Shown in pieces: positions 1 through 64,000 of a DNA stretch of 64,000 nt. The notes beneath the pieces were generated by a model. That model searched no databases. It saw only the letters and a list, made by a program, of their open reading frames with translations, and was not told the DNA's origin. The stretch is from Pantoea sp. Nvir (GTDB lineage Bacteria > Pseudomonadota > Gammaproteobacteria > Enterobacterales > Enterobacteriaceae). Position numbers and translations under genes: made by a program. The stretch's first letter is position 1. Every line of letters begins with the position of its first letter. The stretch is from positions 62,001 through 126,000 of the forward strand of contig NZ_SZZW01000001.1 of assembly GCF_009829915.1 (NCBI RefSeq). Reading direction: 5' to 3'.

Positions 1-48
1 TTTTACTATTTCATAAAGTTCTGTTTAGGTTTCGCCTATGCTCTTCTT

Positions 49-1155
49 TTGGAGAGAATGGTAAATATCTATGCACAAAAAAACTATTATAAAAAGTCCC
101 TACTGATACTACCACCTCACCTCACTTGGTCTACTATTTTTTTCAATTGTGACAAAGCACTGCATGTCATTATTGGAATCAACCTAATGGCACTAACAGC
201 TGTTCTCAGCAGCGCCTTTAGTGTAGTACGTCATGCAGATGTACTAGCCCACTGTCTAGGTGAACCTTATGGTTCTCTGCTATTGAGTTTGCTCGTAGTC
301 ATTCTAGAGATCATTTTATTTCCGCCCTAATGGCGCCCGGTAATACCGCACCCGTACTTATGCGCGATACCCTCTACTACGTTATCATGATTGTCACTGG
401 AGGAATGGTAGGATTTTCGTTGCTATTAAGTGGAAGGAAGTTTGTTACACAGCACCTAAATCTTATAGGAGTAAGGCAGTATCTGATCGCAATTTCTCCA
501 CTAGCAATATTGATATTCGTCTTTCCTAACGCGCTGTCAAGTGGCAATTTCACCATTAACCAGAAAATTAATTATTGAAACAATTTCAGCGATAATCTAT
601 GGTGTATTCTTACAAATTCAGACACGTACGCACTAAAACCTGTTTATATATGAAAATGAAGACGATAGTAATGGCGACGAGCCTCATCGCAGAAAACTTT
701 CGGAGCACAATAGCATCTGGCATACCGTACGGTTAATAGTGCATCTAATTGCGGTGATCAGCGTCACTAAAATAAACGCTAGCACTCTAGAATATTTGCT
801 TTCTTATCTTAATGTCCCAACACAGTTCTCTGGTTTTATTGTGGTACTGCTGATTTTATCTCCAGAAGGATTAAGTGCAATAAAGGCGGTGCTAATGAAT
901 CAGATGCAGCGAGCCATGAACATTTTTTTAGCTCGGTGTTAGCAAATATCTCTCTGACAGTACCTGCAGTTACCATTATCGCCACTCTAACGGGTAAGCA
1001 ACTAGAGTTCGGTCTCGAACCACCGCAGATGGTGATGGTAATATCGGTAGTACTGTTCTTATGACAGATCTCCTTTTCTAATGGGCATACAAATGTTCTT
1101 AAGTTACTGCGTACTTAGCATTTTCGCTGGATATCTGTTTACTATCATGTTGTAA
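49..1155 (+). pseudogene. chaA: chaA relic, Na+(Ca2+)/H+ antiporter
   Basis: Three successive open stretches in different frames read as consecutive parts of the ChaA cation/proton antiporter: SSAFSVVRHADVLAH near 210-255, then MRDTLYYVIMIVTGG near 360-410, then LILSPEGLSAIKAVL near 855-895. The C-terminal part (ISLTVPAVTIIA) continues past 950 and similarity fades at about 1155. Frames change near 320, 577 and 940, and a TAA at 634-636 sits where E. coli has a Gln codon. The protein would have been an inner-membrane antiporter; no functional product is possible. It lies next to kdsA as in E. coli, which supports orthology. Confidence 0.9.
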
Positions 1156-1260
1156 CTATAATATTTAAATATTGGATATCAATGCCGATAACTATTGAGC
1201 TTTTGTAAAAGTTACCCGTTACTAGTTATTTTCTATAGTACATAAAGGAGGAAAAATTTA

Positions 1261-1276
1261 TGGATCCTCTTGATCC
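1261..1276 (-). terminator. possible kdsA terminator
   Basis: On the minus strand, 19 nt past the kdsA stop, TGGATC-AAGAG-GATCCA forms a 6-bp stem followed by TAAATTTTT. The stem is short, so this is a weak intrinsic terminator candidate. Confidence 0.4.
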
Positions 1277-1294
1277 AGCACTTTGAAGCTTTGT

Positions 1295-2702
<1,408 letters not shown>

Positions 2703-3536
2703 TTAAGGTGCAGTTTGACCAAGTGTAACGCGTGGGTTACCACTGTAGTCATTTACTGTAGTAACTTGAAAAAATCCTTGCTGTTGCATCAATTCTCTCA
2801 CTATCGCATCTTGTTTCCATCCATGCTCCAATAGTAACCAGCCGCTAGGTACAAGCCACTGCGGCGCCTGTGTGATAAGATGCCGCAAATCTGCCAATCC
2901 GTCCTCATTAGCTACTAGAGCGCTAAGAGGCTCAAAACGCACATCACCTTGCAATAAATGTTGATCATTCCTACCTATATAGGGAGGATTACTAACTATC
3001 AGATGAAACCGCTTGGTAAGTATATTATCAAACCAGTGGCTCATTGTGAAAACTGCATTGGGAATAGCCAGCCGTTTAGCGTTATTACGTGCTAACATAA
3101 CAGCAGCATCGATGCGATCGACCCCTTGCACCTGACAATCAGGACGTTCACACGCTAGCGCTAGGGCAATAGCACCAGTACCTGTGCCTAAATCAAGGAT
3201 ACTTGATGGAGTAGTAGGAATACGCTTTAATGCCTGCTCAACTAAAACTTCGGTATCTGGCCGTGGGATCAGCGTCGCGCTGGACACGCGCAATGGTAAC
3301 GACCAGAACTCGCGTTCACCGACCAGATAAGCTACTGGCTCTCCCTGAACGCGGCGCTCTAGCAATAAATTAAGGCACACAAGTTGCTCTGGTAGTAGTT
3401 CAGTTTTATCAAATGCTATCAGCCAGCTGTGTGACTGACCGGTCACGAACCTCAGAATGATCTCCGCGTCACGCTTCGGGCTATTACCTCCCTGCAACGC
3501 GGTAATAGCTTGTTTTAGCCAGGCATGAATCTCCAT
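2703..3536 (-). CDS. prmC: peptide chain release factor N5-glutamine methyltransferase PrmC
   Basis: PrmC methylates the glutamine of the GGQ motif in release factors RF1 and RF2, using S-adenosylmethionine. The 277-residue protein has an N-terminal helical domain (about 1-80) and a class I methyltransferase domain, with the SAM-binding ILDLGTGTGAIALALA near residue 115 and the catalytic NPPY motif (VSNPPYIGR) near 183. It starts 2 nt after the stop of prfA, its own substrate gene, as in E. coli, so the two are co-transcribed in a hemA-prfA-prmC unit. Length is as in E. coli (277). Confidence 0.97.
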   Translation of the reverse strand: MEIHAWLKQAITALQGGNSPKRDAEIILRFVTGQSHSWLIAFDKTELLPEQLVCLNLLLERRVQGEPVAYLVGEREFWSLPLRVSSATLIPRPDTEVLVEQALKRIPTTPSSILDLGTGTGAIALALACERPDCQVQGVDRIDAAVMLARNNAKRLAIPNAVFTMSHWFDNILTKRFHLIVSNPPYIGRNDQHLLQGDVRFEPLSALVANEDGLADLRHLITQAPQWLVPSGWLLLEHGWKQDAIVRELMQQQGFFQVTTVNDYSGNPRVTLGQTAP

Positions 3537-3538
3537 TA

Positions 3539-4618
3539 TTACTCCTCACCGGCCAGAGCAACTAACTGATCTGCCTGATACTCTTGGACATTCGGTTCAA
3601 TTAGGTTGTCGAGCTTACCCTCCATGGTTTCCTCAAGACGATGAAGGGTCAGATTAATACGATGATCGGTGACACGTCCCTGAGGAAAATTGTAGGTGCG
3701 AATACGATCAGAACATTCACCGCTGCCAAGCAGATTGCGGCGTGTGCTCGCTTCTACTTCACGGCGCTTCGCTATTTCTGCAGCGTGGATACGAGCACCC
3801 AGAACTGCCAGCGCTTTGGCTTTGTTTTTATGCTGAGATCGTTCATCTTGGCACTCCACGACGATACCAGTAGGTAGATGGGTAATACGTATAGCAGAAT
3901 CAGTGGTGTTAACGTGTTGGCCACCTGCACCAGATGAACGGAAGGTATCAATTTTTAGATCAAAAGGGTTAATATCCCTGAGTTTCGCTTTAGGCAGTTC
4001 AGGCATCACTGCGACGGTGCAGGCAGAAGTATGAATACGACCCTGAGATTCGGTTTCTGGCACACGCTGAACGCGATGGCCGCCAGATTCAAACTTCAGG
4101 CGGCCATAGGCACCCTCACCTGTCACACGTGCGATCACCTCTTTATACCCACCGTGTTCGCCTTCGTTGGCGCTAACAATTTCAACTCGCCAACGGCGGC
4201 CTTCGGCATAACGACTGTACATACGGAAGAGATCACCTGCGAAAATCGCTGCCTCGCCTCCTCCGGTGCCGGCTCGTACTTCAATAAAGCATGCACGGTC
4301 ATCTTCTGGATCTTTTGGGAGCAGCAGCTGTAGCTGCTGCTCCAACCGCGCTCTTTCTCCGCGCGCAAGTCGTAATTCTTCTTGCGCCATATCGCGTATT
4401 TCCGCATCATTCAGCATTAACTGAGCCGCTTCAATATCTTCCTGCGTGTGTTGCCACGCACGAAAACATTGAGTAACGTCAGTTAATTGAACGTATTCGC
4501 GTGAAAGCGTGCGGAAGCGATCTTGATCGGCGATGATACTTGCATCGCCCAGCATCGCTTCTACTTCTTCGTAGCGCTCTTGAAGCGCTTCTAATTTAGC
4601 AATAATAGAAGTTTTCAT
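3539..4618 (-). CDS. prfA: peptide chain release factor 1
   Basis: RF1 ends translation at UAA and UAG. The 359-residue protein carries the GGQ loop ([14 protein letters not shown], near residue 230) that triggers peptidyl-tRNA hydrolysis, and the codon-recognition tripeptide in the context [13 protein letters not shown]. The tripeptide reads PET rather than E. coli PAT, but the central position varies in bacterial RF1 and this looks functional. It is the middle gene of hemA-prfA-prmC, 43 nt after hemA. A perfect 12-bp-arm inverted repeat lies inside the coding sequence at 4318-4343. Confidence 0.97.
4318..4343. repeat. perfect inverted repeat in prfA, 12-bp arms
   Basis: GGAGCAGCAGCT, then GT, then AGCTGCTGCTCC. 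It encodes a Leu/Gln-rich stretch (EQQLQLLLP) of a coiled-coil region, so low-complexity codons could partly explain it. Confidence 0.85.
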
Positions 4619-4661
4619 TTCGTGATAAAATTCTCATTACAGAGGGCAAAAACCAGAAAGT

Positions 4662-5918
4662 CTAATTAAGACCCAGGCTAGTGCGAAGTAATTGCAGCCG
4701 TTCGGTATCACCGTCGCGAGCGGCTTGCTGTAAAGATTTGGTTGGTGCATGAACTAAACGGTTCGTCAGCTTATGTGCCAACTCCTGCAGTACCTTTTGT
4801 GGATCAGCACCTTGCTGTAGTGCGACCATTGCACGCGATTCAAGAGCTTCACGAATACTTTCCGCCTGAATGCGGTAATCACGGATAGTTTCTACCGCGC
4901 TCTGGGCGCGTAGCCAAGACATAAATTCACTGCTTTCCTGCATAACTATACTTTCAGCTTGCACGGAAGCAATTTTACGCTGCGCCATATTCTGGTTAAT
5001 GATCACTTGTAAGTCATCAAAGCTATAAAGATAGGCGTTAGGTAGTTTACCGACATCAGGCTCAACATCGCGTGGTACGGCAATATCAACTAACAACACT
5101 GGTTTATTACGGCGTGCTTTTAGAGCTCGCTCCAACATTGCTTTGCTTATAATTGGCAACAGACTGGAAGTAGAAGAGATAACGATATCAGCCTCGATGA
5201 GGCACATATCAATATCAGTGAGTTCTATCACTTCGGCACCTATTTCTTCCCCCAGCCGTTCGGCGTGTTTGCGGGTCCGGTTGGCTATAATAAGTTTTCG
5301 CACTTTATGCTCGCGTAAATGGCGAGCCACTAGCTTAATAGTTTCGCCGGCACCGACTAGCAGCACATGGACCGATGAAAGAGATTCAAATATCTGACGA
5401 GCTAGCGTACAAGCAACAAAGGCTACCGATACTGCACTAGTACCAATTTCCGTCTCGGTACGCACGCGTTTAGCAACCGAGAAAGATTTTTGAAACATAC
5501 GCTCTAAATCACTGCTTAAGGTATGGCCTTGCTGTGACTCAGCAAAAGCCTTTTTTACTTGGCCAAGAATTTGCGGTTCCCCCAGTACAAGAGAGTCAAG
5601 TCCGCTGGCTACCCGCATCAGGTGGCTTACGGCCGCGCTGTCCTGATGCCAATAGAGACTTGGACGCACGTCTTCTTTATTAATATGATGATAGTTGCAC
5701 AGCCATAGCAGCAAGTGTTCCTGCAAATCAACTTGATATTCAACACTGAGGTAAAGCTCGGTGCGGTTACAGGTAGAAAGGACGATAACGCTCTGGACCA
5801 TTGGTTGGGAGAGTAAACTGTCGAGAGCCGGTCCAAGCACCTCTGGTCCGAACGCAACGCGTTCACGCAAAGCGAGAGGTGCAGTTCTATGATTTATTCC
5901 GAGAGCAAGCAGCGTCAT
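4662..5918 (-). CDS. hemA: glutamyl-tRNA reductase HemA
   Basis: HemA reduces glutamyl-tRNA(Glu) to glutamate-1-semialdehyde with NADPH, the first step of heme synthesis by the C5 route. I chose the ATG giving [14 protein letters not shown] (418 residues, the E. coli length) over an upstream in-frame codon at 5951. The catalytic Cys lies in [12 protein letters not shown] near residue 50, the NADPH-binding [13 protein letters not shown] near 190, and the C-terminal dimerisation helices are complete. It is the first gene of hemA-prfA-prmC and is divergent from lolB. Upstream ribosome-binding signal is weak. Heme made here could supply the heme peroxidase EfeB further along. Confidence 0.96.
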
Positions 5919-6144
5919 AGCGATAATAGCAATAAAGTTGGTTTGTCCCAATAATGTCAGGGTTTTGTGAAGCGCATTCTATAAGATGTGATAGACCATG
6001 GAAAGCTATACAAAATTCATCATAGTCATATAAGATTAATTGATCATGTTCAATTTTCTGTCATCTTTATTGACTCGTTATAGCTTGGTCGTTAGCTTTG
6101 TTTATTACAAATTAAAAATGTGTTTAAGGAGAGGAGATAACTAC

Positions 6145-6777
6145 GTGGTATCTTTTCCACCACGCAATATATTGTGCATTTTTTTGCTATTAGTGAGCGT
6201 TCTGCTAGCCGCATGTACCGTTAATAATACTCAAGGTCCTGGTCCTAGTACAACAGTACCACAGTGGAAGCAGCATCAGCAGCAGGTGGAGAAAGTCACG
6301 CGTTATAGAACACGCGGTGTTTTCGCTTATATTTCTAATAGAAAAAAAATTTATGCTCGATTTAACTGGCAGCAATCAGCACCAGACCTCTATTCTTTGC
6401 TATTGACCAGCCCACTAGGTAGCACAGAGCTACAGCTCAATGCTCAGGGCAAGACCGTACAGCTTATAGACAATAAAGGCAAAAGATACGTCAGCAACGA
6501 TGTAGAAAAGCTGATCGCTCAGCTAACAGGTATGAATATTCCACTGACCAAGCTACGTCAGTGGATTATGGGGCATCCTGACAATATCAGTCAATATCAG
6601 CTTAACAGTAACTATCAGTTAAAAAGCCTGAAATATAATCGCAACGGCCAACATTGGCAGGTCAATATTCAAAGTTACGATAACAAGGTAACGCCTGCGA
6701 TGCCTATGAGTATAGAGTTACGCGAAGATGACCAATGCATTATTAAGCTACGTATGGATAGCTGGAGCATTCCATGA
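6145..6777 (+). CDS. lolB: outer-membrane lipoprotein receptor LolB
   Basis: LolB takes lipoproteins from the periplasmic carrier LolA and inserts them into the outer membrane. The frame is open from 6040, but the best start is the GTG at 6145. It follows a purine-rich GGAGAGGAGATAA and gives a lipoprotein signal peptide (hydrophobic [11 protein letters not shown], lipobox LAAC) at the right distance. The mature part matches E. coli Lol[43 protein letters not shown]. Product about 210 residues (E. coli 207). It overlaps ispE by 4 nt (ATGA), so the two are translationally coupled. LolC, D and E are also in this window. Confidence 0.93.
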
Positions 6778-7643
6778 TAACCTCTTGGCCTGCACCAGCA
6801 AAACTCAATCTTTTTCTTTACATAACCGGACGTCTTATCAATGGCTACCATAAATTGCAAACGCTGTTTCAGTTTCTAGATTATGGGGACACGCTATACA
6901 TCACTCCAGATCAAAGCGGTAGTGTCACTCTGATCACGCCAGTCAAGGGTATAGCCAACAAAGATAATCTGATTATACGTGCCGCAAAGCTTCTATACCA
7001 GACGGCTCTGGAGCAAAATAATTTACCCGTAAATGCAGGAGCAAAGATTGCCATTGAAAAACGGCTGCCAATAGGCGGCGGCCTAGGTGGCGGTTCCTCA
7101 AATGCTGCGACAGTTCTAATCGCGCTGAATTACTTGTGGTGTACTGGTTTCTCTTTCGATACGCTGGCAGAATTGGGGATACAGCTGGGTGCAGACGTAC
7201 CTATCTTTATCAGAGGTTTTGCCGCCTTTGCGCAGGGTATTGGCGAACAGTTGAAACCTGTCAATCCGACAGAGAAGTGGTATCTGGTGGTGCACCCTGG
7301 CGTCAATATTTCCACGTCGCTGGTGTTTAACGATTCTCAGCTTAAGAGGAATTCACCCGTGCGTTCGCAGGAAGAGCTTTTAGCAGAACCATTCCATAAT
7401 GATTGTGAAGCAGTAGTAAGAAAACGTTTTTACGAAGTTGATGAGCTTATTTCTTGGCTGCTAGAATACTCACCATCGCGCCTGACTGGCACTGGCGCTT
7501 GCGTGTTTGCTGAATTTAACACCGAGTCAGCAGCTCGTCAGGTGCTGGAGATCACTCCAAAATGTGTCTGCGGATTTGTCGCACGAGGTGTTAATATTTC
7601 TCCTCTGCACAGTACCCTTTTCAGAATGCAGGCGTATTTATAA
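6774..7643 (+). CDS. ispE: 4-diphosphocytidyl-2-C-methylerythritol kinase IspE
   Basis: IspE is a GHMP-family kinase that phosphorylates CDP-methylerythritol in the MEP isoprenoid pathway. Visible motifs are [15 protein letters not shown] at the N-terminus, the ATP-binding glycine-rich [14 protein letters not shown] near residue 100, and [12 protein letters not shown] near 240. The length of 289 is close to E. coli (283). The ATG overlaps the lolB stop (ATGA). The downstream neighbour is prs, as in E. coli, with dauA (ychM) missing from between them. Confidence 0.97.
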
Positions 7644-7737
7644 TGGTGTCACCTTGTTTCAGATACTTTAACTCTGCGCATTAACATACCCGTATGAATA
7701 GTGCTGTAGGATGCGCAGTGTCCGTTGGTTACTGTAA

Positions 7738-8712
<975 letters not shown>

Positions 8713-8943
8713 TATTAACAATAGAAGAGACTAGTAGCGCGAATGGTTTTCTTTTGAATTTGATAATAATTTGCTAATGAATCTGTTTCTTTAAACCATA
8801 TTTTTTGATTATTCCTTTCGTTAAATACCTTACTTTATTTCATAATGTTTGCTTCTTTGGCCAATCTAGGGGGGAACGTTTGTCCTCTTGTCTGCCGTTA
8901 AGTACACTAGCTTTTTCAAAACTTGAGCAGGACAATAATCATT

Positions 8944-9531
8944 GTGAGCAAAATTAAATTAATTGTTGGATTGGCGAATACTGGGGCGGAATATATCGCA
9001 ACACGCCATAATGCAGGTGCCTGGTATCTCGATTTACTAGTGGAACGCTATAATCAGTCTTTGAAGGAAAAAGCGAAATTTTTCGGTTATACTGCACGCA
9101 TTAACCCGTCTGGTAAAGAAGATATATATCTGCTCGTGCCGACGACTTTTATAAACCTTAGCGGCAAAGCTGTATCAGCAGTAGCAACCTTTTTTCGCAT
9201 AACTCCGGAAGAGATTTTAGTCGCTCACGACGATCTAGATTTGCTTCCTGGCATTGCTAAATTTAAACAGGGCGGCGGCTCTGGCGGACATAATGGTCTG
9301 AAAGATATTATCAACAAGCTAGGGAATAATAATTTTCACCGTCTGCGGATTGGTATCGGCCATCCGGGTAATCGCAATAAGGTGACTGAATTTGTATTAG
9401 GAAAGCCATCTGCTAGCGAGCAAAAGCGGATCAAAGACGCTATTGCTGAAGCGGTATACTGTACTGAAGTCTGGTTGAAGGAAGCTCGTTTAAAAGCAAT
9501 AAACCGGTTACACTCTTTTAAGGCAAGTTAA
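8944..9531 (+). CDS. pth: peptidyl-tRNA hydrolase Pth
   Basis: Pth frees tRNA from prematurely released peptidyl-tRNA and is essential. The GTG at 8944 gives (M)[26 protein letters not shown], matching the family N-terminus and its catalytic His (TRHNAG, near residue 20). The conserved Asp lies in VAHDDLDL and the substrate-binding stretch is [14 protein letters not shown]. Length is 195 (E. coli 194). An upstream in-frame TTG at 8923 would add seven residues of no homology. It sits between prs and ychF as in E. coli, with ychH lost. Confidence 0.95.
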
Positions 9532-9536
9532 ACTCC

Positions 9537-9564
9537 TTGCTTATGCTATTGATGTGTCTATAAT
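9537..9564 (+). promoter_or_regulatory. candidate sigma70 promoter for ychF
   Basis: TTGCTT (9537-9542), a 16-bp spacer, and a consensus TATAAT (9559-9564) lie about 80 bp before the ychF ATG, just after pth. The consensus -10 is the main support. Confidence 0.45.
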
Positions 9565-9643
9565 GTGGCAGCTTTTCTTTCTCAACAATGCTTATTAATG
9601 CTGACGTTGCGTCTCAATTTAACATTGACTAAGGTAACCAACC

Positions 9644-10735
9644 ATGGGATTTAAATGTGGTATTGTGGGCCTACCAAACGTTGGTAAATCTACTATTTTT
9701 AACGCATTGACTAAAGCTGGAATCAAAGCGGCTAATTTCCCCTTTTCCACCATCGAACCCAATACCGGTGTGGTACCAATGCCCGATCCGCGTCTTAATC
9801 AGCTAACAGAGATCGTCAAGCCACAACGTGTGGTGCCTACTACAATGGAGTTTGTTGATATCGCAGGCTTAGTAAAAGGAGCGTCAAAAGGCGAAGGTCT
9901 AGGCAATCGTTTATTAACTAACATCCGTAAAACTGAAGCGATCGGACATGTGGTACGCTGTTTCGAGAATGACAATATTATCCACGTTGCTGGTAAAGTC
10001 AATCCTGTAGAAGACATTAACATTATCAATACCGAACTGGTACTCTCAGATATAGAAACCTGTGAGTGTGCTATCCGGCGTTTGCACAAAAAAAACAAAG
10101 GTGGTAGTAAAGATGCGAATGTTGAATTAGCAGTTCTGGAGAAGTGCCTGCTACACTTAGAAAACTCGGGTATGCTAAGAACACTGGAGTTAGATGCCCA
10201 TGAGAAAGCGGTGATCTTTTACCTAGGCTTCTTAACTCTGAAGCCTACTATGTATATTGCAAACGTTAATGAAGACGGTTTTCAGAATAATTTCTACTTC
10301 GACCAAGTATGCGCTATAGCAGCCGCTGAAAGTTCTGTGATAGTACCGATCTGTGCAGATTTAGAATCAGATATCGCGGCATTAAACGACGAAGAGCACA
10401 ATGAGTTTATAGCTGAGATGGGTCTGGACGAGCCCGGTCTGAACCGTGTCATCCGCGCTGGTTATGCACTTCTGAATCTGCAAACTTATTTTACTACGGG
10501 TGCGAAAGAAGTGAGGGCATGGACCATTCCGGTAGGGGTCACCGCTCTGCAGGCAGCTGGTAAGATACATACTGACTTCAGGAAAGGTTTTATCCGTGCG
10601 CAAACGATCGCTTTTGAAGACTTTATCAATTACAAAGGTGAACAAGGTGCGAAAGAAGCGGGTAAGATGCGTTTAGAAGGAAGAGAATACCTTGTTAAAG
10701 ATGGTGATGTTATGAGCTTTTTGTTTAACATCTAA
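9644..10735 (+). CDS. ychF: redox-regulated ATPase YchF
   Basis: YchF is an Obg-family P-loop protein that prefers ATP over GTP and associates with ribosomes. G1 motif GLPNVGKST lies at residues 8-16, the switch region [21 protein letters not shown] near 65-85, and a C-terminal TGS domain ends in [12 protein letters not shown]. The length of 363 matches E. coli. The ATG is preceded by TAAGG. It follows pth as in other enterobacteria and probably has its own promoter. Confidence 0.97.
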
Positions 10736-11236
10736 TGGTTATTTGCCATCATAATTACAAAAAAAATATATATATAGTTGCGTGTATTTTTTATCGTATC
10801 GAATGATAGATTACCTTTTTGCTAAAAGGTAGAATACTCCAAAACATACAGAATATGGCGTTTTAAAAAGTTTTCCAATTTAGAGAATTAATATCGTCAG
10901 GAATCGGTCACAAAGGCTCCTACTGACGTAGGCGCAGCATGGATTCAGTTAAATGCAAACCCTTTCTCTACATTGAGGTATGCTAATAAAAACCGGAGAC
11001 ACCAAATGAACTGGTATATACTTGATACTAGCATAAATAGCGAATATATCTCTACTATGCACAAATTTGAACATTTTACCAGTCGGTCGGGTATCAGATA
11101 ATTATTCATGCGGTTTCTATCCACTTTATTTTATATTTCCGCTTCACCACTACATTACGACGCTAGATGATGACTAAAGTTGTTTTAGTGTCTAGTCAGT
11201 TGCATGCAAACGCTTTTCTAAGAAGGAAAGAAGACG
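10736..11236 (+). other. gap between ychF and treA
   Basis: I found no coding relic. A short hairpin TACCTTTT-TGCT-AAAAGGTA (10812-10831) follows ychF and could help end its transcript, but lacks a clear T tract. The last 50 bases should hold the treA leader; AAGGAAAG precedes its ATG. Confidence 0.5.
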
Positions 11237-12931
11237 ATGAAGAAATTGTTTTTAACCACGCTCTTCAAACGTCAAGGAGTTGCACCATTCGTCGTGCTGA
11301 CTCTGCTGTTTTATCAGCCTGCACTGACGACGCAGGCTGATGATAATATACAACATATGCTCAGCAACCATCCAAAACCTCCGGATATACGATTTGGTGA
11401 GCTATTTGAGGAAGTGCAGAATGCACAACTTTATACTGACCAAAAAACCTTCGCTGACGCTGTACCTAAATACGATCCCTCTTTGATCATAGCTGATTGG
11501 AAAAGGCAGAGAAATCAGAGAAATTTCGACTTAAAAAATTTTATATTGAACAATTTCACCCTACCAGACGAAAGTAATAAGTATGTGCCAAGCACAGGAT
11601 ATAGTCTTCGTGCGCATATCAACAGTCTCTGGCCAGTGCTGACACGTACTACCAAAAGCACCGGACGCTATGACTCGCTACTACCTTTGCCAAAGCCCTA
11701 TGTGGTTCCTGGTGGTCGTTTCCGAGAGTTTTATTACTGGGACAGCTACTTTACCATGCTTGGTCTAGCGGAAAGTAAACGATGGGATCTCGTGCAGAAC
11801 ATGGTGGACAACTTTGCGTGGGAGATAGATCACTATGGTCATATACCAAATGGCAATCGCAGCTACTATCTTAGCCGGTCTCAGCCCCCCTTTTTCAGCC
11901 TGATGGTAGAGTTGTTGGCAACACACGTTGGTGATGTCATATACACTAAATATTTACCGCAGTTGCATAAAGAGTATAACTACTGGATGGCAGATAGTAA
12001 CAGCGTTTCTGCTGGTCAGGCAAGCAAGCGCGTGGTTAAGCTAGCAGATAACACGCTTTTAAACCGCTACTGGGACGATCGAGCCGTGCCACGTACTGAA
12101 TCTTGGCTAGACGATGTTAATACCGCGAAAAAAGCGCCGCAGCGCGATAAAAGTGAGATCTATCGTGACCTGCGCACCGGTGCTGCATCTGGTTGGGATT
12201 TTAGCTCACGCTGGTTCAGCGAACCATATAACATTACCTCAATACGTACTACCCAGTTAGCGCCTGTTGATCTTAATAGCCTAATTTTCCACTTAGAGCA
12301 GACACTTGCTAAAGCCTACCAAATAAATAAACAGCAAGATAAAGCGAAACAGTTCGATAATCTAGCAGAAAAGAGGCAGGCAGCGGTTAATCATTACCTG
12401 TGGGATGAAAAGCATGGGTGGTACGCTGACTACGATATTAAGAACAAGTATGTCGTTAGTGAGCGGCTTACTGCCGCAACTCTCTTTCCTCTCTATATGC
12501 AGCTTGCTAGCGACAAACAAGCTGATCGTACCGCTTCTGCCGTGGAGAATCAACTACTGAAAACGGGCGGTTTACTTACCACTACGGTGAACAATGGTCA
12601 GCAGTGGGACGCACCAAACGGCTGGGCGCCACTGCAATGGGTAGCAATAGCTGGTCTAGAGCACTACAACAAACCGCAGCTAGCGCAACAGATAGGATTG
12701 CGCTTTCTGAAGAATGTACAAACCACTTATGATAAAGATCATAAGCTAGTTGAAAAATATGTAGTTGACGGGCCAAATCTTGGCGGAGGTAGTGGAGGCG
12801 AATATCCACTTCAAGATGGCTTCGGTTGGACTAACGGTGTAACACTGATGTTGCTTGACAAATACTGCCCAAAAGAGAAAAGTTGTAACAACGCACAAGA
12901 TATTCCTCAAATCTCTATAATGAAGAAATAA
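11237..12931 (+). CDS. treA: periplasmic trehalase TreA
   Basis: TreA hydrolyses trehalose to two glucose molecules in the periplasm (glycoside hydrolase family 37). The 564-residue precursor (E. coli 565) has a signal peptide, with a KK/KR-rich start, hydrophobic [12 protein letters not shown] and likely cleavage after TQA. Both family signatures are present: [15 protein letters not shown] near 155 and [12 protein letters not shown] near 455. The glycine-rich [19 protein letters not shown] ends the domain. Trehalose is a major insect blood sugar, so retention fits an insect host, but released glucose would need a transporter other than the broken PtsG found here. A perfect 10-bp-arm inverted repeat lies in the signal-peptide region. 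Confidence 0.96.
11313..11341. repeat. perfect inverted repeat in treA, 10-bp arms
   Basis: ATCAGCCTGC, 9 nt, GCAGGCTGAT, within the codons around the signal peptide cleavage site. Confidence 0.85.
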
Positions 12932-12939
12932 CCTGCCTA

Positions 12940-12981
12940 GGCAAAATACCTACCTACGTTGGTATTTTGCCTTATTTCTTT
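12940..12981 (+). terminator. intrinsic terminator of treA
   Basis: Nine nt after the treA stop, GGCAAAATACC and GGTATTTTGCC pair as a perfect 11-bp stem around a 10-nt loop, followed by the T-rich TTATTTCTTTTA. A standard Rho-independent terminator. Confidence 0.85.
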
Positions 12982-13997
12982 TACTTGACCGGTTGCTGAT
13001 ATATGAACATAGAGATCATATATAACATATAGTATACATAAACACGATTAATATCATCTCCTAAATTTATATACAAAAAAAGTACCAGGGAGAAGTCTTG
13101 TGAATTAACTACCTTTCTTCAGAACTGTAGTTCAGAATAAAAGGAAACATCTAGCTGTTAGTCCATATAACTAGCACTTACATTATGTCTTGAATGACTA
13201 ATTCATTTTAATACTTTAGAGGTAACTATAGATAGTAAATTCTGTTATAGAGAAAGGGCGCTATGCTTCAATGTATTATTTACCATTGCTAAAATAACAG
13301 GACTGCAACTTTTCATCTTAGTGATTATAGTGCGTACATAATCTGCAGTGAGGAAGAACCTTTGACACCTGACTGATAAAGTTTCCTATAAGGAAAAATC
13401 GTTTTCATAAAAAATACTTAAAAACATATTTGTTTTTTTGATTAAACGTATAGCAACTGTACAACTAATAACACACTAATTATATTAGGAAAAATTAAAT
13501 ATACCGTAAGAGCAAAAAAATTGCTAATTACCCTGTTTTACTTTAAAAGATGACTGAAAAACAATAAAATCTCCTGCGTATATATCTTATTGTACTCCCC
13601 TTTAATCAGAAACTTTCTGCTCACTCGCAGAAAGTAATGATGCTAAGTTTCTTTACCAGCAACTGGGGAATATTAATTTTTTTAAAAATACTTTAAAACA
13701 AAGAATGGAAAAACAAAAAAACACCCATTACTCTATAAATGATAGAGACATAATCTATATCTAGACAGTGCAATAATTAATTTTATTTTGTTATAGGATA
13801 AGGGCAGATAAACCTACTAACTTAAATTCCCATATTAGTTAGTAACCAGAATTCTAAAAATTAATAAAATATCCAAATGAATCTAAAAAATGCAACTAAC
13901 TGCTAAATTCTTATTATCAAGTTCCAAGTTTTTAGAAGCCAAAGTAAAGTTCATTTTTTAGTATGACTCCTTAATTAACTAATAGAGCAGTTAGCTG
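12982..13997. other. 1-kb gene-free stretch between treA and icd
   Basis: Very AT-rich with stops in all frames. Neither strand shows a relic I can align. A small hairpin ACTTTCTGC-TCACTC-GCAGAAAGT (13612-13635) has no T tract. treA and icd are not close neighbours in E. coli, so this is probably a deletion or rearrangement junction. Confidence 0.55.
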
Positions 13998-14031
13998 AAA
14001 AAAGAAATAAACAACTCTGGTTCCACCAGAG
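13998..14031 (-). terminator. intrinsic terminator of icd
   Basis: On the minus strand, 30 nt past the icd stop, CTCTGGT-GGA-ACCAGAG is followed by TTGTTTATTTCTTTTTT. A good Rho-independent terminator. Confidence 0.85.
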
Positions 14032-14061
14032 ATTTGACTAGGGTTAAGAATAAGAATTCTT

Positions 14062-15315
14062 TCACATGTTTTTAATTATAGCGTTGCCAAACTCTGAACA
14101 TTTTAGTAAAATAGAATCTTCCATCATACGCTCGAAGTCATAGGTTACAGTCTTATTAGCAATAGCTCCTTCCATGCCTTTAATAATTAGGTCAGCTGCT
14201 TCAAACCACTCTAGATGACGTAGCATCATTTCTGCAGAAAGAATAATGGAACCTGGATTTACTTTATCTTGGCCTGCATATTTCGGTGCGCTGCCATGAG
14301 TAGCTTCAAACACCGCGCATTCATCACCGATATTTGCACCTGGTGCAATACCGATACCACCGACTTGCGCTGCTAATGCATCTGAAATATAGTCACCATT
14401 GAGGTTCATACAAGCAATAATGTCGTACTCCGCAGGACGTAGAAGTATTTGTTGGAGGAACGCATCGGTGATTACATCCTTGATGATGATATCTTTACCG
14501 GTATTTGGATTTTTAATCTTCATCCACGATCCACCGCCGTCCAGCATCTCCGCACTAAACTCCTCTTTTAGAAGCTGATAGCCCCAGTCTTTGAACGCAC
14601 CTTCGGTAAACTTCATAATATTGCCTTTGTGTACTAACGTTAAAGAATCGCGATCGTTTATAATGGTATATTCAATTGCTGCGCGCACCAGACGTTTAGT
14701 TCCTTCTTTTGAGCAAGGTTTCACACCAACCCCGCAATCATACGGGAAGCGAATTTTTTCCACGCCCATTTCGTCACGCAGGAATCTAATGACCTTTTCT
14801 GCCTCAGAAGAGCCAGCTTTCCACTCGATCCCAGCGTAGATATCTTCAGAGTTTTCGCGGAAGATAACCATATCAATATTTTCAGGATGTTTTACCGGGC
14901 TTGGAGTGCCCTTATAATAGCGAACTGGACGTAGACAAACGTACAGATCGAGCTCTTGGCGCAGTATAACGTTCAGAGAACGTATGCCTCCACCAACCGG
15001 AGTGGTCAGCGGGCCTTTGATAGCAACACGGTACTCTTTGATCAGATCGAGGGTTTCTTGAGGCAGCCAGTGATCTTGTCCATAGATTTTTGCAGCTTTC
15101 TCACCAATATAGATCTCCATCCAAAAGATTGTACGTCCACCTTGATAAGCTTTCTGTACAGCGGCATCAACCACCTGCAGCATAACCGGCGAGATGTCAA
15201 CGCCAATACCATCACCTTCTATATAAGGAATAATCGGGTTACTTGGTACATTAAGTTTGCCTTGATCTATAGTAATTCGTTGACCTCTCAGTGGCACAAG
15301 TACTTTACTTTTCAT
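14062..15315 (-). CDS. icd: NADP-dependent isocitrate dehydrogenase Icd
   Basis: Icd oxidatively decarboxylates isocitrate to 2-oxoglutarate in the TCA cycle. The ATG at 15315 follows CCAGGAGAAATTA and gives MKSKVLVP, matching the E. coli start (417 residues versus 416). An upstream in-frame extension to 15390 has no homology. [10 protein letters not shown], the substrate-binding [13 protein letters not shown] with the regulatory phosphorylation Ser, and the metal/NADP region [20 protein letters not shown] are all intact. Ends with a strong terminator. Its neighbours rluE and nudJ have been lost. Confidence 0.97.
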
Positions 15316-16025
15316 TAATTTCTCCTGGAAGATTTGTTTATAAAATAAAAAATATAATCGTATAATACTTGAATGTATGTGTCGCGCCAATCTTTGGCGT
15401 TTTTTGTTTTAAGGCGTATTTAACTCCTAAATAAAAAAATTTTTTTAAAAATTAAGTAATGTAATTAATATTACAAATTTTACGGATGTCGGATATAATC
15501 CATTATTCAATGATTGTTATATTAAATAGCTATAATTTACTGGTCCATAGCTTATCTGTAGACTAAATACATTAGTGCACAGCACGTAATGCGAAATTAG
15601 TTTTTTGTTAAACATTAAATAAAAATTTAAAAAGTCTTTATTTAAAGATAAAGTCACCTTTACAGAAGGTTGTACAAGCTAATGGCTGAGTTAGAAAAGA
15701 ATATAAGATCATGCTACCTGCAAATAATTGACTTCTCGCTCGGAAGCAAATAAAACACCATCAGATAATATTTCTTTTGTATTTGTTTTTTATAAGAAAC
15801 TATATTAACAATATGAAGGTAAGGGATACTCATTATTACTAATGAAGTGCGCCTAAGAGAATTATATTTGTAAGTACTTATATGTACTATTTTTTGATAA
15901 AAGCATACGTTGTGATAAAAATCCCTAAGTTATAAATTCATCTGAATGAACCAGTTTATCAGAAAATAGCGCAACATCAACATATGCGTAAAATACGCCG
16001 TCTATTTTTAGGATCAAGAGTTCTT
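15316..16025. other. AT-rich gap where rluE and nudJ are lost
   Basis: In E. coli rluE and nudJ lie between icd and mnmA. I could not align relics of either here. The stretch includes a run of seven A followed by seven T near 15433 and must hold the promoters of the divergent icd and mnmA, which I cannot place confidently. Confidence 0.5.
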
Positions 16026-17138
16026 ATGTCTACAAACAGCCAAAAAAAAGTGATAGTTGGTATGTCAGGAGGCGTCGATTCTTCAGTATCTGCTTGGTTA
16101 TTGCAGCAACAGGGCTATCAGGTAGAAGGACTATTTATGAAAAATTGGGAGGAAGACGACACCGAGGATTACTGTACTTCATCAAACGATCTGGCGGATG
16201 CGCAGGCAGTATGCGATAAACTCAATATAAAGTTACATAAAATCAACTTTTCTGCCGAGTACTGGCATAAAGTCTTTAAACACTTTCTTGAGGAGAACAG
16301 AGCGGGTCGTACGCCTAATCCCGACATTCTTTGTAATAAAGAAATTAAATTTAAAACATTCTTAGAATTTGCTACTGAGGATCTTGATGCTGACTATATT
16401 GCTACTGGCCATTATGTAAGGCGCATAGATACCGAAGGTAAAATTCAGCTGCTACGTGGTCTGGATGAGAATAAGGATCAAAGTTACTTCCTCTATACAC
16501 TAAGCTATAAGCAAATCTCCCAAAGCTTGTTTCCGTTAGGTGCACTAAATAAACTCCGAGTACGCAGCATAGCTAAAAAGCTAGATCTAGTGACAGCGAA
16601 AAAAAAAGATTCCACCGGTATTTGCTTTATTGGAAAACGTAAGTTTCGTGATTTCATCGGTCGTTACCTACCTACATGCCCTGGCGCTATAGAAACTATC
16701 AATGGCCAAGTAATAGGAAAACATGAGGGACTCATATATCACACAATAGGTCAGCGTAAAGGACTGGGCATCGGTGGCCTGAAAGAGAGCACAGGAGATC
16801 CTTGGTACGTGGCAGATAAAGATGTGGCACGTAACTGTCTAATCGTAGTACAAGGCATTGATCATCCGTGCCTAATGTCAGCAGGGCTAATTACCCAGCA
16901 ACCGCACTGGATCGACCGCTTACCCATAACCGCTCCACTACACTGCACGGTAAAAACGCGTTATCGCCAGTCGGATATCCCTTGTAAAATTATTTCGTGC
17001 AGTGAGGATTTTCTCGAAGTGCGTTTCGATAAACCAGTCTCCTCAGTTACCCCAGGTCAGTCCGCTGTTTTCTATCTCGGTGAAATATGTCTCGGTGGAG
17101 GTATTATTAAAAAGCGCCTGCCACTGACTGTAAAATGA
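16026..17138 (+). CDS. mnmA: tRNA-specific 2-thiouridylase MnmA
   Basis: MnmA makes the 2-thio group of mnm5s2U34 in tRNAs for Lys, Glu and Gln, using sulfur relayed by IscS and the Tus proteins. I chose the ATG at 16026 giving [20 protein letters not shown] (370 residues, E. coli 368); the frame is open from 15984. The PP-loop SGGVDSS, the catalytic Cys of [12 protein letters not shown] near 104 and of [12 protein letters not shown] near 201, and the C-terminal [16 protein letters not shown] are all present. hflD, normally next, survives only as a relic. Confidence 0.96.
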
Positions 17139-17186
17139 AATGGCTTTTTAACTTGTAAAAAGGGTAATTTGTAACGCCGTAATTAA

Positions 17187-17630
17187 AAAAATGTTATGGT
17201 ACCGATAGTACTGGCAGATATTTGCCAACTGATTTACTTCATTTAGCAACTAGCGCATCAGGATAAGTGGCAGCCGTAAGCCTTACATATATCACTACTT
17301 GATATAATTGATATGAATCCCGTCGCGACATTAGAGGTTTTCAGAAAATAGTGAGTGACATCACTCTGCATTTGGAATTAGAAAAATCAATAGTAGTGCT
17401 TAATATCAGCACTTATCGGACGGGATGTGGTTGTAGTAGAACTATTGCGATTGGTTTATCTCGATGTTAGCACAAAGTATTAGTCTGCTCGAGCATTATA
17501 AACTTAGATCTGAAATCACTACTATCAGATAATACAGTTGGCGTCCATATCGGTATAATTAGTTAATTCAAAATGCGTATATAGGTGACCAGTTTTGTAG
17601 AATTCAAGTTTGTAGAAAGGAGTATGCGGT
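17187..17630 (+). pseudogene. hflD: hflD (ycfC) relic
   Basis: Between mnmA and purB, exactly where E. coli has hflD, translated fragments align along the HflD protein: LADICQ...QLAHQDKWQP and ALHISLLDIIDMNPVATLEVF near 17211-17340, LNISTYRTG near 17400, SLLEHYKLRSEI near 17483-17515, and IGIIS.FKMRI.VTS near 17550-17590. In-frame stops (for example within the Gln-Gln of QQLAHQ) and frame changes break it. HflD lowers the stability of phage CII protein; no product is possible here. Confidence 0.87.
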
Positions 17631-17687
17631 ATGTTACCGATAGGGAAATTGATTTATCATATCTATTTCTCTGAAATACTGAGCTAA

Positions 17688-19094
<1,407 letters not shown>

Positions 19095-20633
19095 TATTTT
19101 GCGGACGATAGTCTGCACTAGACTTAGACTATGTGAAACTATTATATAGAATCTAAAAGTCGAAGTACTACAAGTAGCAATAGATGATTATCTGATTAAA
19201 ACTTTCTTTCAATAATATTAAAGAAAAATAAATTGTTACAGTTGCTCATACACCTGTAACGGCGGATATTATGGGCTTCATCAGATGATTCATGATTACA
19301 TCGTTTCAAGTGTCTTCGTGCACTGCTAATTTAAATTTATGACAGACCTGTAAAATTGTAATCTCCTTTGAATAAACTATTGTTGAAACCTAGATCCGCA
19401 ATACTAGTAAAAATTCATCAATACTGCATCTTTTGATAGATATCTAGTTTTTTATTTTGCCATCGTGTTTTGTTTTCGCTATCGCACGGCATGGTGGTTA
19501 GAATAGATCCATGCAGTTTTAGTAGATATACCATTGCGTAATGCGTGGCAAAGTAATTTTCGCTTGATGTTGTCACTACGATTAAATCATGATTGTGCAA
19601 GTTTAATAGCTGAGATACGGGTAACAATCAAACAGAATAGCTTCTTCTGAAGCCTAATTTTTTACGAAATCGATACTCGTAACCGCCTTAGTAGTGCAGT
19701 CGCAATCATCAATATTTTGTCTTCAAAGACGCACAGCGTATTATTAACAGCAATGATATTTTTACTTGCTTTACACTTTCTATTACGATCAGTTGTTATG
19801 AAAGTACTAACCTACTAATTTGCACAATTCAACCATTGATTATCTGGTTAACTACCATTCCACAGGAATAGTAGTATTCATACGTGTTTAGTTAGACTTT
19901 AGATACATAGTGCCAATGTACATCTTAATTTTAGTGATCCATATTTTTATAGCTAGCTATTACTGAATTTTACAACTTATTATCTACCTAGTAACTCAAG
20001 TCAGCTAGCTAGAGAAGTGCTAAAATATTGATGACTGATTGCACAAGAATTACAGAATCTTGTAGTAACTTAAACGTTCTGCTAAGTCATAAATACCAGC
20101 ACTATAGGTATCACCACTTCCCCTCTTGAACCTCTCCAATTCAATTTAATTCAATACATACTATTACGCTGTTGGCAGGGATACAAAGCACACTATCACA
20201 CTATGTACTCTACACAAAAAATATCTCTCCATTGAGAATTGCAATTCAGTGAATGAAAAATCAGGTCGATTGTATTTTGCAACATAGAAACTAGGACTTA
20301 CCTGAACTCTCATCAGCATGCAAGGTGGGATCATCAACTGCTATGTAATATGATTACAATCGATATTAATATGACTTGATAGCTTCTACGTAGATATTAT
20401 TTGGAATATATCGCACTGATGGAATTAAGATTCCATTGTCATTCTAAAATAAGACAATGTACAATGAATTAAGTAACAAATTAAATCTCCGGTAGAAAAA
20501 GTGTACTCATCAAGTAATGCCATTTACCAAGCTATCTATCAACGTAACTAAGCATAATCAGCTCTTTCCATAGCTTAACTTACTTTTATACTGTCACTTA
20601 ACTTAAAAAATTAAATAATTTATACATATGAAT
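19095..20633. other. 1.5-kb gap replacing phoP-phoQ-roxA-pepT
   Basis: E. coli has phoP, phoQ, roxA and pepT between purB and potA. None is recognisable here; I compared characteristic stretches of each on the expected strand. The region has small repeats (AATTCAAT twice near 20137, CACACTAT twice near 20190) and hairpins ATGGAAT-TAAG-ATTCCAT (20418-20435) and GTTACAG/CTGTAAC (19235-19260). A 69-codon open stretch on the minus strand at 19418-19627, with no clear start, resembles nothing I know. Decay here seems older than in the hflD or mltG relics. Confidence 0.55.
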
Positions 20634-20906
20634 TTATTTCAAAAATTGATTGTGGTTATCATTAGTAGGCGTATTCAACATATGTTGCATCTCAACATAT
20701 GTTGAGATGTTAATCCGTACTGCATATTCTTGTGTAAGCAACACTAGGTAATATCCATCATGATTAGAGTAATTAATAACTAAATTATACTTCTTTTCAT
20801 CGCTAAAACATGGTACTGCCGCTATTTTCAGGTAGCATCGCGCCCTCTTACTAGCTGACTGATGCGAACGGCTGTGCTGTAATCTCTGAACAGCTTCCGC
20901 TTCCAT
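20634..20906 (-). CDS. possible 90-residue protein of unknown function
   Basis: An open frame runs away from potA, starting ATG at 20906 after CAGGTT and ending TAA at 20634. The product begins MEAEAVQRLQHSRSHQ and contains KKYNLVINYSNHDGYYLVLL. I recognise no family, signal peptide or membrane segment. Codons look mixed rather than purely AT-driven, unlike the gap beside it, but it could be chance. It contains the tandem palindromes at 20676-20709, which cautions against function. pepT lies divergently from potA in E. coli, but this is not PepT. Confidence 0.25.
   Translation of the reverse strand: MEAEAVQRLQHSRSHQSASKRARCYLKIAAVPCFSDEKKYNLVINYSNHDGYYLVLLTQEYAVRINISTYVEMQHMLNTPTNDNHNQFLK
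20676..20709. repeat. two adjacent perfect palindromes upstream of potA
   Basis: CAACATATGTTG (20676-20687) is directly followed by a 22-bp perfect palindrome (20688-20709) whose arm is CATCTCAACAT. The 12-mer CAACATATGTTG therefore occurs twice, 17 bp apart, on one face or nearly so of the helix, about 220 bp before potA. It could be a paired operator, a bidirectional terminator, or a mutational product. Confidence 0.9.
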
Positions 20907-20925
20907 ACTAACCTGAGTGACTAAA

Positions 20926-22044
20926 ATGACGCAAACATACGTGCCGCAGGCGCTGGTTACGCTTTCTGGCATCAGTAAAGTTTTCAACGCCAAATCTATC
21001 ATTAGTGACTTTAACTTGACTATTAACGATGGTGAATTTATTACTTTGCTTGGTCCGTCAGGGTGTGGAAAAACCACCATCTTGCGTTTAATTGCTGGGC
21101 TAGAAGAAGTTGATAGCGGCCGCGTAATACTAGACGGTAATGATGTCACCAATATGCCAGCCGAGCATCGTCATGTTAATACAGTTTTTCAAAGTTATGC
21201 ACTCTTTCCTCATATGTCCGTATTTGAAAATGTTGCGTTTGGTCTACGTATGCAGAAAAAGCCGAATGCAGAGATCACTATGCGTGTTAGTGAGGCACTG
21301 TCGATAGTTCAGCTGGAAAGTTTTGCAGATCGTCGCCCTCATCAGCTCTCTGGTGGTCAACAGCAGCGCGTTGCTATTGCACGCGCGGTGGTGAATCGCC
21401 CCAAAGTACTGCTGCTTGATGAGTCACTATCCGCTCTCGATTACAAGCTGCGTAAACAAATGCAGAATGAGCTAAAGGCTCTTCAGCGCAAACTTGGTAT
21501 TACCTTTATTTTTGTTACCCATGATCAAGAAGAGGCACTCGCTATGTCGGATCGCATCGTGGTAATGCGGGATGGCAAGATTGAGCAGGACGGCACTCCA
21601 CGTGAGATCTATGAAGAACCGAAGAATCTGTTTGTAGCATGCTTTATCGGCGAGATTAATGTATTTAATGCCGCCGTACTGGATGCCAGCGACTCTCCAC
21701 TCGTACGTGCACGAGTGGAGAGTCGTGACTGCGATATTAACTGTCCCTTTCCGGTAACCGTTGGTGATCGCCTGTATGTTCTACTACGTCCGGAAGATCT
21801 ACGCGTCGAAGAAGTATACAACAGCAAGCAGGTGGTACAAGGACTCATTGGCTATATACGCGAACGTAACTACAAAGGGATGACGCTAGAGTTAACTGTG
21901 GAGCTTGAAAATGGCAAAATAGTAACAGTGAGTGAGTTCTTCAATGAGGACGATCCTGACTTTGATTATTCTCTAAACCAAAAAATGGTCATAAACTGGA
22001 TTCCCAGTTCGGAGGTGGTGTTACGCTATGAAGCTAATGCGTAA
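20926..22044 (+). CDS. potA: spermidine/putrescine ABC transporter ATPase PotA
   Basis: PotA energises polyamine import with PotB, PotC and PotD. I chose the ATG at 20926, which has TGAG just upstream; an in-frame GTG at 20917 is possible. Walker [10 protein letters not shown] near 47, signature [14 protein letters not shown] near 145, Walker [13 protein letters not shown], and the C-terminal regulatory OB-fold part ([18 protein letters not shown]) are complete. About 372 residues (E. coli 378). potB starts inside its last codons. A 15-bp-arm hairpin (21690-21725) lies in the hinge between the ATPase and regulatory domains. Confidence 0.97.
21690..21725. repeat. perfect hairpin inside potA, 15-bp arms
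   Basis: CGACTCTCCACTCGT, loop ACGTGC, ACGAGTGGAGAGTCG. It encodes the segment [13 protein letters not shown], a variable linker after the ABC domain. The reading frame is intact. Confidence 0.95.
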
Positions 22045-22888
22045 TCGTTTTCAAAAAGTTATGACATCGCTAATTATCAGCTGGCTAGCGATCTTCGTAC
22101 TACTGCCAAACTTAATGATTTTTATCATCAGTTTTCTAAGACGAGACGATGCACACTTTATTCGCATGGCGTTCACTCTTAGTAACTATACACGTCTGTT
22201 CGATCCACTCTACGCTGAAGTACTACTACATTCTATTAATATGGCAGTTATTGCTACGCTCTCCTGTCTACTACTAGGGTATCCTTTTGCCTGGTGCCTA
22301 ACAAAACTACCGGCGCGCTTACGCCCATTAATGTTGTTTCTCCTGATTGTACCCTTCTGGACCAACTCTCTAATCCGCATTTATGGGTTGAAGCTTTTTC
22401 TTAGTACACGCGGTTGGCTTAACAATTTCCTATTGTGGCTAGGTATAATTGATACGCCATTGCATATTATGTACACGCCACTGGCGGTGATCCTTGGCTT
22501 GGTATATATTCTGCTACCTTTTATGGTTCTACCACTTTACTCGAGCTTAGAAAAGCTGGGTTGTGCATATCTGGAAGCGGCGCGTGACCTTGGTGCTAGT
22601 AAAACACAAATATTCTTGCATATTATTCTACCGCTTACTATGCCTGGTATCGTTGCTGGTTGCTTACTGGTGCTAATTCCGGCGATGGGACTTTTCTATG
22701 TGGCCGACCTGATGGGAGGTGCAAAAAATTTACTGATCGGCAATGTTATCAAAAGCCAATTCCTAAACATTCGCGACTGGCCATTGGGTGCAGCCACAAG
22801 TATTATGATGACGGTGCTAATGGGACTGATGCTAATATTTTATTGGCGGGCCGTGCGTCTGTTGAATCAAAAGGTAGAGCTAGAATGA
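22028..22888 (+). CDS. potB: spermidine/putrescine permease PotB
   Basis: Inner-membrane permease subunit of the PotABCD importer. It begins within the end of potA (17-nt overlap), and its last codons overlap the potC ATG (ATGA). 286 residues; E. coli is annotated at 275-285, so a slightly later start is possible. About six membrane segments are visible. The cytoplasmic EAA loop that docks PotA reads [26 protein letters not shown] near 190-220. Confidence 0.96.
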
Positions 22889-23667
22889 TTACGCGCTTAT
22901 TACGTGGTGGATTTATGGCATTAATTTATGCCTGGTTTTATATTCCTATCGTGATCTTGATCGTAAACTCGTTCAATGCATCGCGCTTCAGTTTGAATAA
23001 TTGGCAGAAGTTTAGTACCCAATGGTATAGCTTACTTATCAATAATGACAGCTTGATTCAAGCAGCACAACATTCACTTGTAATAGGTGTGCTCTCGGCT
23101 AGCTGTGCGACTATCATTGGCTCGCTTACCGCAGTAGCACTCTACCGCTATCGTTTTCGTGGCAAGCCATTCGTTAGCTGCATGCTATTCATGGTAATGA
23201 TATCGCCAGATATTGTGATGGCCATTTCTCTTCTAGTTCTTTTTATGCTGTTAGGTATATCGCTTGGCTTCTGGTCTCTTCTTTTTTCTCACATAACCTT
23301 CTGTCTACCTTTTGTAGTTATCACCGTATACTCGCGGTTAAAAGGATTTGACGTACTCATGTTAGAAGCAGCAAAGGACTTAGGGGCCGGTGAAACTACT
23401 ATTTTACTCAAAATTATACTGCCTCTAATAATGCCGGTAGTGGTAGCCGGATGGCTACTTAGCTTTACTCTTTCAATGGATGATGTCGTAGTCTCCTCTT
23501 TTGTTACTGGACCGACATTTGAAATTTTGCCGTTAACTATTTATTCGATGGTAAAGGTCGGTGTATCGCCGGAGGTAAATGCGTTGGCGACTATTTTATT
23601 GCTAACGATGCTATTGGTGGGTATCAGCCAGCTATTACTTCATAATAAAACTAAACAAGAGGACTGA
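22885..23667 (+). CDS. potC: spermidine/putrescine permease PotC
   Basis: Second permease subunit of PotABCD. The ATG at 22885 overlaps the potB stop (ATGA) and gives [21 protein letters not shown], the family N-terminus; the frame is open further upstream inside potB but without homology. 260 residues (E. coli 264). EAA loop LEAAKDLGAGETTILLKIILPLIMP near 155-180. Several hydrophobic membrane segments. Confidence 0.96.
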   Translation: MITRLLRGGFMALIYAWFYIPIVILIVNSFNASRFSLNNWQKFSTQWYSLLINNDSLIQAAQHSLVIGVLSASCATIIGSLTAVALYRYRFRGKPFVSCMLFMVMISPDIVMAISLLVLFMLLGISLGFWSLLFSHITFCLPFVVITVYSRLKGFDVLMLEAAKDLGAGETTILLKIILPLIMPVVVAGWLLSFTLSMDDVVVSSFVTGPTFEILPLTIYSMVKVGVSPEVNALATILLLTMLLVGISQLLLHNKTKQED

Positions 23668-23669
23668 TA

Positions 23670-24719
23670 ATGAAGATATGGTGGTCTCATTGGTTAATAG
23701 TTGGGATGCTGGCACTGGTCATGCAGGGTAGTGCGCAGGCTAATGACGGGAATATCCTCTATTTCTACAATTGGACTGAATATGTACCTCCAGGTTTACT
23801 AGAGCAGTTTACTAAAGAAACCTGTATTAAGGTGATTTACTCCACCTATGAGTCCAACGAAAGTATGTATGCTAAGCTAAAGACTTGGAAAGATAACTCT
23901 TATGACCTAATCGTGCCATCAACATATTTCGTTGCTAAGATGCGCAGTGAGGGAATGTTACAAAAGATCAACAAGTCGCAACTTAGCAATTTCAAACACC
24001 TCGATCCGAACCTAATGAATAAGCCATTCGACCCAAATAATGACTATTCAATCCCTTATATTTGGGGAGCAACGGCGATTGGCATTAATACCCACTCTAT
24101 TGACGTAAAATCAGTGCAAAGCTGGGCAGATCTTTGGAAGCCAAAGTACAAGCAAAGCTTGCTACTAACTGATGATGCGCGCGAAGTTTTTCATATGGCT
24201 TTACTTAAACTCGGATTTTCCGGAAATACCCGAGATCCAAAAGAGATTAACATGGCTTATGAAGAGCTCAAAAAGTTGATGCCAAACGTACTGGCATTTA
24301 ACTCTGACAATCCAGGTAATCCCTTTATAGAAGGAGAAGTAAACTTAGGCATGATTTGGAATGGCTCTGCATATGTTGCACATCAGGCAGGGACACCGCT
24401 TCAGGTAATTTGGCCGCGGGAAGGTGGGATTTTCTGGATGGATAACTTGGCAATCCCAACTAATGCTAAAAACAAGGCAGGTGCACTGAAGCTAATCAAC
24501 TTTCTACTGCGTCCAGATATAGCAGCAAAAGTAGCCGAGACCATTGGCTATCCGACACCTAATTTAACTGCGAAGACGCTACTTCCTAAAGCGGTAAAAG
24601 AGGATCAATCTCTCTATCCTTCTGCTGAAGTAATTATGAATGGCGAATGGCAGAATGATGTCGGCGACGTCAGCGCACAATATGAAACACTTTTCCAGAA
24701 GCTCAAAGCAGGAAGATAA
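23670..24719 (+). CDS. potD: spermidine/putrescine-binding protein PotD
   Basis: Periplasmic substrate-binding protein of PotABCD. It starts 3 nt after potC with GAGGA upstream. A signal peptide (LIVGMLALVMQGSAQA, cleavage after AQA) precedes the mature start NDGNILYFYNWTEYVPPGLL. 349 residues (E. coli 348). Binding-site aromatic/acidic stretches such as YNWTEY, STYESNESMYAKLK and WNGSAYVA are intact. The complete operon suggests the bacterium imports polyamines rather than relying on its own synthesis, which I infer. Confidence 0.97.
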   Translation: MKIWWSHWLIVGMLALVMQGSAQANDGNILYFYNWTEYVPPGLLEQFTKETCIKVIYSTYESNESMYAKLKTWKDNSYDLIVPSTYFVAKMRSEGMLQKINKSQLSNFKHLDPNLMNKPFDPNNDYSIPYIWGATAIGINTHSIDVKSVQSWADLWKPKYKQSLLLTDDAREVFHMALLKLGFSGNTRDPKEINMAYEELKKLMPNVLAFNSDNPGNPFIEGEVNLGMIWNGSAYVAHQAGTPLQVIWPREGGIFWMDNLAIPTNAKNKAGALKLINFLLRPDIAAKVAETIGYPTPNLTAKTLLPKAVKEDQSLYPSAEVIMNGEWQNDVGDVSAQYETLFQKLKAGR

Positions 24720-25160
24720 AGAAGAAAGCACTGAAAATCTACCAATGGTAGCGGTAGGCATGAATCGAAAAACTGCTCATAGCGATATCCGCTTTACCCG
24801 ACTGATGTAGGGAAATAGTAATAGTACAGGACATAGAGTGAGTACAATCCTTGCTCTATGCAATCAACTTGACGGTACAGCTAGTATAATGTGCATATTA
24901 TACCTAGCTGTGTACATGTAAACCATTCTATTTCAGAGCGGCAGCCTAGGATAAAATTTCATGTGTAAAGTGCTCACTTGGATCTCGGTCGACTTATGCA
25001 AGCGGTGTCATACGTTTAAAAGTACTGTACTAGCTTGGTATCAAATAGATATTGTTGAGATGTCTTCACACTATCTACTCGATAATTTTCTCACGGTACT
25101 AAAGGTGTTAACGTCTCACACAAATGGGACTCCTGCTTCGGTCAAGAATATAACAAACGA
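24720..25160 (+). other. gap after potD; ymfA, ycfZ, cobB, nagK lost
   Basis: E. coli has ymfA, ycfZ, cobB and nagK between potD and lolE. I see no alignable relic. Two hairpins follow potD: CATAGAG/CTCTATG (24832-24860) and CAGCTAG-TATAAT/ATTATA-C-CTAGCTG (24878-24910, one bulged base). They may terminate or protect the pot transcript, though T tracts are absent. A 67-codon open stretch at 24961-25164 (+) resembles nothing known and is probably chance. Confidence 0.5.
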
Positions 25161-25286
25161 CTAAGAATGAGTTACAAGTTCTATTTGTCGATCTCGCTCA
25201 AAGATACGCTGACGAAACCGTTGATATATCTTACGACGTATCTTCTTATAGCGCACAAGTCGTAAAGACCGACGAAGTGTATGCAT
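25161..25286 (-). CDS. possible 41-residue very basic protein
   Basis: Downstream of lolE on the same strand, an ATG preceded by AAGGA at 8-nt spacing opens a 41-codon frame. A TATAAT lies about 20 nt before the ATG, with TTGAGG 19 bp further up. The product starts MHTLRRSLRLVRYKKIRRK and is dominated by Arg/Lys with no Asp/Glu until residue 28. I do not recognise it; a nucleic-acid-binding role would be guesswork. Support is the start signal and the base composition, which is less AT-rich than the surrounding gap. Confidence 0.35.
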   Translation of the reverse strand: MHTLRRSLRLVRYKKIRRKIYQRFRQRIFERDRQIELVTHS

Positions 25287-25379
25287 AAAAAAAATCCTTA
25301 TAGATTATAGTTAGACCGCTTTCATAAACCTCAAGTTCGTTAACACGGGCGACACAGTTCTGCGCTGTCCTTTTATTGA

Positions 25380-26624
25380 TTAATGATGGTTCAGAATACA
25401 TGCTGGATCGATGCGACTAGCACGTTGTGCAGGATACCAACCTGCCAGAAGACTAAGCACTATGGTCACTAGCAGCACAGAAAAAACATCAAGCCAATGT
25501 AGTTCAGACGGTAGAAAATTAATAAAGTAAATATTACTTGCTAGTAAATGATATCCAGTCAACGATTCTATCCAGTAGACCAACATGGTAAGATTAAGAG
25601 ATATCAGCACTCCAACCACCGCACCGATAAAGCAGCCAAATAGGCATACCAGCAGGCTATACCAGATAAAGATTGCACGGATCAGATCATCTTTTGCTCC
25701 GAGAGTACGCAGAACCGCAATATCACTGCTTTTGTCTTTTACTGCCATCACTAACGTTGAAATGATATTAAAGCAGGCTATGCTAATCACCAACAGCATC
25801 GCCAAATACATAATAGAGCGGATCATCTGAATATCGCGATACATATAGCCGAACTTGCTGATCCAACTATGAATATAGACGGGAGCATGTGTTGCTTCTC
25901 CCGCATTACGCGTTAGTTTTTCCGCCTGAAAAGGATCGTACATCTTTAGAGCGATACCCGTGACACTGTCATTTATATCGAGATATTTTTGCGCATCTGC
26001 TAGCGGCACTAACGCCAAGCTATGGTCTAGTATACCGCTCAGCTGAAGAATACCGCTGACATGTAAAAGAATACGCTTCGGCTGTAATAATTTTGTACTG
26101 ACATTATTGTTGGGAATTATGATACTAACCCAGCCGTCCTGTTTCACATTTAGTGAGCGTGCAATGCCGCTACCTAGAATAATCTGCTGCTTTCCAGCGG
26201 TAAAGTTTGCCCAAGCATTACCCTCGACAAAACATGGTAGCGTGCTAAGGTATGGTTCCTGTATGGGATCGACACCTTTTACCTGTAATGCTTGCAGCTT
26301 AGTGCCTTTCTCAATCAGTCCGTTGAAGTTAATATAAGGAGCAGCGGCTGCAATACCGGGTACCTGTTCCACAGAAACAATCAGGGACTGCCAGTGACGG
26401 AATGGTTGATGTACTGCTTCTATTTCTCCGTGCGGCACTACAGCTATAATACGCCTATTAAGCTCTTGCTCAAATCCGTTCATTGAGCTTAGACCGATAA
26501 TGAGCACTGCTACGCCCATTGCAATACCCAATGTCGAAATAATAGAAACCAGTGATACCATGCTGCTACGCTGGCAACCGCGGCTGAAACGCATCCCTAA
26601 AAACAGGGATAAGGATAAAACCAT
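25380..26624 (-). CDS. lolE: lipoprotein-releasing system permease LolE
   Basis: LolE, with LolC and LolD, extracts outer-membrane-destined lipoproteins from the inner membrane and hands them to LolA. 414 residues as in E. coli. It shows an N-terminal membrane anchor ([22 protein letters not shown]), a large periplasmic domain (MNGFEQELN onward, VPHGEIEAV), and three C-terminal membrane segments around [27 protein letters not shown]. Its ATG shares one base with the lolD stop (TAATG). Last gene of lolC-lolD-lolE. Confidence 0.96.
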
Positions 26625-27328
26625 TATACTATTCCTGCTAATGTCACCTTTTCTCTTAACTCGCCATCCCGCATTTCCATTTGACGCGATAACTTTTTTG
26701 CGAGATGAAGATCGTGTGTTACCACAAGAAAAGCAGTATTATGACGTAAATTTAATTCTCTCAATAATTCGAAAATAGAGTCAGCGTTACGTACGTCGAG
26801 GTTACCGGTTGGCTCATCTGCCATTACTAGGCATGGGCAATGCACCAGCGCGCGAGCGATAGAAACTCTCTGTCGCTCGCCGCCAGATAGCTCTGAAGGA
26901 CGATAATACACGCGTTTTCCCAGCCCTACTGCTGCCAGCATATCACGAGCACGCTGCTGGGCTTCTGCTTTACCGCTTTTGCCAATCAGAAGCGGCATCG
27001 CGACATTTTCCAGCGCATTAAAATCTGGTAGCAGATGGTGACGCTGATAGATAAACCCTAACTTACGGTTGCGTAGCACTGCTTTAGCTGAAGAGGACAT
27101 AGAGTTGAGAGACTGGCCATTAAATAAGACTTCACCGGAAGTTGGGATATCAAGGCCGCCTAGCAAATGTAACAACGTGCTTTTACCAGAACCAGAACTA
27201 CCGACAATCGCTAACAGCTCGCCTGGCTCTAGGCTGAAGGTAACGTTACGTAGAACATCAGTCTGTATACCTCCTTCCTGATATCGTTTGCATAGAGCTC
27301 GGCACTGTAATAAAGGGACATTACTCAT
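26624..27328 (-). CDS. lolD: lipoprotein-releasing system ATPase LolD
   Basis: LolD powers the LolCDE lipoprotein extractor. 234 residues. Walker [18 protein letters not shown] near 42, the LolD motif region around [25 protein letters not shown] that contacts the permeases, signature [15 protein letters not shown] near 145, Walker [14 protein letters not shown]. It overlaps lolC by 8 nt and lolE by 1 nt, so the three are tightly coupled. Confidence 0.97.
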
Positions 27329-28520
27329 AACGTAGAACCTCAGCGGGGGGGTTAACCGCGGTACGCCAAGAGGGATAGAATGTTGAAAGAAGTGCTACTA
27401 CCATAACCGTTAAAGCAATAGTCACTATCTGCCGGAGATTAATATCGACCGGTAGCGCCGAGTCTTCAAGAAATAGACTGATTACTGGCATCATATTATT
27501 AAGCTGACTAGTAAATAACACACCCAGTAATGTACCTAACATTGAACCGATAATCCCGGCGCTAGCTCCTTGTACCATAAATACCGCCATAATCTGGTAA
27601 CGAGTCATGCCCTGGGTTTGTAGAATTGCCACTTCACCTTGCTTTTCCATAATAAGAAGCCCTAGTGAAGTAATAATATTAAAAATAGCGACAGCGATGA
27701 TTAGGCTAATTAGCAATCCCATCATATTTTTTTCCATACGCACTGCCTGAAAGAGATCCCCTTTACGGTTGCGCCAATCCTTCCATATTAGTCCGTCTGG
27801 TAATGACTGCTGGCTAAGTACGTCTACTTTTAATGGATTATCGAGCCATAAACGCCAGCCAGTGACATTACCTGCTGGATAACGCATTAATCTTGAGGCA
27901 TCTTGTTGATTAACTATAATCTGGTAGCGATCCACCTCACTATTGGTCGCATAGGTGCCCACAACCTTAAAGAGACGCTGGCTTGGTACGCGTCCCACTG
28001 GTGTAAACTGGCTAACTAACGGCACCATAAGCCGCAGCTTGTCACCTTGTTTAACACCGAGTTGTATCGCTAGCTGTTCACCGAGAATGACATTATACAG
28101 CCCTGGTTGTAGAATGTTTTGCATCGTGTTGACCAGAAACGGCGTTAGGGGATCCTTTTCTTCTGGCGTGATACCGAGCATCACGCCTATTGACATATTA
28201 TGTACACTCTGTAAAACCACTTCAGCGGTAGTGAGTGGCGCTATGCGGGTGACGCCCTGCAGTCTTAGGTTGCTTGCTGGTTGTTGTTGAGGATTAATAC
28301 TGCCTTTATCACCGGTAATCAATACCTGCGGCATAAATCCTAGAATATTGCTCTCCAGTGCATGCTCAAATCCATTCATTACTGACAATACGGTGACGAG
28401 TGCAAGTACGCCTAGTGTGATACCTATAGTCGAGAGCCACGAAACGAAACGACCAAAGCGATCCGCTGCTTGACTATTCATATAGCGTAGGCCAATAAAT
28501 AATGCGATGGGTTGATACAT
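27321..28520 (-). CDS. lolC: lipoprotein-releasing system permease LolC
   Basis: LolC binds LolA through its periplasmic Hook and pairs with LolE. I chose the ATG at 28520 giving [28 protein letters not shown] (399 residues, the E. coli length); the frame is open to 28547 without homology. The Hook region lies around [32 protein letters not shown]. Membrane segments at the N-terminus and three near the C-terminus (around [24 protein letters not shown]). First gene of the lolCDE unit. Confidence 0.96.
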
Positions 28521-29000
28521 ATTATTCTGTTTTGGTAATTTCCCCAATTAGTAGGCCAGTGATAATTAAAAAATCATTTAGGTTTGTAAAATCTCATAAT
28601 TCTATGGGTACAAATTGTATCAATTTTTTTGCGAAGGAAACCCCATAATCCGGCTATATGCTTAATCGATGATCGTGTATTTAGGCTATATTACTAAATA
28701 TATTTAGAGTTATGTACCTTAAATCTAGGTTTAGACAACATATTCGACTATCTTAAATATAGTATTGTAAGATACTAATTTGCAGATTTCACAATTAAGA
28801 TTATGAACTGTTTAAATAAAAACACTTTGTAACTAAGTGAAGTAAGAATGTATCAAGCAACTACAGATGTTATTATTGCACCTAATCTGAACGAATATCA
28901 ATCTTCCATATGTGCACTATACCTAACTATATATCAGTAACATAAGCAACTTGCTTAAAGAAAAACTATAGCATTAAGTAATTACTAAGGGGTAAATCTC
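28521..29000. other. gap between divergent lolC and mfd
   Basis: AT-rich; E. coli has ycfT here and I see no relic. CTAAATATATTTAG (28692-28705) is a 14-bp AT palindrome of the kind expected by chance. AAGG at 28988 precedes the decayed mfd start. Confidence 0.5.
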
Positions 29001-29405
29001 CTGTCCGCACAAACTCTCTTTACTATGCTAGTAAAACTTGGTGATTGCTACCCGCTTAGTCATTTGACCGATGTGGTGTATGTGTTATATTGTGCCAATA
29101 TCACCTATTATCACTCTGGTCTGATGATGATTATCCCAGACATAAAAACTACATGGCGTTTGCTGTATGCACTCGTTCAGTTCACTGAACTTCCAATCAG
29201 CAAGGTCTCTGATTAGAAGATGTGGCTTTATAACAGCTTATACCCACGTACGGATATCATTTCGGCCAGCTTGGCGACACTCCGTCAGCTGCCGAATGTA
29301 GCACAGTATACTAATTATACTGATGCACAACTTGATACAGCACATCTGTGCGTATAATTATACGCACAGATGTGCTAATGATAATCAAAGCAAGGGAACA
29401 GATTA
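29001..29405 (+). pseudogene. mfd: decayed 5' part of mfd (domains D1a-D2)
   Basis: The first ~130 codons of Mfd are still recognisable but out of frame with the rest. From CTG at 29001 the frame reads LVKLGDCYPLSHLTDV..., matching E. coli LPVKAGEQRLLGELTGA, through LMMIIPDIKTTWRLLYAL and QFTE. It stops at 29214-29216. The next homologous block, YPRTDIISASLATLRQLPN, starts about 29249 in another frame. A 38-bp perfect palindrome follows at 29339-29376, where E. coli has the block around VNTLMQRVCP, and the frame then shifts into the long open stretch from 29406. CTG replaces the usual start codon. Confidence 0.85.
29339..29376. repeat. 38-bp perfect palindrome
   Basis: Two 19-bp arms with no spacer; the left arm is AGCACATCTGTGCGTATAA and the right arm is its exact reverse complement. 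It lies within the decayed 5' end of mfd. Confidence 0.97.
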
Positions 29406-32186
29406 TTGCGTAACGGCTTGCTTCTAATAGTACAGGCCGTTTACCGCCATTTAGACAGACTAATGAAATACAGCAAATATATTACGTGGGGCACGTTGTT
29501 TGATCTATTCTATATCAGCAGTCAAACATCCCATCGAGTTAACTTCTACGATAACAAGATTGACGATATCCAGAGACTTTTTAACGTTGACACACACCGT
29601 ACATCAGAAGCAGTTTCAGTGATTAATTTACTATCGTATTATGAATTTTTAATCAACAAAAAGGCAATTGGACTCTTGCGTATCCGATGGCGCGATCTGT
29701 TTACTGTGCACCATGAGATAGAATATATCTATAAAAAAATAAGCAAAGACACTCTGCCAAGCGAGGTAGGATACTATCAATGGCGCTTTTTTAAGCAAGG
29801 TCTGCTGATGATCTTGGGCTTCTTTCCCCAAAAGAATGTGATTATGAATCATGGTAATCTCAAAAAGAGAATAGAAAATTTTTGGTGGAATGTCGAAACA
29901 CGCTATGAGAACTACTGCTTCAATCCAATACGTCGGCTTATAAAGAAGGAGATTAAGCTAAGTCAACAAAAGGTACATTGTTTTGATAAGAGCATTCAGG
30001 AGCTGCCTACACTGACTATGAGCACCAGTAAGTGTAATTCGGTTAACACCCTACGCAATTGCGCTCCCATTGATGAGAACGACCAGTTTGGTAAAAACGT
30101 CAGTTCTCACTTTCAACAAGATAAGAGCTATCCCATCAATTCCAATATTTTCATTCACAACTGGGATATGCTAATACCAGGACAACCGGTAGTGCATTTA
30201 GAACACGGAGTCGGTCGTTATATCGGTCTTCGTACTCTGGAAGTAGGAGGTATCAAGTCGGAGTATCTGATGCTCTCTTACGCTAATGACGCTAAACTTT
30301 ATGTACCAGTGTCTTCTCTGCATCTCATTAGCCGTTACGATGGTGGTGCAGATGAAAATGCTCCACTACACAAACTGGGAAGCGATACTTGGTCGCGCAC
30401 GCGGCAGAAAGCGGTTGAAAAAGTGCGCGACGTTGCAGTAGAACTGCTGGATATTTACGCCCAGCGTACTGCGAAAGCAGGTTATGCTTTTAAGCACGAT
30501 CGCGAACAGTATCAGCTCTTTTGTGAGACGTTCCCGTTTAAGACCACTCCAGATCAGGCTCAGGCGATTGATGCGGTGTTGAACGATATGTGTAAGCCAT
30601 TGGCGATGGATCGTCTGTTGTGCGGAGACGTAGGTTTTGGCAAAACCGAAGTAGCGATGCGTGCGGCTTTCCTAGCAGTTAATAATCATAAGCAGGTAGC
30701 TGTGCTAGTACCGACTACATTACTGGCACAACAGCACTACGATAATTTTCGAGATCGCTTTGCTAATTGGCCGGTGCGTATTAAAATGCTATCGAGATTC
30801 TGTAGTGTTAAAGAACAGTCGCAAGTTTTACAAGAAGCTAGTGAAGGTAAAATTGATATCTTAATAGGTACTCATAAGTTACTAATAAAAGATATGAAAT
30901 TTTACGATTTAGGTCTGCTGATTATTGATGAAGAACACCGTTTTGGAGTGCGACACAAAGAGCGCATTAAGGCAATACGTGCTGATATCGATATTTTAAC
31001 GCTGACTGCAACACCGATTCCACGTACTCTAAAAATGGTGATGAGCGGCATGCGTGATTTATCAATTATCGCCACACCACCAGTATGTCGTTTGGCAGTA
31101 AAAACCTTTGTATGTGAATACAACTCCTTAATTGTACGCGAAGTTATTTTACGTGAAATTTCACGTGGTGGCCAAGTTTATTACCTTTACAATGATGTAT
31201 CGAATATCGAGAAAGCAGCACGGAGGTTGGTGGAGCTCGTGCCAGAGGCATGCATTGCCATCGGCCACGGCCAGATGCGGGAGCGCACCCTTGAAAGAGT
31301 AATAAATGATTTTTATCATCAACGTTTTAACGTGCTAGTTTGTACTACTATTATTGAAACTGGTATTGATATTCCAACTGTCAATACTATTATTATTGAG
31401 CGTGCTGACCAGTTTGGTCTAGCTCAACTACATCAATTAAGAGGTCGGGTTGGACGCTCTGATCATCAGGCATACGCTTGGTTACTGACGCCACATCGGA
31501 AAGCGATAAATAGTGATGCGCAGAAGCGTTTAGAAGCAATTGCCTCGTTGGGAGATCTTGGTGCGGGCTTTACGCTAGCAGCACAAGATCTGGATAGCCG
31601 TGGCGCAGGTAAGCTATTAGGTGAAGAGCAGAGTGGCCAGATAGAGACGCTAGGTTTCTCATTCTATATGCAATTACTAAAAAATGCAGTGGAGGCGCTT
31701 AAAGTAGGACGTGAGCCGTCATTACAAGACCTCATTAGTAATCAGACTGAACTAGAACTACATATCCCTGCTCTTTTACCAGAGGATTTTATTCCTGACG
31801 TTAATACGCGTCTATCTCTCTATAAGCGTATTGCTAATGCTGAAAACACAGAAGTGTTGCGGGATCTTAAAGTTGAGATGATCAACTTCTTTGGCTTGTT
31901 ACCAGATGCTGTGCGCAATCTACTAGATAGTGCAATGCTTCGACTATTAGCGCGTAGTCTTGGTATTTGCAAGATCGAAGTTAGTGATAAAGGAGGCTTT
32001 TTTGAATTTACGCCAAAAAACAATATTGATCCTACCTGGCTCATCAGCCTGTTGCAAAAAGATCCTAAGCAGTGGAAGCTTAATGGTCCAACGAGATTGT
32101 GCTTTACCAAAGATTTGCCTGAGTGCAAACTGCGTATAGAGTGGGTGCAAGACTTTATGACCCAGTTGAGTAAAAACTGCTCATAA
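29406..32186 (+). CDS. mfd: transcription-repair coupling factor Mfd, truncated
   Basis: Mfd dislodges stalled RNA polymerase and recruits UvrA. This frame (926 codons from a TTG; an ATG lies at 29463) lacks the first ~150 residues, and about 95 residues are missing between the D1b/D2 remnant and the polymerase-interacting domain. The first ~250 residues are diverged (MKYSKYITWGTLFDLFYISS aligns to E. coli MEHGEYATRGALLDLFPMGS). From IPGQPVVHLEHGVGRY onward it is highly conserved: Walker A GDVGFGKTEVAMR, DEEHRFG, LTATPIPRTL, RGRVGRS, and the C-terminal D7. So the UvrB-like module is degraded, while the polymerase-binding and translocase modules look intact. It may be a polymerase-removing factor without repair coupling, or an early pseudogene. 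Confidence 0.85.
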   Translation: MRNGLLLIVQAVYRHLDRLMKYSKYITWGTLFDLFYISSQTSHRVNFYDNKIDDIQRLFNVDTHRTSEAVSVINLLSYYEFLINKKAIGLLRIRWRDLFTVHHEIEYIYKKISKDTLPSEVGYYQWRFFKQGLLMILGFFPQKNVIMNHGNLKKRIENFWWNVETRYENYCFNPIRRLIKKEIKLSQQKVHCFDKSIQELPTLTMSTSKCNSVNTLRNCAPIDENDQFGKNVSSHFQQDKSYPINSNIFIHNWDMLIPGQPVVHLEHGVGRYIGLRTLEVGGIKSEYLMLSYANDAKLYVPVSSLHLISRYDGGADENAPLHKLGSDTWSRTRQKAVEKVRDVAVELLDIYAQRTAKAGYAFKHDREQYQLFCETFPFKTTPDQAQAIDAVLNDMCKPLAMDRLLCGDVGFGKTEVAMRAAFLAVNNHKQVAVLVPTTLLAQQHYDNFRDRFANWPVRIKMLSRFCSVKEQSQVLQEASEGKIDILIGTHKLLIKDMKFYDLGLLIIDEEHRFGVRHKERIKAIRADIDILTLTATPIPRTLKMVMSGMRDLSIIATPPVCRLAVKTFVCEYNSLIVREVILREISRGGQVYYLYNDVSNIEKAARRLVELVPEACIAIGHGQMRERTLERVINDFYHQRFNVLVCTTIIETGIDIPTVNTIIIERADQFGLAQLHQLRGRVGRSDHQAYAWLLTPHRKAINSDAQKRLEAIASLGDLGAGFTLAAQDLDSRGAGKLLGEEQSGQIETLGFSFYMQLLKNAVEALKVGREPSLQDLISNQTELELHIPALLPEDFIPDVNTRLSLYKRIANAENTEVLRDLKVEMINFFGLLPDAVRNLLDSAMLRLLARSLGICKIEVSDKGGFFEFTPKNNIDPTWLISLLQKDPKQWKLNGPTRLCFTKDLPECKLRIEWVQDFMTQLSKNCS

Positions 32187-32583
32187 CAGAAGAGTATATT
32201 CAAGCATTCTTGATCAATAGGCAACGTTTACTTGTTTTACAGTAGGGAGTTTGCCTACCTTAATTCAGTGCCATCATGTCAAATAAGGTAACTTATAAAA
32301 ATACATACCATCACGTGTTAATATGGATCCTAAAAAAATCATCTTTAATTTTGATTGGATATTTAATACTATTAACTCTTTTAGCTCATCACTTTCTTCC
32401 TGCAGTTAGTGATTTAGATGATATCATATGCTGTATAGCATAGCTTTAATAAATAAGTCAGCGATAAAAATGTATACTTATTATATTTCCACTGTTTATA
32501 TCTTCTTAGTAAGAGTTTATATGATAAATTTCATTTATGTGAAATTACAACCGCGATTTTTTTAAATAAAGATCAAATATTGC
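32187..32583. other. gap between mfd and tRNA-Ser
   Basis: AT-rich. Beyond TAGGCAA/TTTGCCTA (about 32218-32256), which could form a loose stem after mfd, and a TATGCT-GTAT-AGCATA hairpin near 32427, I see nothing. Confidence 0.5.
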
Positions 32584-32612
32584 TTGATCCATTTCTTACT
32601 AATCTTTATAGT
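32584..32612 (+). promoter_or_regulatory. sigma70 promoter of the tRNA-Ser gene
   Basis: TTGATC (32584-32589), exactly 17 bp, TATAGT (32607-32612). Transcription would begin near 32619, about 30 nt before the mature tRNA 5' end. Confidence 0.65.
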
Positions 32613-32650
32613 AACGTCCTTTTGAACTAACAAGTTCGGAAATAGTGTAT

Positions 32651-32735
32651 GGTGAGGTGTCCGAGTGGCTGAAGGAGCATGCCTGGAAAGCGTGTATACG
32701 GGAACGTATCGGGGGTTCGAATCCCTTCCTCACCA
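32651..32735 (+). tRNA. serX: tRNA-Ser (anticodon GGA)
   Basis: A class II tRNA decoding UCC/UCU. Acceptor GGTGAGG pairs with CCTCACC, the anticodon stem CATGC/GCGTG holds the loop CTGGAAA, the long variable arm is ATACG-GGAA-CGTAT, and the T arm is GGGGG-TTCGAAT-CCCTT with two G-U pairs. It closely matches E. coli serX/serW; serX lies near efeB there, so synteny fits. The base after the acceptor is A rather than G, and CCA is not encoded (AAA follows), so tRNA nucleotidyltransferase would be needed. Confidence 0.95.
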
Positions 32736-33268
32736 AAATTATAAGTGCTGGATGGGGGTACATTGCTTTTCTACAACTGCTTTACACTATCTTCATTATA
32801 GCACCTAACAAGTTCATTAACTGCTAATTAACAATTAAAGTGTCTTTTATACAAGTTAAAAAATTACTTTTTTTATGATACTAGCTCTTTTTAAAAAAGC
32901 ATTAGATATAAGTTGACTATCTATTAATTAATTCTAGCGCCAATATTACCTATTTTGTTGTATGCTATTTAGCTAAATTTAATATCAAGAACGCTATTTA
33001 CATTTTTGAATGTTATTTCATGAGTATAATAGATAAAAGTACAATGCCTAACCTTTCAACTTTCTAAAAGAAGCAAAAAATTTTTTAACTAGAATCTCTT
33101 TCAACTGGATAGGAATTTATTTTTTTAATAATTTGCTATTAGGTATTCTGAGTTTCTTTCAATATATATATGTAGTACGGGGGATTTTTAAATAAGATTT
33201 ATTGATTCTGTAGATATGATATTATCTCAGGATTACTACTATTTTTCATAACATGGATTTAATTATTA
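32736..33268. other. gap between tRNA-Ser and efeB
   Basis: Very AT-rich, with stops in all frames and no alignable relic. Confidence 0.5.
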
Positions 33269-33287
33269 GGCTGGTGAAAAACCAGCC
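33269..33287 (-). terminator. possible efe operon terminator
   Basis: GGCTGGT-GAAAA-ACCAGCC forms a 7-bp GC-rich stem about 105 nt past the efeB stop. On the minus strand it is followed by TAATAATTAAAT, a weak U tract. Confidence 0.45.
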
Positions 33288-33391
33288 CAATTCACACTAT
33301 AAGTTGATATATCAATTATTCTTTCTTGTTTTTTCTCGGTACGAGGAAAAACAGCGTTACTCCCTACCATTAATTGAACATACAGATGGAA

Positions 33392-34681
33392 TTAAGCTTC
33401 TAACATCGACTGTGCCAGATAACTTTTCTCATTCACAACACCTGGTAAAACAAAAAAGTAACCGCCACCGATTGGACGCACATATTCCTCCAGATCTTCT
33501 CCGTTTAATCGTTTCTGCACAGTAATGAAGCCTTTTTCTATATCATGCTGATAACACACAAAGAGAAGGCCCATATCAAGTTGTCCTGATGCGGTAACAC
33601 CCTCCGAATAGCTATAGCCCCGCCGTAGTATCAAGCTACTCTCCGTCTCACTAGTACGAGGATTAGCAAGACGAATATGTGCATCGAGAGCGATAATCTT
33701 GCCGTCTGGATCCTGCGCGTAGTTGGGAATATCTTTCTCGTGATTCATACCTAACGGTGCACCACTTAGTTTTTCACGGCCAAAAATAGTTTGCTGCTCG
33801 CCGAGTGGAGTACGGTCCCACATTTCGACGTAAAAACGAATAATGCGTGCTACCTGATAACATCCGTTATGAGCCCAAGCTGGCTCATCTTGATTAGATG
33901 TAACCCATAATAGCTTGTCCATCAACAGGTTATTCTGAGTATCAGGATTCGCAGTACCGTCTTTAAACCCGAGTAGGTTAATCGGTGTTTCTTTACTTCC
34001 ATTACGGGAAGGAGAGTCAGCAATGAAACCTTCGCGTCGCCAGCGTACACCAAGCAGATCGGGCGTATGCTTAATAATATCTCGCACTGCATGGATAACT
34101 GTATCTTGAGTATTTGCACAGATTTGCAGCAGCAAATCTCCATGGCACTGAGAGGCATCAAGCGAATCATTCGGGAAACGCGTCATAGTTTGAAGTTTTT
34201 TTGGCCGTACATCCTCTAGGCCAAAGCGATGGTCGAATAACGTTGCTCCTACCGATACCGTAATCGTGAGGTTGTCCGGTGCAATAAACCCCCCTAAGAT
34301 GCCAGAATCCATCGGTGGTAGCTGTAGATTAACAACAGGTGGTGCTAAGCCTCCATGAGTTAAAAAAGAAATCCGGTTGGTTAATACCTGAAATAACCGT
34401 ACCAAATCAGCTTTATCACTGGCCAGCACATCAAAAGCGACTAGCATCATTGATGCCTGCTGCGGCGTGATAATGCCTGCTTGATGCTGTCCATAAAAGG
34501 GCTGCACCTGCTGCCGAGCCTCAACCGCCGAAACCACTGATCCCATGGGATCAGTGGGAGTAGTTTCTGCCGATACATGAAACGGACAACCACCACTTAA
34601 GGCAGTCGCACTGCCAAGCATTCCTAAACCCTTTAAAAGGCGCCGCCGCGCGGACTGTATTTCATCCTGTCGATGACTCAT
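33392..34681 (-). CDS. efeB: deferrochelatase/heme peroxidase EfeB
   Basis: EfeB is a periplasmic dye-decolorising-type heme peroxidase of the EfeUOB iron importer; it oxidises ferrous iron or removes iron from heme. The ATG at 34681 lies 1 nt after the efeO stop. The N-terminus carries a twin-arginine signal ([22 protein letters not shown]), so export needs TatABC, not visible in this window. The family motif GFKDGTANP (catalytic Asp) lies near 235. About 429 residues, near E. coli size. A 24-bp perfect palindrome (34534-34557) lies in codons of the mature N-terminus (TDPMGSVV) without breaking the frame. Confidence 0.94.
34534..34557. repeat. 24-bp perfect palindrome inside efeB
   Basis: Arm CCACTGATCCCA and its exact reverse complement, no spacer, inside intact efeB coding sequence. 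Confidence 0.96.
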
Positions 34682-34682
34682 A

Positions 34683-35810
34683 CTAATCAAGACCTAATGT
34701 AGCACGTAGTAAAGAAAGATCTTCCGCAAGCGCAGTAATGGGGCCTTTAAGCGCATTACGGTCGACGCGAGTTAATTTTTCATAAGAAGCATATCCATCT
34801 TTAAAGCAATATTTTTTAATTATGGCGTTAATCTTCTTAAAATTACTGTCTATTTTTGATAGAAGTTGCGGATTTGCCTGCTGTATCTGCGGACGCAGTA
34901 GATTGACAATTTTTTGCGCACCGTCGAAGTTTGCTTGAAAATCCCATAAATCAGTATGGCTATAGCGATCCTCTTCTCCTGAGATTTTCTTGGCAGCGAT
35001 TTCCTCAATCAGCGCTGCTGCACCACCGACCACTTTTACTGGCGGGAACGCTAATTCACTGATACGAGACTGCAGATCCCGTACGTCTAGATTTAACTGG
35101 TTAGCATAGCCCTCCATACCTTTAGTGCTATTGTTGCTAAATAGAGCTTTCTCCAAGCGATGAAAGCCAGTAAATTTCGGATCTTTCTCTTTGTGCTCAA
35201 AATCATCTTCACGCGCATCAATGTTACTATCAAGATCAGAAAAAAGCTCAGCAATAGGTTCAATGCGTTCATAGTGCTGGCGTGTCGGCGCATAGAGAGC
35301 ACGGGCTTTGTTGAGATCACCCGCTTTTACTGCACGAGTAAAGGCTTCTGTTCCCGCCACGAGTTGTGCTACTTCATAGGTGACGTAAGTTTTATATTCA
35401 GTAATAGGACCTATTAGCGCCATTACATCAGGTTGACTGTTCTTTGTCTTTGAAGAGGTTTCGCTGTTCTGCACGATAATTTTACCCTTGATATTGCTCA
35501 GTAGACCACAGGTCATCTCATACTCCCCAGCTTCAAGGTTAGCAGTTAGCTTTTGAATGAAGCCAGGTGCAATATTCTCACGTTCTTCCACTACCATTAC
35601 ACCTTTGAGAATTTCCCACTCCACTGCTTTATCGCTATTATTTTTAATTAGAAACTGGGTTTTACCTTCCTTAACCGTTAACTGAATCGGTTCGCATTGA
35701 GTATTAGTTACACTGACATAGACCTGAGGAATATCGGTTGAGTCAGCATGACCAGATAACAAAGCTAGCAGTGAAGCTAGCAACGTTTTGCAGCGAAAGC
35801 AAGTCATCAT
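34683..35810 (-). CDS. efeO: iron uptake periplasmic protein EfeO
   Basis: EfeO is the periplasmic iron-binding partner of EfeU and EfeB. 375 residues as in E. coli. It has a signal peptide ([15 protein letters not shown]), an N-terminal cupredoxin-like domain (about 25-120, with [14 protein letters not shown]-type beta strands), and a C-terminal M75 peptidase-like domain with the HXXE motif ([10 protein letters not shown], near 220) and helical bundle. It sits between efeU (19-nt gap) and efeB. Confidence 0.95.
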
Positions 35811-35829
35811 AGATATTCCATATCCCCTA

Positions 35830-36654
35830 TTAGAGAGAAAGTTGGCGCTGCGAACGCGTAGGTAGTAAAAACAGAAGTAGTGTTGGAATAAGATAGAAAA
35901 AATATACTGTTACTTCACTGATGCTTGGTGATTCCTGATAGCCTAGCACTCCCTGAAGCAAGGTCCCCAATAGCGAATGAGTAGATAGCACATTACTCAT
36001 ATCAAACACAACAGTCTGAAAGTGGTTCCAGATACCTGCTTCATGAAAAGCGCGCACGGCGCCTGCTGCCAATCCGGCGGCGACAAAAAGAATAAATAAA
36101 CCGCTCCAATAAAAGAAATTTGCCATATTAAGCCGTATGCCACCTAAATAAAGCAGAATACCAAGCACTATCGCAGTAGCTAGACCGAGGAGCGCTCCTA
36201 TCGCTGGAGCGTAACCGACATCCTGAGTAAAAGTTGCCAGTAGAAAAAAAATCGACTCCAGCCCTTCTCTCGCCACAGCAAGAAACACCATCAGCACCAG
36301 AGCTAAACCTCCGCATCTACTTTGGTTCAGTGCCTGATCAACTGCCTCTTCAAGCTGCGCACGCATGTTACGAGCTGCCTGGCGCATCCAGAATACCATC
36401 GAGGTAAGAATGGCGACAGCTACAACGGCTACGATACCTTCAAACAACTCTTGTTCTTTTTGCGGAAACTCTCCGGTAGTCTGATTAATAAAAACTCCAA
36501 GTGCTACACAAATTGTGGTAGCGATAAAAACGCCCGTCCATAGTGCAGGGAACCATTGCTTACGTCCCGTGCGTTTTAAATAACTACTGATTAAACTCAC
36601 AATCAGTGCCGCTTCAAGGCCTTCACGTAGCATGATAAGAAAAGGAACAAACAT
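35830..36654 (-). CDS. efeU: ferrous iron permease EfeU
   Basis: EfeU is an FTR1-family inner-membrane iron permease. I chose the ATG at 36654 (MFVPFLIMLREGLEAALIV), with GAGG six nt upstream; a second ATG at 36666 overlaps that ribosome-binding site. 274 residues (E. coli 276). Both REXXE iron-binding motifs are present: REGLE near residue 10 and REGLE near 130. Seven membrane segments are plausible. The gene is intact, unlike in E. coli K-12 where it is frameshifted. First gene of efeUOB, behind a candidate Fur box. Confidence 0.95.
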   Translation of the reverse strand: MFVPFLIMLREGLEAALIVSLISSYLKRTGRKQWFPALWTGVFIATTICVALGVFINQTTGEFPQKEQELFEGIVAVVAVAILTSMVFWMRQAARNMRAQLEEAVDQALNQSRCGGLALVLMVFLAVAREGLESIFFLLATFTQDVGYAPAIGALLGLATAIVLGILLYLGGIRLNMANFFYWSGLFILFVAAGLAAGAVRAFHEAGIWNHFQTVVFDMSNVLSTHSLLGTLLQGVLGYQESPSISEVTVYFFYLIPTLLLFLLPTRSQRQLSL

Positions 36655-36714
36655 TACCAACCTCATGAATGTTAAGCAGAGTTAACCGCAGACAAAGCTA
36701 CATAAAATGCGAAT

Positions 36715-36733
36715 GCTACCGATTAGCATTATC
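36715..36733 (-). promoter_or_regulatory. candidate Fur box upstream of efeU
   Basis: On the minus strand GATAATGCTAATCGGTAGC matches the 19-bp Fur consensus GATAATGATAATCATTATC at 15 positions, 61 bp before the efeU ATG. The core is also an inverted repeat, AATGCTA/TAGCATT. Iron repression of efeUOB by Fur is known in E. coli. Confidence 0.6.
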
Positions 36734-36836
36734 GCCATTAAAAAAACAAGTAATCTTTCGAAATTATTTTGTTGAAGACATCAAAAAAATCTACTACTAA
36801 CGTAAAGAAGCAAGCATACATTACTCCATTTAGCAA

Positions 36837-38330
36837 TTATTTAGTAAGGTATTCCGCTTCAGCTGCGGCAAAACGCTGTTGCATAGCAGCTGATGGCGCA
36901 CGACTTAGTAGGCTAAATACTACAATCGCGATACTGGCAAAAACGAAGCCAGGAATGATCTCATAAAGATCCAGCCAGTGGTACTGTTTCCAAATCAGAA
37001 CGGTTACTGAACCGACAATAATACCTGCCAGAGCGCCGTTTCTCGTCATACGCTTCCAACAGACACCTAAGAGAACCACTGGTCCAAAAGCTGCCCCAAA
37101 ACCGGCCCAAGCATAGCTTACTAGTCCCAGCACGCGGTTATTCGGATTAGAAGCAAGAGCAATGGAAATTAGTGCCACTAGCAGTACCATGGCACGACCG
37201 AACCACACAAGTTCTTTCTGACTAGCATTTTTGCGTAGCAAACCTTTGTAGAGATCCTCAGTTAGTGCGCTAGAGCAGACTAACAGCTGGCAACTCAATG
37301 TTGACATTACTGCTGCTAAAATAGCCGAAAGTAAAATCCCCGCAATCCACGGATTGAACAAAATACGTGCCAGTTCAATAAAGACACGCTCGCTGTTACC
37401 GCTGACTCCAGCTGCTTGCTCAGGATGGTTCTGAAAGTAAGCGATCCCAAAGAAACCAACGGCTACTGCACCTGACAAACAGAGTACCATCCATGCCATA
37501 CTAATACGACGAGCGGTGCGGATTGAACGGTGAGAGTCTGCTGCCATAAAGCGTGTTAAAATATGTGGTTGCCCGAAATATCCGAGTCCCCAGCCAAGAA
37601 AAGAAATAATAGCAACGAAATTTAGTCCTTTAAGCATACTGAGGTCTTCAATATTTTTTGCCTCAATGACCGATAACGAATCGTCTAATCCACCTACCGC
37701 AACAATCACGATGATTGGCGTTAAGATTAATGCGAAGATCATCAGACTTGCTTGCACAGTATCAGTCCAGCTCACCGCCAAAAAACCGCCCACCAAAGTA
37801 TAAAGGATAGTCGCTGCCGCACCAGCCCAAAGTGCTGTTTCATAGCTCATACCGAACGTACTTTCAAATAGACGCCCACCTGCTACTATGCCTGATGCAC
37901 AATAAATGGTGAAGAAGATCAAGATTACTAACGCAGAGATCACGCGCAAAACTTTGCTTGTGTCTTCGAAGCGGCTAGTAAAAAAATCAGGTAAAGTTAA
38001 GGCATTATCATGGTGCTCGGTCTGTACTCGTAAACGTCCCGCTACGATTTTCCAGTTTAGCCAAGCGCCGATAGTTAAACCGATGGCAATCCAGCTTTCA
38101 GAAATACCTGAAAGAAAAATCGCACCGGGTAGTCCCATCAGAAGCCAACCGCTCATATCTGATGCGCCCGCTGATAGTGCGGTTACTACACTGCCTAGAC
38201 TGCGGCCTCCTAAAATATAATCATCAAAATTCTTAGTAGAACGGTAAGCTACAAAACCTATTAGCACCATCCCAATTATATAAATTAAAAAAGTTACTAT
38301 CATTGGTGTAGTTGGTGTGGTTGTACTCAT
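36837..38330 (-). CDS. putP: sodium/proline symporter PutP
   Basis: PutP imports proline with Na+ (solute:sodium symporter family). The ATG at 38330 follows GGGAGAGACAA and gives MSTTTPTTPMIVTFLIYIIGMVL; an open extension to 38384 lacks homology. About 497 residues (E. coli 502). Conserved: RSTKNFDDYILGGRSLG, the sodium-site ALSAGASDMSGWLLMG near 50-70, GWGLGYFGQPHI, and YAWAGFGAAFGP. Divergent from putA with a shared control region, as in E. coli. Its last residues (AEAEYLTK) are shorter than in E. coli. Confidence 0.96.
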   Translation of the reverse strand: MSTTTPTTPMIVTFLIYIIGMVLIGFVAYRSTKNFDDYILGGRSLGSVVTALSAGASDMSGWLLMGLPGAIFLSGISESWIAIGLTIGAWLNWKIVAGRLRVQTEHHDNALTLPDFFTSRFEDTSKVLRVISALVILIFFTIYCASGIVAGGRLFESTFGMSYETALWAGAAATILYTLVGGFLAVSWTDTVQASLMIFALILTPIIVIVAVGGLDDSLSVIEAKNIEDLSMLKGLNFVAIISFLGWGLGYFGQPHILTRFMAADSHRSIRTARRISMAWMVLCLSGAVAVGFFGIAYFQNHPEQAAGVSGNSERVFIELARILFNPWIAGILLSAILAAVMSTLSCQLLVCSSALTEDLYKGLLRKNASQKELVWFGRAMVLLVALISIALASNPNNRVLGLVSYAWAGFGAAFGPVVLLGVCWKRMTRNGALAGIIVGSVTVLIWKQYHWLDLYEIIPGFVFASIAIVVFSLLSRAPSAAMQQRFAAAEAEYLTK

Positions 38331-38750
38331 TTGTCTCTCCCACTTTACAGTTGTTTCTCCAAGAGAAACCGCACGCTGGAGCATCGCGTGAATATGTATA
38401 TGTAATATACTTTATCCACGTTCACGCACTTACCCCTAGGCGCGGTATCTTGCCGGAAAGGCGCAACACGCACAATGGTATCTAACACAGGCATCACGGT
38501 GGCTCTACCTTTTGTTGATGTATTTTGTTGACAGGTTGCACGAGCTCACATTTCAATAGTTGCACCTGCGTAATTTTGACAAGATTCTTACAACAAGTTC
38601 CTGACTATCTTTTTTTTGACGCTAACAAATTAATCATTAAAAAGGCTGCAACACAGGTCACACTTAACACTGTTGCACAATATTACAACATCAGTGATAG
38701 TGCTGCCCACATACGTATTATAAGATACAAAAAAAAGGAGTGAAGATGTC
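38331..38750. promoter_or_regulatory. put control region with PutA operator motifs
   Basis: The divergent putP-putA intergenic region carries four copies of GTTGCA, the half-site bound by the PutA ribbon-helix-helix domain: 38535-38540 (+), 38559-38564 (+), 38646-38651 (reverse) and 38671-38676 (+). A leader hairpin GTTTCTC-CAA-GAGAAAC (38353-38369) precedes putP. Since PutA keeps its DNA-binding domain, proline-responsive autorepression is probably retained. AAGGAG lies 10 nt before the putA ATG. No other gene is seen here. Confidence 0.7.
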
Positions 38751-41700
38751 ATGGGCATGACTACTACCATTGATATGAAATTAGATGAAACTACCCGCGA
38801 ACGTATTAGACTGGCGGCGCAAAAGATTGACCGCACCCCGCATTGGCTCATTAAACAAGCAATTTTTCATTATCTCGTCCAATTGGAAAAAGGAGAAATA
38901 TGGCCGGAGAGTCCTATAACAACATGCGCACTGATCGAGATAGAAGAGAAACCAACAGAAGAAACATATCGGCCTTTTTTTGATTTTGCCGAAAACATTC
39001 TGCCGCAGTCAATGTTAAGAGCCACTATTACCTCTGCTTGGTGTCATCCTGAAACTGACGCTATACCTATTTTGCTAGAACAGGCAAGGCTGTCTAGAAG
39101 TCAGGCAGAAAAAACGTACGAGCTAGCATATAATCTTGTCGATAAGCTAAGGCAAAAAAAATGGGCGACTGGGCGCGCTGGAATAGTGCAAAGTCTACTA
39201 CAGGAGTTCCCATTATCTTCGGAAGAGGGGGTGGCTCTAATGTGTCTGGCAGAAGCGCTTCTCCGTATTCCAGATAAAGACACTCGCGATGCCATAATTC
39301 GTGACAAAATAAGTAATGGAAATTGGCAATCACATCTTGGGCGTAGCTCTTCCCCATTTGTTAACGCTGCTACTTATGGATTGTTCTTTACTCGGCGTTT
39401 TATATCAAACGATAAAACTAACCTATCGCACTCTCTTAACCTAATCATTGATAATTTTTGTAAGCCTTTTATTCGTAAAGGTTTTGATGTAGCAATACGT
39501 CTTATGGGAGAGCAGTTTGTTACTGGAGAAAACATTGCCGAAGCATTGGCGAATGCAAGAAAGTTGGAAGCAAAAGGTTTTCGATATTCTTACGATATGC
39601 TTGGTGAAGCAGCGATGACTGCCAGCGATGCTAAAGCTTACTTAGTATCCTACCAGCAGGCGATCCACGCTATCGGAAAAGCCTCCAAAGGCCGCGGTAT
39701 CTATGAAGGCCCTGGCATCTCGATCAAACTTTCTGCATTACATCCGCGCTATAGCCGTTCTCAATATGAACGCGTAATGGAGGAACTTTATCCACTTCTA
39801 AAATCTCTAACGTTGCAAGCACGTTCTTATGATATTGGTATTAATATTGACGCCGAAGAGGCTGACCGATTAGAGCTGTCACTCGATCTGCTGGAGAAGC
39901 TCTGCTTTGAGCCGGAACTGGAGGGGTGGAACGGCATCGGCTTCGTGATCCAGGCCTATATGAAACGCTGTCCGTTCGTAATCGACTGGCTGATCGATTT
40001 AGCACAACGTTGTCACCGACGCTTGATGATTCGTCTAGTAAAAGGGGCTTACTGGGACAGCGAAATCAAACGCGCTCAGGAACAAGGCCTTGAGAACTAT
40101 CCAGTATATACCCGCAAGGTCTACACCGATATTTCTTACTTAGCTTGCGCCCGAAAATTACTGTCAGTACCAAACCTAATCTACCCACAGTTCGCCACCC
40201 ACAACGCCCATACCTTAGCGACAATATACCAAATGGCAGGTAACAACTACTATCTAGGCCAGTATGAGTTCCAATGCCTACATGGTATGGGTGAGCCACT
40301 CTATCAGCAAATAGTAGGTAAGGTCGAGGATGGCAAACTGAACCGCCCATGCCGAATATATGCCCCAGTTGGTACACATGAAACACTACTCGCCTACCTG
40401 GTACGTCGCCTGCTGGAAAATGGCGCTAATACTTCTTTTGTTAATCAACTCGCGGATACCTCTTTACCAATAGATGATATAGTGGCTGATCCAGTCTCAG
40501 CTGTTGAAAAGCTAAGTGCTAGTGAAGGCATCATTGGTCTGCCGCATCCGAAAATTCCTTTACCCCGCGATCTTTACGGTACGGTCCGTAGGAACTCTAT
40601 TGGAATCAATATGGCCAATGAACACAATTTAGCTAAGCTTTCCAGTTCTCTACTGAACAGCGCCACACAATCCTGGCTGGCGCAGCCTATTATTGATAGC
40701 GAACTAATAAGCTATGGTGAGACATCGTCTGTTATCAACCCTGCCGTTCTAAGCGATATTGTTGGCCAAGTACGCGAAGCAAGTGAAGCGGAAATTTCAC
40801 TAGCGCTAGACGCCGCAGTGAATGCTGGTTCGATCTGGTTTGCGATTCCTCCGACCGAGCGTGCTGAGATTCTCGATCGCGCGGCGCAGCATATGGAAGC
40901 TTCGATGAATCAGCTCATCGCTATTCTAGTGAGAGAAGCAGGCAAAACCTACAATAATTCCATCGCAGAAGTGCGTGAAGCAGTAGATTTTTTACGCTAC
41001 TACGCCAGTATAGTTCGTAATAATTTTGATAATGCAACCCATCGTCCTCTAGGACCAGTGGTCTGCATCAGCCCATGGAACTTCCCACTAGCGATTTTCA
41101 CCGGGCAGATTGCAGCTGCGCTGGCAGTGGGCAATAGCGTACTAGCTAAACCTGCCGAACAAACTCCCTTGATAGCTGCACAGGCAGTACAGATACTGCT
41201 AGATGCAGGAATACCTTCTGGTGTGCTGCAGTTACTACCAGGTAAGGGAGAAACCGTTGGAATGCAATTAACGTGCGATCCGCGCGTACGTGGTGTAATG
41301 TTTACCGGCTCTACCACAGTAGCTACGTTGCTGCATCGTACTCTAGCCGGTCGTCTTAATCCGCAGGGTTGTCCGATACCACTTATCGCTGAAACCGGCG
41401 GATTAAATGCGATGATTATCGACTCATCCGCACTGACAGAACAAGCAGTGGTCGATATTCTTGCTTCAGCGTTTGACAGTGCTGGACAACGTTGCTCAGC
41501 ACTACGTCTGCTCTGCCTGCAAGAAGATGTAGCAGATCACATTCTGAAAATGTTGCGAGGAGCGATTGCAGAATACCGTATGGGTAATCCAGAACATTTA
41601 TCTACTGATATTGGTCCGGTAATTGATGCCGAAGCAAAATCCAATATTAAATTTCATATTCAAGCTATGCTAAATAAAGGCAATGTGGTCTATCAAGCAG

Positions 41701-42704
41701 TACAGGAGAACTTGAAGGATAGGATAGGGTGGCAGAACGGTACATTTATCAAACCAACTTTGATTGAACTTGAACGAATTAGAGACTTAGAAAAAGAGAT
41801 TTTCGGTCCGGTACTACATGTAGTACGCTATGCGCGTGACGCGCTACCGCAACTGATCGAACAAATTAATGCCACTGGTTACGGTCTGACACTGGGCGTG
41901 CATACTCGTATAAATGAAACTCTTGCGAAGGTAATAGGAAAGGCTAAAGTAGGCAATATGTACGTCAACCGCAATATGGTGGGAGCGGTGGTCGGAGTAC
42001 AACCGTTTGGCGGGGAAGGATTATCCGGCACCGGACCAAAAGCGGGCGGTCCGCTCTACCTCTATCGCCTGTTATCCAGTCGTCCAGAAGATGCACTAGG
42101 GCTTATCTTTAAGCATCATGATGCTGAACGCCATACGGACAGTGTGCTGTGCGAATCGCAGCTAGAGCCCCATATTGCATTAAGTACCTGGGCCAAAAAA
42201 GATAACCCTGAATTTTCGGCTCTCTGCCAGCGCTACTCTGCATTAGAACTCGTGGGTAGTGTTCTTCTATTGACTGGTCCAACCGGCGAGCGCAATACTT
42301 TCTCTTTACTACCACGCGAACGTATACTCTGTATAGCTGATAATGAGCAGGATATTCTGGTGCAGTTAGCAGCAGTAACTAGCGTCGGCAGCCAGGCACT
42401 ATGGCCAGACGATGAGTTGCATCGTAAGATGCGTAATATGCTGCCGCGTATAGTACAGGCACGTATTCATTTGTCAAAAAATATGCTTTCGTCACACTTT
42501 GACGCCGTCATTTACCATGGTGATACCGATCAATTGCGTATACTGTGTAAGCAAATTGCTGCTCGCGATGGTGCGATTATTTCTGTGCAAGGTTTTACCC
42601 GCGGTGAAACCCATTTGCTATTGGAACGTCTGTTAATTGAACGTACTTTAAGCATTAATACTACTGCTGCGGGTGGAAATGCTAGCCTAATAAATATTGG
42701 CTAA
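38751..42704 (+). CDS. putA: trifunctional PutA: repressor, proline dehydrogenase, P5C dehydrogenase
   Basis: PutA oxidises proline to glutamate and represses the put genes. The 1317-residue protein (E. coli 1320) is complete. It has the ribbon-helix-helix DNA-binding domain (MKLDETTRERIRLAAQKIDRTPHWLIKQAIFHYL, about 8-45) and the FAD-dependent proline dehydrogenase barrel (YDMLGEAAMTA, GPGISIKLSALHPRYSR, the FATHNAHT region). The aldehyde dehydrogenase domain has CISPWNFPLAIFTG and catalytic Cys in GQRCSALRLLC near 920, and the C-terminal domain ends GGNASLINIG. Keeping this very large gene intact in a reduced genome implies selection for proline catabolism, perhaps as carbon and energy source. 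Two hairpins follow the gene. Confidence 0.97.
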   Translation: MGMTTTIDMKLDETTRERIRLAAQKIDRTPHWLIKQAIFHYLVQLEKGEIWPESPITTCALIEIEEKPTEETYRPFFDFAENILPQSMLRATITSAWCHPETDAIPILLEQARLSRSQAEKTYELAYNLVDKLRQKKWATGRAGIVQSLLQEFPLSSEEGVALMCLAEALLRIPDKDTRDAIIRDKISNGNWQSHLGRSSSPFVNAATYGLFFTRRFISNDKTNLSHSLNLIIDNFCKPFIRKGFDVAIRLMGEQFVTGENIAEALANARKLEAKGFRYSYDMLGEAAMTASDAKAYLVSYQQAIHAIGKASKGRGIYEGPGISIKLSALHPRYSRSQYERVMEELYPLLKSLTLQARSYDIGINIDAEEADRLELSLDLLEKLCFEPELEGWNGIGFVIQAYMKRCPFVIDWLIDLAQRCHRRLMIRLVKGAYWDSEIKRAQEQGLENYPVYTRKVYTDISYLACARKLLSVPNLIYPQFATHNAHTLATIYQMAGNNYYLGQYEFQCLHGMGEPLYQQIVGKVEDGKLNRPCRIYAPVGTHETLLAYLVRRLLENGANTSFVNQLADTSLPIDDIVADPVSAVEKLSASEGIIGLPHPKIPLPRDLYGTVRRNSIGINMANEHNLAKLSSSLLNSATQSWLAQPIIDSELISYGETSSVINPAVLSDIVGQVREASEAEISLALDAAVNAGSIWFAIPPTERAEILDRAAQHMEASMNQLIAILVREAGKTYNNSIAEVREAVDFLRYYASIVRNNFDNATHRPLGPVVCISPWNFPLAIFTGQIAAALAVGNSVLAKPAEQTPLIAAQAVQILLDAGIPSGVLQLLPGKGETVGMQLTCDPRVRGVMFTGSTTVATLLHRTLAGRLNPQGCPIPLIAETGGLNAMIIDSSALTEQAVVDILASAFDSAGQRCSALRLLCLQEDVADHILKMLRGAIAEYRMGNPEHLSTDIGPVIDAEAKSNIKFHIQAMLNKGNVVYQAVQENLKDRIGWQNGTFIKPTLIELERIRDLEKEIFGPVLHVVRYARDALPQLIEQINATGYGLTLGVHTRINETLAKVIGKAKVGNMYVNRNMVGAVVGVQPFGGEGLSGTGPKAGGPLYLYRLLSSRPEDALGLIFKHHDAERHTDSVLCESQLEPHIALSTWAKKDNPEFSALCQRYSALELVGSVLLLTGPTGERNTFSLLPRERILCIADNEQDILVQLAAVTSVGSQALWPDDELHRKMRNMLPRIVQARIHLSKNMLSSHFDAVIYHGDTDQLRILCKQIAARDGAIISVQGFTRGETHLLLERLLIERTLSINTTAAGGNASLINIG

Positions 42705-42720
42705 GAAAGAAAAGAAGCAG

Positions 42721-42741
42721 TAATTTTCTGCCAGAAAATTA
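42721..42741 (+). terminator. hairpin after putA
   Basis: TAATTTTCT-GCC-AGAAAATTA, a perfect 9-bp stem 16 nt after the putA stop, without a T tract. May stabilise the 3' end. Confidence 0.4.
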
Positions 42742-42840
42742 TATAGGACACGCTAGAAAAAAATGCCCTATTCGCTTCTTAGCAAGCGAGCCTCCTTACC
42801 GCACAAGCTATATAATTAACTGTGCGCCTGGATATTAATA

Positions 42841-42875
42841 TAAAAAGCGCATCCCATGATACGCTTTTTATTGTA
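42841..42875 (+). terminator. probable putA terminator
   Basis: TAAAAAGCG, 12 nt, CGCTTTTTA followed by TTGT. The A-stem-T arrangement suits termination in either direction. Confidence 0.55.
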
Positions 42876-43045
42876 AATAATCTTCTATCGGTGATAACCA
42901 GTAGTATCTTCTTTTGTAGATTCATTTAGAATGACACTCTTGTTTTTGTCTGTGTTTAGTAATTTATGGCTAGTTCCGTAGGTGGTTAATTAGAAAGAAA
43001 CTAGCTAGTTTTTTCACTCCTCCGCTTCTCTTATTCAGAGAAGTG

Positions 43046-43642
43046 TTAATTCAGAGTGACGACACCTTGACTCGACCAAATAATTTCTCCAGTTTTTACT
43101 GACATCAATTGCATCTGCAGCGTCGGTGTTTTCGCATCGCCCTGTACGGTGCTATAAAGTACGTACTGTGCTTTTAAAGTACGAGCTAAGCCAATTGCCT
43201 TACTACGGGAGTGAAAACTGTCATTTGTAGATAGTCCTAACATTTGCCTGGTTTGTGCTAGCTGGTCGTTGGTTACTAGAGTAAACTTTCCGTTATTGAC
43301 CAGTGCATTCTGGATTGCATTAGTAGCTTTTTCTTTTTGTAAAGTGCCGTTAGTGCTATTTTTAATGCAATCAACCATCAGCAAGCTGTTTGAAGAACTA
43401 TTTACCGAATGTAACATTTGCGACACTAAAGGTTGTACGCTGACATCCCAGTTAATAGTCTTGAACTTCGGCAGCTGCGGCACTATTTGTGGTTTCGGAA
43501 TAGGCAGTGGTGGCTGCGTTGCTTCAGTGGGTCGTATTAGTTCAACATGCGCTGGTCTCTGCTGCTGTTTAGTAACGCAGCCAGTGAGAAGAATAAGCGT
43601 CATCAGTAGTAACGCTACAGAACGAGGTAATTCATGAAACAC
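43046..43642 (-). CDS. lpoB: penicillin-binding protein activator LpoB
   Basis: LpoB is an outer-membrane lipoprotein that reaches through the peptidoglycan to activate PBP1B. I chose the GTG at 43642, giving a signal peptide with lipobox LTGC (LLLMTLILLTGC); the frame is open to 43774, but the extra 44 residues precede a normal signal and match nothing in LpoB. It has a proline-rich linker (PTEATQPPLPIPKPQIVPQLP) and a globular domain matching E. coli (NNGKFTLVTNDQLAQTRQMLGLS, SKAIGLARTLKAQYVLYS, PTLQMQLMSVKTGEIIWS). About 198 residues (E. coli 213; the linker is shorter). The upstream stretch may hold the last scraps of ycfL. Confidence 0.88.
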   Translation of the reverse strand: MFHELPRSVALLLMTLILLTGCVTKQQQRPAHVELIRPTEATQPPLPIPKPQIVPQLPKFKTINWDVSVQPLVSQMLHSVNSSSNSLLMVDCIKNSTNGTLQKEKATNAIQNALVNNGKFTLVTNDQLAQTRQMLGLSTNDSFHSRSKAIGLARTLKAQYVLYSTVQGDAKTPTLQMQLMSVKTGEIIWSSQGVVTLN

Positions 43643-43853
43643 GCGATAGTTCTCAAATATAAAAGTAGAAACTAATCTAACTAGCTTTGAGGTTAAGGTT
43701 TCCCCGCTAAGAAGGAAACTACACCAGCAGCCCCAGTACCCGTTTTTGCAGGGTAACTTCAGTCTTTTTTTCATTAGACCGATAAGTAAAGCATCGACAA
43801 TTTCATTTTTAAATACTTCGAAGTATCAATCATTATTTGGTGATGTGTGAAAA

Positions 43854-44204
43854 TTAGTAGGCTAGCATGGGTCCTAGCGGCCGTCCGCCCAACAGATGCA
43901 TATGAATATGATTCACTTCCTGTCCACCGTGACGGTTACAGTTTATGATCAAGCGATATCCGTCTTCGGCAATACCTTCAGAACGTGCTATTTTCAAGGC
44001 CACGGTAAATAAATGTCCCATAGACTCTTCATGGATAGGTAATAAATCGTTGACGGTAGGAACTAATACATTAAGAACAATTAAAACATGGGTCGGTGCT
44101 TTTGGAGAGATATCTCGAAAAGCTGTCACTAGTTCATCCTGGTATACCACGTCAGCAGATATCTCTCGACGAATGATTTTACTGAAAATAGTTTCTTCCA
44201 CCAT
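43854..44204 (-). CDS. hinT: HIT-family purine nucleoside phosphoramidase HinT
   Basis: HinT hydrolyses adenosine 5'-phosphoramidates. 116 residues (E. coli 119; the last few residues are lost and it ends GPMLAY). The histidine triad is HIHMHLLGG near 100, with [13 protein letters not shown] at the N-terminus and [19 protein letters not shown] precedes the ATG by 8 nt. It lies between ptsG and lpoB as in E. coli, with fhuE lost from beside ptsG. Confidence 0.95.
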
Positions 44205-44458
44205 GACACAATTCCTTGAGTGTGCTTAATATTCGAGTCCTATGTGAGAGGATTTTTTTCCTTTCAACATAGTACCATTTTTTTCGATTAACCACCTTAT
44301 CGAATAATAACTTGTCTTCTCAATTAGGAGCACGAAGTTTTTTTGCGTTTTTGACCACCAACTGTATATTCCATATAACTCCGATAGTTTTACCCTACAC
44401 TAGAACTTTCTATTGTAACATTCCGAACTGAATATTTATCGTATTTTTTAAACACACC

Positions 44459-44480
44459 AAAATCTCCCTAGGGAGATTTT
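44459..44480 (-). terminator. 22-bp palindrome, ptsG terminator
   Basis: Arm AAAATCTCCCT and its exact reverse complement lie 12 nt past the ptsG stop. The A/T flanks allow bidirectional termination between ptsG and the downstream hinT. Confidence 0.65.
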
Positions 44481-44491
44481 CTTTATACTAG

Positions 44492-45963
44492 TCACATACC
44501 GCTGTGTATGTAGTCATCCATATTGGTTTTCAAGTTGTCAGATTTAGTACCGAAAATAGCTTGAATGCCAGAACCTGCTACTACAATACCGCGTGCACCA
44601 AGACTTTTTAACTCAGTCTTATCTACTTTTCTGATATCCACCACACTGATGCGTAAACGTGTAATACAGGAGTCCAAGTAAGTGATATTCTCTTTTCCTC
44701 CAAATGCTGCAATAAGTTTACCTGCTATTTCGCGACTGCTTATGCTGTTTTCTGAAGAAAGAAATTCAGTGGTAGTAGTCCCTTCATCATCACGACCTGG
44801 TGTTTTCAATTGTAACTTAGTAATCAGTACTCGAAAGATAGTATAATAAACTAGACCGTAAAGAATCCCGACAATTGGGAAAAGCCAAATTCTGCTGCTA
44901 TTGCCGCTTAGTAAAATAAAATCAGTGAGACCATGCGAAAAACTGGTACCATCACGCATGCCAAGCAGGATACAGATAGAGAATGCTAAACCCGCTAGAA
45001 GAGCATGGATTACATAGAGGATCGGGGCAACAAACATAAACGAGAACTCAATTGGTTCAGCGATTCCTGTCTGTTAAGAAGGCAGTCAGTGCAGCAGAAA
45101 CCATGATGCCGCCCACCTTGGTACGGTTTGCGGATTTTGCAGAATGCCAAATAGCGATTGCTGCGGATGGTAGACCATACATCTTAAATAGAAAACCGCC
45201 TGATAGTTTACCTGCAGTAGGATCACCCGCTAAATAGCGCGGAACATCACCGTGAAAAGTCTGGCCAGCTGCATTAGTGTATTCACCAATTTGCATTTGA
45301 AAAGGCACGTTCCAGATATGGTGCAAACCAAAAGGCAATAGTGCACGCTCAACAATGCCGTAAATGCCGAAGGCGACAACCGAGTTTTGATAGGCAGCCC
45401 ACTGTGAGAAATTGTGGATAGCAGAACTAATTGCTGGCCAGATAAAGGAGAGTATGACTCCAAAAAAAATAGCCGTTAGTCCAGGTATAATAGGCACGAA
45501 GCGTTTACCAGCAAAAAAGCCTAAGTATTCTGAAAGCTGAATACGATAAAAGCGATTGAACATATAGGCCGCAATTGCACCGGCTATAATACCGCCCAAC
45601 ACTACCAGTATCTGACAAATGTCTGGTATCGATGATTCCTGTGCTTGAAACATTCATGCCCAATACTAGTGGGGCAACCACTGACATGGTCTTTACAATA
45701 AAGCCATAAGCTACTACAGATGCTAATGCAAAAACACCATCATTATTAGTGAAACCAATCGCCACACCGATCGCGAAGAGTAGGGGCATATTGGTAAATA
45801 TAAAGCTGCCGGTCTCTGTCATAACACGGGAAACTATAGCTGGTTGCCAGCTATAGTTTCCCGAACCAACCCCTAATAAAATGCCGACAACGGGCAGAAC
45901 TGATACTGGCAGCATAAGTGATTTACCGATCTTTTGCAGATTCGCAAAAGTGTGCCTGCACAT
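44492..45963 (-). pseudogene. ptsG: ptsG, glucose PTS EIICB, two frameshifts
   Basis: The glucose-specific phosphotransferase permease is present over its whole length but in three frames. Frame 1 covers the N-terminus ([20 protein letters not shown] to about residue 120). An extra base near 45604, inside the family stretch DTGVLGGII, shifts it. Frame 2 runs [16 protein letters not shown]... to SAALTAFLT. There the four bases CTGT occur twice in tandem (45067-45074), shifting the frame and giving FLTDRNR-stop. Frame 3 holds the rest of IIC and the IIB domain with its phosphorylation Cys ([10 protein letters not shown]). Nothing else is damaged, so inactivation looks recent. A 17-bp-arm hairpin lies at 45827-45863. 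Confidence 0.92.
45827..45863. repeat. perfect hairpin inside ptsG, 17-bp arms
   Basis: CGGGAAACTATAGCTGG, loop TTG, then the exact reverse complement. It replaces the codons around the family's variable loop after GVGS(A/G)N and W(L/Q)PA. Confidence 0.96.
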
Positions 45964-46171
45964 AAACTGAAACTCCTAATATACAAGTGCAGTGTTGAAC
46001 ACTACCCTAACTTTGTTAAGTAAAACTTGTAAAATAGTTACTAGCGGATAAATTATAATTGTCACTTAAGGTAAAATAAATAAGCAGGACTTACATTAAA
46101 ATATCTTTATTGTAGAAAAACATGAGCACTTATCAACTGCAATTTATTATTGAAGAGTGTGAGATAAAACT

Positions 46172-46963
46172 TCATACGCCCAGACGACTCTCTGGAATAT
46201 GAAAAAGTGTCGAGAAATTTTGCGTGGTAGCAGCAGCTAAGGTTTCAATATCGACGCATTTTAAGACAGCGAGGTATTCCGCAATATCACGAGTATAGGC
46301 CGGTTGGTTTTCTTTACCGCGGTAAGGCACTGGAGCTAAATAGGGAGAATCAGTTTCCACCAAGATACGATCTAGAGGAACATAACGAACAGCTTCGCGC
46401 AGCTGCTCAGCATTATTAAAAGTTATAATGCCGGAAAAAGAAACATATAAGCCCATATCAAGCAGCTTCGCTGCCGTTCTCTTATCTTCCGTAAAACAGT
46501 GCAAAACACCGCCGCAGATTTCAACCTGTTCTTCACGTAAAATAGACAGAGTATCCTCACGTGCGTTGCGAGTATGAATGATAACCGGTTTATTAAGTGC
46601 AATACCGGTGCGTATATGCTCACGGAACGAGGCTTGCTGTTGCGCTTTAGTTTCCTGCTGATAGTGATAATCAATGCCAGTTTCTCCCAGTGCTACGACA
46701 CGTGAATCGGTAGCTAAACGACGAAATTCCTTAAAATCGTAAGGCTCTTCTTGATTTAACGGATGTACACCCACCGAGAGTGCGATATTGTTACGGTCGC
46801 CTACCAGAGCCTTTAATGCATGAAACCCTGGAATAGTAGTTGCGATCGCCAGCATAAATTTTACGTCACAAGCAATGGCTTGATCGATGACTGCATCTAG
46901 ATCAAGATTATTTTTCTGATAATTTAAGGCATCGATATGGCAATGCGAATCCACAAGAAACAT
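46172..46963 (-). CDS. ycfH: TatD-family metal-dependent hydrolase YcfH
   Basis: A TatD/YcfH-type TIM-barrel metallohydrolase, probably a DNase or quality-control nuclease; substrate is not established. 263 residues (E. coli 265). Metal-binding motifs: DSHCHID at the N-terminus, GETGIDYHYQ near 92, VIIHTRNA near 127, LHCFTE near 153, ETDSPYLAP near 203. GGAAGGG precedes the ATG. It follows holB by 18 nt in the tmk-holB-ycfH unit, as in E. coli. Confidence 0.95.
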   Translation of the reverse strand: MFLVDSHCHIDALNYQKNNLDLDAVIDQAIACDVKFMLAIATTIPGFHALKALVGDRNNIALSVGVHPLNQEEPYDFKEFRRLATDSRVVALGETGIDYHYQQETKAQQQASFREHIRTGIALNKPVIIHTRNAREDTLSILREEQVEICGGVLHCFTEDKRTAAKLLDMGLYVSFSGIITFNNAEQLREAVRYVPLDRILVETDSPYLAPVPYRGKENQPAYTRDIAEYLAVLKCVDIETLAAATTQNFSTLFHIPESRLGV

Positions 46964-46981
46964 AATTATCCCTTCCTAACG

Positions 46982-47980
46982 TTAAAATACAATACTGGTA
47001 TTGCGTCTGTTAGCCCACCTCAGAAGTTGATCAGTTAATAACAGTTCGCAGTTAATAGCTCCTACGTGGAGCAGATTTTCACGGCACTGCATCCACTCAT
47101 GCGTACTCTCATGCAGCGCACGAGAGGAAAAAAAATTCGCCAGTAACGCTACTACATCATGACGGTCAGGATTGATCATCCAGCACGTTGTGCACTGTTG
47201 CCATTTTATTGCATCAACTAGAAGCGCTAGTAGCCAGCTGATACGTTCAGCGACATCTTCCGTATCATTTATTAGTAGCACTGGCAACATTTTTAGAATA
47301 TCTTCCTGCAACGCGTCGTGCAGCACGTTGCATAGCGCCTGGCGCAATTGCCACCGCACAGGTTCTAGCAGCTGCAGAGCGGCGGGCGGTGAGCCTGTGT
47401 TAAGACGTAGGGCAGTTTGCAGCACTTCCTTATCACAAGGCGCCTGCTGGCTTAACCACTGTAAGCTTTGTAGTTCATCAGGCGGTATGAGAGCAATTGC
47501 CATACAGCGGCTACGAAGTGTAGCAGGTAATCGCGAAGGTTGAAGGCTACTTAAAAAGAACCAGCTGTTAGTCGGCGGCTCTTCCAAGGTTTTTAACAAC
47601 GTATTCGCTGCTGACTCGCTTAGCTGAGAGGCATAGGGAAACCAGACTACCTTCGCTCCTCCTTGCTGTGCGAAATCGTAAAGCTGTTCGATAACTTGCC
47701 GTACCATGTCAATTCCCAGAGTACTTTTCCCCTTTTCTGCTTCTAAACAATACCAGTCGGGATGTGTTTGTGCCTGCATTAGCCGGCAGCCATGACAGGA
47801 TCTGCAGGTCTTGAGCCCGTCTGGCTTTTGACACATAAGCCAGCGACTAACTCCCCATACGAGTGCATCGTCGCCTATTCCGTTAATTGTTTTGACTAAT
47901 AGCGCATGATGCGCCCGACCTACTTGATGTTGGTTTATAATGTATTGGTATAACTGATTCAACCACGGGTACCATTTCAT
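46982..47980 (-). CDS. holB: DNA polymerase III delta' subunit HolB
   Basis: Delta' is the stator of the DnaX clamp loader. The ATG at 47980 overlaps the tmk stop (ATGA), so holB is coupled to tmk; it gives [13 protein letters not shown] (332 residues, E. coli 334). Zinc-binding cysteines in [16 protein letters not shown] near 50-65, the [10 protein letters not shown] stretch (the delta' counterpart of the AAA+ region), and LRSRC are present. The C-terminal third is more divergent than the N-terminus, as is usual for this subunit. Confidence 0.95.
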
Positions 47981-48609
47981 GACTGTTGTTCCAACCAACA
48001 CATCAGTGTTGTTTTGATTTTCTCCGTCACGGTATCGAGCGGCTGCATTGCATCAATAATCAGGATACTGTAGTCTGTTGCCGCTAATTCCATATAACGT
48101 GTACGAGTGCGTTCAAAGAAATGCAGCGACTCCTGCTCAATACGATCCAGCTCGCAGCGCGCGCGTGCGCGATTCAGACCAACCTCAGGCGTAACATCGA
48201 GATAGAATGTAAGATCAGGACGGAAATCTCCTAAGACTGCATTACGCACGGTACGCATTAGTGAACTGTCCATTCCACGTCCACCTCCCTGATAGGCCTG
48301 CGAAGAAAGATCGTGCCTATCGCATATTACCCAAGTGCCACGTGCTAGTGCTGGTTTAATTATTGTGTTAACCAATTGTACGCGTGCGGCGTAAAGCATT
48401 AGTAGCTCCGCTGTCTCAGTAATCTCTTCTTCTTCAATACTCTGTGTCACTAATATGCGCAGCTGCTCCGCTAGTGGTGTACCTCCTGGCTCGCGTGTGC
48501 AGACGATATCTTGAATACCTTTCTCGTACAGAGTGGTGACAATCTTCTCGCGTGCGGTAGTCTTTCCCGCTCCTTCTAGGCCTTCAATGACGATAAACTT
48601 ACTTTTCAT
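47977..48609 (-). CDS. tmk: thymidylate kinase Tmk
   Basis: Tmk phosphorylates dTMP to dTDP. 210 residues (E. coli 213). P-loop [11 protein letters not shown] near 9, DR(H/Y) motif [17 protein letters not shown] near 93-110, and the LID region around [15 protein letters not shown]. Upstream its ATG overlaps the stop codon of the mltG relic (ATGA), preserving the ancestral operon joint even though mltG is dead. Confidence 0.97.
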
Positions 48610-49100
48610 CTCATCTTTTTCCCTTTAATTGCTGTAAATAATCCTACATAATTCAGTGATGAATGATGAGATTTTTAGTAAAAACATCACCAACTTTACT
48701 ACCATCGCAAAAAATAATAAAAGGAAATCTTTTTTCTAGATACGTTCCTACTTCTAGGAAATCCTTACTTGGTACAGTATCCGACCTAACTGTAAAGAGT
48801 TAATAGCATAGTGTTGTAATCGCGCTGCAAAGGAATGATATAAATAGTATGAAAAGTATAAAAGATACATATCAGTATAGAAATTGCCTTCGATAAACAC
48901 GAGTAATCGATGTTCAGTATCTGTAATAGCGTGTTACGCTGACCATTTTTAAGCGTAACTACAGTAAAAATTTTCCCTTTTCACCTCTTAAGAGTAATTT
49001 AAGTATCGCGCGCACCACCATCCTTTTGTCTATCAAGGTAGGTATTTGTAAACTAGGCAAGCTCAAGTATTAGTTTAAGTTGTGTTCCCAGTACTGTACT
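48606..49100 (-). pseudogene. mltG: mltG (yceG) relic, endolytic transglycosylase
   Basis: Fragments of MltG run in order between pabC and tmk: FTNTY near 49050; MVVRAILKLLLRGEKGKF from 49021 (E. coli MTVREMLKLLESGKEAQF); FIEGNFYTDMYL near 48890 (WIEGWFWPDTWM); DTVPSKDFLE near 48785. After an apparent deletion of about 100 codons come PFIIFCDGSKVGDVFTKNL and [10 protein letters not shown] to the TGA at 48606 (PYLYFVADGKGGHTFNTNL, DYLKVLKEK). Frames change repeatedly, and stops sit within the last block. MltG cleaves nascent glycan strands; it is lost here. Confidence 0.87.
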
Positions 49101-49240
49101 TCTAGTACCTACTGGGTAAGATATCAATAATTATCTTGTCAATGGTTAAAGGGCCTTCGCAAGACACTGAATCTACTAATAGCTCGAGGCAGCGACAAAA
49201 ACTCAAATCACTGTGGTGACCGTACAATTTTTTATCAAAG

Positions 49241-50059
49241 TCACTTCATTTTCATAAAATGACAGCTTTCCCGTAGCATGTTGTAAAGAGAGCGTTCCTT
49301 GAACAGCCTATCGTCCAACTGTCGCACTGGCAATACTGGCATCAAAGAATTGCAGATGACTACTTCGTCGGCCTCGAATAGCTGTGACAATCCACAGCAG
49401 ACTACCTGACAAATTTGCCCTGCGGTTGACATCTGCTCCATTAGATAGTACCGCATTATCCCCTCGACACCAGCCTGTGTCAGATCAGGTGTAAAAACTC
49501 TACTACCCTTTCGCCAAAATAAATTAGCCGTACAGCATTCCACAATATTACCTGCGGTATCAAGGACCAGTGCCTCTTCGCCGTCTCTCTGGTCGAGATG
49601 TGCACGGATTAACACCTGTTCCAGACGATTTAGGTGCTTAATACCTGCTAGTAAAGGATTTTGTGCCAATCGAACTGGACTTGTACATAACTTTATGCCC
49701 TGTATTTGAAGCGTCTGATAATAGTATGGCCAAGATGAAATAGAAACAATGCGTGTTGTTTTACTTATACCTGTGCGGCTGTAACCACGTCCACCTGACC
49801 CAGCGCTAATAATAACCTTTAGGACCGCCTGCGTATGCGATTGCGCGGCCTTAATCATTTCTCTTTCCAATCGCGCCCAATCTACATTTAGCATTATCAG
49901 TCTTTCACAGCTCCAACGCAGACGTCGTAAATGCGCCTCTAGTAACTGAATACGTCCATTACGTACTGCCGCCGTGGTAAAGCATCCGTCACCGAACTGT
50001 ACAGAACGATCGCTAATGGCCAGTGTGGGTTGCTTTTTCCCATTTATCCAGTTATACAA
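49241..50059 (-). CDS. pabC: 4-amino-4-deoxychorismate lyase PabC
   Basis: PabC, a fold-type IV PLP enzyme, releases p-aminobenzoate from aminodeoxychorismate for folate synthesis. I propose the TTG at 50059 as start: GAGAGAA lies 7 nt upstream and it gives (M)YNWINGKKQPTLAISDRSVQFGDGCFTT, matching the E. coli N-terminus. The frame is open to 50092. 272 residues (E. coli 269). The PLP Lys is in AGIKHLNRLEQVLIR near 140; ECCTANLFWRKG and CNSLMPVLPV follow. It sits between fabF and the mltG relic as in E. coli. Confidence 0.93.
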   Translation of the reverse strand: MYNWINGKKQPTLAISDRSVQFGDGCFTTAAVRNGRIQLLEAHLRRLRWSCERLIMLNVDWARLEREMIKAAQSHTQAVLKVIISAGSGGRGYSRTGISKTTRIVSISSWPYYYQTLQIQGIKLCTSPVRLAQNPLLAGIKHLNRLEQVLIRAHLDQRDGEEALVLDTAGNIVECCTANLFWRKGSRVFTPDLTQAGVEGIMRYYLMEQMSTAGQICQVVCCGLSQLFEADEVVICNSLMPVLPVRQLDDRLFKERSLYNMLRESCHFMKMK

Positions 50060-50180
50060 GTAGGTTTCTCTCGTGGGGAAAAGACGTTGCAATAGTATTG
50101 CTCTGTGTGAGAATCTATTTTCAATCTCTTAAGATAGAAAGCAATGAATGTAAATAAGGTCATTTTTGGCTACACGTGAA

Positions 50181-51425
50181 TCATAATACTTTACGGAAGA
50201 TTAGCGAACCGTTAGTACCGCCGAAGCCAAAAGAGTTACACAGAGTGTACTTCAGTCCACTAACCTGACGTGCTGTATGAGGAACGAAATCGAGATCGCA
50301 GCCTTCGTCTGGATTATCTAAGTTGATAGTCGGTGGTACGGCTTGGTCACATAGCGCTAAAATCGAGTAGATAGATTCTACTGCTCCTGCCGCCCCTAAT
50401 AGATGGCCTGTCATGGACTTGGTCGAGCTAACCATCAGGGTTTGAATAGCCTTGCCGAAAACGGATTTCATTGCTTGGGCTTCCGCTTTATCACCAGCTG
50501 GCGTCGACGTACCGTGTGCATTAACGTAGCCTATCTGATCTGGCGAAAGTTGCGCGTCACGCAAAGCGTTTTGCATGGCCAAGGCAGCGCCTGAGCCATT
50601 TTCCGGCGTCGCTGTCATATGATATGCATCACTGCTCATACCGAATCCGACAATTTCAGAGTAAATTTTAGCACTTCGTTTTTTTGCATGCTCATATTCT
50701 TCTAGAACGATAATACCTGCGCCATCTCCTAACACGAATCCGTCACGATCTTTATCCCACGGACGGCTCGCTGCCTGTGGATTATCATTTCGGCTTGAGA
50801 GCGCGCGAGCTGCACCAAAGCCACCGACTCCTAAAGGTGTACTAGCTTTTTCAGCGCCACCTGCTAGCATTACATCAGCATCATTGTAGGCGATAATGCG
50901 TGCTGCGTGGCCTATATTGTGCACTCCTGACGTGCAGGCTGTTGCTATAGAAATACTAGGGCCTTTCAGGCCGTATGTAATAGTTAGGTGCCCCGCAACC
51001 ATATTCACGATAGTTGAAGGCACAAAAAAAGGACTAATTTTGCGCGGTCCTCCCTTAACTAATAATGAATGATTTTCTTCAATCAGGCCTATTCCACCGA
51101 TACCGGAACCGATTGCGGCGCCGATCCGACTAGCGTTCCCTTCGGTCACAACTAAACCTGAATCCTGCACAGCTTGTATGCCGGCAATGATGCCGTATTG
51201 GATAAAGTGATCCATCTTGCGCTGATCTTTGCGTGAAATGATTGCATCACAATTAAAATTTCTTATGGTGCCAGCAAACCGGGTTGCGTAGGCATTTGTA
51301 TCAAAATGGTCGATCTGGTTAATGCCACTCTGACCGGCAAGGAGCGCACTCCAAGTAGATTTTACAGTTTTGCCGACAGGAGACAACATGCCAAGACCTG
51401 TCACCACTACACGACGCTTAGACAC
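50181..51425 (-). CDS. fabF: beta-ketoacyl-ACP synthase II FabF
   Basis: FabF condenses malonyl-ACP with acyl-ACP in fatty acid elongation. The GTG at 51425, with GGAGG 6 nt upstream, gives (M)[17 protein letters not shown], the same start as E. coli (414 residues versus 413); the frame is open to 51617 without homology. Catalytic Cys in [12 protein letters not shown] near 163, His in [14 protein letters not shown] near 303 and [13 protein letters not shown] near 340, and the glycine-rich GFGGTNGS at the C-terminus. A 10-bp-arm hairpin lies immediately before the ribosome-binding site, and a terminator-like hairpin separates it from acpP. Confidence 0.97.
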
Positions 51426-51437
51426 GTTCTTCCTCCG

Positions 51438-51459
51438 CTTTCCCTCCTTGGAGGGAAAG
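51438..51459 (-). repeat. hairpin just before fabF ribosome-binding site
   Basis: CTTTCCCTCC, 2 nt, GGAGGGAAAG: a perfect 10-bp stem ending 13 nt before the fabF GTG. Its right arm itself contains GGAGGG, so folding could mask or mimic the ribosome-binding site. Confidence 0.8.
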
Positions 51460-51486
51460 TAAAACTTTATATAACATATATAAAAA

Positions 51487-51510
51487 TCAGGCGGTCGAGC
51501 GACCGCCTGA
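51487..51510 (-). terminator. intercistronic terminator between acpP and fabF
   Basis: On the minus strand, 22 nt after the acpP stop, TCAGGCGGTCG-CT-CGACCGCCTGA (11-bp GC-rich stem) is followed by TTTTTATAT. It has the form of an intrinsic terminator and would set high acpP and lower fabF expression if leaky. Confidence 0.8.
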
Positions 51511-51531
51511 AGGTATTCATGAGCCTTAGCC

Positions 51532-51768
51532 TTAGCCTTGATGGCTATTGATGTAGTCGATTGCCGCCTGAACGGTAGTGATTTTCTCAGCTTCCTCATC
51601 TGGAATTTCAGTATCAAACTCTTCTTCCAGAGCCATTACCAGCTCAACGGTGTCAAGAGAATCAGCACCCAGGTCTTCAACGAAAGATGCAGAGTTAGTT
51701 ACTTCGTCCTCTTTCACACCCAGCTGCTCAGCAATGATTTTCTTAACGCGTTGTTCGATATTGCTCAT
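51532..51768 (-). CDS. acpP: acyl carrier protein AcpP
   Basis: AcpP carries growing acyl chains on a 4'-phosphopantetheine. The ATG at 51768 gives the 78-residue [18 protein letters not shown] protein, nearly identical to E. coli; AGGAAAT lies upstream, and an open extension to 51864 is spurious. The modified Ser is in [14 protein letters not shown] near 37. Acidic, four-helix. It lies between fabG and fabF in the ancestral order. Confidence 0.98.
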
Positions 51769-51920
51769 ACTATTTAATTTCCTATCAAAAATCGCTTTCG
51801 CGATGGTTTTCGTAGTGTGTAAAATGCTGAAAAGATGCAATAGAATCCCGGCTGTTCGAACCACGATTTTATGGCATTTTGCGATTTTTATCGCATGTAA
51901 TGCAAATGATTTCTTAATTA

Positions 51921-52655
51921 TCAGGCCATATACATGCCGCCATTGACGTGTAGCGTCTCACCGGTAATGTATGCTGCTTCCTCCGAAGCTAAAAATGCAA
52001 CAGCATCGGCGATTTCCTGTGCATTGCCTAAACGACCTATCGGAACCTGAGTTAAAATACTAGAATGCTGCTCTTTACTAAGTGAATGCGTCATGTCCGT
52101 CTCAATAAAGCCAGGAGCCACGACGTTTACGGTAATGCCACGTGACGCGACTTCACGTGCTAATGATTTACTAAAGCCAACTAAACCTGCCTTGGCTGCT
52201 GCATAGTTTGCTTGGCCTGCATTGCCTATAGCTCCAACAACGGACCCAACAGTAATGATACGTCCTACACGTTTCTTTATCATGTCACGCATAACCGCCT
52301 TACAGAGGCGAAAAACGGAAGTCAGGTTGGTATCTAAAATATCCGTCCATTCGTCTTCTTTCATACGCATCAACAAATTGTCACGAGTAATGCCTGCATT
52401 ATTGACCAAAATATCTACTTCGCCAAATTCTGTGTGAACCTTCTCTAGCATGCGATCGATCGATGTAGGTTCGCTCACATTTAGTTGCAAACCTTTACAG
52501 TTATCGTTAAAATAGGCGCTAATTGATTCTGCACCGCTTTTACTTGTGGCGGTTCCGATAACCTTACCACCCTCTCTTACCAGCGTTTCCAGGATACGAC
52601 GACCGATACCACGGCTTGCACCAGTTACCAGAGCAACTTTACCTTTAAACCTCAT
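51921..52655 (-). CDS. fabG: 3-oxoacyl-ACP reductase FabG
   Basis: FabG is the NADPH-dependent beta-ketoacyl-ACP reductase, a short-chain dehydrogenase. The ATG at 52655 gives [18 protein letters not shown] (244 residues, E. coli 244). Cofactor motif GASRGIG at 12-18, NNAG near 86, catalytic Ser-Tyr-Lys as [21 protein letters not shown] near 137-160, C-terminal GGMYMA. It follows fabD by 10 nt in the fab operon. Confidence 0.97.
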
Positions 52656-52665
52656 GATTTTCTTT

Positions 52666-53598
52666 TTATTCCTGTTTAAGTGCTGCAGAAAGAGACGTCG
52701 GATCATTAACTGCTGCAGCAGTTAAGTTGCACATAATGCGTTTAGTCAAGCCCGTAAGCACTTTTCCTGGTCCCATCTCTAGGATATGAGTAACGCCCTG
52801 GGATGCCATAAACTCTACGATTTCAGTCCAGCGAACTGGATTATAGAGCTGACGTACTAACGCGTAACGGATCTTCGCTACTTCGCTTTCGCATTTTACG
52901 TCAACATTATTGATCACTGGAATCAAGGGTGCGTTGAAAGTAATTTTCTCCAGCGCAATCTTTAGTTTAGTTGCTGCTGGCTTCATTAGTGCACAGTGTG
53001 AAGGTACACTGACTGGTAGCAGAAGAGTGCGTTTTGCACCTGCTGCTTCACAAGCCACGCGAGCGCGCTCGACTGCCTCTTTATTTCCTGAGATGACTAT
53101 TTGTTTTGGGGAATTAAAATTAGCCGGAGAAACAACTTGTCCCTGTGCACTTTCTTCGCAAACTTTGTAGATCGCGAGAGCGTTAAGACCTATAATAACC
53201 TGCATTGCTCCCATGCCCTCTGGCACAGCTTCCTGCATTAATTTGCCACGTAGTTCAACCAACTTAATAGCGTCAGAGAAAGCCATCACGCCTGCGCAGA
53301 CGAGAACAGAATATTCTCCGAGGCTGTGACCAGCCATCAGGGATGGCTGTTTACCACCTTGTTGCTGCCACACTCGATAGATTGCCACTGACGCAGCCAG
53401 CAGCACGGGCTGCGTTTGCCAGCTTTTGTTCAGCTCTTCAGCTGGTCCGTTGCTAACTAGTTGCCATAAATCATATCCCAGCACCTCAGAAGCTTCGCAG
53501 AAGGTCTTTTTCAGTTGTGGATACACTGCTGCTAGCTCTGCTAACATGCCTACGTTCTGTGAGCCCTGACCAGGAAAAACAAATGCAAATTTCGCCAT
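52666..53598 (-). CDS. fabD: malonyl-CoA:ACP transacylase FabD
   Basis: FabD loads malonyl groups onto ACP. The ATG at 53598 gives MAKFAFVFPGQGSQNVGMLAE (310 residues, E. coli 309). Nucleophile Ser in AGHSLGEYSVL near 93, catalytic His in SVPSHCALMKPAA near 201, GQGSQ oxyanion loop. It is followed by fabG 10 nt on. A 20-bp perfect palindrome (52706-52725) lies in the codons for LTAAAVN near the C-terminus, and smaller hairpins fall elsewhere in the gene. Confidence 0.97.
   Translation of the reverse strand: MAKFAFVFPGQGSQNVGMLAELAAVYPQLKKTFCEASEVLGYDLWQLVSNGPAEELNKSWQTQPVLLAASVAIYRVWQQQGGKQPSLMAGHSLGEYSVLVCAGVMAFSDAIKLVELRGKLMQEAVPEGMGAMQVIIGLNALAIYKVCEESAQGQVVSPANFNSPKQIVISGNKEAVERARVACEAAGAKRTLLLPVSVPSHCALMKPAATKLKIALEKITFNAPLIPVINNVDVKCESEVAKIRYALVRQLYNPVRWTEIVEFMASQGVTHILEMGPGKVLTGLTKRIMCNLTAAAVNDPTSLSAALKQE
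52706..52725. repeat. 20-bp perfect palindrome inside fabD
   Basis: TTAACTGCTG with its exact reverse complement CAGCAGTTAA, no spacer, in intact coding sequence. Confidence 0.93.
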
Positions 53599-53612
53599 TT
53601 TTAGCCTGTGCA

Positions 53613-54566
53613 TTAAAAACGAATCAATGCGGAACCCCAGGTGAATCCACCTCCGAAAGCTTCCAGCAGAATTAATTGTCCAGGTTTAATACGTCCGTCA
53701 CGGATGGCCTCATCCATTGCGCTGGGCACTGATGCCGCCGAAGTATTTCCGTAACGCTCGAGCGTAACTACTACTTTGTCCATGTCCATACCGAGCTTTT
53801 TCGCCGTAGCGCTGATAATGCGCAAGTTAGCCTGATGTGGTACTAGCCAGTCGAGCATTTTACGATCAAAGTTATTAGCTTGCAGGGTTTCGTCAACGAT
53901 ATGCGCTAGTTCAGTTACGGCCACTTTAAACACTTCATTGCCTGACATAGTCAGATAGGAGGGTTCACTATGATTGGCGCGATCCTGATATGGCAGTGTT
54001 AACTGATGACCATAACGGCCGTCGGCATGCAGATGAGTGGAGATAATGCCCTGCTCTTTGCTCGCGCGCAATACAACTGCGCCTGCGCCGTCACCAAACA
54101 GAATAATAGTACCCCGATCCTTCGGGTTAAGAGTACGTGCTAGCACGTCGGAACCAATCATTAGAGCATGCTTCACTGCTCCGTTTTTAATATACTGGTC
54201 CGCTACGCTCAAAGCATAGGTGAAACCCGCACAGGCGGCTGCAAGGTCAAATGCAGCACAATCGTTGATACCTAGCATCTGCTGTATCATGCAAGCCGAG
54301 CTGGGAAAGGCGTGGCTAGATGATGTAGTTGCGACGATAATGAGCTCAATCTTGCTGGCCTCAACGTCCGCCATCTCCAACGCGCGCTGCGCAGCAGTGC
54401 ATCCCATGCTGGCCACAGTTTCATTAGGTGCGGCAATGCGTCGCTCTCGGATGCCAGTTCGGGTGACAATCCACTCATCTGAAGTCTCTACCATTTTTTC
54501 CAGATCCGCATTCGTACGTACCTGGCTAGGCAAATAGCTGCCAGTACCGATAATTTTGGTAAACAT
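53613..54566 (-). CDS. fabH: beta-ketoacyl-ACP synthase III FabH
   Basis: FabH starts fatty acid synthesis by condensing acetyl-CoA with malonyl-ACP. 317 residues as in E. coli. Catalytic triad: Cys in [12 protein letters not shown] near 112, His in [10 protein letters not shown] near 244, Asn in [10 protein letters not shown] near 274. The start follows plsX directly (1 nt between stop and start). A 14-bp palindrome ACGTGCT/AGCACGT lies at 54134-54147. Part of plsX-fabH-fabD-fabG-acpP-fabF. Confidence 0.97.
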
Positions 54567-55607
54567 CTAGGCTTTGTCACTCCTGCCTAATACAGTATTA
54601 AGGCGTGCAGCGATTCGTGCAGGAATCTGCCGCTGTACCGTTTGCGCTGCCTGCTCTATCGCCATAGTAAACGCGCTTTGATTTGCTGCGCCGTGGCTTT
54701 TGATAACTGTTTCTCGTAATCCTAACAAACAAGCGCCATTATATTGGTCGGGGTTGAGATGCCTGAAGTACTGCGCCAGATGTCTCTGGATCCATCCTCT
54801 AAAAAATTTCAGCCACCACGAATGTTTTTCTCTTTCTTCTGAGAACGGTAAGAGAGAAAGAAACATCTTTACCACTCCTTCCATGGTTTTTAGTGTGATA
54901 TTTCCGACGAACCCGTCACACACTAGTACATCTGTCTTGCCAGTCAGTAAATCACTTCCTTCTAGGTAACCAATATAGTTAATGTGAGCAGATTTTTTCA
55001 GAATACTGGCAGCCGTTCGAATGCTCTCCAGTCCTTTAGTTTCTTCGTGACCAATATTTAGTAGAGCAACACGTGGATTAATAATCTCTAGTACCTCTTC
55101 CGCTATGACCGCGCCCATCATAGCAAACTGTACAAGCATATCACTGTCAGAATCTACGTTACCGCCCAAATCGATCATTACCGTTTTCCCGCGCTGCTGA
55201 TTTGGTAGTAATGTCATCAATGCCGGACGCTTAATTCCGTCCAACGGTTTTAACATTAATTGCGCTAGCCCCATCAGAGCGCCTGTATTGCCAGCACTAA
55301 TACAGGCCTGAGCTCGCCCCTCTTTTACTAGCTCTAATGCAAGACGCATCGAGGTACCGTGGCTATTGCGAAGTAGTTGAAAGGGACGTAAATCACTTGC
55401 AATAACCGATTTTGCAGGAATAACTTGCACACAACCTAGTAAAGAGGAATTTGTTTTAGCAAGCCATGGAGTTATAGTATCGGGAATACCGACGAGAAGA
55501 AGATCTAGATGCGATCGAGAACTGAGCGCCCGTAGAGCCGCAGGCACTGTCACACGAGGACCGAAATCCCCGCCCATGACATCAATTGCTAAAGTCAAAC
55601 GTGCCAA
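54567..55607 (-). CDS. plsX: phosphate acyltransferase PlsX
   Basis: PlsX makes acyl-phosphate from acyl-ACP for phosphatidic acid synthesis. The start is probably the TTG at 55607, giving (M)[16 protein letters not shown], the family N-terminus; the ATG-started extension to 55670 overlaps the end of rpmF in another frame and has no homology. About 346 residues (E. coli 356; the extreme C-terminus is shorter). Conserved: [76 protein letters not shown]. First of the fab genes after rpmF, as in E. coli. Confidence 0.94.
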
Positions 55608-55632
55608 GGTACCGGTTGATAAACCTAAGTTA

Positions 55633-55803
55633 TTACTTGGTAATAACCTTACGACCTCGATAATAACCATCAGCGGTAATATGGTGACGCAGATGCGTTT
55701 CGCCAGAAACTTTATCTACTGACAGGTTTATACTTGTTAGTGCGTCGTGTGAACGACGCATGCCACGTTTAGAACGTGTGGGTTTATTCTGTTGCACGGC
55801 CAT
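55633..55803 (-). CDS. rpmF: 50S ribosomal protein L32
   Basis: A 56-residue protein, [20 protein letters not shown] at the start and [11 protein letters not shown] at the end, matches L32 almost throughout (E. coli 57 residues). AAGGAG lies 10 nt before the ATG. Short enough to be missed by length filters. It sits 25 nt before plsX; its usual upstream partner yceD is a relic. A small hairpin TGCGTCGT-GTGA-ACGACGCA (55741-55760) lies in the coding region. Confidence 0.97.
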
Positions 55804-55859
55804 AATAAATTTACTCCTTTAATTTTTAACTTTCTACACTAGTTTATTTAATAAAATAT

Positions 55860-56135
55860 ATTGATTTCTTCTTGGGAAATTTGCCAAAGGCTATGTCAAT
55901 GTATCTGAGACTTCAGTGTGTTCAGAGTAATGCACTGGTACCTCATTGATTATGATAGGATATTATACTAGGCATAGCCAGTATGGCAATTTTTCCAAAG
56001 GGATATCTAGTTGCAACATTAAGATTAAAATTAAGAAGTGAGAACTTAACTATCAATCGCAAATGAAATAATACATTCTACACTACAGGGCGCTTTGAAA
56101 ACTTAAGACCCTCCTAATGGTTACTAAAATTTAGT
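55860..56135 (-). pseudogene. yceD: yceD (DUF177) relic
   Basis: Directly upstream of rpmF, where E. coli has yceD, the minus strand reads VECIISFAID near 56060-56090 (E. coli VECSMSFAID) and, after an internal deletion, VPVHYSEHTEVSDT near 55890-55930 (VPVHDSEHCEVSEA), followed by a stop and PLANFPRR (PFAVLASLKR). Stops and frame changes rule out a product. YceD functions in 23S rRNA accumulation in plants and bacteria, but its exact role is not settled. Confidence 0.85.
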
Positions 56136-56607
56136 ATTAGGGAAGATTTCACATTCTGTATATAGCTTGTATACTAATTTTGTGAGGTGACGGAGTCAAA
56201 GACAAGAGTTCATTTTACAACATTTTCACCCGTTAGTCACTAGCCTATTGCCATCCTGATTTCCTAGTTTAGATCTGAATGCTCGACGGCGAGATTGCCG
56301 ATAAATTTACATATTACCTTTACCATTCTGTAGCTACAGAATGGTAAAGTCTATTACTTTTTATACTACGTTACCTTTCTATACACCCACGGAGGAGGAT
56401 GCGGTCGTGCGTTAAGCTTTTTATCATACGCTTTAGCTTACGTTGACAACAATATATCTACTGTTATACGTAGATACGTAAGGAGTAGTGTAATAAGTAG
56501 CAATTTGCATTACGCGAAAATTTTAAAAGTAACGACCGATGATATATATAATGTATTATGCTAAGAGAACTACCCCATAAAACTTGGGACTGTTAGTAGC
56601 AGCAGAA
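56136..56607. other. gap between yceD relic and rluC, with large palindrome
   Basis: AT-rich; the missing 5' half of yceD should have lain here but I cannot align it. The main feature is the 32-bp palindrome listed separately. Confidence 0.5.
56318..56349. repeat. 32-bp perfect palindrome
   Basis: Arm CTTTACCATTCTGTAG with its exact reverse complement, no spacer. It lies about 270 bp past the rluC stop and upstream of the yceD relic, with no T tract closer than TTACTTTT about 5 bp on. Confidence 0.97.
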
Positions 56608-57576
56608 CTAATCTATTTTATTTTTTCTCTGTCGTAGCACCTTTATACAGCGGTTGAGTGCATCATCAAGTGGCGCCTCTAAGCGAAGGGTTTTACCGCT
56701 ATTGGGATGGGTAAAGACTAGTGCAGCGGCGTGTAAAAAAAGACGACGTAAGCCCGTATTTTCTAGTTGGCTATCGAAGTCACGTTCACCGCAGCGGCCA
56801 TCAAACGCTATAGGGTGTCCAGCATGTAGGGCATGAACACGGATCTGATGTGTACGCCCTGTAACTGGACTCGCTTTCACTAGCGTAGCAAAAGAAAAAC
56901 GCTCCTCAACTTTAAAGAGCGTCTCTGACGGTTTACCTTCGCTGCTGACGCGTACTACACGCTCACCGCTGTGTAGAATTTTCTTCAACAAAGGCGCCTG
57001 CACCACTTTTAAATTCGACGGCCAGCTACCGCGTACCAATATCAGATAATCCTTTTGCATAGATCTTTTGCGCAGCTGTTCGTGTAGAGTAAGCAGTGCC
57101 GAACGCTTCTTCGCTACTAGTAACACACCAGAAGTATCGCGATCAAGGCGATGCACAAGCTCAAGGAAACGCGCCTCTGGTCGAAGTGCGCGTAGCCCTT
57201 CTATGATACCGAAACTTAGCCCGCTGCCACCGTGTACTGCCGTACCAGAAGGTTTATTTAGTACCAGGATGTAATCATCTTCATAAAGGATGGCTTCATT
57301 CAATGAAGCCACCTTCTCTAGCTTTGGTGACACTGTCTGATTAGTACTCTTAGCTATGTGCACCGGAGGAAGGCGTATCTGATCACCCTCTTCAAGTTTG
57401 TAGTCAGGCTTAATGCGCTTTTTATTCACCCGTATCTTACCTTTGCGCATAATGCAATAAATCATGCTTTTCGGCACGTGCTTAAGTTGGCGATTGCATA
57501 AAAAATTATCAATACGCTGTCCGGCATTTTCAGCAGAAACATTAATGAATTGTACACTTAAATTCTCATTCTTCAT
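56608..57576 (-). CDS. rluC: 23S rRNA pseudouridine(955/2504/2580) synthase RluC
   Basis: RluC makes three pseudouridines in 23S rRNA. 322 residues (E. coli 319). N-terminal S4 RNA-binding domain (QRIDNFLCNRQLKHVPKSMIYCIMRKGKIRVN, about 17-60), catalyt domain with Asp in VHRLDRDTSGVLLVAK near 145, and GRTHQIRVHALHAGHPIAFD near 232. Divergent from rne, as in E. coli. A 21-bp odd palindrome (57291-57311) lies in the linker after the S4 domain. Confidence 0.97.
   Translation of the reverse strand: MKNENLSVQFINVSAENAGQRIDNFLCNRQLKHVPKSMIYCIMRKGKIRVNKKRIKPDYKLEEGDQIRLPPVHIAKSTNQTVSPKLEKVASLNEAILYEDDYILVLNKPSGTAVHGGSGLSFGIIEGLRALRPEARFLELVHRLDRDTSGVLLVAKKRSALLTLHEQLRKRSMQKDYLILVRGSWPSNLKVVQAPLLKKILHSGERVVRVSSEGKPSETLFKVEERFSFATLVKASPVTGRTHQIRVHALHAGHPIAFDGRCGERDFDSQLENTGLRRLFLHAAALVFTHPNSGKTLRLEAPLDDALNRCIKVLRQRKNKID
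57291..57311. repeat. perfect inverted repeat in rluC, 10-bp arms
   Basis: TGGCTTCATT, C, AATGAAGCCA, in codons for KVASLNEAIL of intact rluC. Confidence 0.92.
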
Positions 57577-58167
57577 GTTGATAATTCTAAATGGAATTCT
57601 GAAATAGTGCTATCCTTTTTTCTCTGCTTATTTTCTGTGATTAATTTTTTACTGATTTATTTCGTAAGAAAGTACATCTGGCGTCTACTTTTCAGCATTC
57701 CATTCAATATTAGGCAATATTTAAAACATTAAACATCACTAATCTTAATCAAGCTATAAAAGTCGCCTTGCTATATCAAGGTTAGCAATGGAATAATACT
57801 TGCATTTCTCACCTAATCTCCTTCAGGAGATAAATAGAGAAAATTAATCCTTTTGCCGAATAAAACAGACATGCATCAATAACGTAAGATAGAATGTTAA
57901 TTCAGGAAGTTCTCAGGATGCATGTTACATGTATTGAGGGAATTTTGGAATGCAGGGGGGGGTTTTAAATATCTCTTAGGCATTTCAGCATAACAGCGCT
58001 GTTTTTTCTTATAAAAAACAGGCCAACGACGTTATTTCTCTCCTCGCACAGTTGATAACCGGAAGGTTAACGTAAAACATTTAAGCAAAGTGACCATCGA
58101 TAAACATTCGTACATGGTAACTACGCCCCAGCTTTGTCACTCATGTGAGAATAACGAGTCAGAAACG
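57577..58167 (+). promoter_or_regulatory. rluC-rne divergent region and long rne leader
   Basis: In E. coli rne has a ~360-nt leader with hairpins through which RNase E represses its own synthesis. Here two hairpins lie in the corresponding place: ATCTCCT-TC-AGGAGAT (57816-57831) and CTGTTTTTT-CTTAT-AAAAAACAG (57999-58021). A run of eight G lies near 57955. I cannot place the promoter. Retained autoregulation is inference. Confidence 0.45.
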
Positions 58168-61137
58168 ATGAAAAGAATGTTAATTAATGCAACTCAGCAG
58201 GAGGAGTTGCGCGTTGCCCTTGTTGATGGGCAACGCTTGTACGATCTTGATATTGAAAGATTTGGACACGAGCAGAAAAAAGCTAATATATATAAAGGTA
58301 AAATTACACGTATTGAACCCAGCCTTGAAGCTGCATTTGTTGATTACGGCGCCGAACGTCAAGGTTTTCTTCCCCTTAAAGAAATTTCTAGTGAATATTT
58401 TGCAACCGACTCCAATGCGACCGGGCGTCAGAATATTAAAGACTTGCTGCGTGAAGGCCAGGAAGTAATAGTGCAAATTGATAAAGAGGAACGCGGTAAT
58501 AAAGGTGCAGCACTGACTACTTTTATCTCCCTAGCAGGTAGCTATTTAGTGCTGATGCCAAATAACCCACGTGCAGGCGGCATTTCTCGCCGTATTGAAG
58601 GCGATGAACGAACGGAGCTAAAAGAAGCTCTTTCCTCACTAGAGCTGCCAGATGGCATGGGCTTAATAGTACGTACTGCTGGAGTCGGTAAATCTGCGGA
58701 AGCACTGCAATGGGATCTGAGCTTCCGTCTAAAACACTGGGAAGAAATCAAGAAAGCAGCAGAAAATCGTCCGGTAGTGCCTTTCTTAATATATCAGGAA
58801 AGCAACGTAATCGTTCGTGCCTTCCGAGACTACTTACGCCAGGATATCGGTGAAATTCTAGTCGATAACCCGAAAGTACTTGAGCTGGCGCGTCAACATA
58901 TTATTGCTCTCGGGCGTCCAGATTTCATCAGTAAAATGAAACTTTATACAGGGGAAATTCCGCTATTCAGCCATTACCAGATAGAATCACAAATTGAGTC
59001 TGCCTTCCAACGTGAAGTACGTCTACCCTCTGGAGGTTCTATTGTGGTCGATACTACTGAGGCTCTAACCGCTATTGATATAAACTCAGCGCGCGCTACG
59101 CGCGGTGGTGATATTGAAGAGACGGCGTTCAACACTAACCTTGAAGCTGCTGATGAGATTGCACGTCAACTGCGGTTACGCGACCTTGGGGGGTTGATTG
59201 TGATCGATTTTATCGACATGACACCGATGCGTCACCAGCGTGCAGTGGAAAATCGCTTACGTGAAGTGGTACGTCAGGATCGAGCACACATCCAGATGAG
59301 TCATATATCGCGATTTGGACTACTGGAAATGTCGCGACAGCGTCTTAGATCTTCGTTAGGGGAGTCTAGCCATCATGTCTGTCCGCGTTGTAGAGGTAGT
59401 GGCACTATTCGCGACAATGAATCGTTATCATTATCGATTCTACGTTTGATTGAAGAAGAAGCGTTAAAAGACAACACTAAAGAGGTACATGCAATTGTCC
59501 CAGTGCAGATTGCTTCTTACCTCCTGAATGAAAAACGTGAAGCAGTAAACGCAATTGAGAAGCGACAAGGTGGTGTTCGCGCGATTATTGTACCGGACGA
59601 CACCATGGAAACTCCGCACTACTCTGTAGTGCGTTTGCGTAAAGGCGAAGAAGTGCAAACTTTTAGTTACCTTCTACCGAAACTTCATGAAGCGGAAATA
59701 GCTCTACTATCAGAAGAAGAAAATGCCGAGCGTCGTAATCCAGAGCAACCTGGGCCGGGCTTTGCTATACCTGACTCATTTTCGTTACAGTCAAAACCCT
59801 CGGTGGAGCAATCCACTGCTATCGTGCCTACTATCGTAAACGGTAGCGGGTTCTTTAATCGCCTGTGGAAAAAACTGTTCAGTAACAGTGAATCCAAGCC
59901 GGTTCCAGTTAGCGCAGATAAGATACCACACAAAGAAATTCTTGAAGAGAGTGGAATCAAAAAAGATCGCAGCAACCATCTTAAACACTCCAACAACTGG
60001 CGTAATAATAATCTTTACGAGCATATAGCGCGTGAAAAAAGCGAATCTTCTTGCGACAATAGCAACTTGCGTGACAATAAGGGTCATCTTCCCCAGAACG
60101 AGACATGTGTAGAACACGGAGATATTATTTTAACCAACGTCACTAGTCAGAAACGAGAACAACACCATCAGTGTCATCGTGAGGAAAAGAAACGAACACA
60201 ACAACAAAAAGTGAGTCAGCTTGTTGAACAAACTATCTCTGAAATTGTCGAAACAACACAAAAAAGGGAAGAAGGGCGCGTTCAGGTAATGCTGAGACGT
60301 AAAAGTCGTCAGCTAACGCAAAAAGTGCGTCACGTCGATGAGAGCGAGCAACAATCGGCAACAGAAGATGTCGAGGTAATGCTAGAGCTTGCATGTAGCA
60401 CACTACAAAATAAAGAACTTTTGATTGAACAGAAGAAAGTACAAAACTGCGACGACAGCAACGTGCCGTGCCGTTCTCCTTATCATCTACGCGCCGGTGG
60501 CCAACGTCGCCGTCGTTACCACCGTGCCCGCTACCCTGCCAAGTCTACAATACCCTTGGCAGCTGCTTTTACTTCACCAGAGATAGAATCTGGTGAAGTT
60601 TGGGAACATCCTATCCCTAAATTAATTAAGGCGAAAAATACACAAAAAACGCTGGAATATAGACATGAAGGGGCCTGCAGAGCTATAAGGACACAGACCA
60701 CCGACAACGAATATCAAGGTAAAATGCCATTAAGGCTCATTACTGATGACGCTATGCATTTTGATATTCTGGTCAACCACGATAATCATGCGGACATTCC
60801 AGATGATCAGTCAGGAGAAGAAACACAAGCAGTAGTGCCCGAAATAACTGCTGAATCCGCGCCGAAAGTTCCATCAGAGACAAGAACACAGATTAAGAAA
60901 GTGCTAAACACGCCGGTTAGCAACCTGTATGTATCACAGGATTTTATCACCCGCTGTTTCAAGAATCACGCTTTTGCACCAATAACTAAAGTGCCAGTGC
61001 CTAAATGGCAACCAGAACCAATACGCAACAGCGACTGGACACGTTCACCCTTCACTTTTGAAGGCAAAGGTGCGGCAGGAGGTCACAGCGCTACTCATCA
61101 TGCAACCGCCCCAGTGACCCAACCTGAAACCGTTTAA
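58168..61137 (+). CDS. rne: ribonuclease E
   Basis: RNase E is the membrane-bound endonuclease that starts mRNA decay and matures rRNA and tRNA. The ATG at 58168 gives [21 protein letters not shown]; an open extension to 58090 is not homologous. 989 residues (E. coli 1061). The catalytic half is highly conserved: S1 domain, metal-binding Asp in [18 protein letters not shown] and [11 protein letters not shown], Zn-link CPRCRGSG near 404. In the C-terminal half, the membrane-targeting amphipathic helix ([15 protein letters not shown]), the RNA-binding/RhlB region ([15 protein letters not shown]), and the terminal PNPase site ([17 protein letters not shown]) remain, with shortened spacers. So degradosome assembly looks retained. 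Two perfect inverted repeats lie in the gene. Confidence 0.97.
58211..58236. repeat. perfect inverted repeat at start of rne, 9-bp arms
   Basis: GCGTTGCCC, 8 nt, GGGCAACGC, 43 nt into the coding sequence (RVALVDGQR). Near the start codon it might affect translation. Confidence 0.85.
60571..60599. repeat. perfect inverted repeat in rne, 11-bp arms
   Basis: ACTTCACCAGA, GATAGAA, TCTGGTGAAGT, in codons for [10 protein letters not shown] of the degradosome scaffold half. Confidence 0.9.
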
Positions 61138-61551
61138 TCGGCCAGAGTAACAGACTTACATCTTTTTATATTTTTTTACATAAAAAACATTGCTTTAAAG
61201 CTGCATTTTTTAAACTATGATTTTTAAGTTATATGAAAAGGGTATATGTAAGTGGGTGTTGTTAACTTATATCCACAAACTTAGCAAGGCACGATTAAAT
61301 ACTCAGATTATTTTAGAACGGTCTTAATGAGTCCACCAAAATTTTATTTTAGTTATGAGCTGTGCTTATAAAGCATAAAATAGTCTGGATGAGAGAAGTA
61401 ATGAACAATGGATAGAATAGCTCATTAGGATGAAAAAAATCCTGCGTGAAATGGGATATTTTCAGGTAAATCTTTTTTAAGATTTCTCAAAATCAAAAAC
61501 TGCCTCATAGCCTAAAGAATAAATTAGTTTATAACATGAAAAAAGAAAGCA
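61138..61551. other. gap between rne and murJ; flg genes absent
   Basis: E. coli has the flg flagellar operons between rne and murJ. None remain, and no relic is visible in this AT-rich stretch. Confidence 0.6.
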
Positions 61552-63081
61552 TCATAGATCCGTCTGTTTCGCGAAATCACACAGCCGAAATCCAAGTAGT
61601 ACTAACATTAAAAAATAGGCACTTCCTCCGGCTGCTAATACTTCCACTAGACGTAGCAGACGCCACAGCATGTTGCCCGTTTCCCAAGCCAACATCCTAT
61701 AGAGGACGCTAAGCGTTGTAGCCATAACTCCAACAGCGATTAGCAGGCGTAAAAGAAAGCTCGCCCAGCCAGGCTGAGGTTGAAAAATTCGCTTTTTACG
61801 CATTTGCCAATAGAGTAGTGCAGCATTCAAACAGGCACCGAAGCCGATTGAGAGCGACAGACCAGCATGTTTCAGTGGGCCAATGAAAGTTAGATTCATC
61901 AGTTGTGTCATTACTAGAGTAATTATAGCGATCTTTACTGGTGTCTTAATATCCTGGCGTGAGTAGAAGCCTGGAGCCAATACTTTTACTATGATGAGTC
62001 CCATCAGCCCCACCGAGTAGGCAATGAGCGCATGCTGTGTCATTAAAGCATCAAAGGAAGTAAATTTGCCGTACTTAAACAGAACGATTGTTAAAGGACC
62101 AGAAAGAATACCCATAGCCACTGCGCTTGGCAGCGCTAGAAGGAAGCAGACACGTAGTCCCCAGTCCATCAAGCGAGAATATTCATCATTATTTCCACTG
62201 GTAAAATTCTTTGCTAGAGACGGTAGTAAAATAGTGCTGAGTGTCACACCCAGTACTCCAGACGGAAACTCCATAAGACGATCAGCGTAATACATCCAAG
62301 AAACTGATCCGGAGACGAGGAAAGATGCGAAAATAGTATTAATGATCAGCGAAATCTGGCTGACGGAGACACCGAGGATCGCCGGTCCCATCTGATGTAG
62401 TACTCGCCAAATACCTACGTTCTTCAGGTTAAGACGCGGCAACACTAACATACCAATTTTCTTCAGATACGGCAACTGATAGCAAAGTTGCAACACGCCG
62501 CCAACTAGAACTGCCCATGCTAGCGCCATCACAGGTGGATGAAAATACTGTGCGGCGAAAAGAGAAAAGCTGATTATACTGATGTTCAACAAAGTTGGTC
62601 CAAAAGCTGGAAGGGTAAAACAATTCCAAGTGTTAAGAATTGCGCCTGCCAACGACGCTAGAGAAATCAGTACAATATAGGGAAAAGTCACACGTAGCAG
62701 CGCGCTAGTCAATGCGACTTTATCGGAGGAAAAACCAGGTGCAGTCACTAATATCACCCAAGGTGCAGCAATTATTCCAAGTATTGTCACCAGTGCTAGC
62801 ACCAGCGTTAATAAACCAGAAACATAGGATATAAAACGCCGTGTCGTTTCATCACTTTGCTGACTTTTGTACTGTGCAAGAATTGGCACAAATGCCTGAG
62901 AAAATGCTCCTTCCGCAAAAATACGGCGCAACAGGTTAGGTAACTTAAAGGCAACGAAAAAAGAGTCTGTGGACATTCCAGCACCGAATACCCATGCGAC
63001 AATGGTGTCGCGGACAAAACCCAATACACGAGAAAGTAAGGTGACAGAACTAATTGCTACCAGTGATTTTAATAGATTCAT
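61552..63081 (-). CDS. murJ: lipid II flippase MurJ
   Basis: MurJ (MviN) flips the peptidoglycan precursor lipid II across the inner membrane. 509 residues (E. coli 511). About fourteen membrane segments. The conserved N-terminal stretch [21 protein letters not shown] and [22 protein letters not shown] carry the essential arginines. AGGAGGTG lies 10 nt before the ATG. Together with LpoB and the retained LPS gene kdsA it shows that the cell still builds a wall and outer membrane. Confidence 0.97.
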
Positions 63082-63720
63082 AATTGGCGCACCTCCTAAA
63101 AAATTAGAAAATCAGCTAATTTAGAAAGAGCAGCCAACAGTACAGCTAATGGTCTGCTACCACAGCGAAAAATAATCATCACAGAACGTTACAGAGCGTG
63201 ATGCTCTTGCATAATTGTACCACACTTTTCCACCAGAGGCTACATCAAGTAATTCTATAGTTCCGCTAGGCACCTGATACTTCACTCTTTCTGACAAGAT
63301 CAGATCTCTAGTACAATAGTACACTAGTAATTACCAAATAGACTGGGTTTTTATACTGAATGTTTCACAGAAAAACCAGTGTACGTATATGAATTTTAGT
63401 TTTAAATTTGCAGCGTCTCCCAAGAAAAAAATTTATACTAGCTACATTAGTACTGTTCATATTATCATTTAAGGATTTATGAAAAAGGATTGGAATAGTA
63501 CTGCTTACATACGCAGTGCCCCAGAGTTACTTAAAATGTCATGCACTTAAAATGTCCAGTACAACTGGAATAACCCTAATTCTTATTTACACCCCCTATC
63601 GCTTTGATAGTAATCTGCTGGATTGCTGGATTTGCCCTAATATATATATTTTCCCATTCTTCCAGCAATGTTCTAATTGGAATTAACTCAATTCATTTTA
63701 AATATGAAAAGGATACTAGA
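63082..63720. other. gap between divergent murJ and grxB
   Basis: E. coli has mviM, yceH, rimJ and mdtH here; I could align none. There is a 12-bp direct repeat ACTTAAAATGTC (63529-63540 and 63545-63556). It overlaps the end of a 23-codon open frame starting ATG at 63480 with AAGGA upstream (MKKDWNSTAYIRSAPELL), which could be a gene fragment I do not recognise. Confidence 0.45.
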
Positions 63721-64000
63721 ATGAAACTCTATATCTACGATCACTGCCCCTTTTGTGTCAAAGCAAGAATGATTTTTGGCCTAAAAAATTTACCAGTGGA
63801 GCTCATTATAATGCGTAACGATGATGAAGAGACGCCAACTATGCTCATTGGCCAAAAGATGGTGCCTATTTTGCAAAAAAATGACGGTAGCGTGATGCCT
63901 GAAAGTCTTGATATTGTGCGCTTTATTGATAAAAGTGACGGCAAACCATTACTGATAGGTAAAACTAACCCAGAGATAAACGCCTGGTTAGCACATGTAA
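63721..64000 (+). CDS. grxB: glutaredoxin 2 GrxB (N-terminal part)
   Basis: Glutaredoxin 2 is a GST-fold thiol-disulfide oxidoreductase using glutathione. The gene runs off the window: 93 codons of about 215 are visible. The active site CPFC lies at residues 9-12 (MKLYIYDHCPFCVKARMIFGLKNL), followed by GQKMVPILQK (cis-Pro) and PESLDIVRFID. AAGGA lies 8 nt before the ATG. Confidence 0.95.
   Translation, partial: MKLYIYDHCPFCVKARMIFGLKNLPVELIIMRNDDEETPTMLIGQKMVPILQKNDGSVMPESLDIVRFIDKSDGKPLLIGKTNPEINAWLAHV

Follow-up and report, generated by a model that had tools for sequence, protein, structure and literature searches.

Perfecting of imperfect inverted repeats by template switching during replication (quasipalindrome correction) is known chiefly from reporters, mutational hotspots and yeast strains. 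In Escherichia coli, the lacZ QP5 and QP6 reporters and the thyA hotspot show the perfecting of a repeat templated by one arm, with small indels as typical products (PMC6357072, PMC7202029); the palindromes described below resemble these, but as far as the available text of those papers goes, that system is one of reporters and hotspots, whereas here a natural genome carries the fixed products throughout, with arms of up to 28 bp. Template switching in coding genes of yeast likewise homogenizes arms, so that substitutions come in clusters and parallel events occur in genes (PMC8604942), but it was found in wild-type yeast, and the abstract draws no link to lost hairpin nucleases. Long palindromes (62 to 136 bp) have been reported from Blochmannia, also a reduced insect symbiont (PMC3017870), but in the available portion of that report they are nearly all intergenic, may carry up to three mismatches and are ascribed to selection, with no ancestral comparison. 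Perfect inverted repeats inside genes, for which template switching has been suggested, occur in nematomorph mitochondria (PMC6649704), although the excerpt available describes repeats of up to 284 bp in an animal organelle. Finally, the nuclease and the size range invoked here come from work on hairpin cleavage by SbcCD in E. coli, whose accessible part gives an in vitro size limit of palindromes of 20 to 36 bp (PMC4245961) and deals with engineered 460-bp palindromes rather than natural accumulation.

The organism studied here is a stink-bug gut symbiont with a shrinking genome. An exhaustive search of the window (the whole 64-kb stretch of DNA analyzed) for palindromes with arms of at least 10 nt and loops of at most 10 nt returned 17 axes, with arm lengths of 19, 17, 16, 15, 13, 12 (three), 11 (four), and 10 (five). 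All 11 positions named in a first-pass annotation were recovered with identical starts, and its claim that such repeats should be rare held as well: Markov simulations predicted 0.77, 0.73, and 0.90 at orders 1, 3, and 5 (no more than 3 in any of the 30 runs per order), and permuting codons synonymously in 40 listed open reading frames (ORFs), with Markov sequence filling the space between, predicted 0.8 (200 shuffles, maximum 4). Eight axes have arms of at least 12 nt, versus 0.06 expected, and seven palindromes lie entirely within listed ORFs, versus 0.585 in the codon shuffles (maximum 3), in keeping with the annotation's remark that many sit inside genes. These comparisons confirm that the excess in the window is real. 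Compared by eye, the palindromes appear unrelated in sequence to each other, whereas copies of mobile or repeated palindromic elements (REP, MITE) would have a sequence in common. The longest palindrome observed measures 59 bp.

Plain density of arms of at least 10 nt was rejected as evidence, since the relatives likewise exceed shuffles and are equally dense once terminators are counted (171 per Mb in 334 kb of the symbiont's own genome versus 181 per Mb in the loci L001 to L080). The difference therefore sits in non-terminator sites and widens with length. By a simple T-run/A-run filter, which is crude and lets some extended terminators slip through, 46 of the symbiont's 57 palindromes with arms of at least 10 nt do not look like intrinsic terminators, which are intergenic stems with a T-tract behind them.

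Alignment with three relatives indicated that most window palindromes arose after divergence: 12 of the 17 sites can be aligned and are perfect in none of the three, the repeat being imperfect or an arm missing there, and arms have been rewritten or inserted to match, although at 25% divergence the exact ancestors are not recoverable and several sites carry changes in both arms. In prfA (NCBIfam assignment; 4318..4343, arm 12, loop 2; this and all other palindromes are given without a strand), the right arm equals that of P. piersonii, while the left arm has been rewritten with a 3-nt deletion that leaves the ORF open. Near the start of efeB (deferrochelatase/peroxidase by NCBIfam; 34534..34557, arm 12, loop 0), the alignment shows some 15 nt more than the relatives have, and the ORF again remains open; an inverted copy has been inserted. 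The longest window palindrome lies in the decayed 5' portion of mfd (29339..29376, arm 19, loop 0), where alignment with the relatives reveals an imperfect repeat 2 nt longer, and the next longest in a broken ptsG (45827..45863, arm 17, loop 3), where the repeat is imperfect in the relatives and both arms have changed. In potA (21690..21725, arm 15, loop 6), the repeat is imperfect in all three relatives and no indel is involved; upstream of the same gene, two overlapping palindromes (20675..20709, composed of arm 13 with loop 5 at 20675..20705 and arm 11 with loop 0 at 20688..20709) are non-perfect in the three. The repeat is also imperfect in the three relatives near the start of the trehalase gene (TreA; 11313..11341, arm 10, loop 9), and in the relatives at the 3' end of fabD (52706..52725, arm 10, loop 0), in rluC (57291..57311, arm 10, loop 1), and in the 3' part of rne (60571..60599, arm 11, loop 7). 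Directly 5' of fabF (51438..51459, arm 10, loop 2), the left arm consists of 11 nt absent from the relatives.

Five sites fall outside this derived set. Upstream of fabF, the palindrome at 51487..51510 (arm 11, loop 2) is ancestral, being perfect also in P. piersonii, P. latae, and the type-B symbiont. Beyond the ptsG remnants (44459..44480, arm 11, loop 0), the relatives carry a terminator-like hairpin in the same place. The remaining three are insecurely aligned: one directly 3' of the trehalase gene (12939..12972, arm 12, loop 10), which could be a terminator; one directly 3' of what we take to be putA (42721..42741, arm 10, loop 1), possibly also a terminator; and one within the relatives' gene that is presumably yceF (56318..56349, arm 16, loop 0), where type B carries a different palindrome with its center 6 alignment columns off.

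The templated look of these changes is clearest in type B, the symbiont of Plautia stali, which is better matched to relatives than the window genome. Fourteen of its 18 examined palindromes are derived, and several are clear template switches. Indels matching the other arm occur in 10 of the 14, and in 5 of the 14 every change relative to P. latae falls in one arm, by our reading of the alignments. At L126:471, six nucleotides complementary to the unchanged other arm stand in place of eleven, and L103:4958 and L125:3071 each show two changes, both in a single arm. A prior imperfect inverted repeat is evident in relatives at these three type-B sites, at L126:9394 and L189:11707, and at 4318, 29339, and 45827 of the window, though not clearly at every site. 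Hence, at such sites, an imperfect repeat stood there before, and lineage-specific changes, multi-base changes and indels among them, made one arm match the other, which bears out the annotation's proposal of templated (quasipalindrome) mutation. Its expectation that the changes would be mostly synonymous applies in places only, given the in-frame deletion in prfA, the insertion in efeB, and several amino acid differences in potA.

Two generic tests over some 60 to 80 kb gave no clear sign that imperfect repeats are converted more in general. Weak quasipalindromes, defined by 9 or more matched pairs and 1 to 3 mismatches without gaps (gapped segments left out, samples small), were converted no more in type B than in controls (0.083 from P. 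latae to type B versus 0.098 and 0.097). A symmetric test for clustered changes likewise gave no clear excess of templated alleles in type B: at the loosest setting it counted 15 in type B versus 10 in P. latae, 9 versus 9 in P. piersonii, 6 versus 3 in P. septica, and 6 versus 2 in P. deserta, and stricter settings left little or no difference.

A loss of hairpin nucleases, suggested by the annotation as the cause, was borne out in part: SbcC, SbcD, and the exonuclease VII (ExoVII) large subunit (xseA) have no match in this genome, but the genome keeps an open xonA frame for ExoI, and RecB is also retained. SbcD matched above the cutoff in 58 of 60 other genomes of the genus (G014 and G059 as broken pieces); the SbcD search by handle covered neither G077 nor G078. 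The class called SbcD-less takes in genomes with weak matches (G013, G117, G225, G227, and G404), and in G013 the lack may reflect a metagenome bin.

We then compared non-terminator palindromes among seven small SbcD-less genomes (1,028 kb), eight SbcD-bearing genomes (706 kb), and the fabD region of 79 relatives (1,612 kb), the last set being unsorted by SbcD, including L013 from the SbcD-lacking G013, and excluding L006, which is type B. The excess in small SbcD-less over SbcD-bearing genomes was about 2-fold at arm 10 (56 versus 20 palindromes), 4-fold at arms of at least 12, and 10-fold at arms of at least 14; arms of at least 16 numbered 17 in the small SbcD-less genomes and 0 in each of the other two sets. 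As a share of non-terminator arms of at least 10, this is 17/141 versus 0/158 in the comparison sequence (P = 1.6e-6). The small SbcD-less group does not include the AT-rich G094, nor G126; they hold 12 non-terminator arms of at least 12 in 80 kb (2.7 expected) and 4 in 40 kb, respectively. Among six larger SbcD-less genomes the share was 3/58 (P = 0.019), one of the three, in G068 (L112:8912), resembling a terminator stem missed by the crude filter, and rates per Mb did not differ significantly from SbcD-bearing genomes (14 arms of at least 12 in 742 kb, P = 0.24; 3 of at least 16, P = 0.13). SbcD-bearing G212 had 3 arms of at least 12 in 80 kb. Because other SbcD-less symbionts show the build-up, the signature is not that of one lineage, contrary to what the annotation had supposed.

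These results are probably best accounted for by template-switch scars at imperfect inverted repeats that build up through loss of SbcCD and ExoVII combined with drift, a reading that would largely explain the window palindromes. A nascent 3' end would fold back, copy the opposite arm and rejoin its own template, so that the repeat would be perfected or lengthened, or an inverted copy inserted; such quasipalindrome correction and extension would leave long palindromes. In a host-restricted symbiont deprived of ExoVII and of SbcCD, which cuts hairpins at replicated palindromes, they would accumulate and lengthen, with drift retaining mildly harmful products. Most likely, free-living relatives hold the products of such copying slips in check, perhaps with the hairpin-cutting enzyme that is lost here. 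We infer that persistence reflects the loss of SbcCD and ExoVII and not drift alone, but SbcCD loss as the cause is unproved, given the weak effect in larger SbcD-less genomes and the two negative generic tests, and it is not established as sole cause.

Alternatively, the same templated mutation might operate with SbcCD and ExoVII as bystanders; products purged elsewhere would then simply survive in a host-restricted bacterium whose populations are small and whose genes are decaying. This is a serious, if less probable, contender. The weak enrichment in larger SbcD-less genomes speaks for it, as do the joint occurrence of SbcD loss and genome reduction in the sampled genomes and the position of 14 of the symbiont's 16 palindromes with arms of at least 12 outside the window, which lie off long open frames; the roughly 2-fold density already at arm 10 and the count in SbcD-bearing G212 also weigh against the preferred reading. 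Against the bystander role, however, the reduced SbcD-bearing genomes G159 (1.6 Mb; 1 arm of at least 12 in 140 kb) and G190 (2.7 Mb; 2 in 120 kb) are low and have none of at least 14, and the divergence between SbcD-less and SbcD-bearing genomes grows across the reported size range of SbcCD. Selection for hairpins as terminators, attenuators, or mRNA stabilizers, argued for intergenic palindromes in the available text on Blochmannia (PMC3017870), seems improbable: although part of the sites resemble terminators or lengthen pre-existing ones, stem extension overwrites T-tracts (L089:6556 in the symbiont's own genome, L103:11420 and L192:3908 in type B), several palindromes lie inside genes, their sequence varies from site to site, and the indels in type B match the other arm. 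Chimeric fold-back reads or misassembly are very improbable; raw reads lay outside the data analyzed, but palindrome-bearing genes remain open, type B shows like palindromes from another project, and, if this genome is SoNv, the Nezara viridula symbiont, its assembly drew on MiSeq 2x300 reads with a mean coverage of 70x (PMC8032781), and a single read would contain the longest palindrome. Chance or inheritance from a free-living ancestor can practically be dismissed despite the inherited site at 51487 and a total density equal to that of relatives, since Markov and codon-shuffle controls fall far below the observed count, 12 of 17 sites are perfect in none of the three relatives, and the comparison sequence holds no non-terminator arm of at least 16.

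Returning to template switching with nuclease loss, the annotation's view that the signature had not been described stands for the combination only: mutation of this type is familiar, and Blochmannia has already yielded long palindromes between genes, as the accessible part of that paper attests (PMC3017870). What seems new is the build-up in several symbionts over the reported size range of SbcCD. It is tempting to speculate, tentatively, that SbcCD caps palindrome length near the size of its substrate and that its loss in symbionts exposes a steady template-switch pressure under which hairpins grow. If so, growing hairpins would rewrite genes and erase terminators and attenuators; genome decay would have a recurring component that is mutational alone, and the Blochmannia palindromes would be explained without selection. 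Natural bacterial genomes here carry quasipalindrome products in fixed form, the best cases being readable thanks to near relatives, and a mutational rather than selective account is on offer for long palindromes of insect symbionts. Template switching is also a route by which genome reduction can destroy terminators and attenuators, and these symbionts provide a natural genome series for asking what hairpin nucleases do in ordinary chromosomes.

An exhaustive search of the window recovered 17 palindromes with arms of at least 10 bp and loops of at most 10 nt, where Markov simulations predicted 0.7 to 0.9 by chance and a codon-shuffled control 0.8. All 11 positions listed by the first-pass annotation proved to be real, and its view that they exceed chance expectation was borne out. 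Across 334 kb of the same genome (the window plus 17 further stretches, N excluded, from 1,425,354 bases in 11 contigs with a GC content of about 41%, assigned to Pantoea by its kin and top fabD matches), we counted 57 such palindromes, or 171 per Mb, the longest arms measuring 28, 25, 23, and 20 bp. The additional claim that many lie inside genes holds for the window, in which 7 fall entirely within listed ORFs against 0.585 expected (maximum of 3 in 200 shuffles), but outside it open frames of at least 150 amino acids contain only 2 of the 16 palindromes with arms of at least 12 bp. The coding share of the window is thus atypical for long palindromes. One noncoding stretch of this genome (L096:4480-4591, positions within a sampled locus) carries two unrelated palindromes with arms of 23 and 17 bp, 25 bp apart.

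Relatives likewise exceed their shuffles, with 295 palindromes of arm 10 or more in 1,633 kb (181 per Mb), of which, leaving out the Plautia stali type-B symbiont (type B), 167 of 286 are terminator-like according to a simple, crude filter that lets some extended terminators slip through. Among palindromes not classed as terminators, arms of at least 12 bp occur 19 times in the 334 kb of the Nvir genome (57 per Mb) versus 18 times in 1,612 kb of relatives (11 per Mb), and arms of at least 16 bp eight times versus never.

The nuclease loss proposed in the first-pass annotation is partly upheld: sbcC, sbcD, and xseA, encoding the exonuclease VII (ExoVII) large subunit, have no match in the genome, but exonuclease I (ExoI; xonA) retains an open frame, as it does in type B. 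The SbcC model PF13558 matches in 35 of 40 genomes, Nvir being among the 40, and in relatives usually also picks up a protein of about 1,490 amino acids, which we take to be MukB; since nothing at all matches in Nvir, that gene may be gone or diverged too. SbcD matches in 59 of 61 genus genomes, 58 of them over the cutoff, the exceptions being Nvir and G068; in type B and G059 it is in pieces with a stop, and in G013 the match is marginal. In type B, the ExoVII large subunit is in two pieces with a stop. Both ExoI and ExoVII probably have a role in avoiding template-switch mutations. RecBCD has been reported, in an excerpt of PMC6357072, to limit template switching in Escherichia coli; RecB scores over the cutoff in all 20 genomes searched and is retained in Nvir.

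We then compared sampled stretches, rather than complete genomes, from seven small SbcD-less genomes (G000, which is Nvir, G014, which appears to be type B, G087, G115, G118, G227, and G117; 1,028 kb), six larger SbcD-less genomes (G059, G068, G013, G113, G225, and G404; 742 kb), and eight SbcD-bearing genomes (G077, G078, G018, G067, G445, G159, G190, and G212; 706 kb), the SbcD status of G077 and G078 being assumed. Nonterminator palindromes with arms of at least 12 bp numbered 54, 14, and 9, respectively; with P values that assume independent sites and take no account of phylogeny, the small set differs from the SbcD-bearing one (P = 5.2e-6), while the larger SbcD-less set does not clearly do so (P = 0.24 for 742 versus 706 kb). 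For arms of at least 14 bp the counts were 28, 5, and 2, and for at least 16 bp 17, 3, and 0, with 0 also in the fabD region of 79 relatives (1,612 kb). As a share of nonterminator palindromes of arm 10 or more, those of at least 16 bp make up 17 of 141 in the small set versus 0 of 158 in the comparison sequence (P = 1.6e-6), 3 of 58 in the larger SbcD-less set versus the same 0 of 158 (P = 0.019), and 17 of 141 versus 0 of 39 (P = 0.026) when the small set is compared with just the sampled SbcD-bearing genomes, under the same simplifications; including terminator-like cases gives 21 of 191 versus 2 of 383. A 44-bp perfect palindrome without spacer was seen at L210:6593-6636 in G225, a 3.1-Mb genome that lacks a real SbcD match, within a 644-bp stretch with one frame open for 165 codons.

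We read these distributions to mean that palindromes are widely created and extended by template switching, that SbcCD eliminates either long palindromes or the intermediate hairpins, and that a tail of long palindromes opens once SbcCD is lost. Excerpts of earlier papers treat quasipalindrome or template-switch mutation as an established type (PMC6357072, PMC7202029, and PMC8604942), attribute Blochmannia palindromes of 62 to 136 bp to selection (PMC3017870), describe endosymbionts as overrepresented among inverted-repeat-rich genomes (PMC10434271), and place the lower limit of SbcCD in vitro at hairpins from palindromes of 20 to 36 bp, said to spare natural palindromes (PMC4245961). Over this range the SbcD-less and SbcD-bearing samples diverge, from about twofold in density at 20 bp (arms of exactly 10 bp, 56 in 1,028 kb of the small set versus 20 in 706 kb) to nonterminator cases beyond 32 bp, which among the genomes sampled occur only in those without SbcD. 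Among the open-license literature matches listed, no title or abstract opening tied symbiont palindromes to SbcCD loss. No clear excess of templated change emerged when aligned sequence was put to two generic tests.

Alternatively, SbcCD loss may be a bystander. SbcD is the one loss common to all seven small genomes (G087 retains both ExoVII and ExoI; ExoVII is absent or disrupted in G000, G014, G115, G118, and G117, while G227 and G117 lack ExoI), but host restriction or genome reduction is equally common to them. The larger SbcD-less genomes are only weakly enriched, as they could be if the loss were recent or if it were a bystander; one of their three long cases resembles a terminator missed by the filter. 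SbcD-bearing G212, with three palindromes of arm 12 or more in 80 kb, speaks against an SbcD effect.

As for template switching itself, aligning the window sites to Pantoea piersonii, Pantoea latae, and type B at 25% divergence largely sustained the earlier suggestion that lineage-specific changes made the arms match: 12 of 17 palindromes are alignable and imperfect in all three relatives; 51487 is ancestral and 44459 lies where relatives have a terminator-like hairpin; 12939, 42721, and 56318 align insecurely. Gene names derive from NCBIfam for ten proteins and are otherwise presumed. At 4318 in prfA, the left arm is rewritten with a 3-nt deletion, whereas the right arm is identical in P. piersonii; the stretch at 34534 in efeB exceeds its counterpart in relatives by about 15 nt, the added bases being an inverted copy; both ORFs stay open. 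One arm of 51438, directly before fabF, consists of 11 nt that relatives lack, and at 45827 in ptsG changes in both arms turned an imperfect repeat into a perfect one of 17 pairs; at the remaining sites the divergence precludes an event-by-event reading. The ORF at 45505-45963 corresponds to just the initial quarter of PTS glucose IIBC, and ptsG (44492-45963) looks broken into pieces, which the next ORFs seem by eye to continue. The mfd gene (28989-32186) is 5'-truncated, its ORF from 29406 covering model positions 404 to 1145 of 1148, with stops around a 38-bp palindrome in the upstream part.

Type B has closer relatives than Nvir (it is 91% identical to P. latae across 65 kb). We examined 18 of its nonterminator palindromes (8 of arm at least 11 and 10 of arm at least 12), always against P. 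latae and in some cases other relatives. By our reading of the alignments, 14 are imperfect in relatives, 3 have a perfect counterpart in one relative or more (L125:5693, L126:17523, and L128:1565, the last with arm 12 in P. piersonii), and 1 is unalignable (L128:13926). An indel is involved in 10 of the 14 derived cases, and in 5 of the 14 every difference from P. latae lies in the same arm. At L126:471, 11 nt of the right arm gave way to 6 nt complementary to the unchanged left arm; at L103:4958 and L125:3071, two right-arm changes at each site completed the repeat, those at L103:4958 being synonymous by our reading; and at L194:5070, one arm gained 4 nt and the other three substitutions, each matching its partner. 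Ordinary substitution could account for cases with a single change, L189:11707 and L126:9394 among them. The repeat at L128:1565, presumably in prmC, is perfected in another way in G059 (L129:1353). In one alignment of a gene we take to be yceF, the palindromes of Nvir and type B differ and are centered six columns apart, which suggests a hotspot. At L193:15136-15164 in type B, about 73 nt of P. latae are missing between inverted repeat arms, leaving a palindrome with 12-bp arms; inverted repeats may promote deletions too.

An attenuator-like hairpin at L089:6556 in Nvir (region 6415-6751), following a leader that is presumably pheL-like, has 28-bp arms forming a 56-bp perfect palindrome; relatives have a short stem and T-tract there, and in Nvir the complement of the other side has overwritten the T-tract. 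L103:11420 and L192:3908 in type B are similar in appearance. Judged from these alignments, overwritten T-tracts speak for outward copying from an existing stem, and they speak against the palindromes having been selected for termination. For the gene after the pheL-like leader, regulation may be altered.
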